From a virus: DNA of 40,006 bases. The stretch's first letter is position 1. Each line of letters begins with the position of its first letter. The stretch covers positions 1 through 40,006 of the IMG/VR virus record IMGVR_UViG_3300036820_000041; one strand, 5' to 3'. Position numbers and translations under genes: made by a program. The notes beneath the pieces are model-generated. The model searched no databases and had not been told where the DNA came from. It was given only the letters and a program-made list of their open reading frames with translations. This document shows, piece after piece, positions 1 through 40,006 of this stretch.

Positions 1-458
1 CTTTGATTAATGAAGACTTTGTATCGAGAGGCCCATTCATCCAATTGTTCCGTCTCATGTGTATTGAAAGCGCAAAACTTCATGGGCCGGCGCAAGATGA
101 CAGACGAGAGCTTCCGTAGAGTCATCGAAGGTTTCATTTCCCAACTGTTGATCCACACAGGAATGCCTTGCATCGCAACGTTGACCATAAGCTGAGTAGT
201 GAAGGTGGTTTTTCCCACACCAGTATCTGCGGTAACGACAGTGATTTCTCCTTTGCGTAACCCTCCTAGAATTCGATCCATGCATTTCCAGCCGGTAGAG
301 TAACCAGGATCGATTGCATAGCGGTACTCAGTGGGGAGAGCGTGCAAAGGGGTGAGATAATCCGGCTGAGGAGACATCAAGGTACCGAATTTCAGGTACT
401 GATCTAACTCGTCTTGTGGATTGTATTCAACGTTAAGACATTCTCCGCTCGCTTCCAT
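1..458 (-). CDS. DnaB/Twinkle-like replicative helicase ATPase domain (partial)
   Basis: Reading the minus strand from an ATG at 458 gives about 152 codons running off the left edge. A RecA-fold ATPase start is visible: a lead-in with IDPGYSTGW, then G-G-L-R-K-G-E-I-T-V-V-T-A-D and a Walker A loop ending GVGKTT near residue 75. This KGEITVVTA..GVGKT pattern is typical of the C-terminal domain of DnaB-type and Twinkle-like helicases. Such proteins are hexameric and unwind DNA ahead of the fork. The Walker B and DNA-binding loops lie outside the window. The start overlaps the upstream replisome gene by 55 bases, which suggests coupled translation. The Shine-Dalgarno is weak, so the start is uncertain, and an N-terminal domain seems absent or very short. 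Confidence 0.8.
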   Translation of the reverse strand, partial: MEASGECLNVEYNPQDELDQYLKFGTLMSPQPDYLTPLHALPTEYRYAIDPGYSTGWKCMDRILGGLRKGEITVVTADTGVGKTTFTTQLMVNVAMQGIPVWINSWEMKPSMTLRKLSSVILRRPMKFCAFNTHETEQLDEWASRYKVFINQ

Positions 459-763
459 AGTGGTTCCAAGTAGGCGAGAAGGAAAGGGGCTAGAGGAGAG
501 TTAACGGAGTTGTCTATTTCGATTTGTGTTGCAGTAGATTTCCTAGGAGCTTTTCCAAGCCAGTTCATGATGAAGGAAACCGAACCTTTATAGCTGGTTC
601 CTTTCGAAAGAAGCCATAAGCTCATTTTCTTCAATTCTACATCCAACTCAATTCCAGGAAAAGTATCTCCGAGAAGTTGAAAATGCTCGTCCGAGAGGTT
701 TACAAACTGCTTTTTCCTATGATCGAAGTGTACAGACTTATCCTTAGCCACAATCTTTCTCAT
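404..763 (-). CDS. Replisome organiser / helicase-loader-like protein
   Basis: A 119-residue basic protein directly upstream of the helicase. Residues about 20-75 carry the pattern FVNLSDEHFQLL, then a long helix with a D-V-E-L-K-K-M-S-L-W-L-L core and a following F-I-M-NWL. This resembles the C-terminal end of many phage replication initiation proteins, where a short helical region ending in 'F..NWL' lies next to the helicase-binding part. The match is to a sequence pattern, not a confirmed family. Position, orientation and the 55-base overlap with the helicase fit a loading role. It could instead be an unrelated DNA-binding protein. Confidence 0.6.
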   Translation of the reverse strand: MRKIVAKDKSVHFDHRKKQFVNLSDEHFQLLGDTFPGIELDVELKKMSLWLLSKGTSYKGSVSFIMNWLGKAPRKSTATQIEIDNSVNSPLAPFLLAYLEPLWKRAENVLTLNTIHKTS

Positions 764-922
764 ATATTTGCTCTTGGATAAATTGGATACTTCTGGTAGT
801 GTGTAAATTGTATCTTAGTACACGGGAGTTGATAGCTCCTTACCAGCGCACCACCCAAGAGAGGGGGACTTTGATAGAGTTCCCTTTTTCTTTTCTTAAG
901 CTAAACCGATGACAACTTTTTC
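764..922. other. Intergenic region with two hairpins sharing one loop sequence
   Basis: This 159-base gap lies between two minus-strand genes. Two stem-loops are visible. One is GGAG (825-828) paired with CTCC (836-839). The other is GGGGACT (864-870) paired with AGTTCCC (878-884), with one G-T wobble. Both enclose the same seven-base loop, TTGATAG on plus and CTATCAA on minus. The second is followed on the plus strand by TTTTTC (885-890), like a factor-independent terminator, but no plus-strand gene feeds it. On the minus strand the pair would lie in the leader of the gene starting at 763. No tRNA fits: there is no T-arm consensus. Confidence 0.45.
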
Positions 923-1162
923 TCAAGTGTTTTTATTAAACCTACGATTTGTGCCATACCTGCTACGTCGAAAACACTCCCGCAAACGCTCATTATCTGT
1001 GTAAACAAATTTTAGCGCGTCTCGAATCATTTGCTGCACTGTGACATGCGTACCTGTATTTAGACTCTCCAGCATTGCGATTTCTGTTAGTCTGTCATAC
1101 ATTTCTTTTTCTATACGTGTCGATATTACAAGATTTTCCTCTAAACATATTCTCCGGGCCAT
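923..1162 (-). CDS. Ribbon-helix-helix DNA-binding regulator
   Basis: A 79-residue protein starting MARRICLEENLVISTRIE. The ATG at 1162 is chosen because a perfect AGGAGG lies six bases upstream; an in-frame ATG at 1213 has no such site. The start fits a CopG/Arc-type fold: a beta strand (LVISTRIE), helix A (KEMYDRLTEIAMLES), a turn, and helix B (TVQQMIRDALKFVYTD), then an Arg-rich tail. These proteins bind DNA as dimers through the paired beta strands and usually repress. The gene lies head to head with the recombination operon and the two promoters overlap, so it may control both. No partner toxin is visible. Confidence 0.7.
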   Translation of the reverse strand: MARRICLEENLVISTRIEKEMYDRLTEIAMLESLNTGTHVTVQQMIRDALKFVYTDNERLRECFRRSRYGTNRRFNKNT

Positions 1163-1184
1163 AATCGCCTCCTGGCACAAAGGA

Positions 1185-1213
1185 AAGATAAGGTTTGCGT
1201 TACATATTGACAA
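1185..1213 (-). promoter_or_regulatory. Sigma70-like promoter for the RHH regulator
   Basis: On the minus strand, TTGTCA (1213-1208), a 17-base spacer, then TATCTT (1190-1185). It is 23 bases from the ATG at 1162. Its -35 hexamer shares bases with the opposing plus-strand promoter, so the two compete or are co-regulated. Confidence 0.6.
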
Positions 1214-1235
1214 GAAAAATATAGCTAGATATACC
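1207..1235 (+). promoter_or_regulatory. Sigma70-like promoter for the recombination operon
   Basis: TTGACA (1207-1212), 17-base spacer, TATACC (1230-1235). It is divergent from, and overlaps, the promoter of the RHH gene. Transcription would start near 1242 and read into the small membrane ORF at 1276 and the nuclease and ERF genes. Confidence 0.65.
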
Positions 1236-1275
1236 GTTGTTGAGTTAAGTTAAAATTTTAAGTAAACGGGGACGT

Positions 1276-1434
1276 ATGACAGATCCTTACAAAGACACGT
1301 GGACAGAGATTGCTGGAGGGCTAGCTTTTTCTTTTCGGGTGATGATTTATTCAATTTTTGCGTTAGTCATGATTCTTTCTGGGATGTGGCTTTTGCTAAA
1401 ACTGGCGGTAGTAGCATGGAGTATCCAAGGGTAA
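1276..1434 (+). CDS. Small single-span membrane protein
   Basis: A 52-residue ORF, ATG at 1276 with GGGGAC four bases before it. An acidic and polar start (MTDPYKDTWTEIAGG) is followed by a long hydrophobic run, residues about 22-47, ending in WSIQG. One membrane span is likely. It is the first gene after the promoter at 1207 and overlaps the nuclease start at 1416 by 19 bases in another frame, which fits coupled translation. I do not recognise the family. Being short it could be spurious, but promoter spacing and hydrophobic character support it. Confidence 0.55.
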   Translation: MTDPYKDTWTEIAGGLAFSFRVMIYSIFALVMILSGMWLLLKLAVVAWSIQG

Positions 1435-2117
1435 CAGAGATCTTGCGGCCGTTCACAGGTTACGAGAGTGTGCCGAAGCAAGTACTAGAAAAAGCAGCAG
1501 TGAAAGGAACCGTTGTACATGCGTGGTGTGCTCAAATTGCAAAGGGTCACTGGGTTCCGGATGGAGTAATCGCAGAAGAATTGCTCGGCTATGTAACTTC
1601 GTTTAGGAAATGGGCCGAAGCACAGGCAACAGAATTCGTGGTGATTGAAAAGCGGTACAGTGATGATTTTATGAAGTACTCCGGCCAGGTTGATTATGTG
1701 ATCGTAGGTTCTGACTCGGAGCTGTACTTAGTCGATATCAAAACAAGCTCGAAGCCGCAACGTACCTATCCAGTGCAAATGGCGGCGTACTGTCACTTGC
1801 TCTCGCAACATGGTACCAATGTCAAAGGTGCCATGCTGGTGTACTTGAACAAAGAAGGTGAATTTCCAGAGATAGACATGAGAGAGAACCTAGAAGAAGA
1901 ATTTGAGGTATTTATCTGTGCTCGTGACTGTTGGCGTTATTTTAACAAGAGGAAGGGAGATGCAAGAAGAAATTTCGAAGATGAATGTGTACCAACGAAT
2001 GCACGGGATAATGTCGGAACTGGACTACATACAAAAGGGATCGAAGAAAGTCAACGGACAGTATGCCTATGCGAGCCACGATCAAGTGACAGCAGCACTG
2101 CATCCGTACCTGGTTAA
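1416..2117 (+). CDS. PD-(D/E)XK nuclease, Cas4/RecB-like, phage recombination
   Basis: A 233-residue protein starting MEYPRVTEILRPF. Motifs fit the RecB/Cas4 branch of the PD-(D/E)XK family: G31-T-V-V-H35 (motif I), GQVD with D93, V-D107-I-K109-T-S (the core D..xK), and Q121-M-A-A-Y (the QxxxY motif). Such enzymes cut DNA exonucleolytically with Mg2+; next to an annealing protein they supply single strands for recombination. The ATG at 1416 is preferred over an upstream GTG at 1299, because the residues before it are out-of-frame translation of the small membrane gene. Oddly, the last ~52 codons overlap the ERF gene, and that tail (from about RNFEDE) looks unlike a nuclease. Confidence 0.8.
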   Translation: MEYPRVTEILRPFTGYESVPKQVLEKAAVKGTVVHAWCAQIAKGHWVPDGVIAEELLGYVTSFRKWAEAQATEFVVIEKRYSDDFMKYSGQVDYVIVGSDSELYLVDIKTSSKPQRTYPVQMAAYCHLLSQHGTNVKGAMLVYLNKEGEFPEIDMRENLEEEFEVFICARDCWRYFNKRKGDARRNFEDECVPTNARDNVGTGLHTKGIEESQRTVCLCEPRSSDSSTASVPG

Positions 2118-2577
2118 GTACCGCTTGCTGGCAATTCCAACGGTGAAAAGCTCTGTGCAAGACGGGAACCGCACGATTCAAGAAGTGATTGTGTGTATTG
2201 TGAATATCGACGTGCCTACGGAACAAGTTTATATTAGTACGTACGGACATGGAGTTGATCCTGGAGACAAAGGCCCTGGCAAGGCACTATCCTACGCCTT
2301 CAAAATTGCCTGCCTTAAGGCTTTCGCGCTAGAGACTGGTGAAGATTCAGATCAAGATGCTCACGCGCGCTACGAGCCTGCAAAGTGTCAAGAATTCGAT
2401 ACTACGCTACCACAAGGCTTAGATAAGAAGGAACTGGACAAGATCAACAAGTTTCTACAAGAGAGAGCAACCACGCTAGACCGCCATGTCGAAGATATCA
2501 AACGTGAAGCGGTCAAACGGATGCCGGAGTTCCTTGAAGCCGTGAAGAAGTGGAACCCCAAAAAGAAGGAAAACTAA
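1960..2577 (+). CDS. erf: ERF-family single-strand annealing protein
   Basis: A 205-residue protein. ATG at 1960 follows GGAAGGGAG and gives MQEEISKMNVYQRMHGIMSE. Family signs: the D-Y-I-Q-K-G-S-K start with YAYASHDQV, then S-T-YGHGVDPGDKGPGKALSYA and the helix FKIACLKAFALETGEDSDQD, the 'GKALSYA.K..L...F.L.TGED.D' signature of Essential Recombination Function proteins. These form rings on single-stranded DNA and anneal complementary strands. It lies just after the PD-(D/E)XK nuclease, giving an exonuclease-plus-annealase pair like lambda Red. The C-terminal ~60 residues are Lys and Glu rich. The stop TAA overlaps the next ATG (TAATG). Confidence 0.9.
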   Translation: MQEEISKMNVYQRMHGIMSELDYIQKGSKKVNGQYAYASHDQVTAALHPYLVKYRLLAIPTVKSSVQDGNRTIQEVIVCIVNIDVPTEQVYISTYGHGVDPGDKGPGKALSYAFKIACLKAFALETGEDSDQDAHARYEPAKCQEFDTTLPQGLDKKELDKINKFLQERATTLDRHVEDIKREAVKRMPEFLEAVKKWNPKKKEN

Positions 2578-2789
2578 TGAAAATGACTCAGATGATTGCT
2601 ATAGGTGTGGAATTGATGCTTCTTACGTCTTGTGCGCAGATGATACCAGGGCTAACGCAAGCAATTGACGACGCAGTAACAGACGAAGCAGTGGGGATCT
2701 CTGTAGACAAAGCCGCGATGCAAAAAGATACTGATATCAAAATCACCGTCGATATTACCAACAAAGACCCGATTGTAACTGCAAAATAG
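2577..2789 (+). CDS. Small putative lipoprotein
   Basis: A 70-residue protein, MKMTQMIAIGVELMLLTSC-AQ. It has a short basic start, a hydrophobic segment and a lipobox-like L-L-T-S-C at residues 12-16, so Cys16 would be lipid-modified after signal peptidase II cleavage. The mature part is acidic and polar (IDDAVTDEAVG). Its ATG overlaps the ERF stop (TAATG). Phage lipoproteins often act in superinfection exclusion, but nothing here shows that. It lacks the proline richness of outer-membrane spanins. Its stop is one base from the stop of the convergent gene. Confidence 0.6.
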   Translation: MKMTQMIAIGVELMLLTSCAQMIPGLTQAIDDAVTDEAVGISVDKAAMQKDTDIKITVDITNKDPIVTAK

Positions 2790-2790
2790 T

Positions 2791-2922
2791 CTACACTCGC
2801 TTCTTCTTGCGTGCTTGCGATAGTGACGCGGCGACTGCTTGCTTCTGAGGGTGGCCGCTAGCTACCATCTCTCGTATGTTTTCGCTAACTACTTTCTTGC
2901 TACTACCTTTTTTCAGTGGCAT
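2791..2922 (-). CDS. Small basic phage protein (DUF6496-like)
   Basis: A 43-residue ORF, too short for usual cut-offs. It reads [20 protein letters not shown], then [20 protein letters not shown]. The pattern 'PLK.GSSKK.IS.NI......[11 protein letters not shown]' recurs in many tailed phages and is known from the small uncharacterised family I recall as DUF6496. Function is unknown; the charge suggests nucleic-acid binding. The ATG at 2922 has GGAG seven bases before it. This is the last gene of the late minus-strand run and converges on the lipoprotein gene. Confidence 0.75.
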
Positions 2923-2948
2923 AAAGGCTCCATATTTTAAATTGTTTA

Positions 2949-4022
2949 TTACGCAGCTACCACAATCAGAGAGGCAGCAGAGCCAGTTGACCCATTAACC
3001 CCGGTGCCTGTAGCAGTTCCTCCGATACCCCCATTTGCTTGAATAGTTTGTCCAGAGATTGCGCCGCCTGAAGCTGACGTAGATGTTACTAGAACTAATC
3101 CACCACCACCACCGCCACCACCGCCACAGTTTGTACCTGCGACAGCACCATTTCCTCCGTTTCCTCCATTAGCAGAAATTGTACCAGTTCCAGAAATCAC
3201 ATAAGAGCAAATGAGAACCACGCCCCCAGAGGCACCGCCCCCTCCGCCTTTATTTACAGAATCACCACCACCACCACCACCACCAGAACCAGACGGGATC
3301 TTAACACCAGAAATCAGACCCTGAGTAAGACCTGCTAAAATTCTAAATGTGCCTAATGATGCTGATAAAGCTGTAAGAATACCACCAGCTCCTCCGCTTG
3401 ATGCACCTGCCCCTCCTGCTGCTCCTGCTCCTCCTGCTCCTCCTGTCTCTGCTCCTCCCGCAGATCCTGTTGTAGCAGAGCCATTTCCTCCCCCTACACC
3501 GCTTCCAACAGTTACTCCTGGGTTAGCAAGACCTCCATTTCCTCCAGTAGTGCCAGGGTTTCCATTCCATTCTATCGTGCCATTATTAATTAAAGTTCCA
3601 TTACAATAGATGCGATATCCTGCGGTAATGATAGTCACCCCGTTATTTATCGTAGATGATCCCAAAACAACATCCCGCGTCAGTGTATAAATGCTTGAGC
3701 TGGGAACTATGCCTAACACAGTAGTTGTACCATCAAAAGTTTGAGCACCGTCCGAGCCATCGCCATACCATAGAGGAACAGCGGCTGTCATTTGACTAGT
3801 ACCGTGACCTGCTACCATACCCGTGAGAGAACTTGCCCCGGTACCTCCATGAGCTACTCCCAGTACCCCCGTTAGATCTACAGTAGAACCGCTTGCTTCC
3901 GTTGTAAGACCTGTAGAGCCACCAGAGATAGTAATTGGGTTGCCTGTTGCTGAACCCGTATCTCCGTCGATTGTTGTGATATCCCCGCTTGTAGCATTAC
4001 CTGTTGCGCCTGCTTGACTCAT
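2949..4022 (-). CDS. Glycine-rich tail fibre / adhesin-like protein
   Basis: A 357-residue protein. The N-terminal ~60 residues contain [16 protein letters not shown] and [14 protein letters not shown], the 'AHGGTG' motif common in phage fibre shafts. Residues about 110-160 form a short beta section. From about 160 to 330 the chain is dominated by Gly runs broken by N, A and S (for example [30 protein letters not shown]), ending [10 protein letters not shown]. Such glycine-rich arrays can pack as polyglycine II helices in receptor-binding adhesins such as T2 gp38. No enzyme motif is seen. It is the most distal structural gene, where host-range proteins usually lie. Confidence 0.7.
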
Positions 4023-4031
4023 GTGTACCTC

Positions 4032-4370
4032 CTAGTTACCTTTAGCATAAACTCCTTCAATCCAGACTGCTCCGCTTGAAGGTGATGTGCTGTATTTGAT
4101 GTAGAACTGAGTACCGTTTGCAAGAAGCAGGCTATCGTTGACATGGACAGGCGCTGCATTCGTTGAAAGGTCGTACAGGGTGAAGCTGTTGGCAGGAACG
4201 AAGATACGATTGTTAGTGCCATCGAAGCTAAAGAGCATGTCCCCGTTAGTGTTATTGGTGATCTTGAAAATACTCCATGCATGAGAAGTGGGAGAGCCAA
4301 GAGTCGCGTATGAGCTTGTGATAGAGCCGAAAGCGACTGTGAGCATGGTATCAAAAATTGCTTGTGTCAT
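4032..4370 (-). CDS. Small virion-associated beta-rich protein
   Basis: A 112-residue protein, MTQAIFDTMLTVAFGSITSS. The text alternates short hydrophobic strands and polar turns (SWSIFKITNNTNGDMLFSFDG, then IFVPANSFTLYDLSTN, FYIKYSTSP, VWIEGVYAKGN), which suggests a beta-sandwich. Similar small proteins appear beside fibre genes in environmental podophages. The ATG has AGGAG upstream. It lies nine bases after the head-fibre-like gene and ten before the glycine-rich gene, so it is co-transcribed with both. The exact role is unknown. Confidence 0.65.
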   Translation of the reverse strand: MTQAIFDTMLTVAFGSITSSYATLGSPTSHAWSIFKITNNTNGDMLFSFDGTNNRIFVPANSFTLYDLSTNAAPVHVNDSLLLANGTQFYIKYSTSPSSGAVWIEGVYAKGN

Positions 4371-4379
4371 AATTTCTCC

Positions 4380-4928
4380 TTAACCTAACAGGCCATATGT
4401 ACGTAGAGCTGCGATACACCCTTCAAGCGCGAGTGCCAATTGATAGATGTCATTCCTGATCGCCGACGAGTCATTCGCATAGACAGTTAAGTCCGTATAG
4501 TTAGCGGTTGTCCCAGTAGTTCCGCCAGAAGTGACGCTGTTTGTGATAGCTACTTGAGTTTGTTGCACTACAGGAGTAGCGTTATACCAACCAAGCTTCT
4601 GGGACGTTGCAGTGCCGATCTTTGTCCCTGTCGTGCTACCTACTGCTATATTGTCTCCGTCCCCAATTGTAGTAAGACCTGCGGTGCTAAGTGTTGTCGC
4701 ATGTACGGGCCTTGGAGTTGTGCTACCGAAACCAAGCACTGGTGGTGATGCAAAATTCGCCGCACTTGAAGAAGCTCCGGTCGCAGGGGATAAATAACAA
4801 CTGTCGAGAAGCCCTGCTACCGCTTCTGCTGCTGTCGCTGCTCGTACCGCTGACGGCTGTGTTTCTGGTGTGCCGGTGACTCCTGGAGGATACCCCGCGT
4901 AACCAAGTGGATTTGTGAATAGACCCAT
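4380..4928 (-). CDS. Head-fibre-like protein
   Basis: A 182-residue protein. The middle holds DGDNIAVGSTTGTKIGTATSQ-KLGWYNATPVVQ, a motif common in phage head-fibre proteins (Phage_fiber_2 type). The C-terminus, IRNDIYQLALALEGCIAALRTYGLLG, looks like a short coiled-coil trimerisation helix. Head fibres decorate the capsid and may help adsorption. AAGGAG lies eight bases before the ATG at 4928, and a copy of the late-motif element lies just upstream. Assignment by motif only; it may be a tail fibre. Confidence 0.65.
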   Translation of the reverse strand: MGLFTNPLGYAGYPPGVTGTPETQPSAVRAATAAEAVAGLLDSCYLSPATGASSSAANFASPPVLGFGSTTPRPVHATTLSTAGLTTIGDGDNIAVGSTTGTKIGTATSQKLGWYNATPVVQQTQVAITNSVTSGGTTGTTANYTDLTVYANDSSAIRNDIYQLALALEGCIAALRTYGLLG

Positions 4929-4943
4929 GTAATTGCTCCTTGT

Positions 4944-4973
4944 TTAAAAAAAATACTTTACACTTTAGACAAA
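4944..4973 (-). promoter_or_regulatory. Conserved 30-base late element, copy 1
   Basis: On the minus strand it reads TTTGTCTAAAGTGTAAAGTA then TTTTTTTTAA. It matches the copy at 13375-13404 at 26 of 30 positions. It lies 15 bases from the ATG of the head-fibre-like gene. A phage-specific late promoter is the simplest reading. Confidence 0.6.
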
Positions 4974-4979
4974 AAAAAA

Positions 4980-6725
4980 CTAATCTTCTTCGAAAAACCT
5001 TAACTCATCTAGCATGTCGTCAACAAAATTATCTACACTACCCCATTCCTTTCTGACTTCTCGTTCTAGTCTGTCGAAATCTTTCTTAAGCAAGTTGAAG
5101 GAACTCTCAGCAGCGTGTTTTAGCGTTAGTTTGTATATCTCTCTTGTGGCATCGCGCGTTAGTAGTTTGCCTTGAATGTTCTTAGCGACTAGACTAGCAA
5201 CCCCTAACAAACCACCTTTCAAACTGTGTGGCAGGAATAGAAATGGCGCAAGCTGTCCCCAAGATTTAACTTCATTCAGAACGGCAGGACTACGCAGATC
5301 TATGAAACTTGCTATCTTTTCCTGAGCTTCTTTCCCGTACTTTGCAATGTCTCCGAGATCTTCTATTGCCTGCTTACTCATGTTTCTCTTTAGGAAATTA
5401 CCTTGTTTGGAGTGCAGCAATTTATCGAGTTTTTTATGGTTGTACGTTTCTCCGTCGAAAATCTTTGCTAGTAAACTTTCGGTCTGCTCTAGTTTTTTCA
5501 CTTCATGGTAGATCTTATTGGCAGCCTCGAATGCATGAGCCGTGTCTTTATGGTCTTGTGTCTTCATTAGTTCTATCGATTCATTTTTCAAAAACTCGTA
5601 GGCTTTTCTCACTTGCTCCTCACGGCCGGAGAACTCAGGTTTTCGATAGATCTGCTTCATGTCTGCGTTGTAGTTCATGTGCTGGTCAATCAATTGCTCT
5701 GCTGTAGGTTTCGATACTTTTAGGATGTCGCGTTGGTTTTCTAGAATCTGTATCGCTGCTCTCTGTGCGTCGCTAGGTGATGGTGCAAGTGACTGTATCC
5801 GCTCGATCTCTGCGTCGATGTTCTTTACCATAGGAATTGTACTGAGTTGTTTAGGATTCTTTTGCGCTAGTTTTCTTGTTACTTCATACGCATGTTCTCC
5901 TAACGCATCTAAATCCACACCACGATTCCTAAGTCTTGCCATCGGAAGCTCATCTTTTACTATTCGGTTGAGTGCTTCCTTTGGAGACAGGTTGAATGAT
6001 TCCTTTAGATTCTTCTCCGTTGCTTTAAACAATCTACCTTTGATAAGCGGCTCTCTCTCCCGTGCCATGAATTCTAGGAATGGTAGCGCATGTTTTTTTG
6101 CCGTTCTTTCTAGTTTCTGTGCCCCTTGCGACAACTGCCGTGCACCCTTACCAACCGCACCAGAAGACAGACTTGCGACATCACCGATCAATTCTGCCTT
6201 CGTTTCACCAACGCCGACACCTTTCAATGCCGCGGTTGTGCCTGCCCCAATTGTTCCTGTGGTAGCCTTTCTTGCGAGAGATCCCGGGGATAACGTAGCC
6301 AATGTAGCGAACTGTCCCGCACGCTTCCCTAGCTCAGTCTTTGGTTGAAGAGATAGTCCCGTTACCTTCTCGAATCCTTGCTCGGCTAACTCTTGTGTTG
6401 GGATGTACTGCGCCGTCTCGAATACACCTTTGACATAAGCCTCCCTATCGAACGGCTTTCCTTCCTTACGAAACGCTTCTTCTATCTCATCCAAGTCACT
6501 TAAACCTTCACCAATCATTCCTATTTTGAGTACATCTGCTGGCCAAGTAAAAGCCTTCAATGCTCCTCTTCCACCTTGCACAAAGACATCTCCTACGGTG
6601 TCCCAAAATCCAGGCTTCTCTTCATCGTCACGAAAGTCCAACGCCCTACTCTCGAAAGCCTCATCTTCTGCTGCTTCATCCGCTGCTAGATCAATTCCAA
6701 TGTCATCTAAAGCGCTGTCCGCCAT
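4980..6725 (-). CDS. Large putative ejection (internal virion) protein
   Basis: A 581-residue charged protein. The acidic start (MADSALDDIGIDLAADEAAE) leads into an amphipathic section with Gly-rich and Ala-rich segments at about 135-200 (GSLARKATTGTIGAGTTAAL), which could insert in membranes. A long helical, Lys/Glu-rich region (about 200-480) follows, then a hydrophobic patch LAPFLFLPHSLKGGLLGVAS near 500. No lysozyme or peptidase motif is seen. Its place, third in a row of helical proteins downstream of the tail genes, matches the ejection proteins of P22-like phages, which leave the capsid and build a DNA conduit. The start overlaps the previous gene by 19 bases. Confidence 0.55.
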   Translation of the reverse strand: MADSALDDIGIDLAADEAAEDEAFESRALDFRDDEEKPGFWDTVGDVFVQGGRGALKAFTWPADVLKIGMIGEGLSDLDEIEEAFRKEGKPFDREAYVKGVFETAQYIPTQELAEQGFEKVTGLSLQPKTELGKRAGQFATLATLSPGSLARKATTGTIGAGTTAALKGVGVGETKAELIGDVASLSSGAVGKGARQLSQGAQKLERTAKKHALPFLEFMAREREPLIKGRLFKATEKNLKESFNLSPKEALNRIVKDELPMARLRNRGVDLDALGEHAYEVTRKLAQKNPKQLSTIPMVKNIDAEIERIQSLAPSPSDAQRAAIQILENQRDILKVSKPTAEQLIDQHMNYNADMKQIYRKPEFSGREEQVRKAYEFLKNESIELMKTQDHKDTAHAFEAANKIYHEVKKLEQTESLLAKIFDGETYNHKKLDKLLHSKQGNFLKRNMSKQAIEDLGDIAKYGKEAQEKIASFIDLRSPAVLNEVKSWGQLAPFLFLPHSLKGGLLGVASLVAKNIQGKLLTRDATREIYKLTLKHAAESSFNLLKKDFDRLEREVRKEWGSVDNFVDDMLDELRFFEED

Positions 6726-8068
6726 GTCTTGTATCCTTTGCTCTGTGCGCGGTTGAGATCACTTGGTAGAATCGCCCTAAACTGTTGAGTCTCCGGGTTG
6801 AACACTAATTGATGGTCTTTGTACTTTGGTTCCTTTGCCATCTTGTCGAGGTAGTTAGTTGCTGTGTCCAAGTTGTTGATCTTACCTATAATTTCTGTTT
6901 GCTCACTTTCCCCTTTTTCTTCTGCTACCTTGAGTATGTCCGAATAGCTTGCATTGTTTCCGTAGTGCTTCAATCCCTTCGCTAGTGTGGTATCGTAGCT
7001 CATCTGTAACTCTGTCAATAGTCGCATCTGTTCTATGATTGCCCTTCTTCCATCCTCTGAGTTTAGTAATGTAGGTAGGCGCGCTTTGAAGGATTGCAAG
7101 TCGAAATTGGTCACCCTAGCACCGAAGAAGTTCTTGGCTTGTGAGATGAAGTCGTTGAGAGTCTTTACATACTGCTGCGTTTCTTTATTCACCCCTGCGA
7201 GCTTCTGTACGTTCTTAAATGGTTCCCCTGTCTCTGAATCGATTAGTAACCTTGAAACGCCATCTTGTACCTTCCCAGTATCGTTTAATGCCGTAAGCCT
7301 GTTGTAATGGATGAGCGCGTCTTGGCTAGCTTGATTCTTTGCCGTCACTTCCTTTAATTCTTTGCTGTTGAATGTTTGATTCTTCTCTCTCCACCGTACT
7401 CTGTCACTTGCTTTTGTTTCTGGAGGAGGTGAAATTTCTGGCCATTCTTCTTGTGGCTTGCCTGGTACTTTCTCAACCGCTGCTTCTATGGGTGCAATTG
7501 CTTCTTCAACAGGAAGCGGTATATCTTGGCCTACAGAAGCTTGTACTTGTTCTTGTGTAGGGGTAGACTGTTTAGGTTGTTGCATTCCTTCTGTGTCGTT
7601 CTGTTGAGGCGTAGGAGGCTTTCTAACACCACGAGACAGTTCATCAGTCACCACATCACTAACGTCTTGCTTCACAGATTTTGGCACGGCTGGATTCGCT
7701 ATGATCTTTGCTTCTACTGGCGTATATCCCTGACTCACTAGATCTGATACAAGTTGCTCTATCTCACCTGGCTTACCCACCTTTGCTCGCTTGATCTCTT
7801 CTTCACTCTTAGCTTTCCTCTTTAGCTCTTCAAATTGTTCCACACCCAAGTAATTGCTGAGTGCGCGTTGCTTTGCTTCAGGCCTGTATGTCTTCGCTCC
7901 TGTGATTGCGTTTAGCACATCCCTAGCACCTGCATTCGGTGGAAGATTCTGTATTGCTGCTTGTATCGAATTATCATCAGACCGGTTAATGTAGCCCTCT
8001 GTCGCACCACTACCGAACGAACTAAATGCCTTTGCCCAGTCGTCTTTTGCTGGAATGAATTGTGCCAT
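6707..8068 (-). CDS. Putative internal virion / ejection protein
   Basis: A 453-residue protein. The N-terminal 60 residues are Ala/Gly/Asn rich (WAKAFSSFGSGATEGYINRS), followed by helical charged stretches. A long Pro/Gln/Glu-rich linker at about 150-220 (PPTPQQNDTEGMQQPKQ) is followed by a helical C-terminal half. Linkers of this kind are usual in proteins packed inside the capsid and unfolded for ejection. No catalytic motif is visible. It starts two bases after the stop of the 8071-8616 gene and overlaps the next gene, so all three are one translational unit. Confidence 0.55.
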   Translation of the reverse strand: MAQFIPAKDDWAKAFSSFGSGATEGYINRSDDNSIQAAIQNLPPNAGARDVLNAITGAKTYRPEAKQRALSNYLGVEQFEELKRKAKSEEEIKRAKVGKPGEIEQLVSDLVSQGYTPVEAKIIANPAVPKSVKQDVSDVVTDELSRGVRKPPTPQQNDTEGMQQPKQSTPTQEQVQASVGQDIPLPVEEAIAPIEAAVEKVPGKPQEEWPEISPPPETKASDRVRWREKNQTFNSKELKEVTAKNQASQDALIHYNRLTALNDTGKVQDGVSRLLIDSETGEPFKNVQKLAGVNKETQQYVKTLNDFISQAKNFFGARVTNFDLQSFKARLPTLLNSEDGRRAIIEQMRLLTELQMSYDTTLAKGLKHYGNNASYSDILKVAEEKGESEQTEIIGKINNLDTATNYLDKMAKEPKYKDHQLVFNPETQQFRAILPSDLNRAQSKGYKTWRTAL

Positions 8069-8070
8069 CG

Positions 8071-8616
8071 TTACCCCGCTACTGCACTTTTGATTAAATT
8101 AGTCGCTGAACTTGCTACCCCTGGAATACCTGCTCCTGCTATCTGACCGATCCCCTGACCTGCCCCCTGCGCAAAGCCTTGTACAGCACCTGTGTTCCCT
8201 TGCTGGTAGATATTCTCAAAGCTCTTTGTGCCAAGTGCTGTGTTAACGCCTGCCAATTGATTCTGCTTTTGTTGCTCCTGCGCTTGGTACATGAGCTGGG
8301 CAAGCTTCGATTGCAAGTCCGTCCCAGCTTTCAGGCGTGCTTTGTTGAAACTTGACCCCTGCACGCTGCCACTATTGATGAACTGATGCGTGAGCTTTGG
8401 TAAAATATCTTCCTCGAACATCTTCAATGCCGGCTTCGATACACCTTCCTCAAACCCCTTCTGGTCAAATGAACCAAACAATTCCTTGAATGCACCGGTA
8501 CCTTTCGTCAGACCTTCGCTAATCAGTGCCATCAACTCTTCTTGCAGCGGCGTTTGCGTACCGGCTTTCTTGATCTTATCCTTCCCACCAAACAAAAATT
8601 CATTCAATTTAGGCAT
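8071..8616 (-). CDS. Putative ejection protein with Gly/Ala-rich C-terminus
   Basis: A 181-residue protein beginning MPKLNEFLFGGKDKIKK. The first 130 residues are helical, with a Gln-rich stretch (AQEQQKQNQLAG). The last 40 residues (AVQGFAQGAGQGIGQIAGAG and on) are small and hydrophobic, a membrane-active look shared with P22 gp7-like ejection proteins. The motif FINSGSVQGSSFNKARLKAG recalls 'GS..S..F..A...A' regions of gp7-like proteins. A GAGGGAA site precedes the ATG. Confidence 0.6.
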   Translation of the reverse strand: MPKLNEFLFGGKDKIKKAGTQTPLQEELMALISEGLTKGTGAFKELFGSFDQKGFEEGVSKPALKMFEEDILPKLTHQFINSGSVQGSSFNKARLKAGTDLQSKLAQLMYQAQEQQKQNQLAGVNTALGTKSFENIYQQGNTGAVQGFAQGAGQGIGQIAGAGIPGVASSATNLIKSAVAG

Positions 8617-8623
8617 AGTTCCC

Positions 8624-9112
8624 TCAGTTCTTTAAATAATACACAGTCACGTAGCCAGAGTACGCACTATAGTCAGTTCCCCCGCTTGTCAGTACAATGT
8701 TCGCGCCAGTGCAGAGCATCCCAATACTGTTCGCCCCTGTCACCGCATCAACATATGGCAAGACCAACGTATTACTAGAGAAGGTCGTTCCATTGCTCAC
8801 ATAACCCTCGATAGAGATCACTTTCAGTACGTCATTCTTCAGTGGTGCGATTGTCAGCGGTATCGTATTCACAGTTCCCCCGCTTGTCCATGAAGCAGTC
8901 GCAAGCGTTAACGTCCATATCGGCTGACCATCGATCCAGGTAAAACTCGTCTGCCGCTCAGCAGTAAAGAAACTCTCGTCATTGATGGTCGCATTCACAG
9001 AGTTCGCTACCGCAATGTGCTGCTGCTGCAACTGGTACTGGAATTGCTCTCTCTGGTCTTCCGGCTTGCCTTCGTACTTCTGCCAGCTAAAGTTCGGTTG
9101 TAGTTTCGCCAT
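8624..9112 (-). CDS. Phage virion protein, tail-associated
   Basis: A 162-residue protein. A helical start (WQKYEGKPEDQREQFQYQLQ) is followed by a beta-rich body with FTWIDGQPIWTLTLATASW, TIPLTIAPLKNDVLKVISIEG and a C-terminal GTDYSAYSGYVTVYYLKN. Proteins with this 'SFTW..G..IWT' and 'DYSAYSGYVT.YY' pattern sit next to the stabilisation gene in many podophages. They are probably tail-needle or collar parts; no experimental role is known to me. It abuts the 763-residue gene (stop and start share base 9112) and leaves seven bases to the next. Confidence 0.65.
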   Translation of the reverse strand: MAKLQPNFSWQKYEGKPEDQREQFQYQLQQQHIAVANSVNATINDESFFTAERQTSFTWIDGQPIWTLTLATASWTSGGTVNTIPLTIAPLKNDVLKVISIEGYVSNGTTFSSNTLVLPYVDAVTGANSIGMLCTGANIVLTSGGTDYSAYSGYVTVYYLKN

Positions 9113-11403
9113 TAGTTAAACACCCTTCCAGCAGGTTTCATGTATAGCACCATCGCATGTATGTATATCGGCTGGTCTACTGTGCTTGTAAAGTCCGCCG
9201 AGTTCTGATAAAACCTGACCGTGTGCTCTTTGCCTACTGCTCCTACATAGATCCGCTTCCATACCTTTGTCTGATTCGTGGTTGGGCTCATCGCATCTTT
9301 TGTATTAAACGTAAGCATTGTCTCTTGATAAAATCCTTGAGGAGTGCCGGTAGAATCGATATAAAGTTGGTCATTGAGATAGAACTGCACGCGGAGAGTT
9401 GAAGTACTATAGGCAGAGACAAACAAATCCACATAGCCAAGTCGAGCAAGCTGTCCATCTTCAATAAATGGGTTAAAGTTCTTCGAAATCACACTCATCA
9501 ACACAGGAGTAGTCCCATCGCCAAGAGTGTTTCCGTTATTCAGTTGATACACCTTATCGAATTGATCCCCGGCTAAGTCTATCAGCGCATCGTTCGTCAG
9601 TTGGTAGCTTCCCCACGTGTCTTCCATATCCTCCCACTCAGTAAAGATAGTCCCCCAAGTAGGCACGTTAAGAATCTGACCAAAGCCTAAACAGCTGAAA
9701 GGAAATTGATACACCGCATAGGTTCCGTCGAGATAGTTGAAAGCAAGCACGTTATCTGAAGCGGTAGTTTGCGATTGATCCATGGGCTTACTGTTGTAGC
9801 AAAGCCAGCCCTCCTTCAAGTCATCGAAACGCTCTCCATAACACTGCTGTATACTCGTCTGGTTCATGAATGGCACGGGAGTCTGCTGCGCAATTCGTGT
9901 CGGGTTAGTGAAGTCCGGGATAATCTCGTCAGCTCTCTTCACGTTCACACCATCAGAGGCAACAATCGCAGGACGGCCCACAGAAGAGAACCACGTGTCA
10001 TAGTTGATAGAGGAGTACGGTGCATTGCAAGCCCAGATAGAGTTGGTAGAGTCCCAGCGAAAAGGATCGAAAGCATCAGCCGTATAACGAAAGACCCTCT
10101 CTGACTTACTAAAACGAACCACAAGATCAGAGTTGATATAGCCTATCGTTTGAATGGATTGGCTTGTGTCCGCTGATAGAAAGTCGTCGTTGGTAAAGTT
10201 CAATGGTTCGAGAAAGACTGACCAATAGATCGTACTCACCTGCGGAACACCACTCACCGTCGGAGCAATCAGCAGAAGAGCCTGACGGTAAGTAAACACA
10301 TGCAAACACCGACTAATATCAAACGAAGGCACTCCCCCACTCGAACTGACCGTCATTATCCCTAGGTTCGTATTGAGATAGTGAACCGATACCCCATCAT
10401 AGTAAAATATCGGATCAACGTTGTTAGCAAAGAAAGCCTTGTATTGATAGTTGGTCAGCGAAAAAAAGTTAGAGATAGAGCCAGTGAATAAGTTCCCGTA
10501 GATGCCTGTAGTACTGTCGACATAGTTTCCGCTAGGAAGATTAGTCCCAAAAGTGATTGTGTATGCTCCAGTGACATAGTTGACAGAACCTGAAGTGACA
10601 CCAGAGCCAATCAATCCACCTACGCCATTGTCTGTGATTACAACTCCTGCGGAAGCCCCTGTCGAAAGATACTCCGTCCAAACAAGCGTACCAGGGACAA
10701 ACGGAACCCCAGGAAGAGTACCTGTGTATGTTGCCGTCATGCCATCACCAGTGAAGATCGCAGAGGAATAATAGTCATGCGGTAGTTCACTTACGGCTTG
10801 CAATGTATCAGAGTTAGAAGCTAAGACACCAAAGTTGCTCACAATCTGTCCCACACGCAACTGATCGAATACAAGGACTTGCTGCGAACCATTTTGATTA
10901 TAGTACTGCTTGATGCCCATGATCGCTGATGTAGAAGAAGGTGCCACATCCCAGCTAATGAAAATATTGCTATAGGTTCCACTAGGAGGAGCAGTATTGA
11001 AGGTGATAGAATACGCCCCTGTGGAGATATTAACGGTCCCTGTACCTCCAGCACTGCCAGTCAGGTTCACAACGGTAGAAGAGGCATCGCTAGAGTAAGA
11101 AAACGTCTCCGCAGAAGCACCAACACTGATCGTACCATAAGCGGTAATGTTCGAAGTCTTAGGCAATGGATTCAAGGTACCAGTAAAAGTCACAGTCATG
11201 CCATCAGGGGTACCAAGGCTAGCGATCTTCCGGTTAGTGAAGCGTGCAAACAAAGTATAGCCGGCAATTTTCTCAAGTACACCCCGATAGTTATGCGCAT
11301 TGAGTAACGATTGGTATGCCTCACGCGGAAGGAGCCAGGGTTCTAACGCTTCATCCAGAGATACACGAGAATTACTAATAGCGAAACCTTTGTATTCATT
11401 CAT
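9112..11403 (-). CDS. Tail stabilisation / head-completion protein (P22 gp10-like) with two inserted Ig-like domains
   Basis: A 763-residue protein. The core resembles gp10-like stabilisation proteins: an early RGVLEKIAGYTLFARF segment, then IMGIKQYYNQNGSQQVLVFDQ near 160-180, KAFFANNVDPIFYYDG near 320, VRFSKSERVFRYTAD, and a C-terminal MVLYMKPAG. Two extra beta domains at about 65-150 and 218-300 share D-G-M-T-x-T-(F/Y)-T-G-T-L at the start and T-G-A-Y-(S/T)-I-T-F-(N/G)-T-x-x-P-S-G at the end, so they are duplicates inserted into the core. It acts at the portal-tail junction, sealing DNA in. Assignment rests on pattern and position. Confidence 0.7.
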   Translation of the reverse strand: MNEYKGFAISNSRVSLDEALEPWLLPREAYQSLLNAHNYRGVLEKIAGYTLFARFTNRKIASLGTPDGMTVTFTGTLNPLPKTSNITAYGTISVGASAETFSYSSDASSTVVNLTGSAGGTGTVNISTGAYSITFNTAPPSGTYSNIFISWDVAPSSTSAIMGIKQYYNQNGSQQVLVFDQLRVGQIVSNFGVLASNSDTLQAVSELPHDYYSSAIFTGDGMTATYTGTLPGVPFVPGTLVWTEYLSTGASAGVVITDNGVGGLIGSGVTSGSVNYVTGAYTITFGTNLPSGNYVDSTTGIYGNLFTGSISNFFSLTNYQYKAFFANNVDPIFYYDGVSVHYLNTNLGIMTVSSSGGVPSFDISRCLHVFTYRQALLLIAPTVSGVPQVSTIYWSVFLEPLNFTNDDFLSADTSQSIQTIGYINSDLVVRFSKSERVFRYTADAFDPFRWDSTNSIWACNAPYSSINYDTWFSSVGRPAIVASDGVNVKRADEIIPDFTNPTRIAQQTPVPFMNQTSIQQCYGERFDDLKEGWLCYNSKPMDQSQTTASDNVLAFNYLDGTYAVYQFPFSCLGFGQILNVPTWGTIFTEWEDMEDTWGSYQLTNDALIDLAGDQFDKVYQLNNGNTLGDGTTPVLMSVISKNFNPFIEDGQLARLGYVDLFVSAYSTSTLRVQFYLNDQLYIDSTGTPQGFYQETMLTFNTKDAMSPTTNQTKVWKRIYVGAVGKEHTVRFYQNSADFTSTVDQPIYIHAMVLYMKPAGRVFN

Positions 11404-11972
11404 GGCGTATAGTAAACCACCACGTACTTGTAGGTTCCATTGTAAGAACTACTTGTTGTCTGTGCTTGTAGTATCCTGCCAGAGGTGTTCAAGGTAATAT
11501 TCGGGTCAGCATCACTCGCGAATGGCAGTTGTAGCGTGGATGTACTCGTGATAAACAAACCAACCGCATAAGCAACGCCACCGATCCCAGTTGGAGGAAG
11601 TAAGTAGTATTGCCCAACAGAATTAGCCGGTATCGTGACCACATTCGCAGCAGAGGTAGTGAGAGCTACCGTGCCAGTCAGTACCGTTTGAGCAAGCGCA
11701 CCCGTCTGCAAGAAGTAAGCCGTGCCATTGTAGTACTTCGGTAACCCACCACTGACGTAATACAAGCCGTTAGTTCCCGCAGGGAGACTTCCAGGATCGC
11801 TCTGGTTCGGCATCGACGCTTGCAAGTGATACATGTCCGAACCACTGCCGCTATCATTGAAGTTATGCTCGGTACCAATGCCAGTCTCCAAGAAACCGAA
11901 GTTGGCCTGAATCAAGGGTTGCGTTGCTGCTATTTGTTGGTTTGCCTGCGGGACGTTGTCTGTGTAAGCCAT
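11400..11972 (-). CDS. Fibre-like virion protein
   Basis: A 190-residue protein. The start, YTDNVPQANQQIAATQPLIQ and then ANFGFLETGIGTEHNF, is a helix-turn pattern often seen at the N-terminus of podophage structural proteins. Next comes a fibre-type middle (GTNGLYYVSGGLPKYYNGTA) and a beta-rich end, with TSSSYNGTYKYVVVYYTP at the C-terminus. The C-terminal pattern is shared with the 8624-9112 protein, so both may be beta-sandwich tips. It overlaps the stabilisation gene by four bases (ATGA). Confidence 0.65.
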   Translation of the reverse strand: MAYTDNVPQANQQIAATQPLIQANFGFLETGIGTEHNFNDSGSGSDMYHLQASMPNQSDPGSLPAGTNGLYYVSGGLPKYYNGTAYFLQTGALAQTVLTGTVALTTSAANVVTIPANSVGQYYLLPPTGIGGVAYAVGLFITSTSTLQLPFASDADPNITLNTSGRILQAQTTSSSYNGTYKYVVVYYTP

Positions 11973-11984
11973 GCCATTATTCCT

Positions 11985-12965
11985 TTAAAACTTTGATATA
12001 GACCTTTCGTACAGAAGCTCCTCGTAAGTGTCTTGCATACATACGTCCTTGAAGCGGGTGTACTCCGGAAGGTATTGGTCATATTGGTCCATTTGGTTGA
12101 AGAGCTTGAATCGATGCAAAGCCGCCCCTAGCGCAATCAGTGGTCCTAGGTCAGGGCGGAATGGCACGTCGATATAGTTCAGAAATGGCTGCGGTACCTG
12201 TATGCCTTCCATCTTGATTAGATACACTTGATCCGGCACAGGACGCAGAACAAACATATTCACTGCATTGAGCGTCCCCTGTGTAGCGTCAAGCAAGGGT
12301 GTCTGTGGGTAGAACAAGATTGCCTGCGGACGGTTTGGCATGTACGTTTGTGAGGTGGCCGCGATAGATGCATTAGCCGCAGGATTTGAAAGAAAAACTA
12401 AGCCAGTCAGAGTTCCCGTAGAATAGTCTATAGAACCGGAGACAGAGCCAGTGTTGCCAAGAGGAGCCACTTGAGTAAGTCCTCCGGTCCCATTATCTTG
12501 CACGACTTGAGTTCCATCGGTGACATATAAGCTCCTTGGTAAGATTGGGTAGGCAGATATCTGGGCAGAAAAGTCATTGATAGTTGTGTAAGTTCCTATC
12601 GTTTGTTTGTTGAGTTGCTGCGGATAGTCTTGATAGAAAGTGCCCTGATCCGTGTACCATTCAATACCAAACCCGTCGGCGTACACTGTCGGATTCACGG
12701 TCTGAAAGCCAGCGGGCGCAAGGTACTGATCTATGTTCGCCTGGCAATAAAACTGGTAGAACGTGTAACCCCAGAAGATCTTTAGCTCCTTCGGCAACAC
12801 GTATTGATAGTAATAATTAATTAACGTGCAACATTGAGCGTCGGAATACATCGAAGCATCCGGAATACCACAAATGGATCGAAACTCCGACAGGATCGCG
12901 TTAAAGTTCCATCCGGCCGTAGAATTCCAGTTCGCTAAAGGATATCCCGGTATTGCTCCTGTCAT
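11985..12965 (-). CDS. Head-tail connector / tail accessory factor
   Basis: A 326-residue protein. The N-terminal part has FNAILSEFRSICGIPDASMY with a following long helix (CTLINYYYQYVLPKELKIFW), as in head-tail connectors just upstream of stabilisation proteins (P22 gp4-type position). Residues about 140-210 look like a third copy of the inserted Ig-like domain: VVQDNGTGGL, SGSIDYSTGTLTGLVF, then a Pro/Asn segment. The C-terminal third returns to a helical core, PFRPDLGPLIALGAALHRFK and YTRFKDVCMQDTYEELLYER. It shares its last base with the ATG region of the next gene (stop and start meet at 12965). Confidence 0.6.
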   Translation of the reverse strand: MTGAIPGYPLANWNSTAGWNFNAILSEFRSICGIPDASMYSDAQCCTLINYYYQYVLPKELKIFWGYTFYQFYCQANIDQYLAPAGFQTVNPTVYADGFGIEWYTDQGTFYQDYPQQLNKQTIGTYTTINDFSAQISAYPILPRSLYVTDGTQVVQDNGTGGLTQVAPLGNTGSVSGSIDYSTGTLTGLVFLSNPAANASIAATSQTYMPNRPQAILFYPQTPLLDATQGTLNAVNMFVLRPVPDQVYLIKMEGIQVPQPFLNYIDVPFRPDLGPLIALGAALHRFKLFNQMDQYDQYLPEYTRFKDVCMQDTYEELLYERSISKF

Positions 12966-13366
12966 TACGTCCTCTCACAAACAAAGTGCGTTCTGTACCC
13001 TGCTACGTAGATCTCTGGTATCCCTTCCTTGTTGCGTCGGTGCTTGTGAATATTCTCCCGGCAGCTCTCCAAGTTTCGAATAACCTCTAACGGCAGCTCG
13101 TACTTTTCACCGTCGATGAGTTTGTACTGCTTGAATGGATGTGTCTTGCTAGCATAGTGAAATTCCAGAGGGTATCCGGGGTCTCGCTGATTTCGAAAGG
13201 TGATCGTCTCTATCTTTGGTATCTCTGTGGCAACGACTACCTGCCCTTCCTTCATCTCTTTAGCAATCACTTCCATAGACTCATTCGCTGGTCCAGTTAG
13301 ATACTCCTCCTGCAATTGCTCTACAGGTACCTTCTTCTCTCTCTCTTTCTTCAAAACTACTGTCAT
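12965..13366 (-). CDS. Conserved phage structural-module protein of unknown role
   Basis: A 133-residue charged protein. A Lys/Glu-rich start (MTVVLKKEREKKVPVEQLQE) is followed by TITFRNQRDPGYPLEFHYAS, the phrase THPFKQYKLIDGEKYELPLE, then NLESCRENIHKHRRNKEGIP. Phage proteins with 'FRN.RDPG.PLEFHY' lie between capsid and connector genes. I can give no function. GAGGG lies just before the ATG, itself just downstream of a late-motif copy (13375-13404), so this gene seems to start a transcription unit for tail genes. Confidence 0.65.
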   Translation of the reverse strand: MTVVLKKEREKKVPVEQLQEEYLTGPANESMEVIAKEMKEGQVVVATEIPKIETITFRNQRDPGYPLEFHYASKTHPFKQYKLIDGEKYELPLEVIRNLESCRENIHKHRRNKEGIPEIYVAGYRTHFVCERT

Positions 13367-13374
13367 AAACCCTC

Positions 13375-13404
13375 TTAAAATAAATTCTTTACAATTGAGA
13401 CAAA
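13375..13404 (-). promoter_or_regulatory. Conserved 30-base late element, copy 2
   Basis: On the minus strand it begins TTTGTCTCAATTGTAAAG and ends TTTATTTTAA. It matches copy 1 at 26 of 30 positions and the 16282-16311 copy at 24 of 30. It lies eight bases before the ATG at 13366. Confidence 0.65.
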
Positions 13405-13409
13405 TTTTT

Positions 13410-13760
13410 TTACATGTTATACATCAGTCCCGGAGGATTGGTCGCAGTGGCAGGAAACGATATAATGTTCACCTCCCCACCAGACACATACGGCATAAAC
13501 TTACTTGTATCGACCGCTTGACCACGAATTGTGTATAATTGAAATGTCTGCGCTTCCGTGTTTAAGTTTCCCACCACATACCGGTTATCGTTGACCTGAA
13601 GCATTCCTTGTACCTTTGATAGAGTCACGGTTTGGCCCACAGCAAGCGAATACCCTACAGGATTCGTTACCGCATTCACAGTCACCGTACCAGGCAAAGA
13701 TTGAGAAATGTTCGTCACAAAATACACTGTCGCTAATGGAAACCCTGAAGGCGCTGTCAT
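13410..13760 (-). CDS. Small virion protein with FCCH-like beta domain
   Basis: A 116-residue protein made almost only of one domain, residues about 15-101: VTNISQSLPGTVTVNAVTN, then LAVGQTVTLSKVQGMLQVND, RYVVGNLNTEAQTFQLYT, and YVSGGEVNIISFP. The order 'I.....PG.VTV....... G..VT.S.V.GM..LN...Y.V.......F.LY........Y.SGG' is the E1 FCCH-like barrel often found in phage structural proteins. The same domain forms part of the next upstream gene. Possibly a capsid decoration or tail protein; unproven. Confidence 0.65.
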   Translation of the reverse strand: MTAPSGFPLATVYFVTNISQSLPGTVTVNAVTNPVGYSLAVGQTVTLSKVQGMLQVNDNRYVVGNLNTEAQTFQLYTIRGQAVDTSKFMPYVSGGEVNIISFPATATNPPGLMYNM

Positions 13761-13812
13761 GTTGCTCCATACTCCCAGGAAAGAGCCGAAACCCCTTCCT
13801 AGGTAAGTTTGT

Positions 13813-14529
13813 TTAGTATCCAGTCGGTGTATTCAAGAACGCTTCCCACCAGATAAGGTTTGTGCTCGCTCCGACAACCCCAGTACCCAAGATCACACCC
13901 TCGTAGCCAATGTCATACTGATTACCCGCAGGTTGCCCAGGAGTGATGACTTGACCCGTAGTTGCATTCAACACAGGTGCTGTAGGTGGATAAGAGATCT
14001 GATTCACAATTCCTCCGGAAACATATGCTCCGAAAGCAGAGGTATTCACTGGATTGCCGTAGGTGTCATATAGCTGAAACGTACTGCCAGAGATACCCGC
14101 GATGATGTACCGTTTTGTGTTGAGCTGCGTCATGCCTACAACACTAGAAATCGTCACCGTCATACCATTAACGAGTGTCAAGGTATTGGTTGGACTCACT
14201 GAAGACACGGTAACGACACCAGGATTCGCTTGAGTAATCCCTGTGATAACGTACTGTGTGCTCTGCCAATCTCCACCAAGAATCACCGGAGTGACACCAT
14301 TGGAAGTGATTAGCGTAGTCACAGGCGCACCAGAGGTGTACGTGTTAATCAAAGCGTTAGCACTCGGAACCACATTATTTATCCACAGAGAGTAACCAAC
14401 AGCAGGCGTAGAACTGTCGGCAGCAAGCACCGTGTAGTTGTAAAGCTGGATCTTGTCTGGAACGAAACCCAAGGGAAGCGTCACAGCAGCTCCAGCACTG
14501 ATAAAGGAACCATTTCGATATTGACTCAT
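13813..14529 (-). CDS. Virion protein with FCCH-like domain, next to capsid gene
   Basis: A 238-residue protein. An N-terminal beta domain (MSQYRNGSFISAGAAVTLPL, then FVPDKIQLYNY) is followed at about 95-180 by an FCCH-like domain: ITGITQANPGVVTVSS, LVNGMTVTISSVVGMTQLNT, RYIIAGISGSTFQLYDT, YVSGGIVNQISYP. A C-terminal section ends LIWWEAFLNTPTGY. The N-terminal pattern 'G.....P..I...N' is seen in phage decoration-type proteins. AGGAG lies upstream of the ATG, and the gene follows the capsid gene by 13 bases. Confidence 0.65.
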   Translation of the reverse strand: MSQYRNGSFISAGAAVTLPLGFVPDKIQLYNYTVLAADSSTPAVGYSLWINNVVPSANALINTYTSGAPVTTLITSNGVTPVILGGDWQSTQYVITGITQANPGVVTVSSVSPTNTLTLVNGMTVTISSVVGMTQLNTKRYIIAGISGSTFQLYDTYGNPVNTSAFGAYVSGGIVNQISYPPTAPVLNATTGQVITPGQPAGNQYDIGYEGVILGTGVVGASTNLIWWEAFLNTPTGY

Positions 14530-14542
14530 TTATTCTCTCCTG

Positions 14543-15487
14543 TTACAATCGTTGTGTGGACAATAGGCGTGTGATCCAGTTGTCGTTCAAGAGTCGTGTC
14601 GCAAATGGGTACTTATATCCAACACTCCCTCTTTGGTTTAATGGATCGCTCGTACCACTGGAACCAAGCGGCTTCACGATGAATTCGGCCTCTTTTGAAC
14701 CAAGCTTGACCACTCCATATGCTTCCTGGCCAACGATAATACTGTTCCAGACTGGATTCGATGCACCGTTGTTATAACCATTAGTGCTGAGCAACCATCG
14801 GCAATTATTTGTACTACCCCATTCCGCCTCTAACGCATCCATAGGGTTAGGATAGTTCGCTACGCTCAGGAAGTCCGCACAAGCTTCTAAGTCGAGCTGA
14901 AGCGTCACATCCATGAATCCCCAAAAACTGCTACGTACTGGACTAGTCGCGAAGCGGTTTTCCCCAGGGATTGGCTTCGTCATCAACCGCGCATTCCCTA
15001 ATCGAAGAGCACGTACCGCAGTTTTAATATCCTGTGTAGTTAGCTCTGTCGGGGTTAGTCCATCAATTCCGTATTGGCATGAGATCGAACTTGCTGTCGC
15101 GACCATCATGTTACGAATCAGGGTGTCGATTGTTAAGCCTAATTGTAAACTTAATACTCTAGTTGCTTCATTTAATACTCTGTCCTGTACTGTGAATTGA
15201 ACCTGATCGGTAATAACGACAAAGTTCCCGTACCATTGAATTTGTGTACTAAAGTCCGTGACAGCGAGAGAATCCCCTGGCGGTGTCGTTCCATCTTGGA
15301 TAGGTACTGTTGCTGCAAGAAGCGTACTGTACCGACGAAAGACCATCTGGTTACCAGAGTTCAGCGGTATAGTTCTTCTTTGAGCAAACAAATCATAAAT
15401 ATAATAAGGTCTTGCCAAGGTCAGCAGTAGTCGGTCAAAGTAAGTCCGTACTTCTGGGGGTACTTGGGCTGTAGTCGTAAGTGGCAT
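14543..15487 (-). CDS. Major capsid protein, N4-gp56 family
   Basis: A 314-residue protein, close to the family's usual ~300-400. Family signs: an N-terminal LTTTAQVPPEVRTYFDRLLL, the GNQMVFRRYSTLLAATVPI strand-turn with the P-loop TPPGDS, the 'W-Y-G-N-F-V-V-I-T-D-Q' spine, DTLIRNMMVATASS, and a C-terminal VWNSIIVGQEAYGVVKLGSK-type end before the conserved GSVGYKYPFATRLLNDNWI. It has the HK97 fold by family. It forms the icosahedral shell and is preceded by the scaffold gene, the usual order. The start is supported by an AAGG site; in the core all expected segments are present. Confidence 0.9.
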   Translation of the reverse strand: MPLTTTAQVPPEVRTYFDRLLLTLARPYYIYDLFAQRRTIPLNSGNQMVFRRYSTLLAATVPIQDGTTPPGDSLAVTDFSTQIQWYGNFVVITDQVQFTVQDRVLNEATRVLSLQLGLTIDTLIRNMMVATASSISCQYGIDGLTPTELTTQDIKTAVRALRLGNARLMTKPIPGENRFATSPVRSSFWGFMDVTLQLDLEACADFLSVANYPNPMDALEAEWGSTNNCRWLLSTNGYNNGASNPVWNSIIVGQEAYGVVKLGSKEAEFIVKPLGSSGTSDPLNQRGSVGYKYPFATRLLNDNWITRLLSTQRL

Positions 15488-15505
15488 ATATCAACCTTTG
15501 TGGGG

Positions 15506-16237
15506 TTAGATATTCGCCAGATTCCTCGCAGCTATTTTCATAAAATCTTCATCGCTCATACTCGCATAGTAGTCGGCTGCGCTCAGTTGCCCTTGCCCAC
15601 CAACGCTTGCTAAAGTTTGCGGTTTGCTTGCATTCGTAAGTGCTCGTTGCCCATTGCTACTGGTATGTGGCTCTGGTGGCTGACTCGCTTTTGCATTTAA
15701 TTCCGCTAACAGGTATGCTGCCTCATATGGATTCGAAACCTTCTGGATCATCTCGGCAAATATCGGGTTCTTGCTAGTTAATTGCGGTACGTGCTTAGTG
15801 ACCATTGCGTTCCAGTCCTGACGTTGGGCCTTTGTTTCGATGGCAGTTAACGCGTCTTTGATCTCCCCCCGGAGTATGACGTTTTCCTGTCTCATTGAAT
15901 CGAAGGCCTTTCTAACGTCGCGCCCATCATCCCAGTCCAATGCCGCATAAGCATCTTCCTTTGTGACTTGCGCCGATTCTGGCCGTGGTATCTTCGAGTA
16001 TGCTTCCGCTTGCCCTTTCCAATACTCACGCTCTGACTGCAATCTCGCTGCTTCCTCACGTAATGCCCGAAAGTTCATCTCCTTGTCGGACACTTGCTGC
16101 TGACCGGCGACATCTAGCTCAGTTACGCCCGCGCGACCGTCGACGAATTGGTCCATGTTTACGTCGTTTGAGTTGTATTGTGCTTGAGACTCAGGAAACA
16201 ACTCCCCCCCTGGCCTCGACATATCTATATCTTCCAT
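15506..16237 (-). CDS. Capsid scaffolding protein
   Basis: A 243-residue acidic, strongly helical protein with a coiled-coil stretch about 45-120 (FRALREEAARLQSEREYWKG and on). The region near 120-190 is helical with Ala and Glu. The C-terminus, AADYYASMSDEDFMKIAARN, is a short helix of the type that binds capsid in scaffold proteins. It lies just before the capsid gene, the usual place. The ATG at 16237 is chosen because AGAGGA is seven bases upstream. Function is from shape and context; scaffolds diverge rapidly in sequence. Confidence 0.75.
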   Translation of the reverse strand: MEDIDMSRPGGELFPESQAQYNSNDVNMDQFVDGRAGVTELDVAGQQQVSDKEMNFRALREEAARLQSEREYWKGQAEAYSKIPRPESAQVTKEDAYAALDWDDGRDVRKAFDSMRQENVILRGEIKDALTAIETKAQRQDWNAMVTKHVPQLTSKNPIFAEMIQKVSNPYEAAYLLAELNAKASQPPEPHTSSNGQRALTNASKPQTLASVGGQGQLSAADYYASMSDEDFMKIAARNLANI

Positions 16238-16281
16238 TCATTCCTCTTTAGTCTCGGCGACAGACCAGTTCACGCCCGTTA

Positions 16282-16311
16282 TTCAAATAAAATCTTGTCA
16301 CTTGAGGCAAA
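16282..16311 (-). promoter_or_regulatory. Conserved 30-base late element, copy 3
   Basis: On the minus strand: TTTGCCTCAAGTGACAAGAT, then TTTATTTGAA. It has 24 of 30 identities to copy 2 and 23 of 30 to copy 4. It is 44 bases upstream of the scaffold ATG and lies after a stop, in a gap of about 150 bases, so it probably feeds the scaffold and capsid genes. Confidence 0.65.
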
Positions 16312-16388
16312 ATTTTTTTAATACACCGCTGCTTTGCCAGGCTGGTTCAACGGAAAACCTTTATAGGCCCCCTACCTCTGGTAAAAAG

Positions 16389-16826
16389 CTAAGCCAACAA
16401 TATCGATCCTGACTTCTTGGCCGCTTGCTCTATCGATGGTATGTAGTCCTCGCTCTTGCTTGACAACTCCGCTTCGCTTATAGGCACGTCGTATGGCAAA
16501 CAAAGGTCCGGCTCTACTTCCAATCTCTTATCCTTGTAACTCCACTTGAACACGAGTACCCCTACCATTGCCGCTGGAGGACGCTTTATGATCACCTCCC
16601 ATCCTGCAACAATCGCGTTTTTCTCTCGTGCGTGAGGCTTTGCAGCGTATAGCACCCAGAAGTCACGGCCCTTGAACGGGTAATGCTTGGAGTACTTTTC
16701 CGCAAGAACTTGAGCCGCTGTCCAACAGTCCCTCGCCATTGGTTCCCGCGTTTCTCCCATCTCTTGCATGTTTGAGTTACGCTTCTGTCCAACAAGTGTC
16801 GTCTGCATTAAGTCTTCTAGGCCCAT
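16389..16826 (-). CDS. Uncharacterised protein between portal and scaffold genes
   Basis: A 145-residue protein, MGLEDLMQTTLVGQKRNSNM and on. The middle reads FWVLYAAKPHAREKNAIVAGW and KRPPAAMVGVLVFKWSYKDK, ending SIEQAAKKSGSILLA. A mixed alpha/beta fold seems likely: helix, strand, strand, helix. It contains no known catalytic motif I can see. It is the last of the small proteins that follow the portal gene and overlaps its upstream neighbour by ten bases. Confidence 0.6.
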   Translation of the reverse strand: MGLEDLMQTTLVGQKRNSNMQEMGETREPMARDCWTAAQVLAEKYSKHYPFKGRDFWVLYAAKPHAREKNAIVAGWEVIIKRPPAAMVGVLVFKWSYKDKRLEVEPDLCLPYDVPISEAELSSKSEDYIPSIEQAAKKSGSILLA

Positions 16827-17062
16827 GGATACTCTCGGAATTGCGAATGTGCCTTGCGAAACTCCATCTCTGTGCCACGCTTGCCAGCAAGACCGTAAGC
16901 TTCATCCATTGCTTCCTGCTTCATTTCGAAAACACCTGCTTGCCAATCCATCGCGACAGAATGTGGTGTAGTCTCGGATTGATGACTCACCATAGGCTCA
17001 CGCGTGTTGTAGTGCTCCATACTCTCGAAGCCATGTTGATGACCCGAAGGATTCTCTTTCAT
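16817..17062 (-). CDS. Small hydrophilic protein of unknown function
   Basis: An 81-residue protein starting MKENPSGHQHGFESMEHYNT. The ATG at 17062 is preferred over one at 17098 because GGAG lies seven bases before it. Rich in His, Glu and Met, with a helical middle (VFEMKQEAMDEAYGLAGKRG). Not recognised. It overlaps the following gene by ten bases. Confidence 0.5.
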   Translation of the reverse strand: MKENPSGHQHGFESMEHYNTREPMVSHQSETTPHSVAMDWQAGVFEMKQEAMDEAYGLAGKRGTEMEFRKAHSQFREYPWA

Positions 17063-17123
17063 TTGTATTCTCCGTTTGTTACACTCATTTTTAGGCAAGT
17101 AGTCTCGTAGCTAACACCAGCTT

Positions 17124-17240
17124 TCAAGAGTACTTGCTCTTTTTCTTCAGCTTCCTCTTAATACTCGTGGGTGTGTGTGCATGTTCGGCCTTCTTTAACT
17201 GACTGCGTGCTTTCGATAGAGCCGACTTCTTCTTCTTCAT
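17124..17240 (-). CDS. Tiny lysine-rich protein
   Basis: A 38-residue ORF: MKKKKSALSKARSQLKKAEH, then six residues, then TSIKRKLKKKSKYS. 16 of 38 residues are Lys or Arg. It starts one base after the stop of the upstream gene (TGACATG), consistent with re-initiation. Short basic proteins of this sort ('KK...SK......K') are frequent in phage structural modules and may bind DNA or RNA. Function unknown. Confidence 0.5.
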   Translation of the reverse strand: MKKKKSALSKARSQLKKAEHAHTPTSIKRKLKKKSKYS

Positions 17241-17241
17241 G

Positions 17242-17427
17242 TCAAAAATCTATTGTTATATCTACTGGGCGTATGGTATCTGTTAAACCTAATTGTAACG
17301 CAGGATATTGCCGAAACTTTATCATTCTTCTTTGCAAGATCTGCTCCGTGAATAATTCTTGTTCCTGCTTATCGCATAAGTCTTGAATCACTCGGCTCAA
17401 CACTTGTATCAGTTTATTTTTATCCAT
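17242..17427 (-). CDS. Small uncharacterised protein
   Basis: A 61-residue protein, MDKNKLIQVLSRVIQDLCDK and on, mostly helical with acidic and Gln residues, ending PVDITIDF. Not recognised. It lies in the same orientation and close to its neighbours, so it belongs to the post-portal block. Confidence 0.5.
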   Translation of the reverse strand: MDKNKLIQVLSRVIQDLCDKQEQELFTEQILQRRMIKFRQYPALQLGLTDTIRPVDITIDF

Positions 17428-17494
17428 AGCTTTGTAAAACTTCTATTCTCTAATCAACCACAAGTTTCTATCTAGGTATTCTTCCGCTTCTTTA

Positions 17495-17914
17495 CTAGCC
17501 ATACCCTCTGCCCTCCGTACCGTACTTTGCGCTTGGCAGTAGCGTGTTCTGTAGCTCTCTCGGATTCTCGTACACAGCTTTCCCAGGATTTATCCCTTGC
17601 CACTCTTCCCAATACTCATGTTGTGCTCTCTCTGACGCAAGTGCTCTCTGTATCTCTGTCTGATGGTTGGTAGATCTTTCCTTTGTACCATACGCCCTTG
17701 TTGAACTTAAACCCCATAGTTGTTCCTTCGCCCACTGGTCTGATGAATCCCTCTGCCCTCTCGATCCACTCTTCTGATACGCCGAGGATTCTAACTGCTC
17801 CTTCGCCCACTCGCCTGGTAACGGATGGAACTTCGGATTGTAACTGTTGCTCTGGCCCGGTTGTGGCTTCAACGTGTTCATCGGAGCATTGCCGTCTTGC
17901 GTTATGTTGCCCAT
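17495..17914 (-). CDS. Hydrophilic protein with repeated WAKEQL motif
   Basis: A 139-residue protein rich in Ser, Gln, Glu and Tyr. Two copies of a WAKEQL motif (EWAKEQLESS and QWAKEQLWGL) lie about 25 residues apart. The rest looks disordered, with a helical ALASERAQHEYWEEWQG. GGGAG is ten bases upstream of the ATG. A competing ORF at 17616-17924 overlaps in another frame; I prefer this frame because of its internal repeat and better composition. Function unknown. Confidence 0.5.
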   Translation of the reverse strand: MGNITQDGNAPMNTLKPQPGQSNSYNPKFHPLPGEWAKEQLESSAYQKSGSRGQRDSSDQWAKEQLWGLSSTRAYGTKERSTNHQTEIQRALASERAQHEYWEEWQGINPGKAVYENPRELQNTLLPSAKYGTEGRGYG

Positions 17915-17929
17915 TCACAGACACTCCCT

Positions 17930-18163
17930 TTAAAACGATGCCTTCCCCAATGGTACACTCTCGCCAGAATGACTCCCGTGCGCGTACCGATAGCTGTCCT
18001 CGTGCTGCTTGCGTTCGTTCTCCATCATGAACTGTAGATCGCTCGTAGTGTGCCCCTCGGAACCTTGTTTCAATGCAGGAGTCTGGCCAGGCAAATGCGT
18101 CTTCAGCTTCTCTCCTACAACACTCATATAGCCACCCTCACCCTGGAACATACTAGCTGTCAT
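17930..18163 (-). CDS. Small hydrophilic protein of unknown function
   Basis: A 77-residue protein, MTASMFQGEGGYMSVVGEKL, then a KTHLPGQTPALKQGS stretch, and a polar His/Ser-rich end (RYAHGSHSGESVPLGKASF). No motif recognised. It begins six bases after the stop of the 18169-18330 gene; the ATG at 18127 is an alternative start. Confidence 0.45.
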   Translation of the reverse strand: MTASMFQGEGGYMSVVGEKLKTHLPGQTPALKQGSEGHTTSDLQFMMENERKQHEDSYRYAHGSHSGESVPLGKASF

Positions 18164-18168
18164 GGTTT

Positions 18169-18330
18169 CTATTTCATCACTTTGGTTTTCTTCGTAAATG
18201 GCACTTGTTTCTCCTCAAACACAAACATCTGTGCCGGTATATCAATCGTGTATTCGCACCCATCAATCTCGTTGTACCAAGTGTCGCCTTCCCAAACGTA
18301 AATCGGAGGTACTTTGCCCACCCATCTCAC
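18169..18330 (-). CDS. Small protein with GTG start
   Basis: A 53-residue ORF without an ATG start. GTG at 18330 overlaps the stop of the upstream gene (TAGTG), and GGGAG lies eight bases before, so it is translationally coupled. Text: WVGKVPPIYVWEGDTWYNEI, then DGCEYTIDIPAQMFVF and a Lys-rich end KKTKVMK. A beta-rich fold with conserved-looking Trp and Tyr is likely. Function unknown. The gene would otherwise leave a gap of 166 bases in a tight operon. Confidence 0.55.
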   Translation of the reverse strand: MRWVGKVPPIYVWEGDTWYNEIDGCEYTIDIPAQMFVFEEKQVPFTKKTKVMK

Positions 18331-18560
18331 TATGGTCTCCCGCTAAACTGAATCCCTTGCGGACAATCAATCATTTGACCATCAATCATCTCAAACTTAC
18401 GCTTGCTTCGCATCCCACTGACCTGTCTCTCCAAGTACTCCCGCGAGTGTGGCTGCATCCCTACCGTGTCAAGTTGCGTCGCCCAGCTCGGCTCTAACTC
18501 ATGCATCTCATACTCATCAAGCCCACGTTCAGGCCCAGCAATAAAATCATGTTCGTTCAT
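18330..18560 (-). CDS. Small acidic protein of unknown function
   Basis: A 76-residue protein beginning MNEHDFIAGPERGLDEYEMH. Several Pro and Arg follow, then KRKFEMIDGQMIDCPQGIQF. Not recognised. It begins two bases after the end of the His-rich gene. Its TAG stop shares a base with the following GTG start. Confidence 0.5.
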   Translation of the reverse strand: MNEHDFIAGPERGLDEYEMHELEPSWATQLDTVGMQPHSREYLERQVSGMRSKRKFEMIDGQMIDCPQGIQFSGRP

Positions 18561-18562
18561 AC

Positions 18563-18895
18563 CTACCCCTTGTGTGTCTCGTGCCCATGCTGACTGTTGA
18601 AATCACGGCTATGGTGCTTCTCTAAATGATGCTTGTGGTGCTCCATCGCTTCTTCGTGCCGAGCCTTCTCCTCTTCCAAGTGATGATGCATGTGACTCTT
18701 GTGATGTCCTTCGTGGCTCATCTCGTTCATATGTTCCTTCATCGGTCCGCCCCCTTCTCTTGTTTGTCTCACAACCCTCGTAGGCATGTGCCATTCGTCC
18801 GCTGTGCGCGTTTGTACGTTGTGCTGTAGGTCCATACCACCCTGCCTTAGATCGTTCGTCCCAGCGCCTGTAAAGCCCCATCCGTCGTTATTCAT
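18563..18895 (-). CDS. Histidine-rich protein
   Basis: A 110-residue protein. The N-terminal half is Gly/Thr rich (MNNDGWGFTGAGTNDLRQGG). The C-terminal half is packed with His and Glu: MKEHMNEMSHEGHHKSHMHH, then HLEEEKARHEEAMEHHKHHL and EKHHSRDF. 22 of the last ~60 residues are His, many spaced i, i+3/4 on a predicted helix, which is a metal-binding pattern. It overlaps its upstream neighbour by eight bases. Zn or Ni storage, or a virion part, would fit; neither is shown. Confidence 0.6.
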   Translation of the reverse strand: MNNDGWGFTGAGTNDLRQGGMDLQHNVQTRTADEWHMPTRVVRQTREGGGPMKEHMNEMSHEGHHKSHMHHHLEEEKARHEEAMEHHKHHLEKHHSRDFNSQHGHETHKG

Positions 18896-19028
18896 TCAGA
18901 GATGCGACCAAAGCAGTACCAAGTAAGATTCCAGAGTCCACCTTTCCCAATACATTAAAAATAAATTGTGCTCTGAAACCCATCTCGTACAAAAGTCTCA
19001 TCAAATCAATCTTGTCTTTGTCGCTCAT
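18888..19028 (-). CDS. Tiny protein after the portal gene
   Basis: A 46-residue ORF, MSDKDKIDLMRLLYEMGFRA, then QFIFNVLGKVDSGILLGTAL and VASLNE. Its ATG overlaps the portal stop (ATGA), and it overlaps the next start by eight bases. A helix with a hydrophobic C-terminal half suggests membrane or portal association. Too short for a usual ORF cut-off but well supported by coupling. Confidence 0.55.
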   Translation of the reverse strand: MSDKDKIDLMRLLYEMGFRAQFIFNVLGKVDSGILLGTALVASLNE

Positions 19029-20992
19029 TTCTTACTCCCTGTAACTGCTGGCTGCGGTACCACTGTATCTGCCGACTTGAACCGCTGCTCTTCTTCGATA
19101 CCCCTAATCATCTCCAATAACTTCCCGGCATTGTTCACATCGATCTCGTCCATCTCTTTCATCGCTCGTACCTCATTCAGTCCAGCCCTTGACCGCTCTT
19201 CCTGTGCCGCTGCTAGTCGCTCTTCGCTCAATGCCGCATCGTACTTGATCCTGCTCAGACGCTCTTCTCCCAAGGAAATATCCGTAAACGCTTTTGCTTG
19301 CAGTAGCTCGTTGACCTGTTTCCTGTCTTCCATCTCTTGCTTCTGCTCTGCCTGCGCCGCCTGTGCCCTCTGCTGAACCAACTCCATCCCACGCTTACTG
19401 ATCGGGTACGGCGACATCTCCCACAACATCTCATCAGGAACGTATACCCCACCAGCCTTCATTGTCCACGCTTGCATAAACGCTTGCTGCTTCTGTGTCT
19501 CCGTCATTGGGTATTCCATAAAGTCAATGTCGTACTCAAGGAATGTGTTGTTGTAAAATTCAGGTGTTGGAGTCTGCTTGATTAATCGCTCGACTTTTTC
19601 CGGCGTGAACTTTTGTATCAGCTTCAACACCTTTTTGTTCAGTAAGTAGTCGGCCTCGCGAAAGTTATCCATAATTGGGCCGAGTTGCATGATCGCCATC
19701 GACTGCTTCATCTTGAAAAGCATCGCACTCATCCGGTCAGTATCGTCACTCCCAAGCGCTCCCAAATCGACGTAGTCCTTGATGTCGTTATCGAAAGAGT
19801 CCTGCAATGCAAATAAACTCTCTGGTAACGTAGGTGGATTAATCCTCTCAGCATCGGTTATCTCAAAGCCGGGATTGAAAAACACAACCTTACCCTGGCC
19901 CGTCTGAAACAATGACCGAGGATTCGATACCGCTCCACTCTTTGCCTTCCAACCACTGCCAATCTGCGAGTCCATAATGTCGAGTAGCTTGCTCTTGCGC
20001 ATGTTGTACTCTTCATTTGAATCTCTAAGCAGTCTCTGTAGGCCCTGGATCTTCCACTGAAATAAATCGTATGAAGGGTCAAATACACAGTAATAGGGCA
20101 CGAAAGGGTACTCTGAAATACCCCAGGGATCTTCACCACTGTACAGCAACCGATTCTCGACAATGATGTTATACTCTACCGTCTTGTAGTACCCCTCGAT
20201 CACAGCCAAGTTAGGAAAGAACCTCTGCAACATGTCCAATCGCTTCCTGTCGCCCTTCCACGGTTTCTGCTCACCACTCTGCCTATCAACTAAGATCCAC
20301 CCCTTCTTGTACCGCTGCTTCCAGTATTCGTTGTATGAAAGTAATTCCTGTAATCCCCATTGGCGCGCGTAAGGTTCATAAGTAAATTTTTCATCTCTAT
20401 TACCATAACCCATTGCATCGACTTCACGCTCACTCCCAGGCACTAATGACTTGATCACGTCTTTGCTCAGGTACTTTCTTCGCGCCACAAACGTACAGTC
20501 TTCAAGGTCTATGCGGGAACTGAAGGGGTCCCAGATAACGTCATTCCAGTTGTCCAGGTGAAACTCGATTCGCCCGTTGACATAGTCGCTGCGATAGTCT
20601 ACCCAAGGCGACACCCACGCTATTCCACTGACCAGACTGTTGTGCCTGGCTCGATTCGATACCTTGTACCCCTTCGGATTCATCTGCGTCTGGAGCAACT
20701 CTGTCAATTGTGAAGCCGTCTCTGGATTGGAATTCTCTCGGTGGACTACAACACTCTGCATCTGATTGGCACTCAAGTATCCGCTGACCATGTTGATCGT
20801 CTTGCGGCTCTTGTTGAACGTAAAAGCATTGCGCCTCTCCTCATTCAAGTACTTCATCTGCTCCAAAGACCACTGATTGCCAAGGTAGAACCCCACATCC
20901 CGATATTGCTCAGCGTATAGTGGATTCAAAAGCATGTAAGAGCGGTTGTAGTCCTGCGTAAAATCACTGACAACATCAAAATCCGTAGGCAT
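19025..20992 (-). CDS. Portal protein (P22-like)
   Basis: A 655-residue protein. N-terminal patterns DFTQDYNRSYMLLNPLYAEQ, FYLGNQWSLEQMKYLNEERR and FNKSRKTINMVSGYLSANQM match the N-terminal part of P22-type portals ('N.....V..V.G'). Later come ARRKYLSKDVIKSLVPGSE, VEGYYKTVEYNI-type strands, PFVPYYCVFDPSYDLF, LQRLLRDSNEEYNMRKSKLL and a DSQIGSGWKAKSGAV segment. The C-terminal ~90 residues form a helical barrel-like, Gln/Glu-rich region. It is a dodecameric DNA channel at one capsid vertex, docking terminase and tail. Upstream of scaffold and capsid, the usual order. Length is in the P22 range (~725). Confidence 0.85.
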   Translation of the reverse strand: MPTDFDVVSDFTQDYNRSYMLLNPLYAEQYRDVGFYLGNQWSLEQMKYLNEERRNAFTFNKSRKTINMVSGYLSANQMQSVVVHRENSNPETASQLTELLQTQMNPKGYKVSNRARHNSLVSGIAWVSPWVDYRSDYVNGRIEFHLDNWNDVIWDPFSSRIDLEDCTFVARRKYLSKDVIKSLVPGSEREVDAMGYGNRDEKFTYEPYARQWGLQELLSYNEYWKQRYKKGWILVDRQSGEQKPWKGDRKRLDMLQRFFPNLAVIEGYYKTVEYNIIVENRLLYSGEDPWGISEYPFVPYYCVFDPSYDLFQWKIQGLQRLLRDSNEEYNMRKSKLLDIMDSQIGSGWKAKSGAVSNPRSLFQTGQGKVVFFNPGFEITDAERINPPTLPESLFALQDSFDNDIKDYVDLGALGSDDTDRMSAMLFKMKQSMAIMQLGPIMDNFREADYLLNKKVLKLIQKFTPEKVERLIKQTPTPEFYNNTFLEYDIDFMEYPMTETQKQQAFMQAWTMKAGGVYVPDEMLWEMSPYPISKRGMELVQQRAQAAQAEQKQEMEDRKQVNELLQAKAFTDISLGEERLSRIKYDAALSEERLAAAQEERSRAGLNEVRAMKEMDEIDVNNAGKLLEMIRGIEEEQRFKSADTVVPQPAVTGSKK

Positions 20993-21022
20993 AGATACCC
21001 TTGTGCAAACTCATCTAACACA

Positions 21023-21052
21023 AGTAAAGTATTTATTTTAATTGTAGGCAAG
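21023..21052 (-). promoter_or_regulatory. Diverged late element, copy 5 (portal)
   Basis: On the minus strand, CTTGCCTACAATTAAAATAA then ATACTTTACT. It fits the late element with a one-base shift: TTGCCT, AATT, then an A/T tract. It lies 30 bases before the portal ATG, where a late promoter is expected. Confidence 0.4.
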
Positions 21053-21110
21053 AGATATTAAAGAAAAATTTTTAGCAAGACACAGAATCGATACAGAGAG
21101 AAACTTTGAT

Positions 21111-21139
21111 TGACAACTTGTAGACTCTGGGACTATTGT
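21111..21139 (+). promoter_or_regulatory. Sigma70-like promoter for the replication operon
   Basis: TTGACA (21111-21116), 17-base spacer, TATTGT (21134-21139). Transcription would start near 21145 and make a leader of about 180 bases holding both inverted repeats before the first ATG at 21327. Confidence 0.55.
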
Positions 21140-21156
21140 GAGAGAAATAAAAGGAA

Positions 21157-21200
21157 GCCCACACTATTACTGAAGGCTGTTAGAAGCTGGTAGTGTGGGC
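21157..21200 (+). repeat. Inverted repeat / stem-loop in the leader, 10 to 13 bp
   Basis: GCCCACACTA (21157-21166) is the exact reverse complement of TAGTGTGGGC (21191-21200). Two T-G wobbles and an A-T pair could extend the stem to 13, leaving an 18-base loop. No T-run follows, so it is not a simple terminator. Confidence 0.75.
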
Positions 21201-21220
21201 AAGATATCATACAATAAGAC

Positions 21221-21288
21221 AAGAAGCTGTATACCTGAACTTTGAACGGATTGGGTATACTAGTTACAAGCTCAATATACAGCTTCTT
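21221..21288 (+). repeat. Second inverted repeat with a competing inner repeat
   Basis: AAGAAGCTGTAT (21221-21232) and ATACAGCTTCTT (21277-21288) are exact reverse complements, 44 bases apart. Inside, GTATACC (21229-21235) can pair with GGTATAC (21254-21260), which uses bases of the outer left arm. The two foldings cannot form together fully, so the leader could switch between them. Confidence 0.7.
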
Positions 21289-21326
21289 ACGAATAAAGAG
21301 CAATCATATTCAATAGGAGCTGAGAA

Positions 21327-22280
21327 ATGTCAATCATCCGTACAGTCCATAATAAGTTCAATCCATACTCCTGCCTTAACAATCAAGCTCTCTTCGACCC
21401 TCAATTACACCATTCTGCTCGTGGTCTATGGGCTCAGTGTATGGCTCGCAAAGACGACTGGACCTTCTATATCAAAGAATTAGCAACGCATACTCTTGAT
21501 GGAAGAGACGCAATCTACACACAAATCAAAGAACTGATGAAAGCGGGGTACTGCGCAAGAATAAGGATCAAACAAAAGAACCCAAAAGGAAGCGGATCTC
21601 TGTTCGGCGGTATTGAATATATCCTTTTCGAAACCAAAGCCACTCAAGAAATGAAAGACGAATACCTGCGAGAATTTCAAAAAAAACATCCACACGCAGA
21701 ATATCTACCGCTAGAGAGAAAACAGGAAGAATTAAAGAAATGTTTCCCGCATCCGGCATTTCCCGATCTGGGAAAGCCGGCACTAACAAGTACTGAAGAA
21801 CAAGCAAGTAATGAAACACAATGTTATGATGTCGCGCGAGCGCGAGTTGTTGAAAAACCTTCTTTTGATTATGCTACTACGGAAGAAGAAGCTCCTGATC
21901 CTAAAGAATCTCCTCCATGGAAACCTATGCAAGATGAAGTTGGTCCTATCGAATATATCACCCCCGCAGGCAAGAAAAAGCAAGTGACCGAAACAGAGAT
22001 CTATCAGAAGTTCCTTAAAGAGCCATACAACACAGAAACGGTAAAAACAGCCATCAAACGTTTGCGCAAGAACACCTCCCCCATCAGTGACCCAATCAAG
22101 TACCTACTAGGCATCTGTGCCAATGTGGAGAAAGCAAAGAAGAACACATCTATGAAGAAAAAACGGGTAGAAAAAACAGAGGCTGACTATACTGAGATAT
22201 CAAAGAAACCCGAAGTAAACATTAGCTGGCAAGAACTACTAAAGAAAAATAATGAAAAACCCCTTTGGAAACCGCTATGA
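21327..22280 (+). CDS. Replication initiator-like protein with N-terminal winged helix
   Basis: A 317-residue protein. Residues about 10-90 read NKFNPYSCLNNQALFDPQLH, then ARGLWAQCMARKDDWTFYIK, and ELMKAGYCARIRIKQ. This fits the 'N..L.D..LS..A.GL......DDW.F....L......GR.AI...I.EL...GY' helix-turn-helix common in phage and plasmid replication initiators. The centre (100-200) is low-complexity and acidic. The C-terminal part (from ~210) is helical and Lys-rich, ending ISWQELLKKNNEKPLWKPL, which may contact the helicase or loader. The next gene, a DnaC-like loader, overlaps it by 29 bases. AGGAG lies seven bases before the ATG. It is named by pattern and context only. Confidence 0.7.
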   Translation: MSIIRTVHNKFNPYSCLNNQALFDPQLHHSARGLWAQCMARKDDWTFYIKELATHTLDGRDAIYTQIKELMKAGYCARIRIKQKNPKGSGSLFGGIEYILFETKATQEMKDEYLREFQKKHPHAEYLPLERKQEELKKCFPHPAFPDLGKPALTSTEEQASNETQCYDVARARVVEKPSFDYATTEEEAPDPKESPPWKPMQDEVGPIEYITPAGKKKQVTETEIYQKFLKEPYNTETVKTAIKRLRKNTSPISDPIKYLLGICANVEKAKKNTSMKKKRVEKTEADYTEISKKPEVNISWQELLKKNNEKPLWKPL

Positions 22281-22791
22281 TGATGCTCATTTATCTAAAG
22301 TAGAACAAAGCGAAAGTGATATAGAAAAAATTAATTATTGGTGGAAAAATCCTTCTGGAACCCTATATATGTGTGGAAATGCTGGGACTGGGAAGACTTA
22401 TATCTGTGCAGCATTCTACAACCAGTTTGGATGGGATAAATGTCGTGCCTATCGAGAATGTGATTTACTGGCTCATCTTCGAGAAACTATTAATAAAAAC
22501 TGGGACGCTATAACAGAGATCAAAAGATTGTGCCAGATTGAGTACATGATTCTAGATGATTTAGGTAGTTCATCAATGACAGATTGGCAGAAAGAAATGT
22601 TGTTTTGTTTCATTGACGAACGTTACAACAATAAGCTTCCCACCATTATTACATCTAATCTAGACACGAAACAAATGAAAAATACATTCCACAATCGTAT
22701 GTTCTCTAGACTATATGCAAAAGAAAATGTAGTTATAGATTTATTAAATTCAGATGACCGAAGACAAAACATACACTTTGTAGGCAAATAA
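22252..22791 (+). CDS. DnaC/IstB-like AAA+ helicase loader
   Basis: A 179-residue ATPase. Walker A CGNAGTGKT at residues 41-49, Walker B YMILDDLG at 98-105, sensor-type TIITSNL at 131-137, and a possible arginine finger in RMFSRLY at 149-155. DnaC-family loaders open the DnaB ring and place it on DNA; one is expected here beside the initiator and with the DnaB-like helicase at the left edge. It is shorter than bacterial DnaC (~245), as the N-terminal helicase-binding domain is very short. It overlaps the initiator by 29 bases and its stop overlaps the next ATG (TAATG). Confidence 0.85.
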   Translation: MKNPFGNRYDDAHLSKVEQSESDIEKINYWWKNPSGTLYMCGNAGTGKTYICAAFYNQFGWDKCRAYRECDLLAHLRETINKNWDAITEIKRLCQIEYMILDDLGSSSMTDWQKEMLFCFIDERYNNKLPTIITSNLDTKQMKNTFHNRMFSRLYAKENVVIDLLNSDDRRQNIHFVGK

Positions 22792-23420
22792 TGGAAATAG
22801 TAACAAAGCAAGAATTCGATGAAGCAATCTATGGTCTCAGCAAGCAGGTCGTAGCACTCAAGGCATCGTGTATAAACAAAGAACAATTTAATAAAACCAT
22901 CGGTAACGTAGCCAGATACCTAGCAGACATCCATTGTATTATAACTACACTCGCCAGCCCCACATCCCCTTCATCCTCTCATAGTCCCCATCATCCACTC
23001 CCCGATCAGAGCGATAGTCCGATTCCGTCAGAGCCAACATTCGAAACGCATCCGCCCCATGACTCGTGTAATCATGAAATGGCTTGTCCCCGTATACCCG
23101 AAACTTCTCATTATACACCTTCCGGTAGTTCTCCAAACACTTCAACCCGAGTTCGCATCGCTTTTCATCAAACCAGCAACGCCCGAGAATCATACGCACA
23201 GCTTCTATCCCAAATTCTAAGCTCGCTTTTGGCGCAACACGGTAGCTCAACCCTAACCTCCGAGCTGTTTCAAGTCTTGTCTTCCCTGTTGTCAACTCCC
23301 GGGCTTGAATGTCATGTGGAGCAACGTGCAGGTCATATATGCATCCAGTTTCTCTCCGAAAATCATCCAAGATCCGTGCATAGTGAGCTAACCCTTCACC
23401 AGAATTCTCATAGTAGTTGA
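22791..23420 (+). CDS. ORF of unknown function running antisense into the terminase gene
   Basis: A 209-residue ORF whose ATG overlaps the loader stop (TAATG). Residues 1-55 look like a real helical protein (FDEAIYGLSKQVVALKASCI and on). From about residue 56 the reading frame is antisense to the 3' end of the terminase gene, and the text becomes Ser/Pro/His-rich (SPTSPSSSHSPHHPLPDQSD) with no fold signs. No stop occurs until 23420, so the tail would be translated if the start is used. A frame break near the terminase end, or a truly overlapping convergent pair, would both explain this. The N-terminal part is more certain than the tail. Confidence 0.4.
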   Translation: MEIVTKQEFDEAIYGLSKQVVALKASCINKEQFNKTIGNVARYLADIHCIITTLASPTSPSSSHSPHHPLPDQSDSPIPSEPTFETHPPHDSCNHEMACPRIPETSHYTPSGSSPNTSTRVRIAFHQTSNARESYAQLLSQILSSLLAQHGSSTLTSELFQVLSSLLSTPGLECHVEQRAGHICIQFLSENHPRSVHSELTLHQNSHSS

Positions 23421-24276
23421 TCGCATGAACCTCTTTTCCGATGAATTGAACAAACCAAATGGCCGTACTATCACCAATGCCCAAATCCCAGTAAGTTCGT
23501 ACAGTCACAGCAGGATCGTAGGGCACACGGCATATCTGACCTTTCTTGCGCAACTCATCCATCTGCCTGCCATAGTAGCTTCCCTCTTGTCCACGGTTGA
23601 AATTACAGTAAAACTCCTGCTGTATCATATCCTCTGGCATACCCTTGCGACGTTCGGATTCTATTTGCTCTTCCGTCAGAACGCCCGTGTCAGCAACCGT
23701 CAGTATCTGGAAGAACCACTCATCTGGGTTACGCCTCGCAATCTCAGCCAAGTCCCAGCCGTGATTCTTGCCTCGCGGGGTATAGATAAACGCACACCAT
23801 CCTCCATTCGCTGCCAGAATCGGTTTGACGAACTCATAGGCCATCGGGTCCATCAAAGACCACTCACTGAAGACCACCCCCCTTGGATTCGTTCCCATAA
23901 TTGCATCATACGAGTCTGCGCCTATGAGCTGAATCAAGCTCTGTCCATGGGCACCATTAATCCAGACCTTCATTTCAGTATTGTTTGGATTACCGTCGAT
24001 GATGGCCTTTGGAATATAATCGAGCATCCTTTTCCCATCATTCGTCATACCGTCCCACAAAACCCTCTTAGCCTGCGCAAAGCTAGGAAGGAAGTAGTAG
24101 TAGGTTCCTGGCTCCAAATAGGCCCGCTTGATCATATAGTTCCACATCGTAGTGTCTTTCCCACCCCTTCTATGTACCACCCAACAGATATTCCTGACTC
24201 CCTCGTCTAGCGCATTCAACACGTCTTCCTGGTAGGTTCTTGGCTCAAATCCGTATGGTAGCGTTATCTCCTTCAT
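22945..24276 (-). CDS. terL: Terminase large subunit
   Basis: A 443-residue packaging motor. ATPase: Walker A variant V-V-H-R-R-G-G-K-D at residues 33-41 and Walker B VVFSEW at 134-139. Nuclease: D264 in TYWDLGIGDS, D322 in APHDIQARE, and D404/D409 in HDYTSHGADAFRM, the RNase H-type cluster. It pumps DNA into the capsid through the portal and cuts it. The 'HRRGGKD' P-loop is usual for this branch. The ATG at 24276 is supported by overlap with the previous stop (ATGA) and a CGGAG site. Its 3' end is overlapped by the plus-strand ORF at 22791-23420. Confidence 0.95.
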   Translation of the reverse strand: MKEITLPYGFEPRTYQEDVLNALDEGVRNICWVVHRRGGKDTTMWNYMIKRAYLEPGTYYYFLPSFAQAKRVLWDGMTNDGKRMLDYIPKAIIDGNPNNTEMKVWINGAHGQSLIQLIGADSYDAIMGTNPRGVVFSEWSLMDPMAYEFVKPILAANGGWCAFIYTPRGKNHGWDLAEIARRNPDEWFFQILTVADTGVLTEEQIESERRKGMPEDMIQQEFYCNFNRGQEGSYYGRQMDELRKKGQICRVPYDPAVTVRTYWDLGIGDSTAIWFVQFIGKEVHAINYYENSGEGLAHYARILDDFRRETGCIYDLHVAPHDIQARELTTGKTRLETARRLGLSYRVAPKASLEFGIEAVRMILGRCWFDEKRCELGLKCLENYRKVYNEKFRVYGDKPFHDYTSHGADAFRMLALTESDYRSDRGVDDGDYERMKGMWGWRV

Positions 24277-24572
24277 AGGCCCATGCTCCGTTTTTCCTCT
24301 TCCGTTATTTCTCTAACATTCGTGCTCGCTATCAACTGATGCAGCAAGTCCATATTCTCCCGGCAGAAGATCGTAAACACACATATCTGCTTCAACCGAA
24401 CAATCGCTGCTGCGTCCTGGTCTACTCGCGATTCCAACTGACCCATGAACGAAAGCTCCTCAAGAAGCCCCGCCATTTGCCCTACAAACGTTTCAAACTC
24501 CTCTGGTCCACTAAAGCACTGCGCGACCTGAAGCAAAGCCTCTGGAGTCACTAGAAAAAGCCTACGCACCAT
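24273..24572 (-). CDS. Protein encoded just upstream of terL
   Basis: A 99-residue helical protein starting MVRRLFLVTPEALLQVAQCF. It overlaps terL by four bases (ATGA). It could be a small subunit by position, but it has no helix-turn-helix pattern, and a better small-terminase candidate lies at 33619-34044. It may be a terL regulator or partner. A late element abuts its start, with GAGG four bases before the ATG. Confidence 0.55.
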   Translation of the reverse strand: MVRRLFLVTPEALLQVAQCFSGPEEFETFVGQMAGLLEELSFMGQLESRVDQDAAAIVRLKQICVFTIFCRENMDLLHQLIASTNVREITEEEKRSMGL

Positions 24573-24575
24573 TAC

Positions 24576-24605
24576 CTCAAATAAAAAGTTGTCACAAAAA
24601 GCAAA
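24576..24605 (-). promoter_or_regulatory. Conserved 30-base late element, copy 4
   Basis: Minus strand: TTTGCTTTTTGTGACAACTT then TTTATTTGAG. It matches copy 3 at 23 of 30. Only three bases separate it from the ATG at 24572, and its 3' end contains the GAGG ribosome-binding site. Any transcription start must therefore lie inside the element. Confidence 0.5.
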
Positions 24606-24691
24606 AAAAGAGAGCAGCCGAAACCACTCCCACTAGCCTATTTATCGAATTGTACTTTTCCGCAGAGGATATAGGCATCCATGTGGCATTA

Positions 24692-24970
24692 CTACTCTAA
24701 CTCGTCTTTTTCTTCTTCTTTCTTTGTTTTCTCTAGTAGAATCTTTAAGCCATTAATAGTTTTTACTACTGCATCCCTTTCGTTCAATAGCTCATGTAGT
24801 CGATTACCGTAATAAGCCGACTGATACGTGATAGATTCAATTCCGCTATTTGTTTGTTCTAATATGTTCTCGTTATTTTTTATCACTAATTCAAGATCTT
24901 TGCTATTTAACATACAATTCTCCTTTGGTTCTCTTAACTTAATTAGTTGTACAGAGCTGTGTGTTGCCAT
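24692..24970 (-). CDS. Uncharacterised helical protein
   Basis: Up to 92 residues; mostly a coiled coil (LELVIKNNENILEQTNSGIE, then ITYQSAYYGNRLHELLNERD) ending in KTKKEEEKDELE. Two in-frame starts exist: 24970 (GGAG with a long spacer) and 24913 (AAAGGAG with a good spacer, giving MLNSKDLELV and 73 residues). The second may be the true start. Function unknown. Confidence 0.55.
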   Translation of the reverse strand: MATHSSVQLIKLREPKENCMLNSKDLELVIKNNENILEQTNSGIESITYQSAYYGNRLHELLNERDAVVKTINGLKILLEKTKKEEEKDELE

Positions 24971-24974
24971 TGTT

Positions 24975-25202
24975 TTATTTCTCCTTCATCTTCTTGCCAC
25001 GTTCGCAGGCTGGGTCACGCTTCTTGTCCATCTTCTCAAGCGTCTTCAAGTCTTTGCCCACCTTCTTCGTCTCTTTTTCTATCTTACGTATTTGCTTGTC
25101 CACTTCTAACTCCACTAATTTTTCTAATTTCTTGTCTATTGAATATAGTAATGTCGAAAGTCCATCGAATTGGCCATCGTAATAGTATTCACTTTCCATC
25201 AC
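24975..25202 (-). CDS. Small charged coiled-coil protein
   Basis: A 75-residue protein, MMESEYYYDGQFDGLSTLLY, then a strongly charged helix (KKLEKLVELEVDKQIRKIEK) and a Lys-rich end. It overlaps the GroES-like gene by 14 bases. Not recognised. Probably co-expressed with the GroES-like gene. Confidence 0.55.
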   Translation of the reverse strand: MMESEYYYDGQFDGLSTLLYSIDKKLEKLVELEVDKQIRKIEKETKKVGKDLKTLEKMDKKRDPACERGKKMKEK

Positions 25203-25449
25203 AGACTACCCCCATGACATCCTTTTCCGAGATCAGCAAATGCTCCTCGTCGTCCTCACTAATCCTTGACCCACAGTATGGCACCAGCAGAAGCACGTCA
25301 CCTATCTCGATCTCTAACTCGCTCTTATTGCCCTTGCTAACTACAACCGCTTCAAATGGCTTCTCTGTTGTGCTCGTTAGAATCAGTGTCCCCTTCTTCT
25401 CGGGCGGCTTGATCTTCACTAGGATATTCTTAGCTAGAGGTTTTAGCAT
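25189..25449 (-). CDS. GroES-like co-chaperonin (Cpn10)
   Basis: An 86-residue protein, MLKPLAKNILVKIKPPEKKG, then TLILTSTTEKPFEAVVVSKG, IEIGDVLLLVPYCGSRI and HLLISEKDVMGVV. This follows GroES: 'kPL.drvlVk....E.kT..GiilP.....P..G.VvavG....-.ei..GD.Vl....-g..i....e.ylil.e.DvlAVi'. The mobile loop appears as KKGTLILTST. GroES caps the GroEL barrel. Phage copies such as T4 gp31 replace host GroES to fold capsid proteins. The ATG at 25449 follows GGAG; a longer frame from 25527 is not used. No GroEL is present, so it would act with host GroEL. Confidence 0.75.
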   Translation of the reverse strand: MLKPLAKNILVKIKPPEKKGTLILTSTTEKPFEAVVVSKGNKSELEIEIGDVLLLVPYCGSRISEDDEEHLLISEKDVMGVVCDGK

Positions 25450-25657
25450 TTTCGTTCTCCATCTGTAATAAAATATCTGACGATGTAACCTCTTGTATCT
25501 GCGGGAATGTGAATACTCTTGATCCATTTTTCAAGCACGAATGTACTATCTCTCTATCCTCTGTTACATATACTTGTCTAAATGGATTTTCAAAAAGAAG
25601 GTTATTCTCACTAGATCTATAAACAGATGTGTCACAAATTAAATACAACTGTTTCAT
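25430..25657 (-). CDS. Small protein of unknown function
   Basis: A 75-residue protein, MKQLYLICDTSVYRSSENNL, FENPFRQVYVTEDREIVHSC and a Ser/Thr-rich end. Not recognised. It overlaps the GroES-like gene by 20 bases in another frame. Its ATG lies one base from the stop of the next gene (25659). Confidence 0.55.
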   Translation of the reverse strand: MKQLYLICDTSVYRSSENNLLFENPFRQVYVTEDREIVHSCLKNGSRVFTFPQIQEVTSSDILLQMENENAKTSS

Positions 25658-25658
25658 G

Positions 25659-25841
25659 TTATTTTCCCTTGTGGAAGCTTTTTAAGGTTTCTGCCAGGTG
25701 CGCTCTCTTGCCTTCCTTACCGCCCTTCTTCTCTGCTGCTTTCAACTTGCTCTCAGGTATCTTCTTGCCTTTCGGTACTTTCAGCTCTTTGTGTAAGGCC
25801 CCGGGATGTTTAATCGCTTTTTGTATCCATTTCTCTGCCAT
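25659..25841 (-). CDS. Small basic conserved phage protein
   Basis: A 60-residue protein starting MAEKWIQKAIKHPGALHKEL, then VPKGKKIPESKLKAAEKKGG, and AHLAETLKSFHKGK. The pattern 'WI..A.K.PG.LHK.L.VP.GKKIP..KL..A' is common in phages and some bacteria as an uncharacterised short protein. The ATG at 25841 follows AGGAG; a longer frame from 25874 has no site. Overlaps the next gene by 32 bases. Confidence 0.7.
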   Translation of the reverse strand: MAEKWIQKAIKHPGALHKELKVPKGKKIPESKLKAAEKKGGKEGKRAHLAETLKSFHKGK

Positions 25842-26394
25842 TGTATCTCCTAAAACGTGTTTGTCCTTCTTCAATTATAAAATTTTTCAGCCACTCTTTA
25901 GATTTTTTTTCTCTGATCAACTTTTCTTCGGTACTTAATTTTGGTGTCTCTATGAACTTAGGGGGCTTCGGGAGTTCCATGTAATAATCTATATCATCAA
26001 AATCCCCGTGCTTGAACATATTGAACGAAGGACACCAATCCCAGTTCTCTATAAAACCGGTATAATGATCGCCATTTTTCATCTGAAGTAACACCTCATG
26101 ATACTTTTCCCACTTTGGCGGTTTCTCCATATCAAACTTGATCCACCTGGCACTCTGAGGGTTCGGCAATTGCATCCAGTAGGGACTTAACCCATTACCA
26201 ATCTCAGGACAAATAGAATGTTTCACCGATAGAACCTTCTTGCCAGTAAGCTCTCCGCAAAAGTATTGATCGATTGCCTCCGATTCACAAACGTGCATTC
26301 TAAAGTTATGTTTTGCGTAATCAGGGTACCAGTCACATGCCAATACATCCTCACTCCCAGTAGGCATCCTATCATCGAAAAATATCCATTCCAT
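25810..26394 (-). CDS. Protein with two DUF551-like domains
   Basis: A 194-residue protein. Two similar units: residues 1-80 start MEWIFFDDRMPTGSEDVLAC and end SPYWMQLPNPQ; residues 81-150 start ARWIKFDMEKPPKWEKYHEV and end DYYMELPKPP. The 'WI......P....VL....... ...W..LP.PP' pattern is that of DUF551, a short phage-linked domain of unknown role. A basic tail, EKLIREKKSKEWLKNFIIEE, follows. Tandem copies are unusual in my experience. No function is known. Confidence 0.6.
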   Translation of the reverse strand: MEWIFFDDRMPTGSEDVLACDWYPDYAKHNFRMHVCESEAIDQYFCGELTGKKVLSVKHSICPEIGNGLSPYWMQLPNPQSARWIKFDMEKPPKWEKYHEVLLQMKNGDHYTGFIENWDWCPSFNMFKHGDFDDIDYYMELPKPPKFIETPKLSTEEKLIREKKSKEWLKNFIIEEGQTRFRRYNGREMDTKSD

Positions 26395-26395
26395 C

Positions 26396-27367
26396 TCAGT
26401 TCTCGTAGTTTAGATTTATCACCTTGAAGCTTATCGGTGCATGTCCCACGTTCTTCTTTGATCGCACCACAACCCCTTCCCTCTGTTTGCCGTTATCGTA
26501 CGTACCCTCCCCAAGCGTATGCACAATCTCTTTATCAAACGCGTGCCCATTCAACACATATCTAACCGTAGGAAAAGCTAACTCGTCGCATAGATCGTAA
26601 AACTCTTCTTCTTCCAAATACCTATGTTCGTCAATCTTGTAGCCACTGAATGCAAAGCCGTCTATCGCGTCTAGTCCCATCGGATTGCTCTGTATCTTTG
26701 GTCCGCAAGTCTCCCACTGTAGCGCATACCCCTCCCGCAACTGCTCTTCCAACTGGTACTTCTCCGCCACCTTCCAGTAACCATTCTTCATGTCCCGCTC
26801 TAACTCCAAATTCCGCGAGCAGATCCCAAATTCATCCTTGTACCGATAGGCAGTTGTAGAAGATCCGTCCGCTTTCTCCGTGACATAGAACGGCTTGCCA
26901 TGCAGAGCCTCCACCAAATCCAAATTACTCTGATAGTTCGGCTCGTCTGTCTTAGGAATGAAACTTGGAAATGGTCCCTTTGCTATCCCTTGTAGATGTG
27001 GTGGTATTGGCTTGTAGTACTTCGTAACACCACTGATAATGGTTAAATCGGTACCCACAGAAAAGCGCAAATTCGTCGGCATGATTAAGACTTCGCTCGG
27101 TACTCCACGGAACCGATGCATCTTTACACGCCAGCCATCCTTCTCTAGAAAACGAAACTCATCACGCTCAGGCACCAAAGCATCAGGCATGTATACCAGG
27201 CAAAGATCACCCACACAGAAGTCACTCTTACGAACCACTCCCACCCACTTGCCACCAACACCACACACAACCGTCGCAGAAACAATAAAATGTGCATCAG
27301 GAATCGCTTCTAAACAAATAATCTTTCCTACATAAACTAATCCCTGGTCAAGTGTTTTCAATGTCAT
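26396..27367 (-). CDS. ATP-dependent RNA ligase (Rnl5/DraRnl-like)
   Basis: A 323-residue ligase. N-terminal ~110 residues form an OB-like region (KIICLEAIPDAHFIVSATVV, then WVGVVRKSDFCVGDLCLVYM). The nucleotidyltransferase core follows: motif I E-K165-A-D-G-S (K165 takes AMP), motif III-like YALQWETCG at 214-222, motif IV REGVVVRS at 296-303, motif V SFKVIN at 313-318. An N-terminal OB domain before the catalytic core recalls Deinococcus DraRnl (Rnl5), which seals nicked RNA. The gene overlaps the next by four bases (ATGA). It probably acts in RNA repair; the substrate is not shown. Confidence 0.8.
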   Translation of the reverse strand: MTLKTLDQGLVYVGKIICLEAIPDAHFIVSATVVCGVGGKWVGVVRKSDFCVGDLCLVYMPDALVPERDEFRFLEKDGWRVKMHRFRGVPSEVLIMPTNLRFSVGTDLTIISGVTKYYKPIPPHLQGIAKGPFPSFIPKTDEPNYQSNLDLVEALHGKPFYVTEKADGSSTTAYRYKDEFGICSRNLELERDMKNGYWKVAEKYQLEEQLREGYALQWETCGPKIQSNPMGLDAIDGFAFSGYKIDEHRYLEEEEFYDLCDELAFPTVRYVLNGHAFDKEIVHTLGEGTYDNGKQREGVVVRSKKNVGHAPISFKVINLNYEN

Positions 27368-27780
27368 AATGTCTTTTCCAATTCTAACTGTTCGCTAATC
27401 AATAATGCCATATGCCCGTAGTAGCCATTGTGATGATTGTATGCCGCGAATTGTAATGTTCCACGGTCGGTCTCGAAATTAACAAACATCACATCTCCTT
27501 CATCAAAAGTATCCAACGGTAACTTCTTCTTATCTAGTTCAGTATTAACAACATCAATCGAAAGAATCTCAGCACCGATAAAACTCGTAGGATCGTCATT
27601 GCACCAGAAGTACCCCCACTGCTCACAGCAAAATTGGACATTCGATATTAAGAGTTCCACCTGCTGTTTCGTAGTGCCAACAATGTACCCAGCATACTCA
27701 TTTTGGTCGTACTGCTTTCCATGTCTGCTCAAGGGCTTGTAATTGTCCACTTCCTCTATAAACAAAATTTCCTCTGTCAT
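27364..27780 (-). CDS. Uncharacterised protein (DUF7448-like)
   Basis: A 138-residue protein: MTEEILFIEEVDNYKPLSRH, YAGYIVGTTKQQVELLISNV, then QFCCEQWGYFWCNDDPTSFI, GAEILSIDVVN and RGTLQFAAYNHHNGYYGHMA. The 'QFCCE.WG' and 'FIGAEI..I' phrases occur in a family I recall as DUF7448, found in phages. No enzyme motif is known. It overlaps both neighbours by four bases, so it belongs to the RNA ligase operon. Confidence 0.6.
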   Translation of the reverse strand: MTEEILFIEEVDNYKPLSRHGKQYDQNEYAGYIVGTTKQQVELLISNVQFCCEQWGYFWCNDDPTSFIGAEILSIDVVNTELDKKKLPLDTFDEGDVMFVNFETDRGTLQFAAYNHHNGYYGHMALLISEQLELEKTL

Positions 27781-27968
27781 TTGTCTACATGCTCTTCTAA
27801 CTTGGACAATTGATATTTTAGTAGATCCTCTTGCATACGCATATTTTCATTCTCTCTCTTTTTCAGATAGTCGACGAATTGATAATCGTGGTCCCTGATA
27901 TGTCTTAATAACTCCCGAATATTTCTCAATAAATCAATCACCTGTTCTGTCTGGTCTACCGTCGTCAT
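27777..27968 (-). CDS. Small helical protein
   Basis: A 63-residue coiled-coil-like protein, MTTVDQTEQVIDLLRNIREL, then EDLLKYQLSKLEEHVDK. It ends on a four-base overlap with the next gene and begins three bases after the RtcB stop. Not recognised; may form a complex with its neighbours. Confidence 0.5.
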   Translation of the reverse strand: MTTVDQTEQVIDLLRNIRELLRHIRDHDYQFVDYLKKRENENMRMQEDLLKYQLSKLEEHVDK

Positions 27969-27971
27969 ATA

Positions 27972-29150
27972 TTAATCCTTGTATGGGTCTCTTGTTCTAT
28001 CATCCGCCATGCAAACACCAATGGGAGTAAGTGTGTGCAAGATCTTAATTGTGCCTTCATGTGCCGCTAAAACCTGTTCGATTCTCTTGTAAGCATAAGG
28101 TGATTCGTCCAAGTCCCCACCACGCACCTCTACGCCCATCCTCTTCATCCAAGCATCGTGCAGCTCTCGTTTTACAAGTCCTTCGGTGAGCCGCTTTCCT
28201 GTCTTTCTGTCGGTTTTTCCTTTCGCCTGATTTCTTCCAAGCAAACGGCCAGCTCCATGGATAGTAGAATATAACGCTGCTTTTGAATGTTTCGACTCCA
28301 CACCTTCGATAATAACCGATATGTCTCCCATGGAACCCCCAATAAAGCTCTTTTGACCAGGAAAGGCAGGTGTCGCTCCTTTTCTCACAACCCATAGATC
28401 TTTACCAAAATGTCGCTCTTTCCAGGCAAAGTTATGGTGATTATGAATCTCTTCGACAATTGACGCTCTAAGGATTCTTGCAACACGGTCACATACCCAG
28501 TCTCTTCCTGCATAAGCATACCTCCCAGCAAGATCCATGCACGCGAGATACTCTTGTCCAAGTTCCGAATCGTCGCTAAGAATGACCGGCTCTGCATACA
28601 CTCCATCCTTGCCTCCTGCCGCTGTAACAAAATGAGTCGCTATCGTATGCCCTAATCCCCTACTGCCAAAATGTACCCCAACCCAAACGCGATCACATTC
28701 ATCGGTAAACACATCAACATAATGGTTTCCTGATCCCACTGTCCCCAACTGATCCATAGCTTTAGACCTAAGGTTCCGTAACAAATCAAGAGTATCCCAC
28801 AAAGGATCTTCGAATATTTCATGCTCTACCTTCTCCGCATTTCTTCTACCTACTCCAAAACTAATGTGCTTATTAATCTCGTTCATGATTCTATAGATAT
28901 TGCCTTTAACCTCACTAGAGTCGCAATCCAACTGTACAGCCTTATTACCGCAACCAATATCAAAACCAACCCCATTGACACAAACTGCACCATCATAAGC
29001 AATAACACCACCAACAGGAACAGAATACCCGATATGATGGTCCGCCATAAGGGCACCGGAATAGGCTCCATATTTCATTGCCTCCTTCATCTGCTCTACC
29101 GCTTCAGGCAACGCTTCTCCCCACACAGGAATACCGTAGATCAATTTCAT
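27972..29150 (-). CDS. rtcB: RtcB-type RNA ligase
   Basis: A 392-residue RtcB. Conserved parts: MADHHIGYSVPVGGVIA, NGVGFDIGCGN with D64 and C67, GTVGSGNHYVDV with H143, HFGSRGLGH with H160 and H168, IHNHHNFAW with H236 and H239, and TIHGAGRLLGR with H298, the expected GMP-accepting histidine. RtcB joins 2',3'-cyclic phosphate ends to 5'-OH ends with GTP and Mn2+, and can repair tRNAs cut by anticodon nucleases. It is shorter than E. coli RtcB (408). It overlaps the metallophosphoesterase by four bases. Confidence 0.95.
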   Translation of the reverse strand: MKLIYGIPVWGEALPEAVEQMKEAMKYGAYSGALMADHHIGYSVPVGGVIAYDGAVCVNGVGFDIGCGNKAVQLDCDSSEVKGNIYRIMNEINKHISFGVGRRNAEKVEHEIFEDPLWDTLDLLRNLRSKAMDQLGTVGSGNHYVDVFTDECDRVWVGVHFGSRGLGHTIATHFVTAAGGKDGVYAEPVILSDDSELGQEYLACMDLAGRYAYAGRDWVCDRVARILRASIVEEIHNHHNFAWKERHFGKDLWVVRKGATPAFPGQKSFIGGSMGDISVIIEGVESKHSKAALYSTIHGAGRLLGRNQAKGKTDRKTGKRLTEGLVKRELHDAWMKRMGVEVRGGDLDESPYAYKRIEQVLAAHEGTIKILHTLTPIGVCMADDRTRDPYKD

Positions 29151-29785
29151 AACATCACCCTTATCACCTTATTTACCGGATTGTACAGTGCATCCATATG
29201 ACTTGCGTTGACACAGATCGTATTGGGCCCCTGGTGCTTGAACAACATCTGCCCGTAGCCCTCGTGAATATGCCCAAACACATGCAACTTCGGCTTTACT
29301 CTCTCCAATGCCAACCGAAGCTCCTCACATCCACAGTGTTCTCCATCAGAATTCTTATCCAATACACCCCAAGGAGGCCCATGCGTCACCAAGATATCAG
29401 TGTCGTCAGGTATCAGCGCCCACTTCTTTGCAATCTCAGGGCCTCGCGGAAGCATAAAGTCCCATCCACAGAATTCAGGTGTCCAAGGAGAACCCCATAT
29501 CTTTAACCCATCAAACTCTGTTCCAGAATCTTGTAAGTAGTCAAAGTCTTTGTATTGATCGATTCTGTGTATATGGAAAAATTCGTCATCCTTTCTTATG
29601 GTTCCGTCATGGTTGCCTGCTATCACTATTTTTCTCTTGTAATCTGCTGCCACTATCCAGTCTATAAACCAATGGTATTCATCAGGGCTGTCTCGCGCAG
29701 TCAAGTCCCCGGCAACGATCAACAAGTCCCCACCATCGAGAGCAGGATAACTCCCGTGCAAGTCCGCAACACAATCAATAATCAC
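29147..29785 (-). CDS. Calcineurin-like metallophosphoesterase (MPPED-like)
   Basis: A 212-residue phosphoesterase. Metal-binding blocks are all present: D8-L-H10, GDLT with D27, GNHDG with N58 and H59, THGPPWGVLD with H135, and GHIHEGYG with H172 and H174. The 'THGPP.G.LD' and 'GH.H.GYG' blocks fit the 239AB/MPPED branch, which includes nucleotide phosphodiesterases. Between RtcB and SPFH genes, with four-base overlaps both sides, it may remove RNA-end phosphates, or act on cyclic nucleotides. Substrate is not shown. Confidence 0.85.
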   Translation of the reverse strand: MIIDCVADLHGSYPALDGGDLLIVAGDLTARDSPDEYHWFIDWIVAADYKRKIVIAGNHDGTIRKDDEFFHIHRIDQYKDFDYLQDSGTEFDGLKIWGSPWTPEFCGWDFMLPRGPEIAKKWALIPDDTDILVTHGPPWGVLDKNSDGEHCGCEELRLALERVKPKLHVFGHIHEGYGQMLFKHQGPNTICVNASHMDALYNPVNKVIRVML

Positions 29786-31041
29786 TTCCCTTTCTCCGGT
29801 AACACACCCAACTGCCTCAATAACAACATATTCATCAAACTACCGCTCACATCTCCTTCAGAGTCGCCACCCGATATAATGAATTGTGGTACCGCTACTC
29901 TCGAAAGTTCCTTAGCCACACCAATGCACTTGTCCCGCTCGATCTCTGCAAGCATTCTGTCGCGCTCCGATATCGCACCGCCAAGTTGTAAAGACTTTTG
30001 TTTGGCACTGGCTAGCAAGATCTGTGTCTCCGCTTCTTCCTTCGATCGCTCCTTGGCCAAGCGGGCTACCTCTAACTCTTGCTGGGCAACCGTCTCCATC
30101 TCTTGCTTCGTCAGTTGCGCTACCACAAGTTTCCTCGCAGCGTTCGTCTCCTCAACCTCTTTTTGCATCTGAGCCTTGATCACCGCTTCAGCCTTCGTTC
30201 GGAGAGCCATCGATTCTGTTTCAGCTTTCTCCCGTCTACCGCGTTCCTCCACCATCAATCGCTCTTGCACCTCTTTCTCCCTCTGGGCCTTCGATCCCTC
30301 TGCCGCTAGAAACGCCTCCTTCTTCTGTGCAAACTGCCTCTGAGTCTGGTCATCGTAAGTCACATCCGTAATCGAAAACTGCGTAATTACTATACCAAAG
30401 TCAGTTAGCGGTGATGGCCTCGATATCTTTTGCGTCCCGTCATCGTCAAACACAACCTCAGTCGCATACACAGTGATTGCCTTGCCCTTGTCGTCGAATT
30501 GGTCTTGCAATATCCGGCTCACACGCTTCATCTCAAACAAACCCCACTGCAACTGATCCTGGACTAGCGCTGTAAACTCCCCTCTCCTCGCTGACTGGTG
30601 CTCTGAAGCAGACATCACAGGCCCACTAGACTTCATAGCATCCGATAGGTGGGCCCATACCGCACCCTTCACAGACTCCTCGTTACCGCCAAACAATTGA
30701 TGAAACTTTCTCTTGCCATCTAGAGTCATCGGAGAAGCAAATCTCACCATCGCATTCATCGTCGCACTGCCACCATCGTTAAAAACTACCTTGAAAGCTC
30801 TCTCCTCCGCATACTCCACTTGCCAGTTCCGAGGATACACCCATGATGAACCCCCACCAGTTAAATACCACCCAGCAGTATCCATCACCTTCACAGTTCC
30901 CCAGGGATATTGTAGTATAAGCCACTCTTGGTCGTTGTTTGAGCCAATGAAGAACAGAAAAGAAAATAACACCACCAGGAATAGCGTGATCTTCTTGTAG
31001 TGTCCCTTGAAATATTCTAAGTAATTATTTCCTGTTTGCAT
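29782..31041 (-). CDS. SPFH / Band 7 membrane protein
   Basis: A 419-residue protein. Membrane helix at about 19-34 (ITLFLVVLFSFLFFIG), then a Band 7 type beta domain (EWLILQYPWGTVKVMDTAGW, SATMNAMVRFASPM), then a helical middle and a long coiled coil at about 230-360 (FAQKKEAFLAAEGSKAQREK and on). The C-terminal tail is Gly-rich (IISGGDSEGDVSG) and ends in a short helix. SPFH proteins assemble membrane rings and partner proteases (HflK/C) or scaffold membranes; phage copies have no set role. Its start lies inside the 3' end of the small membrane gene at 31025-31153. It overlaps the metallophosphoesterase by four bases. Confidence 0.8.
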   Translation of the reverse strand: MQTGNNYLEYFKGHYKKITLFLVVLFSFLFFIGSNNDQEWLILQYPWGTVKVMDTAGWYLTGGGSSWVYPRNWQVEYAEERAFKVVFNDGGSATMNAMVRFASPMTLDGKRKFHQLFGGNEESVKGAVWAHLSDAMKSSGPVMSASEHQSARRGEFTALVQDQLQWGLFEMKRVSRILQDQFDDKGKAITVYATEVVFDDDGTQKISRPSPLTDFGIVITQFSITDVTYDDQTQRQFAQKKEAFLAAEGSKAQREKEVQERLMVEERGRREKAETESMALRTKAEAVIKAQMQKEVEETNAARKLVVAQLTKQEMETVAQQELEVARLAKERSKEEAETQILLASAKQKSLQLGGAISERDRMLAEIERDKCIGVAKELSRVAVPQFIISGGDSEGDVSGSLMNMLLLRQLGVLPEKGK

Positions 31042-31153
31042 CTATCTCTTCCTTCTTTGACACATTAATACCCTCTTCGAAACCATTCACTTCACCGAGC
31101 CTGTAACAATAAAAGGCTACCGCAGCAAAGACAAGTCCAAGTATCGCTATCAT
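31025..31153 (-). CDS. Tiny single-span membrane protein
   Basis: A 42-residue ORF, MIAILGLVFAAVAFYCYRLG, then a charged tail (EVNGFEEGINVSKKEEIDAN). One membrane span from the first residues. The ATG at 31153 follows AGGAG with a six-base spacer, a strong site, and the gene overlaps the SPFH start by 17 bases. It may be the membrane partner of the SPFH protein. Confidence 0.65.
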   Translation of the reverse strand: MIAILGLVFAAVAFYCYRLGEVNGFEEGINVSKKEEIDANRK

Positions 31154-31162
31154 AAATCACTC

Positions 31163-31429
31163 CTAGTTGTCATGGTACTCTTTGCCCAGGTCGATTCTAC
31201 TCACATTCAACACCTCGCTCAGCTTATTCAAGGCACGATCCCTCTGTACAAACAACCAACCATTCTCCATATACTCTAACGCCCCTCTCAGGTCATTGAT
31301 CTTATGAAGTAGGCCATTTCTAGCATAATCACTCAGCTTCTCGATTTCAGCCTCTACTAAAACACGCATACCGATGAGCAATTCTCTGTCCGCAAGGTCT
31401 TTGTCTAGAATCTCAAACTCATATTTCAT
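31163..31429 (-). CDS. Uncharacterised helical protein
   Basis: An 88-residue protein, MKYEFEILDKDLADRELLIG and on, mostly helical with balanced charge (VEAEIEKLSDYARNGLLHKI, ALNKLSEVLNVSRIDLGKEY). GAGGTAAG precedes the ATG at 31429. Overlaps the next upstream gene by 11 bases. Not recognised. Confidence 0.55.
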   Translation of the reverse strand: MKYEFEILDKDLADRELLIGMRVLVEAEIEKLSDYARNGLLHKINDLRGALEYMENGWLFVQRDRALNKLSEVLNVSRIDLGKEYHDN

Positions 31430-31565
31430 TGCTTACCTCTTCTACTATCGCTTGTTTCATCACCTGAATTCTGTCTGCTATGTTCTTCATCAAAGCTGTG
31501 TAATATTCTTTATCAACGCGTATCTTATCACACGGGACATCAACCACTTCCTTTACCTCAGACAT
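31419..31565 (-). CDS. Small protein of unknown function
   Basis: A 48-residue protein from the ATG at 31565, MSEVKEVVDVPCDKIRVDKE, then a helix (YYTALMKNIADRIQVMKQAI). A longer frame to 31649 lacks a ribosome site; GAGG precedes the chosen start. Not recognised. Confidence 0.5.
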   Translation of the reverse strand: MSEVKEVVDVPCDKIRVDKEYYTALMKNIADRIQVMKQAIVEEVSNEI

Positions 31566-31641
31566 TGACACCACCTCAGCCAACAACATGCACCAAAAGT
31601 AAATTCTATGGCAACGATTTATTTTACGAAGGTACCAAAAC

Positions 31642-32043
31642 CTAGGCAATCCTCTTCATACGACAACCTTTTATTAAGTAAACCTTCGCATATTCTAGCA
31701 AATCCTGAGTTGTAATCACGTAGGCACAGTTCTTGCGCACCGTCTTCAGCTTCCCAGTCCGTACAGCATGGTACAACTGTTGCCGAGGTACTCCTAACAT
31801 CTGTGCAGCCTGAAAAACAGAAAGCAAACCCTTGTCGTAGTCAAAAATATACTCACCATCCAGCGTAGATTTATTCCGACAGTACTTTTCATCGTCGTAC
31901 CTCTTCAAATCATCTAGCGACACCTGATACCTCTCGCCGTTCATATACGCTTTTAGCTTTCCTAGACGAATCGCCTGGTAGATAGCTTGACGAGACACAC
32001 CTTTTAACCGAGCAGCACCCACCACACTTACAAAATTACCCAT
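31642..32043 (-). CDS. Tandem helix-turn-helix (excisionase/MerR-like) DNA-binding protein
   Basis: A 133-residue protein with two similar units. Residues about 1-50: MGNFVSVVGAARLKGVSRQA IYQAIRLGKLKAYMN (HTH-17 type 'A...G.SRQ.IY.AI..G.L'). Residues about 68-125: LLSVFQAAQMLGVPRQQLYH, VRTGKLKTVR. So it carries two winged-helix excisionase-type readers and could bind two half-sites or loop DNA. The ATG at 32043 follows AGGAG with a seven-base spacer; an earlier frame start at 32103 is not used. It may regulate the accessory operon or act in excision. Confidence 0.7.
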   Translation of the reverse strand: MGNFVSVVGAARLKGVSRQAIYQAIRLGKLKAYMNGERYQVSLDDLKRYDDEKYCRNKSTLDGEYIFDYDKGLLSVFQAAQMLGVPRQQLYHAVRTGKLKTVRKNCAYVITTQDLLEYAKVYLIKGCRMKRIA

Positions 32044-32162
32044 AACAAATCTCCTGCATAAACAAATTGATTGAAAAAAGACCCTTGCCGCAGCTCCGAT
32101 CATGCCACGAACAAGGAAAATGATGACAATAAAAAAAATATTTCGAAAAGTGAAAATTTTTG

Positions 32163-32191
32163 TTGACAGACCTGTAATTTAGACCTAAAAT
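32163..32191 (+). promoter_or_regulatory. Strong sigma70-like promoter, plus strand, with no clear protein gene
   Basis: TTGACA (32163-32168), 17-base spacer, TAAAAT (32186-32191). Transcription would start near 32198 and read through structured DNA into minus-strand genes. No plus-strand gene follows until 34274. Confidence 0.6.
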
Positions 32192-32193
32192 AC

Positions 32194-32310
32194 GACCATA
32201 AGGGAGATGCGGAGCCGCGAAGTCAGTGAGCGCGCAGAGGTTCTACCTTATTGGTCGGTCGTTCCCCCTTTCCTCGGGGGGCGGAGGGGGGCATGTATAC
32301 AAAATAAAAC
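32194..32310 (+). ncRNA. Candidate structured small RNA
   Basis: Starts at the promoter at 32163. GACCATAAGG (32194-32203) pairs with CCTTATTGGTC (32246-32256) with one bulge, enclosing an inner GAGCC/GGTTC stem and a short GCG/CGC stem. A second hairpin follows: CCCCC and GGGGG arms around TTTCCTC. A 39-residue frame (ATG at 32206) exists but has a poor start. No T-run marks the end, so the 3' end is a guess. It could also be a protein-binding or replication site. Confidence 0.4.
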
Positions 32311-32332
32311 CCCAAAGAGAGACTAATCGGTC

Positions 32333-32518
32333 CTAAAATTCTAATAACAAAGCCTCTAAACGCAAAATCATCCGATCCAAGTGATGCCTAATTTTTCTAT
32401 AGCTACTCTGCAACTCAAAATCGTCGTAATCCTTGTACATTAAATCCTGCTTGAGTTCTTTGTAATACACCAATGTCCTCTCCACATCATCTCGCTCATC
32501 CATCAAACCGAAATCCAT
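32333..32518 (-). CDS. Small acidic helical protein
   Basis: A 61-residue protein, MDFGLMDERDDVERTLVYYK, then a helix (SSYRKIRHHLDRMILRLEAL). AGGAGG lies five bases before the ATG. Its ATG overlaps the previous stop (TAATG). Not recognised. Confidence 0.6.
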   Translation of the reverse strand: MDFGLMDERDDVERTLVYYKELKQDLMYKDYDDFELQSSYRKIRHHLDRMILRLEALLLEF

Positions 32519-32685
32519 TACTTCCTCCTCAGCTTTTCAATCCACCTCGGGCTCTTACAAAGATTCTGCTTACCATCCCTCGGACCTCCCCAGCAATCCT
32601 CTAGCCTTTTGTAGTGCTTACCATCCGGAATCTCGCCCTTGTACCTTCGCACGGTTCTGCTACACTGCACCTTCCACTCCTTCAA
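32518..32685 (-). CDS. Small basic Cys-containing protein with non-ATG start
   Basis: A 55-residue ORF with no ATG. I place the start at TTG 32685, just after GGGAGG. Text: KEWKVQCSRTVRRYKGEIPD, then GKHYKRLEDCWGGPRDGKQN and LCKSPRWIEKLRRK. Three Cys and many Arg/Lys suggest a nucleic-acid or metal-binding small protein. It fills an otherwise empty 200-base gap and its stop overlaps the next ATG (TAATG), a strong sign it is translated. The exact start is uncertain. Confidence 0.5.
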   Translation of the reverse strand: MKEWKVQCSRTVRRYKGEIPDGKHYKRLEDCWGGPRDGKQNLCKSPRWIEKLRRK

Positions 32686-32720
32686 TGCCTCCCTACCATG
32701 CTATCGTCCAGTACGGCTTT

Positions 32721-33158
32721 CTATACGACCGGCTCACGAATAAACCTAGACTGTAGCTCCTTTCTCTGACTCCACCGTTCGAGCACTTCCCGCGCCTCAA
32801 TACCACCCCACGCTTTTCTGATTTCCCACGCGATCCACTCCCTTTGCTCTTTACTGTGACCATGATACGCAAGTCTCCCCTGTAGAGGCTTCAACCCTTT
32901 GTCATGCAGCTCACATAACCCGTCCTTCCAGAAAGTGCACCCGTTATCATCAGAGGTTCTCCAAGGTGCAAGGCCACCCTCCTCCCCCTTCAATGCCGGC
33001 TTCAACATCTCTGCCTCCTCCGGCCAATCATCCAACATTAACCGGTCTCCGTAGCCTGCGTCCATTAGCGCTTGCATCTCCTGCGGAGTCCCACAACATG
33101 GCGCTCTACACATACGACTACATCTCTCACACGCACACTCGCTCGGTAGTACTTTCAT
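32721..33158 (-). CDS. Cys-rich metal-binding-type protein
   Basis: A 145-residue protein. The N-terminus has CACERCSRMCRAPCCGTPQE, a dense Cys cluster, and a second site CTFWKDGLCELH near 75-90, so a Zn or Fe-S site is likely. The phrase GLCELHDKGLKPLQGRLAYH recurs in related phage and bacterial proteins whose role I do not know. GAGGAG precedes the ATG at 33158, and a strong promoter lies at 33182-33210. It is the first gene of this minus-strand run. Confidence 0.6.
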   Translation of the reverse strand: MKVLPSECACERCSRMCRAPCCGTPQEMQALMDAGYGDRLMLDDWPEEAEMLKPALKGEEGGLAPWRTSDDNGCTFWKDGLCELHDKGLKPLQGRLAYHGHSKEQREWIAWEIRKAWGGIEAREVLERWSQRKELQSRFIREPVV

Positions 33159-33181
33159 CTTCGCTCCTCAGTTTTCACAGC

Positions 33182-33210
33182 ATTATCTAAAAATGTCAGC
33201 AGAATGTCAA
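33182..33210 (-). promoter_or_regulatory. Sigma70-like promoter for the Cys-rich gene operon
   Basis: On the minus strand, TTGACA (33210-33205), 17-base spacer, GATAAT (33187-33182). It is 23 bases from the ATG at 33158. Near-consensus in both boxes. Confidence 0.7.
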
Positions 33211-33618
33211 TAACCCTGTTCAAAACAAAATGTAAGCAAAAGTTGTAAACAAAGAAACCGCAAAAACAGGCAGTTATGATCGGATATGAACAAGTTGTGA
33301 ACACGGAAATTATCTATACAAAAAGCCCACTTACAAACATTCCAACAGCACTAGAAGAAGAAGAAGTATATATCTATAGTAGTAGTCGTTATGCTCTGTG
33401 GAAAATGTTCGTAACTTGTAACGTCTGATAATTCGCACAAGAAGCAAAGACTAGGAATAGAAAAAGTAAAAAATCATGCAGGAATGCGAAAAAAAATTAG
33501 TGTGCTCCTGAACTTATGATACGTACTCCCTGTGGGGGGCAAGCCGGTCTCGGTCCAGGAGGATTGTTTGTTTTTTACTTGATAGCTGTTGTAGTGGTAT
33601 TCATAATCTAAACTATGG
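33211..33618. other. Gene-poor region with short direct repeats
   Basis: 408 bases with no well-supported gene. AGTTGTAAACA (33241-33251) and AGTTGTGAACA (33293-33303) form an imperfect direct repeat 52 bases apart. A weak 50-codon plus-strand ORF lies at 33276-33428. A G-rich stretch near 33530-33550 (CTGTGGGGGGCAAG) and a T-rich run (33568-33577) follow. I see no terminator or tRNA. Confidence 0.5.
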
Positions 33619-34044
33619 TCAATGCTCACGCTCCTGTACTTGTGGGCGCTTCTTGGTGGCGTAGTTCACGATATTGACTTGCACCTCGTGTGAGTTCTTG
33701 CTCTCTATCTGTGCCTTTTCACTCCAGCCATACCTATTCGCCATGTTGTAGTACCAGCTCCGAGAGTTGCCCAGACACGTTCCTATGGCCTGCTGCATAC
33801 CTATTCCTTCCCAGTACACCTTGCCCTCTCGCATAGCCTTAACAAGCTCCTCTTCGACAAACTCATCAGGGAAGTCTTTTAGGTAGGTTCTTATAGCAAC
33901 ATCTGACAGTAATATAAAACAGTCCATGCTATACCCTGCCTTAACATGAGTGCATAATTCCTTGAAAACTCGCCTTCTTTCGTCCGCACTATCCCTCAAC
34001 TTAGCCTTTTGCTCTTTATCTGTAACCTTTCGTCCCTTGACCAT
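33619..34044 (-). CDS. Terminase small subunit-like protein
   Basis: A 141-residue protein. Helical HTH-like region: FKELCTHVKAGYSMDCFILL, SDVAIRTYLKDFPDEFVEEE, then WEGIGMQQAIG and NSRSWYYNMANRYGWSEKAQ. The order 'L..H...G.S.......VS..TI..WL...P.F...' and the end 'WYYNM.NRYGW..K' are typical of phage small terminase subunits, which recognise packaging DNA. It is not next to terL (8.7 kb or more away), which is unusual but known. GGAG precedes the ATG. Function is from pattern only. Confidence 0.6.
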   Translation of the reverse strand: MVKGRKVTDKEQKAKLRDSADERRRVFKELCTHVKAGYSMDCFILLSDVAIRTYLKDFPDEFVEEELVKAMREGKVYWEGIGMQQAIGTCLGNSRSWYYNMANRYGWSEKAQIESKNSHEVQVNIVNYATKKRPQVQEREH

Positions 34045-34077
34045 CGTGCATACTCCGTTGTTATTTGTTCTATCTGT

Positions 34078-34106
34078 AGTGTATGTGTGGGATGAATCTG
34101 TGTCAA
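34078..34106 (-). promoter_or_regulatory. Sigma70-like promoter for the small-terminase-like gene
   Basis: On the minus strand, TTGACA (34106-34101), 17-base spacer, TACACT (34083-34078). It is 33 bases from the ATG at 34044, in a 229-base divergent region. Confidence 0.55.
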
Positions 34107-34141
34107 ACCTTTCTTTTAACTACCCTGAAATGTGGATTGTG

Positions 34142-34150
34142 TGTTATACT
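34142..34150 (+). promoter_or_regulatory. Extended -10 promoter candidate for the plus-strand cluster
   Basis: TGTTATACT fits an extended -10 (TGnTATAAT type). No good -35 box is seen 17 bases upstream. The arms GTGTGT (34139-34144) and ACACAC (34163-34168) flank the -10 and could bind a dimeric repressor. Confidence 0.4.
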
Positions 34151-34273
34151 CGCGATTGTCAGACACACGGCTACGATGCGAAGTGTTGAGTAGGTGTGTT
34201 TAGTACTGGTCTCCCCGACAGGCCCAATTTAGGGTAGGGTTGCAGCAGGTACGCGATAACAAAGAGGTGAGTG

Positions 34274-34576
34274 ATGACCGATAGATACTACAGGATAATA
34301 TGCCATCAGCAATGGAGTATCCTAACAACAGAGTATGAGCAAAGCAACCAGGAAGACTTTGGCGCACACGATATAGGCGGGGGAGATAACTTCTGTCAAA
34401 GCATAGAGGACCTTATAGAGTGGATTGAAGAGTTGTATGAGCAAGAGTACTTCAGTGAAGATATGCGGGACTTGCTGATACAAAATGCACGCGATGAAGA
34501 CTACCGTTGGGAAGAGGAGTTAGAGGAAGAAGAAGAGCTAGAGGATGATGAGGAGGTGAGTGATGAAGTACAGTGA
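34274..34576 (+). CDS. Small acidic protein
   Basis: A 100-residue protein, MTDRYYRIICHQQWSILTTE, then a helix (SIEDLIEWIEELYEQEYFSE) and a very acidic C-terminal run (EEELEEEEELEDDEEVSDEV). An AGAGGTGA site precedes the ATG at 34274; a GTG three bases earlier is a less likely start. Acidic tails can mimic DNA or bind basic proteins, but no target is known. It overlaps the next gene by 14 bases. Confidence 0.6.
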   Translation: MTDRYYRIICHQQWSILTTEYEQSNQEDFGAHDIGGGDNFCQSIEDLIEWIEELYEQEYFSEDMRDLLIQNARDEDYRWEEELEEEEELEDDEEVSDEVQ

Positions 34577-34844
34577 TTTTATCCGAGAGGTGAGAGCTAT
34601 GCGTAGAGAGGATAAAAACGCGTGGCATTATTTGGTGCGTGTTGTGGAAGGTAAGCAAGTCAAAATGAAATGGCATGGCACTTGGAACCAGGTCTTAGAA
34701 GTGGATGGCGTTCGGTATGGTGGCTGTATGGGTTTGAATGTGGGTGGCTGGCTGACAGAGATACACAAAGCAATCATTGTGGGGGAGTTGTGGCTAAAGT
34801 ATCAGATAGAAGATGCCGAGTTAGACTTGATAGGAGGTCGGTGA
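34563..34844 (+). CDS. Small uncharacterised protein
   Basis: A 93-residue protein, MKYSDFIREVRAMRREDKNA, then WHYLVRVVEGKQVKMKWHG, YGGCMGLNVGGWLTEIHKAI. Mixed alpha/beta. The upstream context GAGGAGGTGAGTG before the ATG at 34563 resembles that of the previous gene. Its stop overlaps the next ATG (TGATG). Not recognised. Confidence 0.55.
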   Translation: MKYSDFIREVRAMRREDKNAWHYLVRVVEGKQVKMKWHGTWNQVLEVDGVRYGGCMGLNVGGWLTEIHKAIIVGELWLKYQIEDAELDLIGGR

Positions 34845-35227
34845 TGCTCAAGTGTAACGATTGCGGAAAGGAAATCAGTGACTACGCTATTTGGTGGCCT
34901 AAAGATGAAAATAGCCCTGCCCTTCCGGTATGTTATCCTTGTGAAGCTGTTCGAATAGAATCGCGCATGAAAACAAGTGATAAATGCCTCTTGTACTTTT
35001 CATCTGATGGTAGCTTGAAAGGGACTGGGTATGAGGTCTCTAATTGGTCCAAGAGCTTCACAATACCGGTCACTCGATTAGTCAGACCTAGACTCACGCA
35101 AGGGTCTTTCTCTGTGTGGATAGAATTTGATGGTAGCGAGTGGTACGGGAGAACGAAGAGTAGGGGAGCACTTATAAATTTACGTAGAATAAAGAAAAAC
35201 AAAAGGATGAATCATGAAAAAGTATGA
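34844..35227 (+). CDS. Zinc-ribbon-like small protein
   Basis: A 127-residue protein starting MLKCNDCGKEISDYAIWWPK, with LPVCYPCEAVRIESRMKTSD next. The C-N-D-C and C-Y-P-C pairs about 25 residues apart can hold zinc. The C-terminal part is beta-rich with Arg/Lys at the end (RRIKKNKRMNHEKV). The ATG at 34844 overlaps the previous stop and GGAGGT lies nearby. Could bind nucleic acid; role unknown. Confidence 0.6.
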   Translation: MLKCNDCGKEISDYAIWWPKDENSPALPVCYPCEAVRIESRMKTSDKCLLYFSSDGSLKGTGYEVSNWSKSFTIPVTRLVRPRLTQGSFSVWIEFDGSEWYGRTKSRGALINLRRIKKNKRMNHEKV

Positions 35228-35807
35228 ATTGAACTTTCTAGGCAAAACTTATATTTAAGTTGGTGACTCAGAAGAGGAGGTGACCAAGCAACATATCGCG
35301 GAGGTGTGCAATGCGGAGACTGAAGACGAGTGGCACGACTACTGCAAGTGGGTGGGAGTATCGCCGGAGCTGCACTGGCAAGAGGTGCCCTGCAGGAGTC
35401 AGTATAGCAAGTATTTCGAAACGGGAGTACGCACAGATTCTGGAAAATCCTTTGTTAAGTGTACAGAGGATGCACCGGAAGATTTGAAGGAGCTAATTTA
35501 CCAGATCCATAACAAAAGTTTCGATGGGTGTTTTCCTAATGATTGGATCTACGAGATTATTTGGGAGGCGTTTGAAGCATTGGAGAAAGACAAGTTGGAG
35601 GATATCTCAATTGAGGCGGACATTTACGACAGAGAGCTTTACGAGTGGCTTGGCAACTGTTTCTCCGATGAATACTGTAACCAAGCTCTACAAAATGAAT
35701 GCCCTACTACAAACATTACTCAGATTATTCAAACTAGGCAGTGTTTAGTGAAGGAAGCAATCTATCAAGCTGTGGACGAATTTATCGAAGAGGATGAGCA
35801 AGGATAG
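35214..35807 (+). pseudogene. Acidic protein gene with an in-frame stop at codon 15
   Basis: From ATG 35214, which follows AAGGA, the frame reads MKKYELNFLGKTYI, then TAA (35256-35258), then V-G-D-S-E-E-E-V-T-K-Q-H-I-A-E-V-C without any shift to a stop at 35807. The two parts join as one protein (about 197 codons), so this is a nonsense change, a sequencing error, or a readthrough site. A GTG at 35280 could restart a 175-residue version, but its GGAG touches the start codon. The long part is acidic and helical with Trp and Cys (DEWHDYCKWVGVSPELHWQE). Not recognised. Confidence 0.6.
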
Positions 35808-35859
35808 GCCCTACCGCCACCTTAGAAAGTAGGACCCATGCTTAGTATACACAAACACC

Positions 35860-35892
35860 CAGGGCAGCGCAAGTAAAGATTGTGTTGCCCTG
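35860..35892. repeat. Strong 13-bp stem-loop after the acidic gene
   Basis: CAGGGCAGCGCAA (35860-35872) pairs with TTGTGTTGCCCTG (35880-35892): 11 Watson-Crick pairs and two G-T wobbles, loop GTAAAGA. No T-run follows on either strand. It may stabilise the 3' end of the upstream transcript or act as a protein-binding or terminator-like element. Confidence 0.7.
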
Positions 35893-35953
35893 AAACCATG
35901 GGATCATTAGTATATACATATTCAGATGAACCCACTACGAAAAGAGGAAAGAA

Positions 35954-36169
35954 ATGTCGATCAAGCCAGGAAATAAACGCGTCAGCCTAGACGTACCTGA
36001 AAAATTGTATGCCCTGTATTGCAAGCTATGTCTAGACCTTGGAATAACTCGGACTGAGGGGCTGATAAGATACTTTAAATACCTGAGCACCTACCACCAT
36101 AAGCAAAGGAAAGCGCTAGATGAGAAGTCAAACACAAATTTTAGGTTGGATGAAGGAGAGTTTAAATAG
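35954..36169 (+). CDS. Ribbon-helix-helix-type regulator
   Basis: A 71-residue protein, MSIKPGNKRVSLDVPEKLYA, then LYCKLCLDLGITRTEGLIRY and a basic end. The start 'KRVSLDVPEKLY' is a beta strand plus helix as in RHH proteins, with 'GITRTEGLIRY' as helix B. It may repress its own operon or act as a partition or relaxosome factor. It overlaps the recombinase gene by 50 bases in another frame. AAGAGGAAAG lies before the ATG. Confidence 0.6.
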   Translation: MSIKPGNKRVSLDVPEKLYALYCKLCLDLGITRTEGLIRYFKYLSTYHHKQRKALDEKSNTNFRLDEGEFK

Positions 36170-37031
36170 CTTCCTTCTGGAAGAGGGGTTAGATAGGAGC
36201 GCTCACACGATGGAGGCATACAAGTACGATATCGGCAAATTTCTAGAGTATCTACATGGCAAAGGGGTGAAGAAAATTAGTTCTTTAAAGCGCCAGCATG
36301 TTATTGACTACCTTGGCTACTGCAAGCAAGGAGGGAAAAGCAATGCGACCGTACACAGATATTTCATGGCGATACGCTGTTATTGTAAATATTTGCGGAA
36401 AACAAAGGCGTTGGAGGGTGATATCGTCGCGGATATTAAAGCGAAACGAGGAACCTTGCCCGCCCCGTATATACCATCTAGAGCCGAAATTGATTGCCTT
36501 CTTGCTCAGCCGTGTCAAGGGAGTGAGTCGGGCACAAGAGATAAAGCGATCCTTAGCCTTATCTACTCGTCAGGATTGAGGGCCTCTGAGCTTTGCGACC
36601 TAGAGCTACAAGACTTTCGCGGGTATGAGGTCATCGTCAAGTGTGGCAAGCGGAGTAAAACTAGAACCGTTCCGGTTAGCGAAGAGGTGTCTATAAATAT
36701 TCGTACCTACATCGACCTGTACAGAGGCAAAGAGCCGGGATACTTGTTTCTCACGATTCTAGGGCGCCAATTGCGTAGGCAGCTTCTGTGTAAGATGGTA
36801 GTGGAGTATGCACGCAAAGCCGGGATTAGGGGCGTTACCACCCACACCTTGAGACACGCTTGCGCAACACATCTACTGGAGCAAGGGGCAAACCTTCGCT
36901 TCATACAAAAGATGCTGGGACATAGCACGATAGCAAGCACCGAAAGATACACGCATTTGTCTGGGAAAGAAATGCAAGAAATGTTCGAACAATACCACCC
37001 ACGAAGGATAAAAGGAGGGTCGCCATGCTAG
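36120..37031 (+). CDS. Xer-type tyrosine recombinase
   Basis: A 303-residue recombinase. N-terminal SAM-like domain (LNSFLLEEGLDRSAHTMEAY, YDIGKFLEYL) and catalytic domain. The catalytic set is present: R154 in SGLRASELCDL, a beta-hairpin Lys near 177-180 (KCGKRSKTR), H242-x-x-R245 in THTLRHACATHLL, H268 in MLGHSTI, and Y277 in TERYTHLS. XerC/D-like enzymes resolve dimers or integrate elements at short target sites; it could serve either role here. An alternative start at 36150 (MKESLNSFLL) is equally good. It overlaps its upstream neighbour by 50 bases. Confidence 0.9.
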   Translation: MRSQTQILGWMKESLNSFLLEEGLDRSAHTMEAYKYDIGKFLEYLHGKGVKKISSLKRQHVIDYLGYCKQGGKSNATVHRYFMAIRCYCKYLRKTKALEGDIVADIKAKRGTLPAPYIPSRAEIDCLLAQPCQGSESGTRDKAILSLIYSSGLRASELCDLELQDFRGYEVIVKCGKRSKTRTVPVSEEVSINIRTYIDLYRGKEPGYLFLTILGRQLRRQLLCKMVVEYARKAGIRGVTTHTLRHACATHLLEQGANLRFIQKMLGHSTIASTERYTHLSGKEMQEMFEQYHPRRIKGGSPC

Positions 37032-37123
37032 AATTAATCGACCTGGACACACTTTTTCTGTTGATAGGTGGATTCATTGCTCTGTTTATTTATATATGTG
37101 AGAGAGAAAAAGAAAGAGAATAA
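37025..37123 (+). CDS. Tiny single-span membrane protein
   Basis: A 32-residue ORF, MLELIDLDTLFLLIGGFIAL, then FIYICEREKERE. One membrane span (residues 9-24). The ATG at 37025 follows GGAGGG with a five-base spacer, a strong site, and overlaps the recombinase stop by seven bases. Function unknown. Confidence 0.55.
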   Translation: MLELIDLDTLFLLIGGFIALFIYICEREKERE

Positions 37124-37143
37124 CCAATATAAAGGAAATAATA

Positions 37144-37875
37144 ATGCAAAAAACAACAGATTATAGCATATTTAGTTTAAGACTTGATAATAGACCTACA
37201 ATGGAAACGCATACAAAAAGAATTGTTAAATCTATCCAAAACAAAAATATGCTGCATTTGCGCCCTATTTCAGTTAATGAAGATATGGAGGTAATAGATG
37301 GACAGTATAGACTAGAGGCAGCAAAGAGATTGGGAGTGCCGATATACTATGAAATAATAGAAGAGTATGAAATAAAAGATGTTCTCGACTTGAATGTTTT
37401 AAAAATGTGGAATACCACTGATTATTTGAATTATTTTTGCCAACACAACATAGAACCGTATATAAAGTTGAAGAAATTTTTAGAAGAAACTGGCTGTTCT
37501 ATATCACAACTTTTCTCTTTAATTGGAGTCAAGAGCTCTTTTAAATATGAACAATTCCGGACAGGAAAATATATATTCGATCTAGGGGAAAATTCGGAAA
37601 CAATCAAAAAAATAGAAAACCTAAAAGCAGTAATGAGAAGTATTTGCGGTAGTGATAAATTTTTTAACTCTGTCCGCTTGTTTAAAAGTCTATGCCGCAT
37701 AGTTAACCACGAAGACTATCTCGAAGAAAAGATGGTAGCGAATATGCACCGGTTGAGCGATAAGATTGGACCGAGGGCGACTGAGAAGCAATATCTAAAA
37801 ACTTTCGTGGAAATATATAACTATAGGAACAACAATAAAATTTCCTTCACGATCTTAGAATCTTCAGTTGACTAA
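37144..37875 (+). CDS. ParB-domain-like protein
   Basis: A 243-residue protein. Residues about 25-75 hold KRIVKSIQNKNMLHLRPISV, then VIDGQYRLEAAKRLGVPIYY, the ParB/sulfiredoxin signature ('I..I.G..R..A....G...I'). The rest is helical. In ParB it binds a nucleotide and centromere-like DNA; some phage proteins with this domain are nucleases or regulators. No ParA lies nearby. The gene is AT-richer than its neighbours, so it may have been acquired. AAAGGAAAT precedes the ATG. It converges with, and overlaps by four bases, the 37872 gene. Confidence 0.7.
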   Translation: MQKTTDYSIFSLRLDNRPTMETHTKRIVKSIQNKNMLHLRPISVNEDMEVIDGQYRLEAAKRLGVPIYYEIIEEYEIKDVLDLNVLKMWNTTDYLNYFCQHNIEPYIKLKKFLEETGCSISQLFSLIGVKSSFKYEQFRTGKYIFDLGENSETIKKIENLKAVMRSICGSDKFFNSVRLFKSLCRIVNHEDYLEEKMVANMHRLSDKIGPRATEKQYLKTFVEIYNYRNNNKISFTILESSVD

Positions 37876-38054
37876 AGTACGGAGTGTTTTTCTATCCAAG
37901 TATCGTAGAATTCGCTTTGGATGAGGCATTGCGTACAATATCGCTTTGCCTCTTCGTACGTCTTTGCAATTGCAAGTAACCGGTCACTGCCATCAGCATC
38001 TATACCAAGCACTGCATATACCTCTTCTTTTTTTTCCAATTTAATTACTTTCAT
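37872..38054 (-). CDS. Small protein of unknown function
   Basis: A 60-residue protein, MKVIKLEKKEEVYAVLGIDA, then LLAIAKTYEEAKRYCTQCLI and FYDTWIEKHSVL. A short beta-beta-alpha pattern is likely. It overlaps the upstream gene by 14 bases and the convergent ParB-domain gene by four. Not recognised. Confidence 0.55.
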   Translation of the reverse strand: MKVIKLEKKEEVYAVLGIDADGSDRLLAIAKTYEEAKRYCTQCLIQSEFYDTWIEKHSVL

Positions 38055-38247
38055 TTGTGTCCTTAGAGAAATGGGAGTACATCAAGGACTGTATAATACC
38101 CAAGTGTTCAGTTATGGTAATGAGTCCTTTGGGAACTGAGGTATCTTTGAATGTGGAATTTTGTAAAGCTGCTCCTGCAAACTCTAGGATGGAAGCGGCG
38201 ACAGCAATTTGTGCATATAAAAATTGTTCTGTGCTAGGCAGGCTCAT
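38041..38247 (-). CDS. Small protein of unknown function
   Basis: A 68-residue protein, MSLPSTEQFLYAQIAVAASI, then EFAGAALQNSTF, PKGLITITEHLG. A helical start with Ala-rich stretch. The ORF on the opposite strand (38057-38266) is its shadow. It overlaps RusA by 14 bases. Not recognised. Confidence 0.5.
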   Translation of the reverse strand: MSLPSTEQFLYAQIAVAASILEFAGAALQNSTFKDTSVPKGLITITEHLGIIQSLMYSHFSKDTNESN

Positions 38248-38728
38248 GTGTGTCCTCGAATGTTAAATGTTCTTTTAGGTCTTGGAGTAATTCTACATAG
38301 TTTGTTTGTGTTTCTTCAAGCTGGCGCACGTAGAGGATTGTTTCGCCTTCTTTTGCAGCGGTGAATGTCTTGCTTCTGAGCATCCATACGATTTGCGCAT
38401 CATCTTTCCATACCACGCCTTTGAGTGCATCCCCGAGGAACTTGTCTAAATTGTCTCCATCAGGTTTCTTGTAGTGTGGGAGGCGGTGTTGTGGATTTCT
38501 TTTTCTTTGTGGGAGGAACTTTGGGGCATGGATTCGGTAGTGAACTATCACCAGTAGAGGGCCCGCCAGGGGTTCCGTCATTCCCTGCTTTGATAGTGCT
38601 TTCTCCACATACTTTCGCGTCAGGTTCATTCCCTTTGCTGATGGGTTGTAGGTGCTGTACCGGCCTAGTCTCCATGAAGCCTTTGCTTTCGGGGTGTACG
38701 GTATTCTGATCTTTAAGCATACTGACAT
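38234..38728 (-). CDS. rusA: RusA-like Holliday junction resolvase
   Basis: A 164-residue resolvase. Core motif KKPDGDNLDKFLGDALKGVV with D90, D92 and D100, then WKDDAQIVWMLRSKTF with D109/D110 and K120. These fit RusA's catalytic Asp set and Lys. It would cleave four-way junctions left by recombination. The start MSVCLKIRIPYTPKAKASWR has the family's N-terminal strand ('I.G.P.PK'). GGGAG is five bases before the ATG. It overlaps the next upstream gene by 269 bases in a different frame, very long for real overlap. Confidence 0.85.
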   Translation of the reverse strand: MSVCLKIRIPYTPKAKASWRLGRYSTYNPSAKGMNLTRKYVEKALSKQGMTEPLAGPLLVIVHYRIHAPKFLPQRKRNPQHRLPHYKKPDGDNLDKFLGDALKGVVWKDDAQIVWMLRSKTFTAAKEGETILYVRQLEETQTNYVELLQDLKEHLTFEDTHEPA

Positions 38729-39203
38729 AGTGCTCCCAACGCATGAATTTAAAAACGATTCTTGGTCTATCGCTATAGTATTTTTCCATATCGATCTTTG
38801 CGTATTGCCTGTGCGACCAAACGAGGGTATTGCGCAAGATTTCTAGAAAAGAGAGGAGGTAATCACACAATTCGTAGGCATGGACGGCAGGAGTATTTTC
38901 TTTCTTAACGTCTGCTTTTTTAACTGTGGCATGTGATGGTGGTGAAACGTAGAAGCGAACCCATAGCACTACCGAGGTTTTGGTCCTGTCATATGTAGGG
39001 AAGAAACACCGAATGATGGAGCGCCATTGCTTGTTTCGAAAGAACTGGATGGGTTTCCTTCGCTTTTCTGGGGCGTATTTGATGCTATAGATAAGAGGTT
39101 CCCCGGGGAGTTCTAGCTCATTGCACAGGGGGTTATGGCCTAGAATCTGCTCATGGCGTAGGATTTGTCGACGGTTAGCAATCTTGCGGTATTTCAGGTT
39201 CAT
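38460..39203 (-). CDS. Second RusA-like protein, possibly inactive
   Basis: A 247-residue ORF. The N-terminal ~165 residues look real: LIYSIKYAPEKRRKPIQFFR, SVVLWVRFYVSPP, then VHAYELCDYLLSFLEILRNT and YYSDRPRIVFKFM. These line up by eye with RusA's 'KPD.DNL.K...DAL.G..Y.DD.Q......K.Y...P...I.F', but the catalytic Asp positions read HAYELC and WSHRQY, so it may be dead. From about residue 160 the chain becomes low-complexity (STGDSSLPNPCPKVPPTKKK) and overlaps RusA. A degenerate paralogue, fold guess from pattern only. Confidence 0.55.
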   Translation of the reverse strand: MNLKYRKIANRRQILRHEQILGHNPLCNELELPGEPLIYSIKYAPEKRRKPIQFFRNKQWRSIIRCFFPTYDRTKTSVVLWVRFYVSPPSHATVKKADVKKENTPAVHAYELCDYLLSFLEILRNTLVWSHRQYAKIDMEKYYSDRPRIVFKFMRWEHYVSMLKDQNTVHPESKGFMETRPVQHLQPISKGNEPDAKVCGESTIKAGNDGTPGGPSTGDSSLPNPCPKVPPTKKKKSTTPPPTLQET

Positions 39204-39414
39204 CTTCTTCTGCTGTGGCTATTATTTCATCTGCGAGTTTACACATACGTTCTAGGAGCACTGATTTCATTTCTCTCTCTGCTTCCCCTTGAGCTACTTC
39301 CAAGGCATACTCACAAAGAACCATCCAAGAGTCAAAATGGGAATGAGTCAAAGGGTGATTCAGGCGGTAGTTGATTCTCTGTCCTCGGATAGGATTGAAT
39401 TGGTGCGCATTCAT
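39175..39414 (-). CDS. Uncharacterised helical protein
   Basis: A 79-residue protein, MNAHQFNPIRGQRINYRLNH, then a helix SWMVLCEYALEVAQGEAERE and a charged end. It overlaps both neighbours (29 bases and 83 bases). Not recognised. It may be an accessory of the single-strand-binding-like gene upstream. Confidence 0.55.
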   Translation of the reverse strand: MNAHQFNPIRGQRINYRLNHPLTHSHFDSWMVLCEYALEVAQGEAEREMKSVLLERMCKLADEIIATAEEDEPEIPQDC

Positions 39415-39724
39415 TCGGGCTACGTTGCTCCTGTATAAGTTCTCGGATGGCTGTTAGTACTGCGATTTTTAACTGGTGGGCATAGTCTTTGTTGAGGTAG
39501 CTTACCAAGGGAATGTACTCAGGCTTGTCTGTATTGGATTTGATTTCTTTCTGCGGAAAACTGAACCATCGTTTATCTGCCTGTTCAAAGTACTTACACT
39601 CTAGGATCTTCTGCCCGTGTGGATATATGACTACCGAAAAGTATGCACGTAACGCTCCTTTGTCTACGGGTCTCCATTGGCCTATTTCTACTTCGTCATT
39701 GCTTTCTGATACTTTTATTTTCAT
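39332..39724 (-). CDS. SpoVG-like phage protein
   Basis: A 130-residue protein. QWRPVDKGALRAYFSVVIYP, then GQKILECKYFEQADKRWFSF, PQKEIKSN, IPLVSYLNKDYAHQLKIAVL. The 'KGALRA.F....Y..G..I.....F......WF.FP.K......Y........' and helical end resemble SpoVG-type beta proteins used in phages as nucleic-acid-binding. The C-terminal tail is Pro/Gln-rich. Family call is by pattern only; it could be a single-strand-binding protein. Its ATG overlaps the next stop (ATGA). Confidence 0.45.
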   Translation of the reverse strand: MKIKVSESNDEVEIGQWRPVDKGALRAYFSVVIYPHGQKILECKYFEQADKRWFSFPQKEIKSNTDKPEYIPLVSYLNKDYAHQLKIAVLTAIRELIQEQRSPNECAPIQSYPRTENQLPPESPFDSFPF

Positions 39725-39993
39725 AGCTCACAAAGCTCCTCATCGGCAATTTTCATCTGTTCCTCTACAAAGAAGTACAAAGAATCTGCCACTATATTTC
39801 GTATATCAATCATGGTGGAATTGGTTAGAGCTTCCCTGCATACTCTGATAAGGCTAAGTACGTTCTCTAGTCTGTCTCTGATGTCATTGATTTTAACTCT
39901 GCTAGCATTAAACATTTCTCCCAATTCTCTTTGTTCGCGACACTTTTCTTGTAGGGCTAGGTATTCTTCTTTGCCTGTGTCTTCCCAATCCAT
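39721..39993 (-). CDS. Small helical protein at the right edge
   Basis: A 90-residue protein, MDWEDTGKEEYLALQEKCRE, then a helical body (VKINDIRDRLENVLSLIRVC) and FVEEQMKIADEELCEL. Its stop overlaps the next ATG (ATGA). Only 13 bases remain before the edge, so its promoter is outside the window. Not recognised. Confidence 0.55.
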   Translation of the reverse strand: MDWEDTGKEEYLALQEKCREQRELGEMFNASRVKINDIRDRLENVLSLIRVCREALTNSTMIDIRNIVADSLYFFVEEQMKIADEELCEL

Positions 39994-40006
39994 TTCTCTA
40001 CTTGGA

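Follow-up and report, generated by a model that had tools for sequence, protein, structure and literature searches.

A conserved 37-bp element before late genes in a little-known family of tailed phages is a putative late promoter

We describe a 37-bp element that faces the late and packaging genes of a phage represented by an IMG/VR record of 40,006 bp, complete or nearly so, the whole of which was analysed here (hereafter the window). The element is conserved at orthologous positions among relatives, has sharp limits and a fixed orientation, follows directly after terminator-like hairpins at several sites, lacks sigma70 boxes and shares its core with sites at early control regions. Our preferred reading is that it is a family-specific late promoter, used by the host polymerase together with a phage regulator that would also bind early operators, and we consider the chances of this reading to be evenly balanced.

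Results

Around 100 relatives were retrieved from viral contigs, and a PSSM was built from 16 scaffold-upstream sites of relatives, with the window left out. It matches only four places in the window:

4944-4973, minus strand: late element copy, 38.2 bits, 15 nt before g4380 (4380-4928)
13375-13404, minus strand: late element copy, 31.5 bits, 8 nt before g12965 (12965-13366)
16282-16311, minus strand: late element copy, 43.5 bits, 44 bases before the scaffold-position gene (15506-16237)
24576-24605, minus strand: late element copy, 28.6 bits, 3 bases before the TerL operon (24273-24572, then TerL at 22945-24276)

These scores are far above those of 100 windows simulated with a third-order Markov model (mean maximum score 2.2, highest 21.4), and a degenerate pattern gave ~36 matches in 30 related records, compared with none for the reversed pattern. 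The four copies, with their coordinates and strand, had been proposed in an initial annotation made from the letters of the window; they are real, and the hand-counted identities given there (26/30, 24/30 and 23/30) were reproduced exactly, as was the spacing of 3 to 44 bases to the ATGs. The relatives also support its view of a phage-specific, oriented element at the starts of late and packaging genes, and show that the element is conserved between orthologues.

Approximately 40 orthologous copies lie before scaffold, g4380, TerL and related genes, and nearly all strong copies aim at the late gene downstream. The most widely conserved site is the scaffold-position copy, found in 14 genomes and in a contig of a Chlamydiales MAG (L149); in the window, the major head protein gene (14543-15487) is also downstream of this copy. 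The copy before g4380 has orthologues in ~12 relatives, TerL or its upstream gene is preceded by the element in several genomes (with TerL-upstream copies in G001, G004, G008 and L024), and one relative, G007, shares the copy before g12965. Strong copies number 0-4 per genome. At least five close relatives have no element at scaffold, and two contigs (G006 and G009) have no full late copy at all, so the element is not the sole route to late expression. In some relatives the absence is clean, the stop codon of the previous gene adjoining the leader. When 2.9 million viral contigs were searched with two exact patterns, 18 stretches were found, 16 of them with genes of this phage family and the other two being one shared sequence. 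The 37-base signal is nearly restricted to one little-known family of tailed phages.

Across 40 unique late copies the conserved module spans columns -6 to 31, and the flanks show no conservation either upstream or downstream of it. Its layout is an A/T tract, TTTGYC, N5, TG(A/T)(C/A)AAG, W9 and KAA(A). As the initial annotation had remarked, there is no resemblance to sigma70 promoters: the best sigma70 scores near the late copies averaged 7.0, compared with 7.4 (sd 1.8) for shuffles, and the 30-bp matrix offers no hexamer frame that combines A at position 2 with T at position 6, as a -10 box would. The idea of an operator overlapping a nearby sigma70 promoter was rejected, as no such promoter was found at the late copies. 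A dimer operator, suggested by a 12-bp dyad spacing, was likewise rejected, with no covariation between the partner columns (15/28, p 0.75); the neighbouring columns 14 and 15 are the only ones to covary.

The surroundings of the late copies are informative on where transcription might begin, and are best illustrated by the copy before TerL, which follows a hairpin:

24603-24631, minus strand: intrinsic-terminator-like hairpin, 9-pair stem, loop of 4, TTTTTTT, -9.5 kcal/mol

The 5' T-run of the 24576 element is the T-run of this hairpin (24631-24610), and no sigma70-like promoter was found in 24300-25200, the region before TerL, where this arrangement leaves no space for a promoter other than the element. 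Terminator-like hairpins abut copies before TerL (in the window and G001), before scaffold (G014 and L030), at a site in G016 and before the portal gene (L088). On the other side, the g4380 ribosome-binding site begins at columns 31-34 (AAGGAG, 3 nt past the 4944 copy), and the pseudoknot of the scaffold leader starts within a few bases of the element; scaffold copies lie 39-52 nt from the start codon, and copies elsewhere often 3-15 nt. The very short leaders envisaged earlier are forced by these adjoining ribosome-binding sites. In several genomes, and at TerL in the window, the element lies between a terminator and a ribosome-binding site or leader; short of read-through at the terminator, transcription has to begin at the element itself. 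Given working terminators, and leaders that are whole in the RNA, we infer a start within the element or at its 3' end, which is our chief reason to read it as a promoter.

The leader of the scaffold-position gene has a structure of its own:

16250-16277, minus strand: H-type leader pseudoknot, directly after the 16282 element

It is built on a covarying 5-bp hairpin with a CGCC loop, to which GGCG pairs. In the alignment, 98.9% of cells are paired, with 34 double changes and a covariation that none of 500 shuffles matched, and two genomes have a compensatory change inside the pseudoknot helix. The pseudoknot, for which Rfam gave no matches, is kept as far as a distant clade, with or without the element, and is perhaps a translational operator of the capsid genes.

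A diverged fifth copy had also been placed at 21023-21052 on the minus strand. It did not survive comparison: it matches the others at only 13-16 of 30 positions and is on the wrong strand. Instead, 21012-21041 on the plus strand (CATCTAACACAAGTAAAGTATTTATTTTAA) matches two copies at 20-21 of 30, and contains a half-element:

21024-21041, plus strand: right half of the element, GTAAAGTATTTATTTTAA, in the divergent region between portal and replication genes

It faces the replication genes, and in relatives the same gap holds an outward-facing pair of half-elements.

Sites of this kind are not confined to the portal gap. With the 19-bp core defined as columns 12-30, and enrichment measured against composition-matched shuffles, core sites recur in either orientation at the early control region, the small-terminase-like gene and the portal gene. 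The corresponding features of the window are:

1207-1235, plus strand: sigma70-type early promoter, TTGACA-17-TATACC, from direct sequence reading
1243-1261, plus strand: 19-bp core, AGTTAAGTTAAAATTTTAA, a weak match here at 8.2 bits, located roughly at +1 to +20 of the early recombination operon
21110-21139: early promoter, TTGACA-18-TATTGT, from direct sequence reading
34101-34119, plus strand: core-like site, 10.1 bits, overlapping the -35 of the promoter of the small-terminase-like gene in opposite orientation

Enrichment was seen in 11 out of 18 genomes for the early control region, the divergent stretch between the 923-1162 gene and the early recombination operon (Fisher p 8e-12), in 9 out of 19 before the small-terminase-like gene at 33619-34044 (p 5e-10) and in 19 out of 22 before portal (p 4e-25); given the kinship of the genomes, these p values make the evidence look more independent than it is. 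Before g38460 it was found in none of 18 genomes. The two promoters listed agree with the earlier assignment of TTGACA-type promoters to early genes; the clean split between early and late signals that went with it does not hold, as the core is also found early.

In a distant clade, with head proteins of 70-76% identity, TATAAT or TACAAT stands 4 bp behind the portal copy, and the site reads TGWHAA-17-TAYMAT with a fixed spacing of 17 bp at 14 loci. The core thus sits within a promoter at these loci, and its placement indicates that it is part of transcription control in both clades. Since the late copies of the near clade have no such -10 behind the core, no single start-site geometry applies to both.

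Among possible readers of the core, the leading candidate is encoded beside the early site:

923-1162, minus strand: 79-aa ribbon-helix-helix-like protein, divergent from the early operon, beside the core

It is present in the window and in all 17 other close relatives examined, with the exception of the fragment G018. The top Foldseek matches were the ribbon-helix-helix proteins ParD, Reg576 and TraM, all at E > 1 and hence below significance; searching the PDB by sequence brought up HP0222 (E 0.34), and a Pfam search gave nothing relevant. The sequence pattern and these sub-threshold fold matches weakly suggest a ribbon-helix-helix protein. In G012 and G016 its predicted DNA-contact strand is strongly changed, and the motif is still canonical.

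A second ribbon-helix-helix-like protein (71 aa, 35954-36169, plus strand) overlaps the start of the integrase gene and is kept in 17 genomes; it was rejected as the reader, as its predicted DNA-contact strand varies and the motif is constant. Also set aside as a regulator was the 141-aa protein of 33619-34044 (minus strand), kept in all close relatives, which in our reading of the alignment resembles a small terminase subunit. Searches found no database family match for it, and its gene sits 9 kb from TerL.

For sigma factors, PF04545 gave no match above the cut-off in 18 records (the control was positive in 14 genomes), a search that a strongly diverged sigma factor could escape. PF00940, for single-subunit polymerases, also gave none in the 18 records, the control genomes being equally empty. 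The non-structural part of the genome contains no conserved gene of polymerase size.

Discussion

How might such an element work? Because it has no sigma70 boxes, the host polymerase is most likely directed by the phage. We propose that a phage protein recognising the core, TGNMAAG-N6-TTTKAA, would direct host RNA polymerase to the element, with a start point in the A/T-only stretch on the 3' side of the element or where the element ends, at about columns 25-32, so that the RNA would begin right before the ribosome-binding site or the leader pseudoknot. The same core near early promoters suggests a single early/late switch protein, which would restrain the early operons and turn on the late ones. 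It should be noted that the core sites beside early promoters resemble operators, and would fit a repressor too.

This brings us to a serious, if less likely, alternative, in which the copies are dispersed repressor operators or roadblocks like the stoperators of mycobacteriophage L5. The bound repressor would prevent initiation at early operons and stop elongation into late ones, which would silence the prophage, and the late genes would be read from far upstream. It would account for core sites that flank or overlap early promoters, as well as for those within the promoter of the small-terminase-like gene, for late copies that stand without promoter boxes right before ribosome-binding sites, and for copies that come and go among relatives of a phage with the integrase of a temperate one. 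As in L5 and TipsytheTRex, these are short phage-specific sites at promoters and intergenic gaps. L5-type stoperators, too, are placed within promoters and in short gaps between genes, and are oriented with transcription (PMC9283540). The full element shares this orientation, whereas the early core occurs either way round. However, a roadblock straight behind a strong terminator, where several copies lie, would be redundant, and capsid and TerL genes behind terminators would be left without a promoter. Furthermore, L5 has more than 20 sites of 13 bp and a two-domain monomeric repressor, whereas here there are 0-4 strong sites of 37 bp per genome and no L5-like repressor was found, and the late copies have a 5' extension absent from the operator-like sites. 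The string TG(T/A)CAAG is common to the element and to the L5 consensus.

Other readings meet greater difficulties. A promoter for an overlooked single-subunit RNA polymerase or sigma factor of the phage would explain why sigma70 boxes are missing, and a short, self-contained promoter with a start at its 3' end resembles those of single-subunit polymerases; we consider it improbable, given that neither a member of the sigma70 region 4 family above the cut-off in the 18 records nor a conserved polymerase-size gene in the non-structural part was found. It is even less probable that the element belongs to translation, as do the start-associated sequences of cluster K mycobacteriophages. SAS and ESAS are likewise repeated right before start codons (here often at 3-15 nt), in a single orientation, and absent from the host. 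The 13-bp SAS (GGGATAGGAGCCC), however, overlaps the ribosome-binding site, whereas our element differs in sequence, contains no such site and precedes it or the leader, and at scaffold the start codon is 39-52 nt off, with a structured leader in between. Besides, the element belongs to structural and packaging genes, whereas cluster K SAS lie on non-structural genes (PMC3203893). Least credible to us is a weak intrinsic terminator, in which TTTGTC-N6-GACAAG would form a hairpin before a T tract. In some copies the two sides can indeed pair, and a T-rich stretch comes next; but C5 with A14 is frequent, the pair does not covary (p 0.56), copies lie directly before the ribosome-binding sites of essential genes, and real hairpins already precede several of them.

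The late promoter that we favor has partial parallels. In phi29, protein p4 binds near early and late promoters, represses the former and activates the latter with the host polymerase, much as we propose for one phage protein here; yet the phi29 late promoter retains its -10 box and p4 binds far upstream, whereas here the presumed start region is itself within the conserved sequence, which shows no -10. In T4 middle promoters a MotA box replaces the -35, and a TTTGCTT-like box ~30 bp before the presumed start would take the same place here. T4 retains the TATAAT -10, however, which our element lacks, and no relative of MotA or AsiA was identified. A more specific version seems doubtful to us: a class of promoters with neither -10 nor -35 box, in tailed temperate phages of Chlamydiota-like hosts, in which the 79-aa protein, as a ribbon-helix-helix regulator, would shut early operons and also recruit host RNA polymerase to a 37-bp site spanning the start point. 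If the element does work without these boxes, it would add to the means by which phages redirect host polymerase. In addition, the ~40 orthologous sites, the core, the candidate regulators and the predicted starts give a testable handle on the transcription program of this uncultured family of temperate phages.

The window encodes a phrog_1357 head protein, a phrog_156 portal, TerL and an integrase, from which the phage is probably temperate. Its DnaB gene is cut at both ends of the window, and some close relatives of 38-41 kb have end repeats. In a scan of GTDB species with the portal, the sole near relative was the Chlamydiales MAG contig (89% identity); a genome scan with the head protein gave no matches. 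Portal relatives (L149 and L150-L159) are binned in 11 out of 234 Chlamydiota genomes, and as these contigs, where checked, do not exceed the size of a phage (5-41 kb), they represent co-binning, with integration in the host only putative. Co-binning hints at Chlamydiota as hosts of the family and leaves the host uncertain. Tailed phages of Chlamydiota appear to be little described so far; if these are the hosts, the element would give an uncommon look at how the phylum's tailed phages regulate their genes. As a promoter of Chlamydiota themselves the element was rejected: ~49 matches in the 234 genomes, compared with ~16 for a reversed control, do not make it a common host signal. The chlamydial Euo and PhoB motifs (PMC4989314) resemble it only loosely, being A/T-rich, and were likewise set aside.

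Two further features concern coding sequences of the family. A RusA-like ORF and a 247-aa ORF in another frame (38234-38728 and 38460-39203, respectively, minus strand) overlap by ~270 bases, and the latter is kept in all close relatives. The head protein gene, which has no insert in the window, is split at four or more different positions by related inserts of 208-370 nt in at least 10 loci of relatives (L054/L055, L089/L090, L095, L100, L102 and L104-L106). One insert was compared with Rfam and had no match, even with the threshold at E 1; the inserts carry group I intron-like motifs (GACTAAGTGAG..GCGATAGTC).
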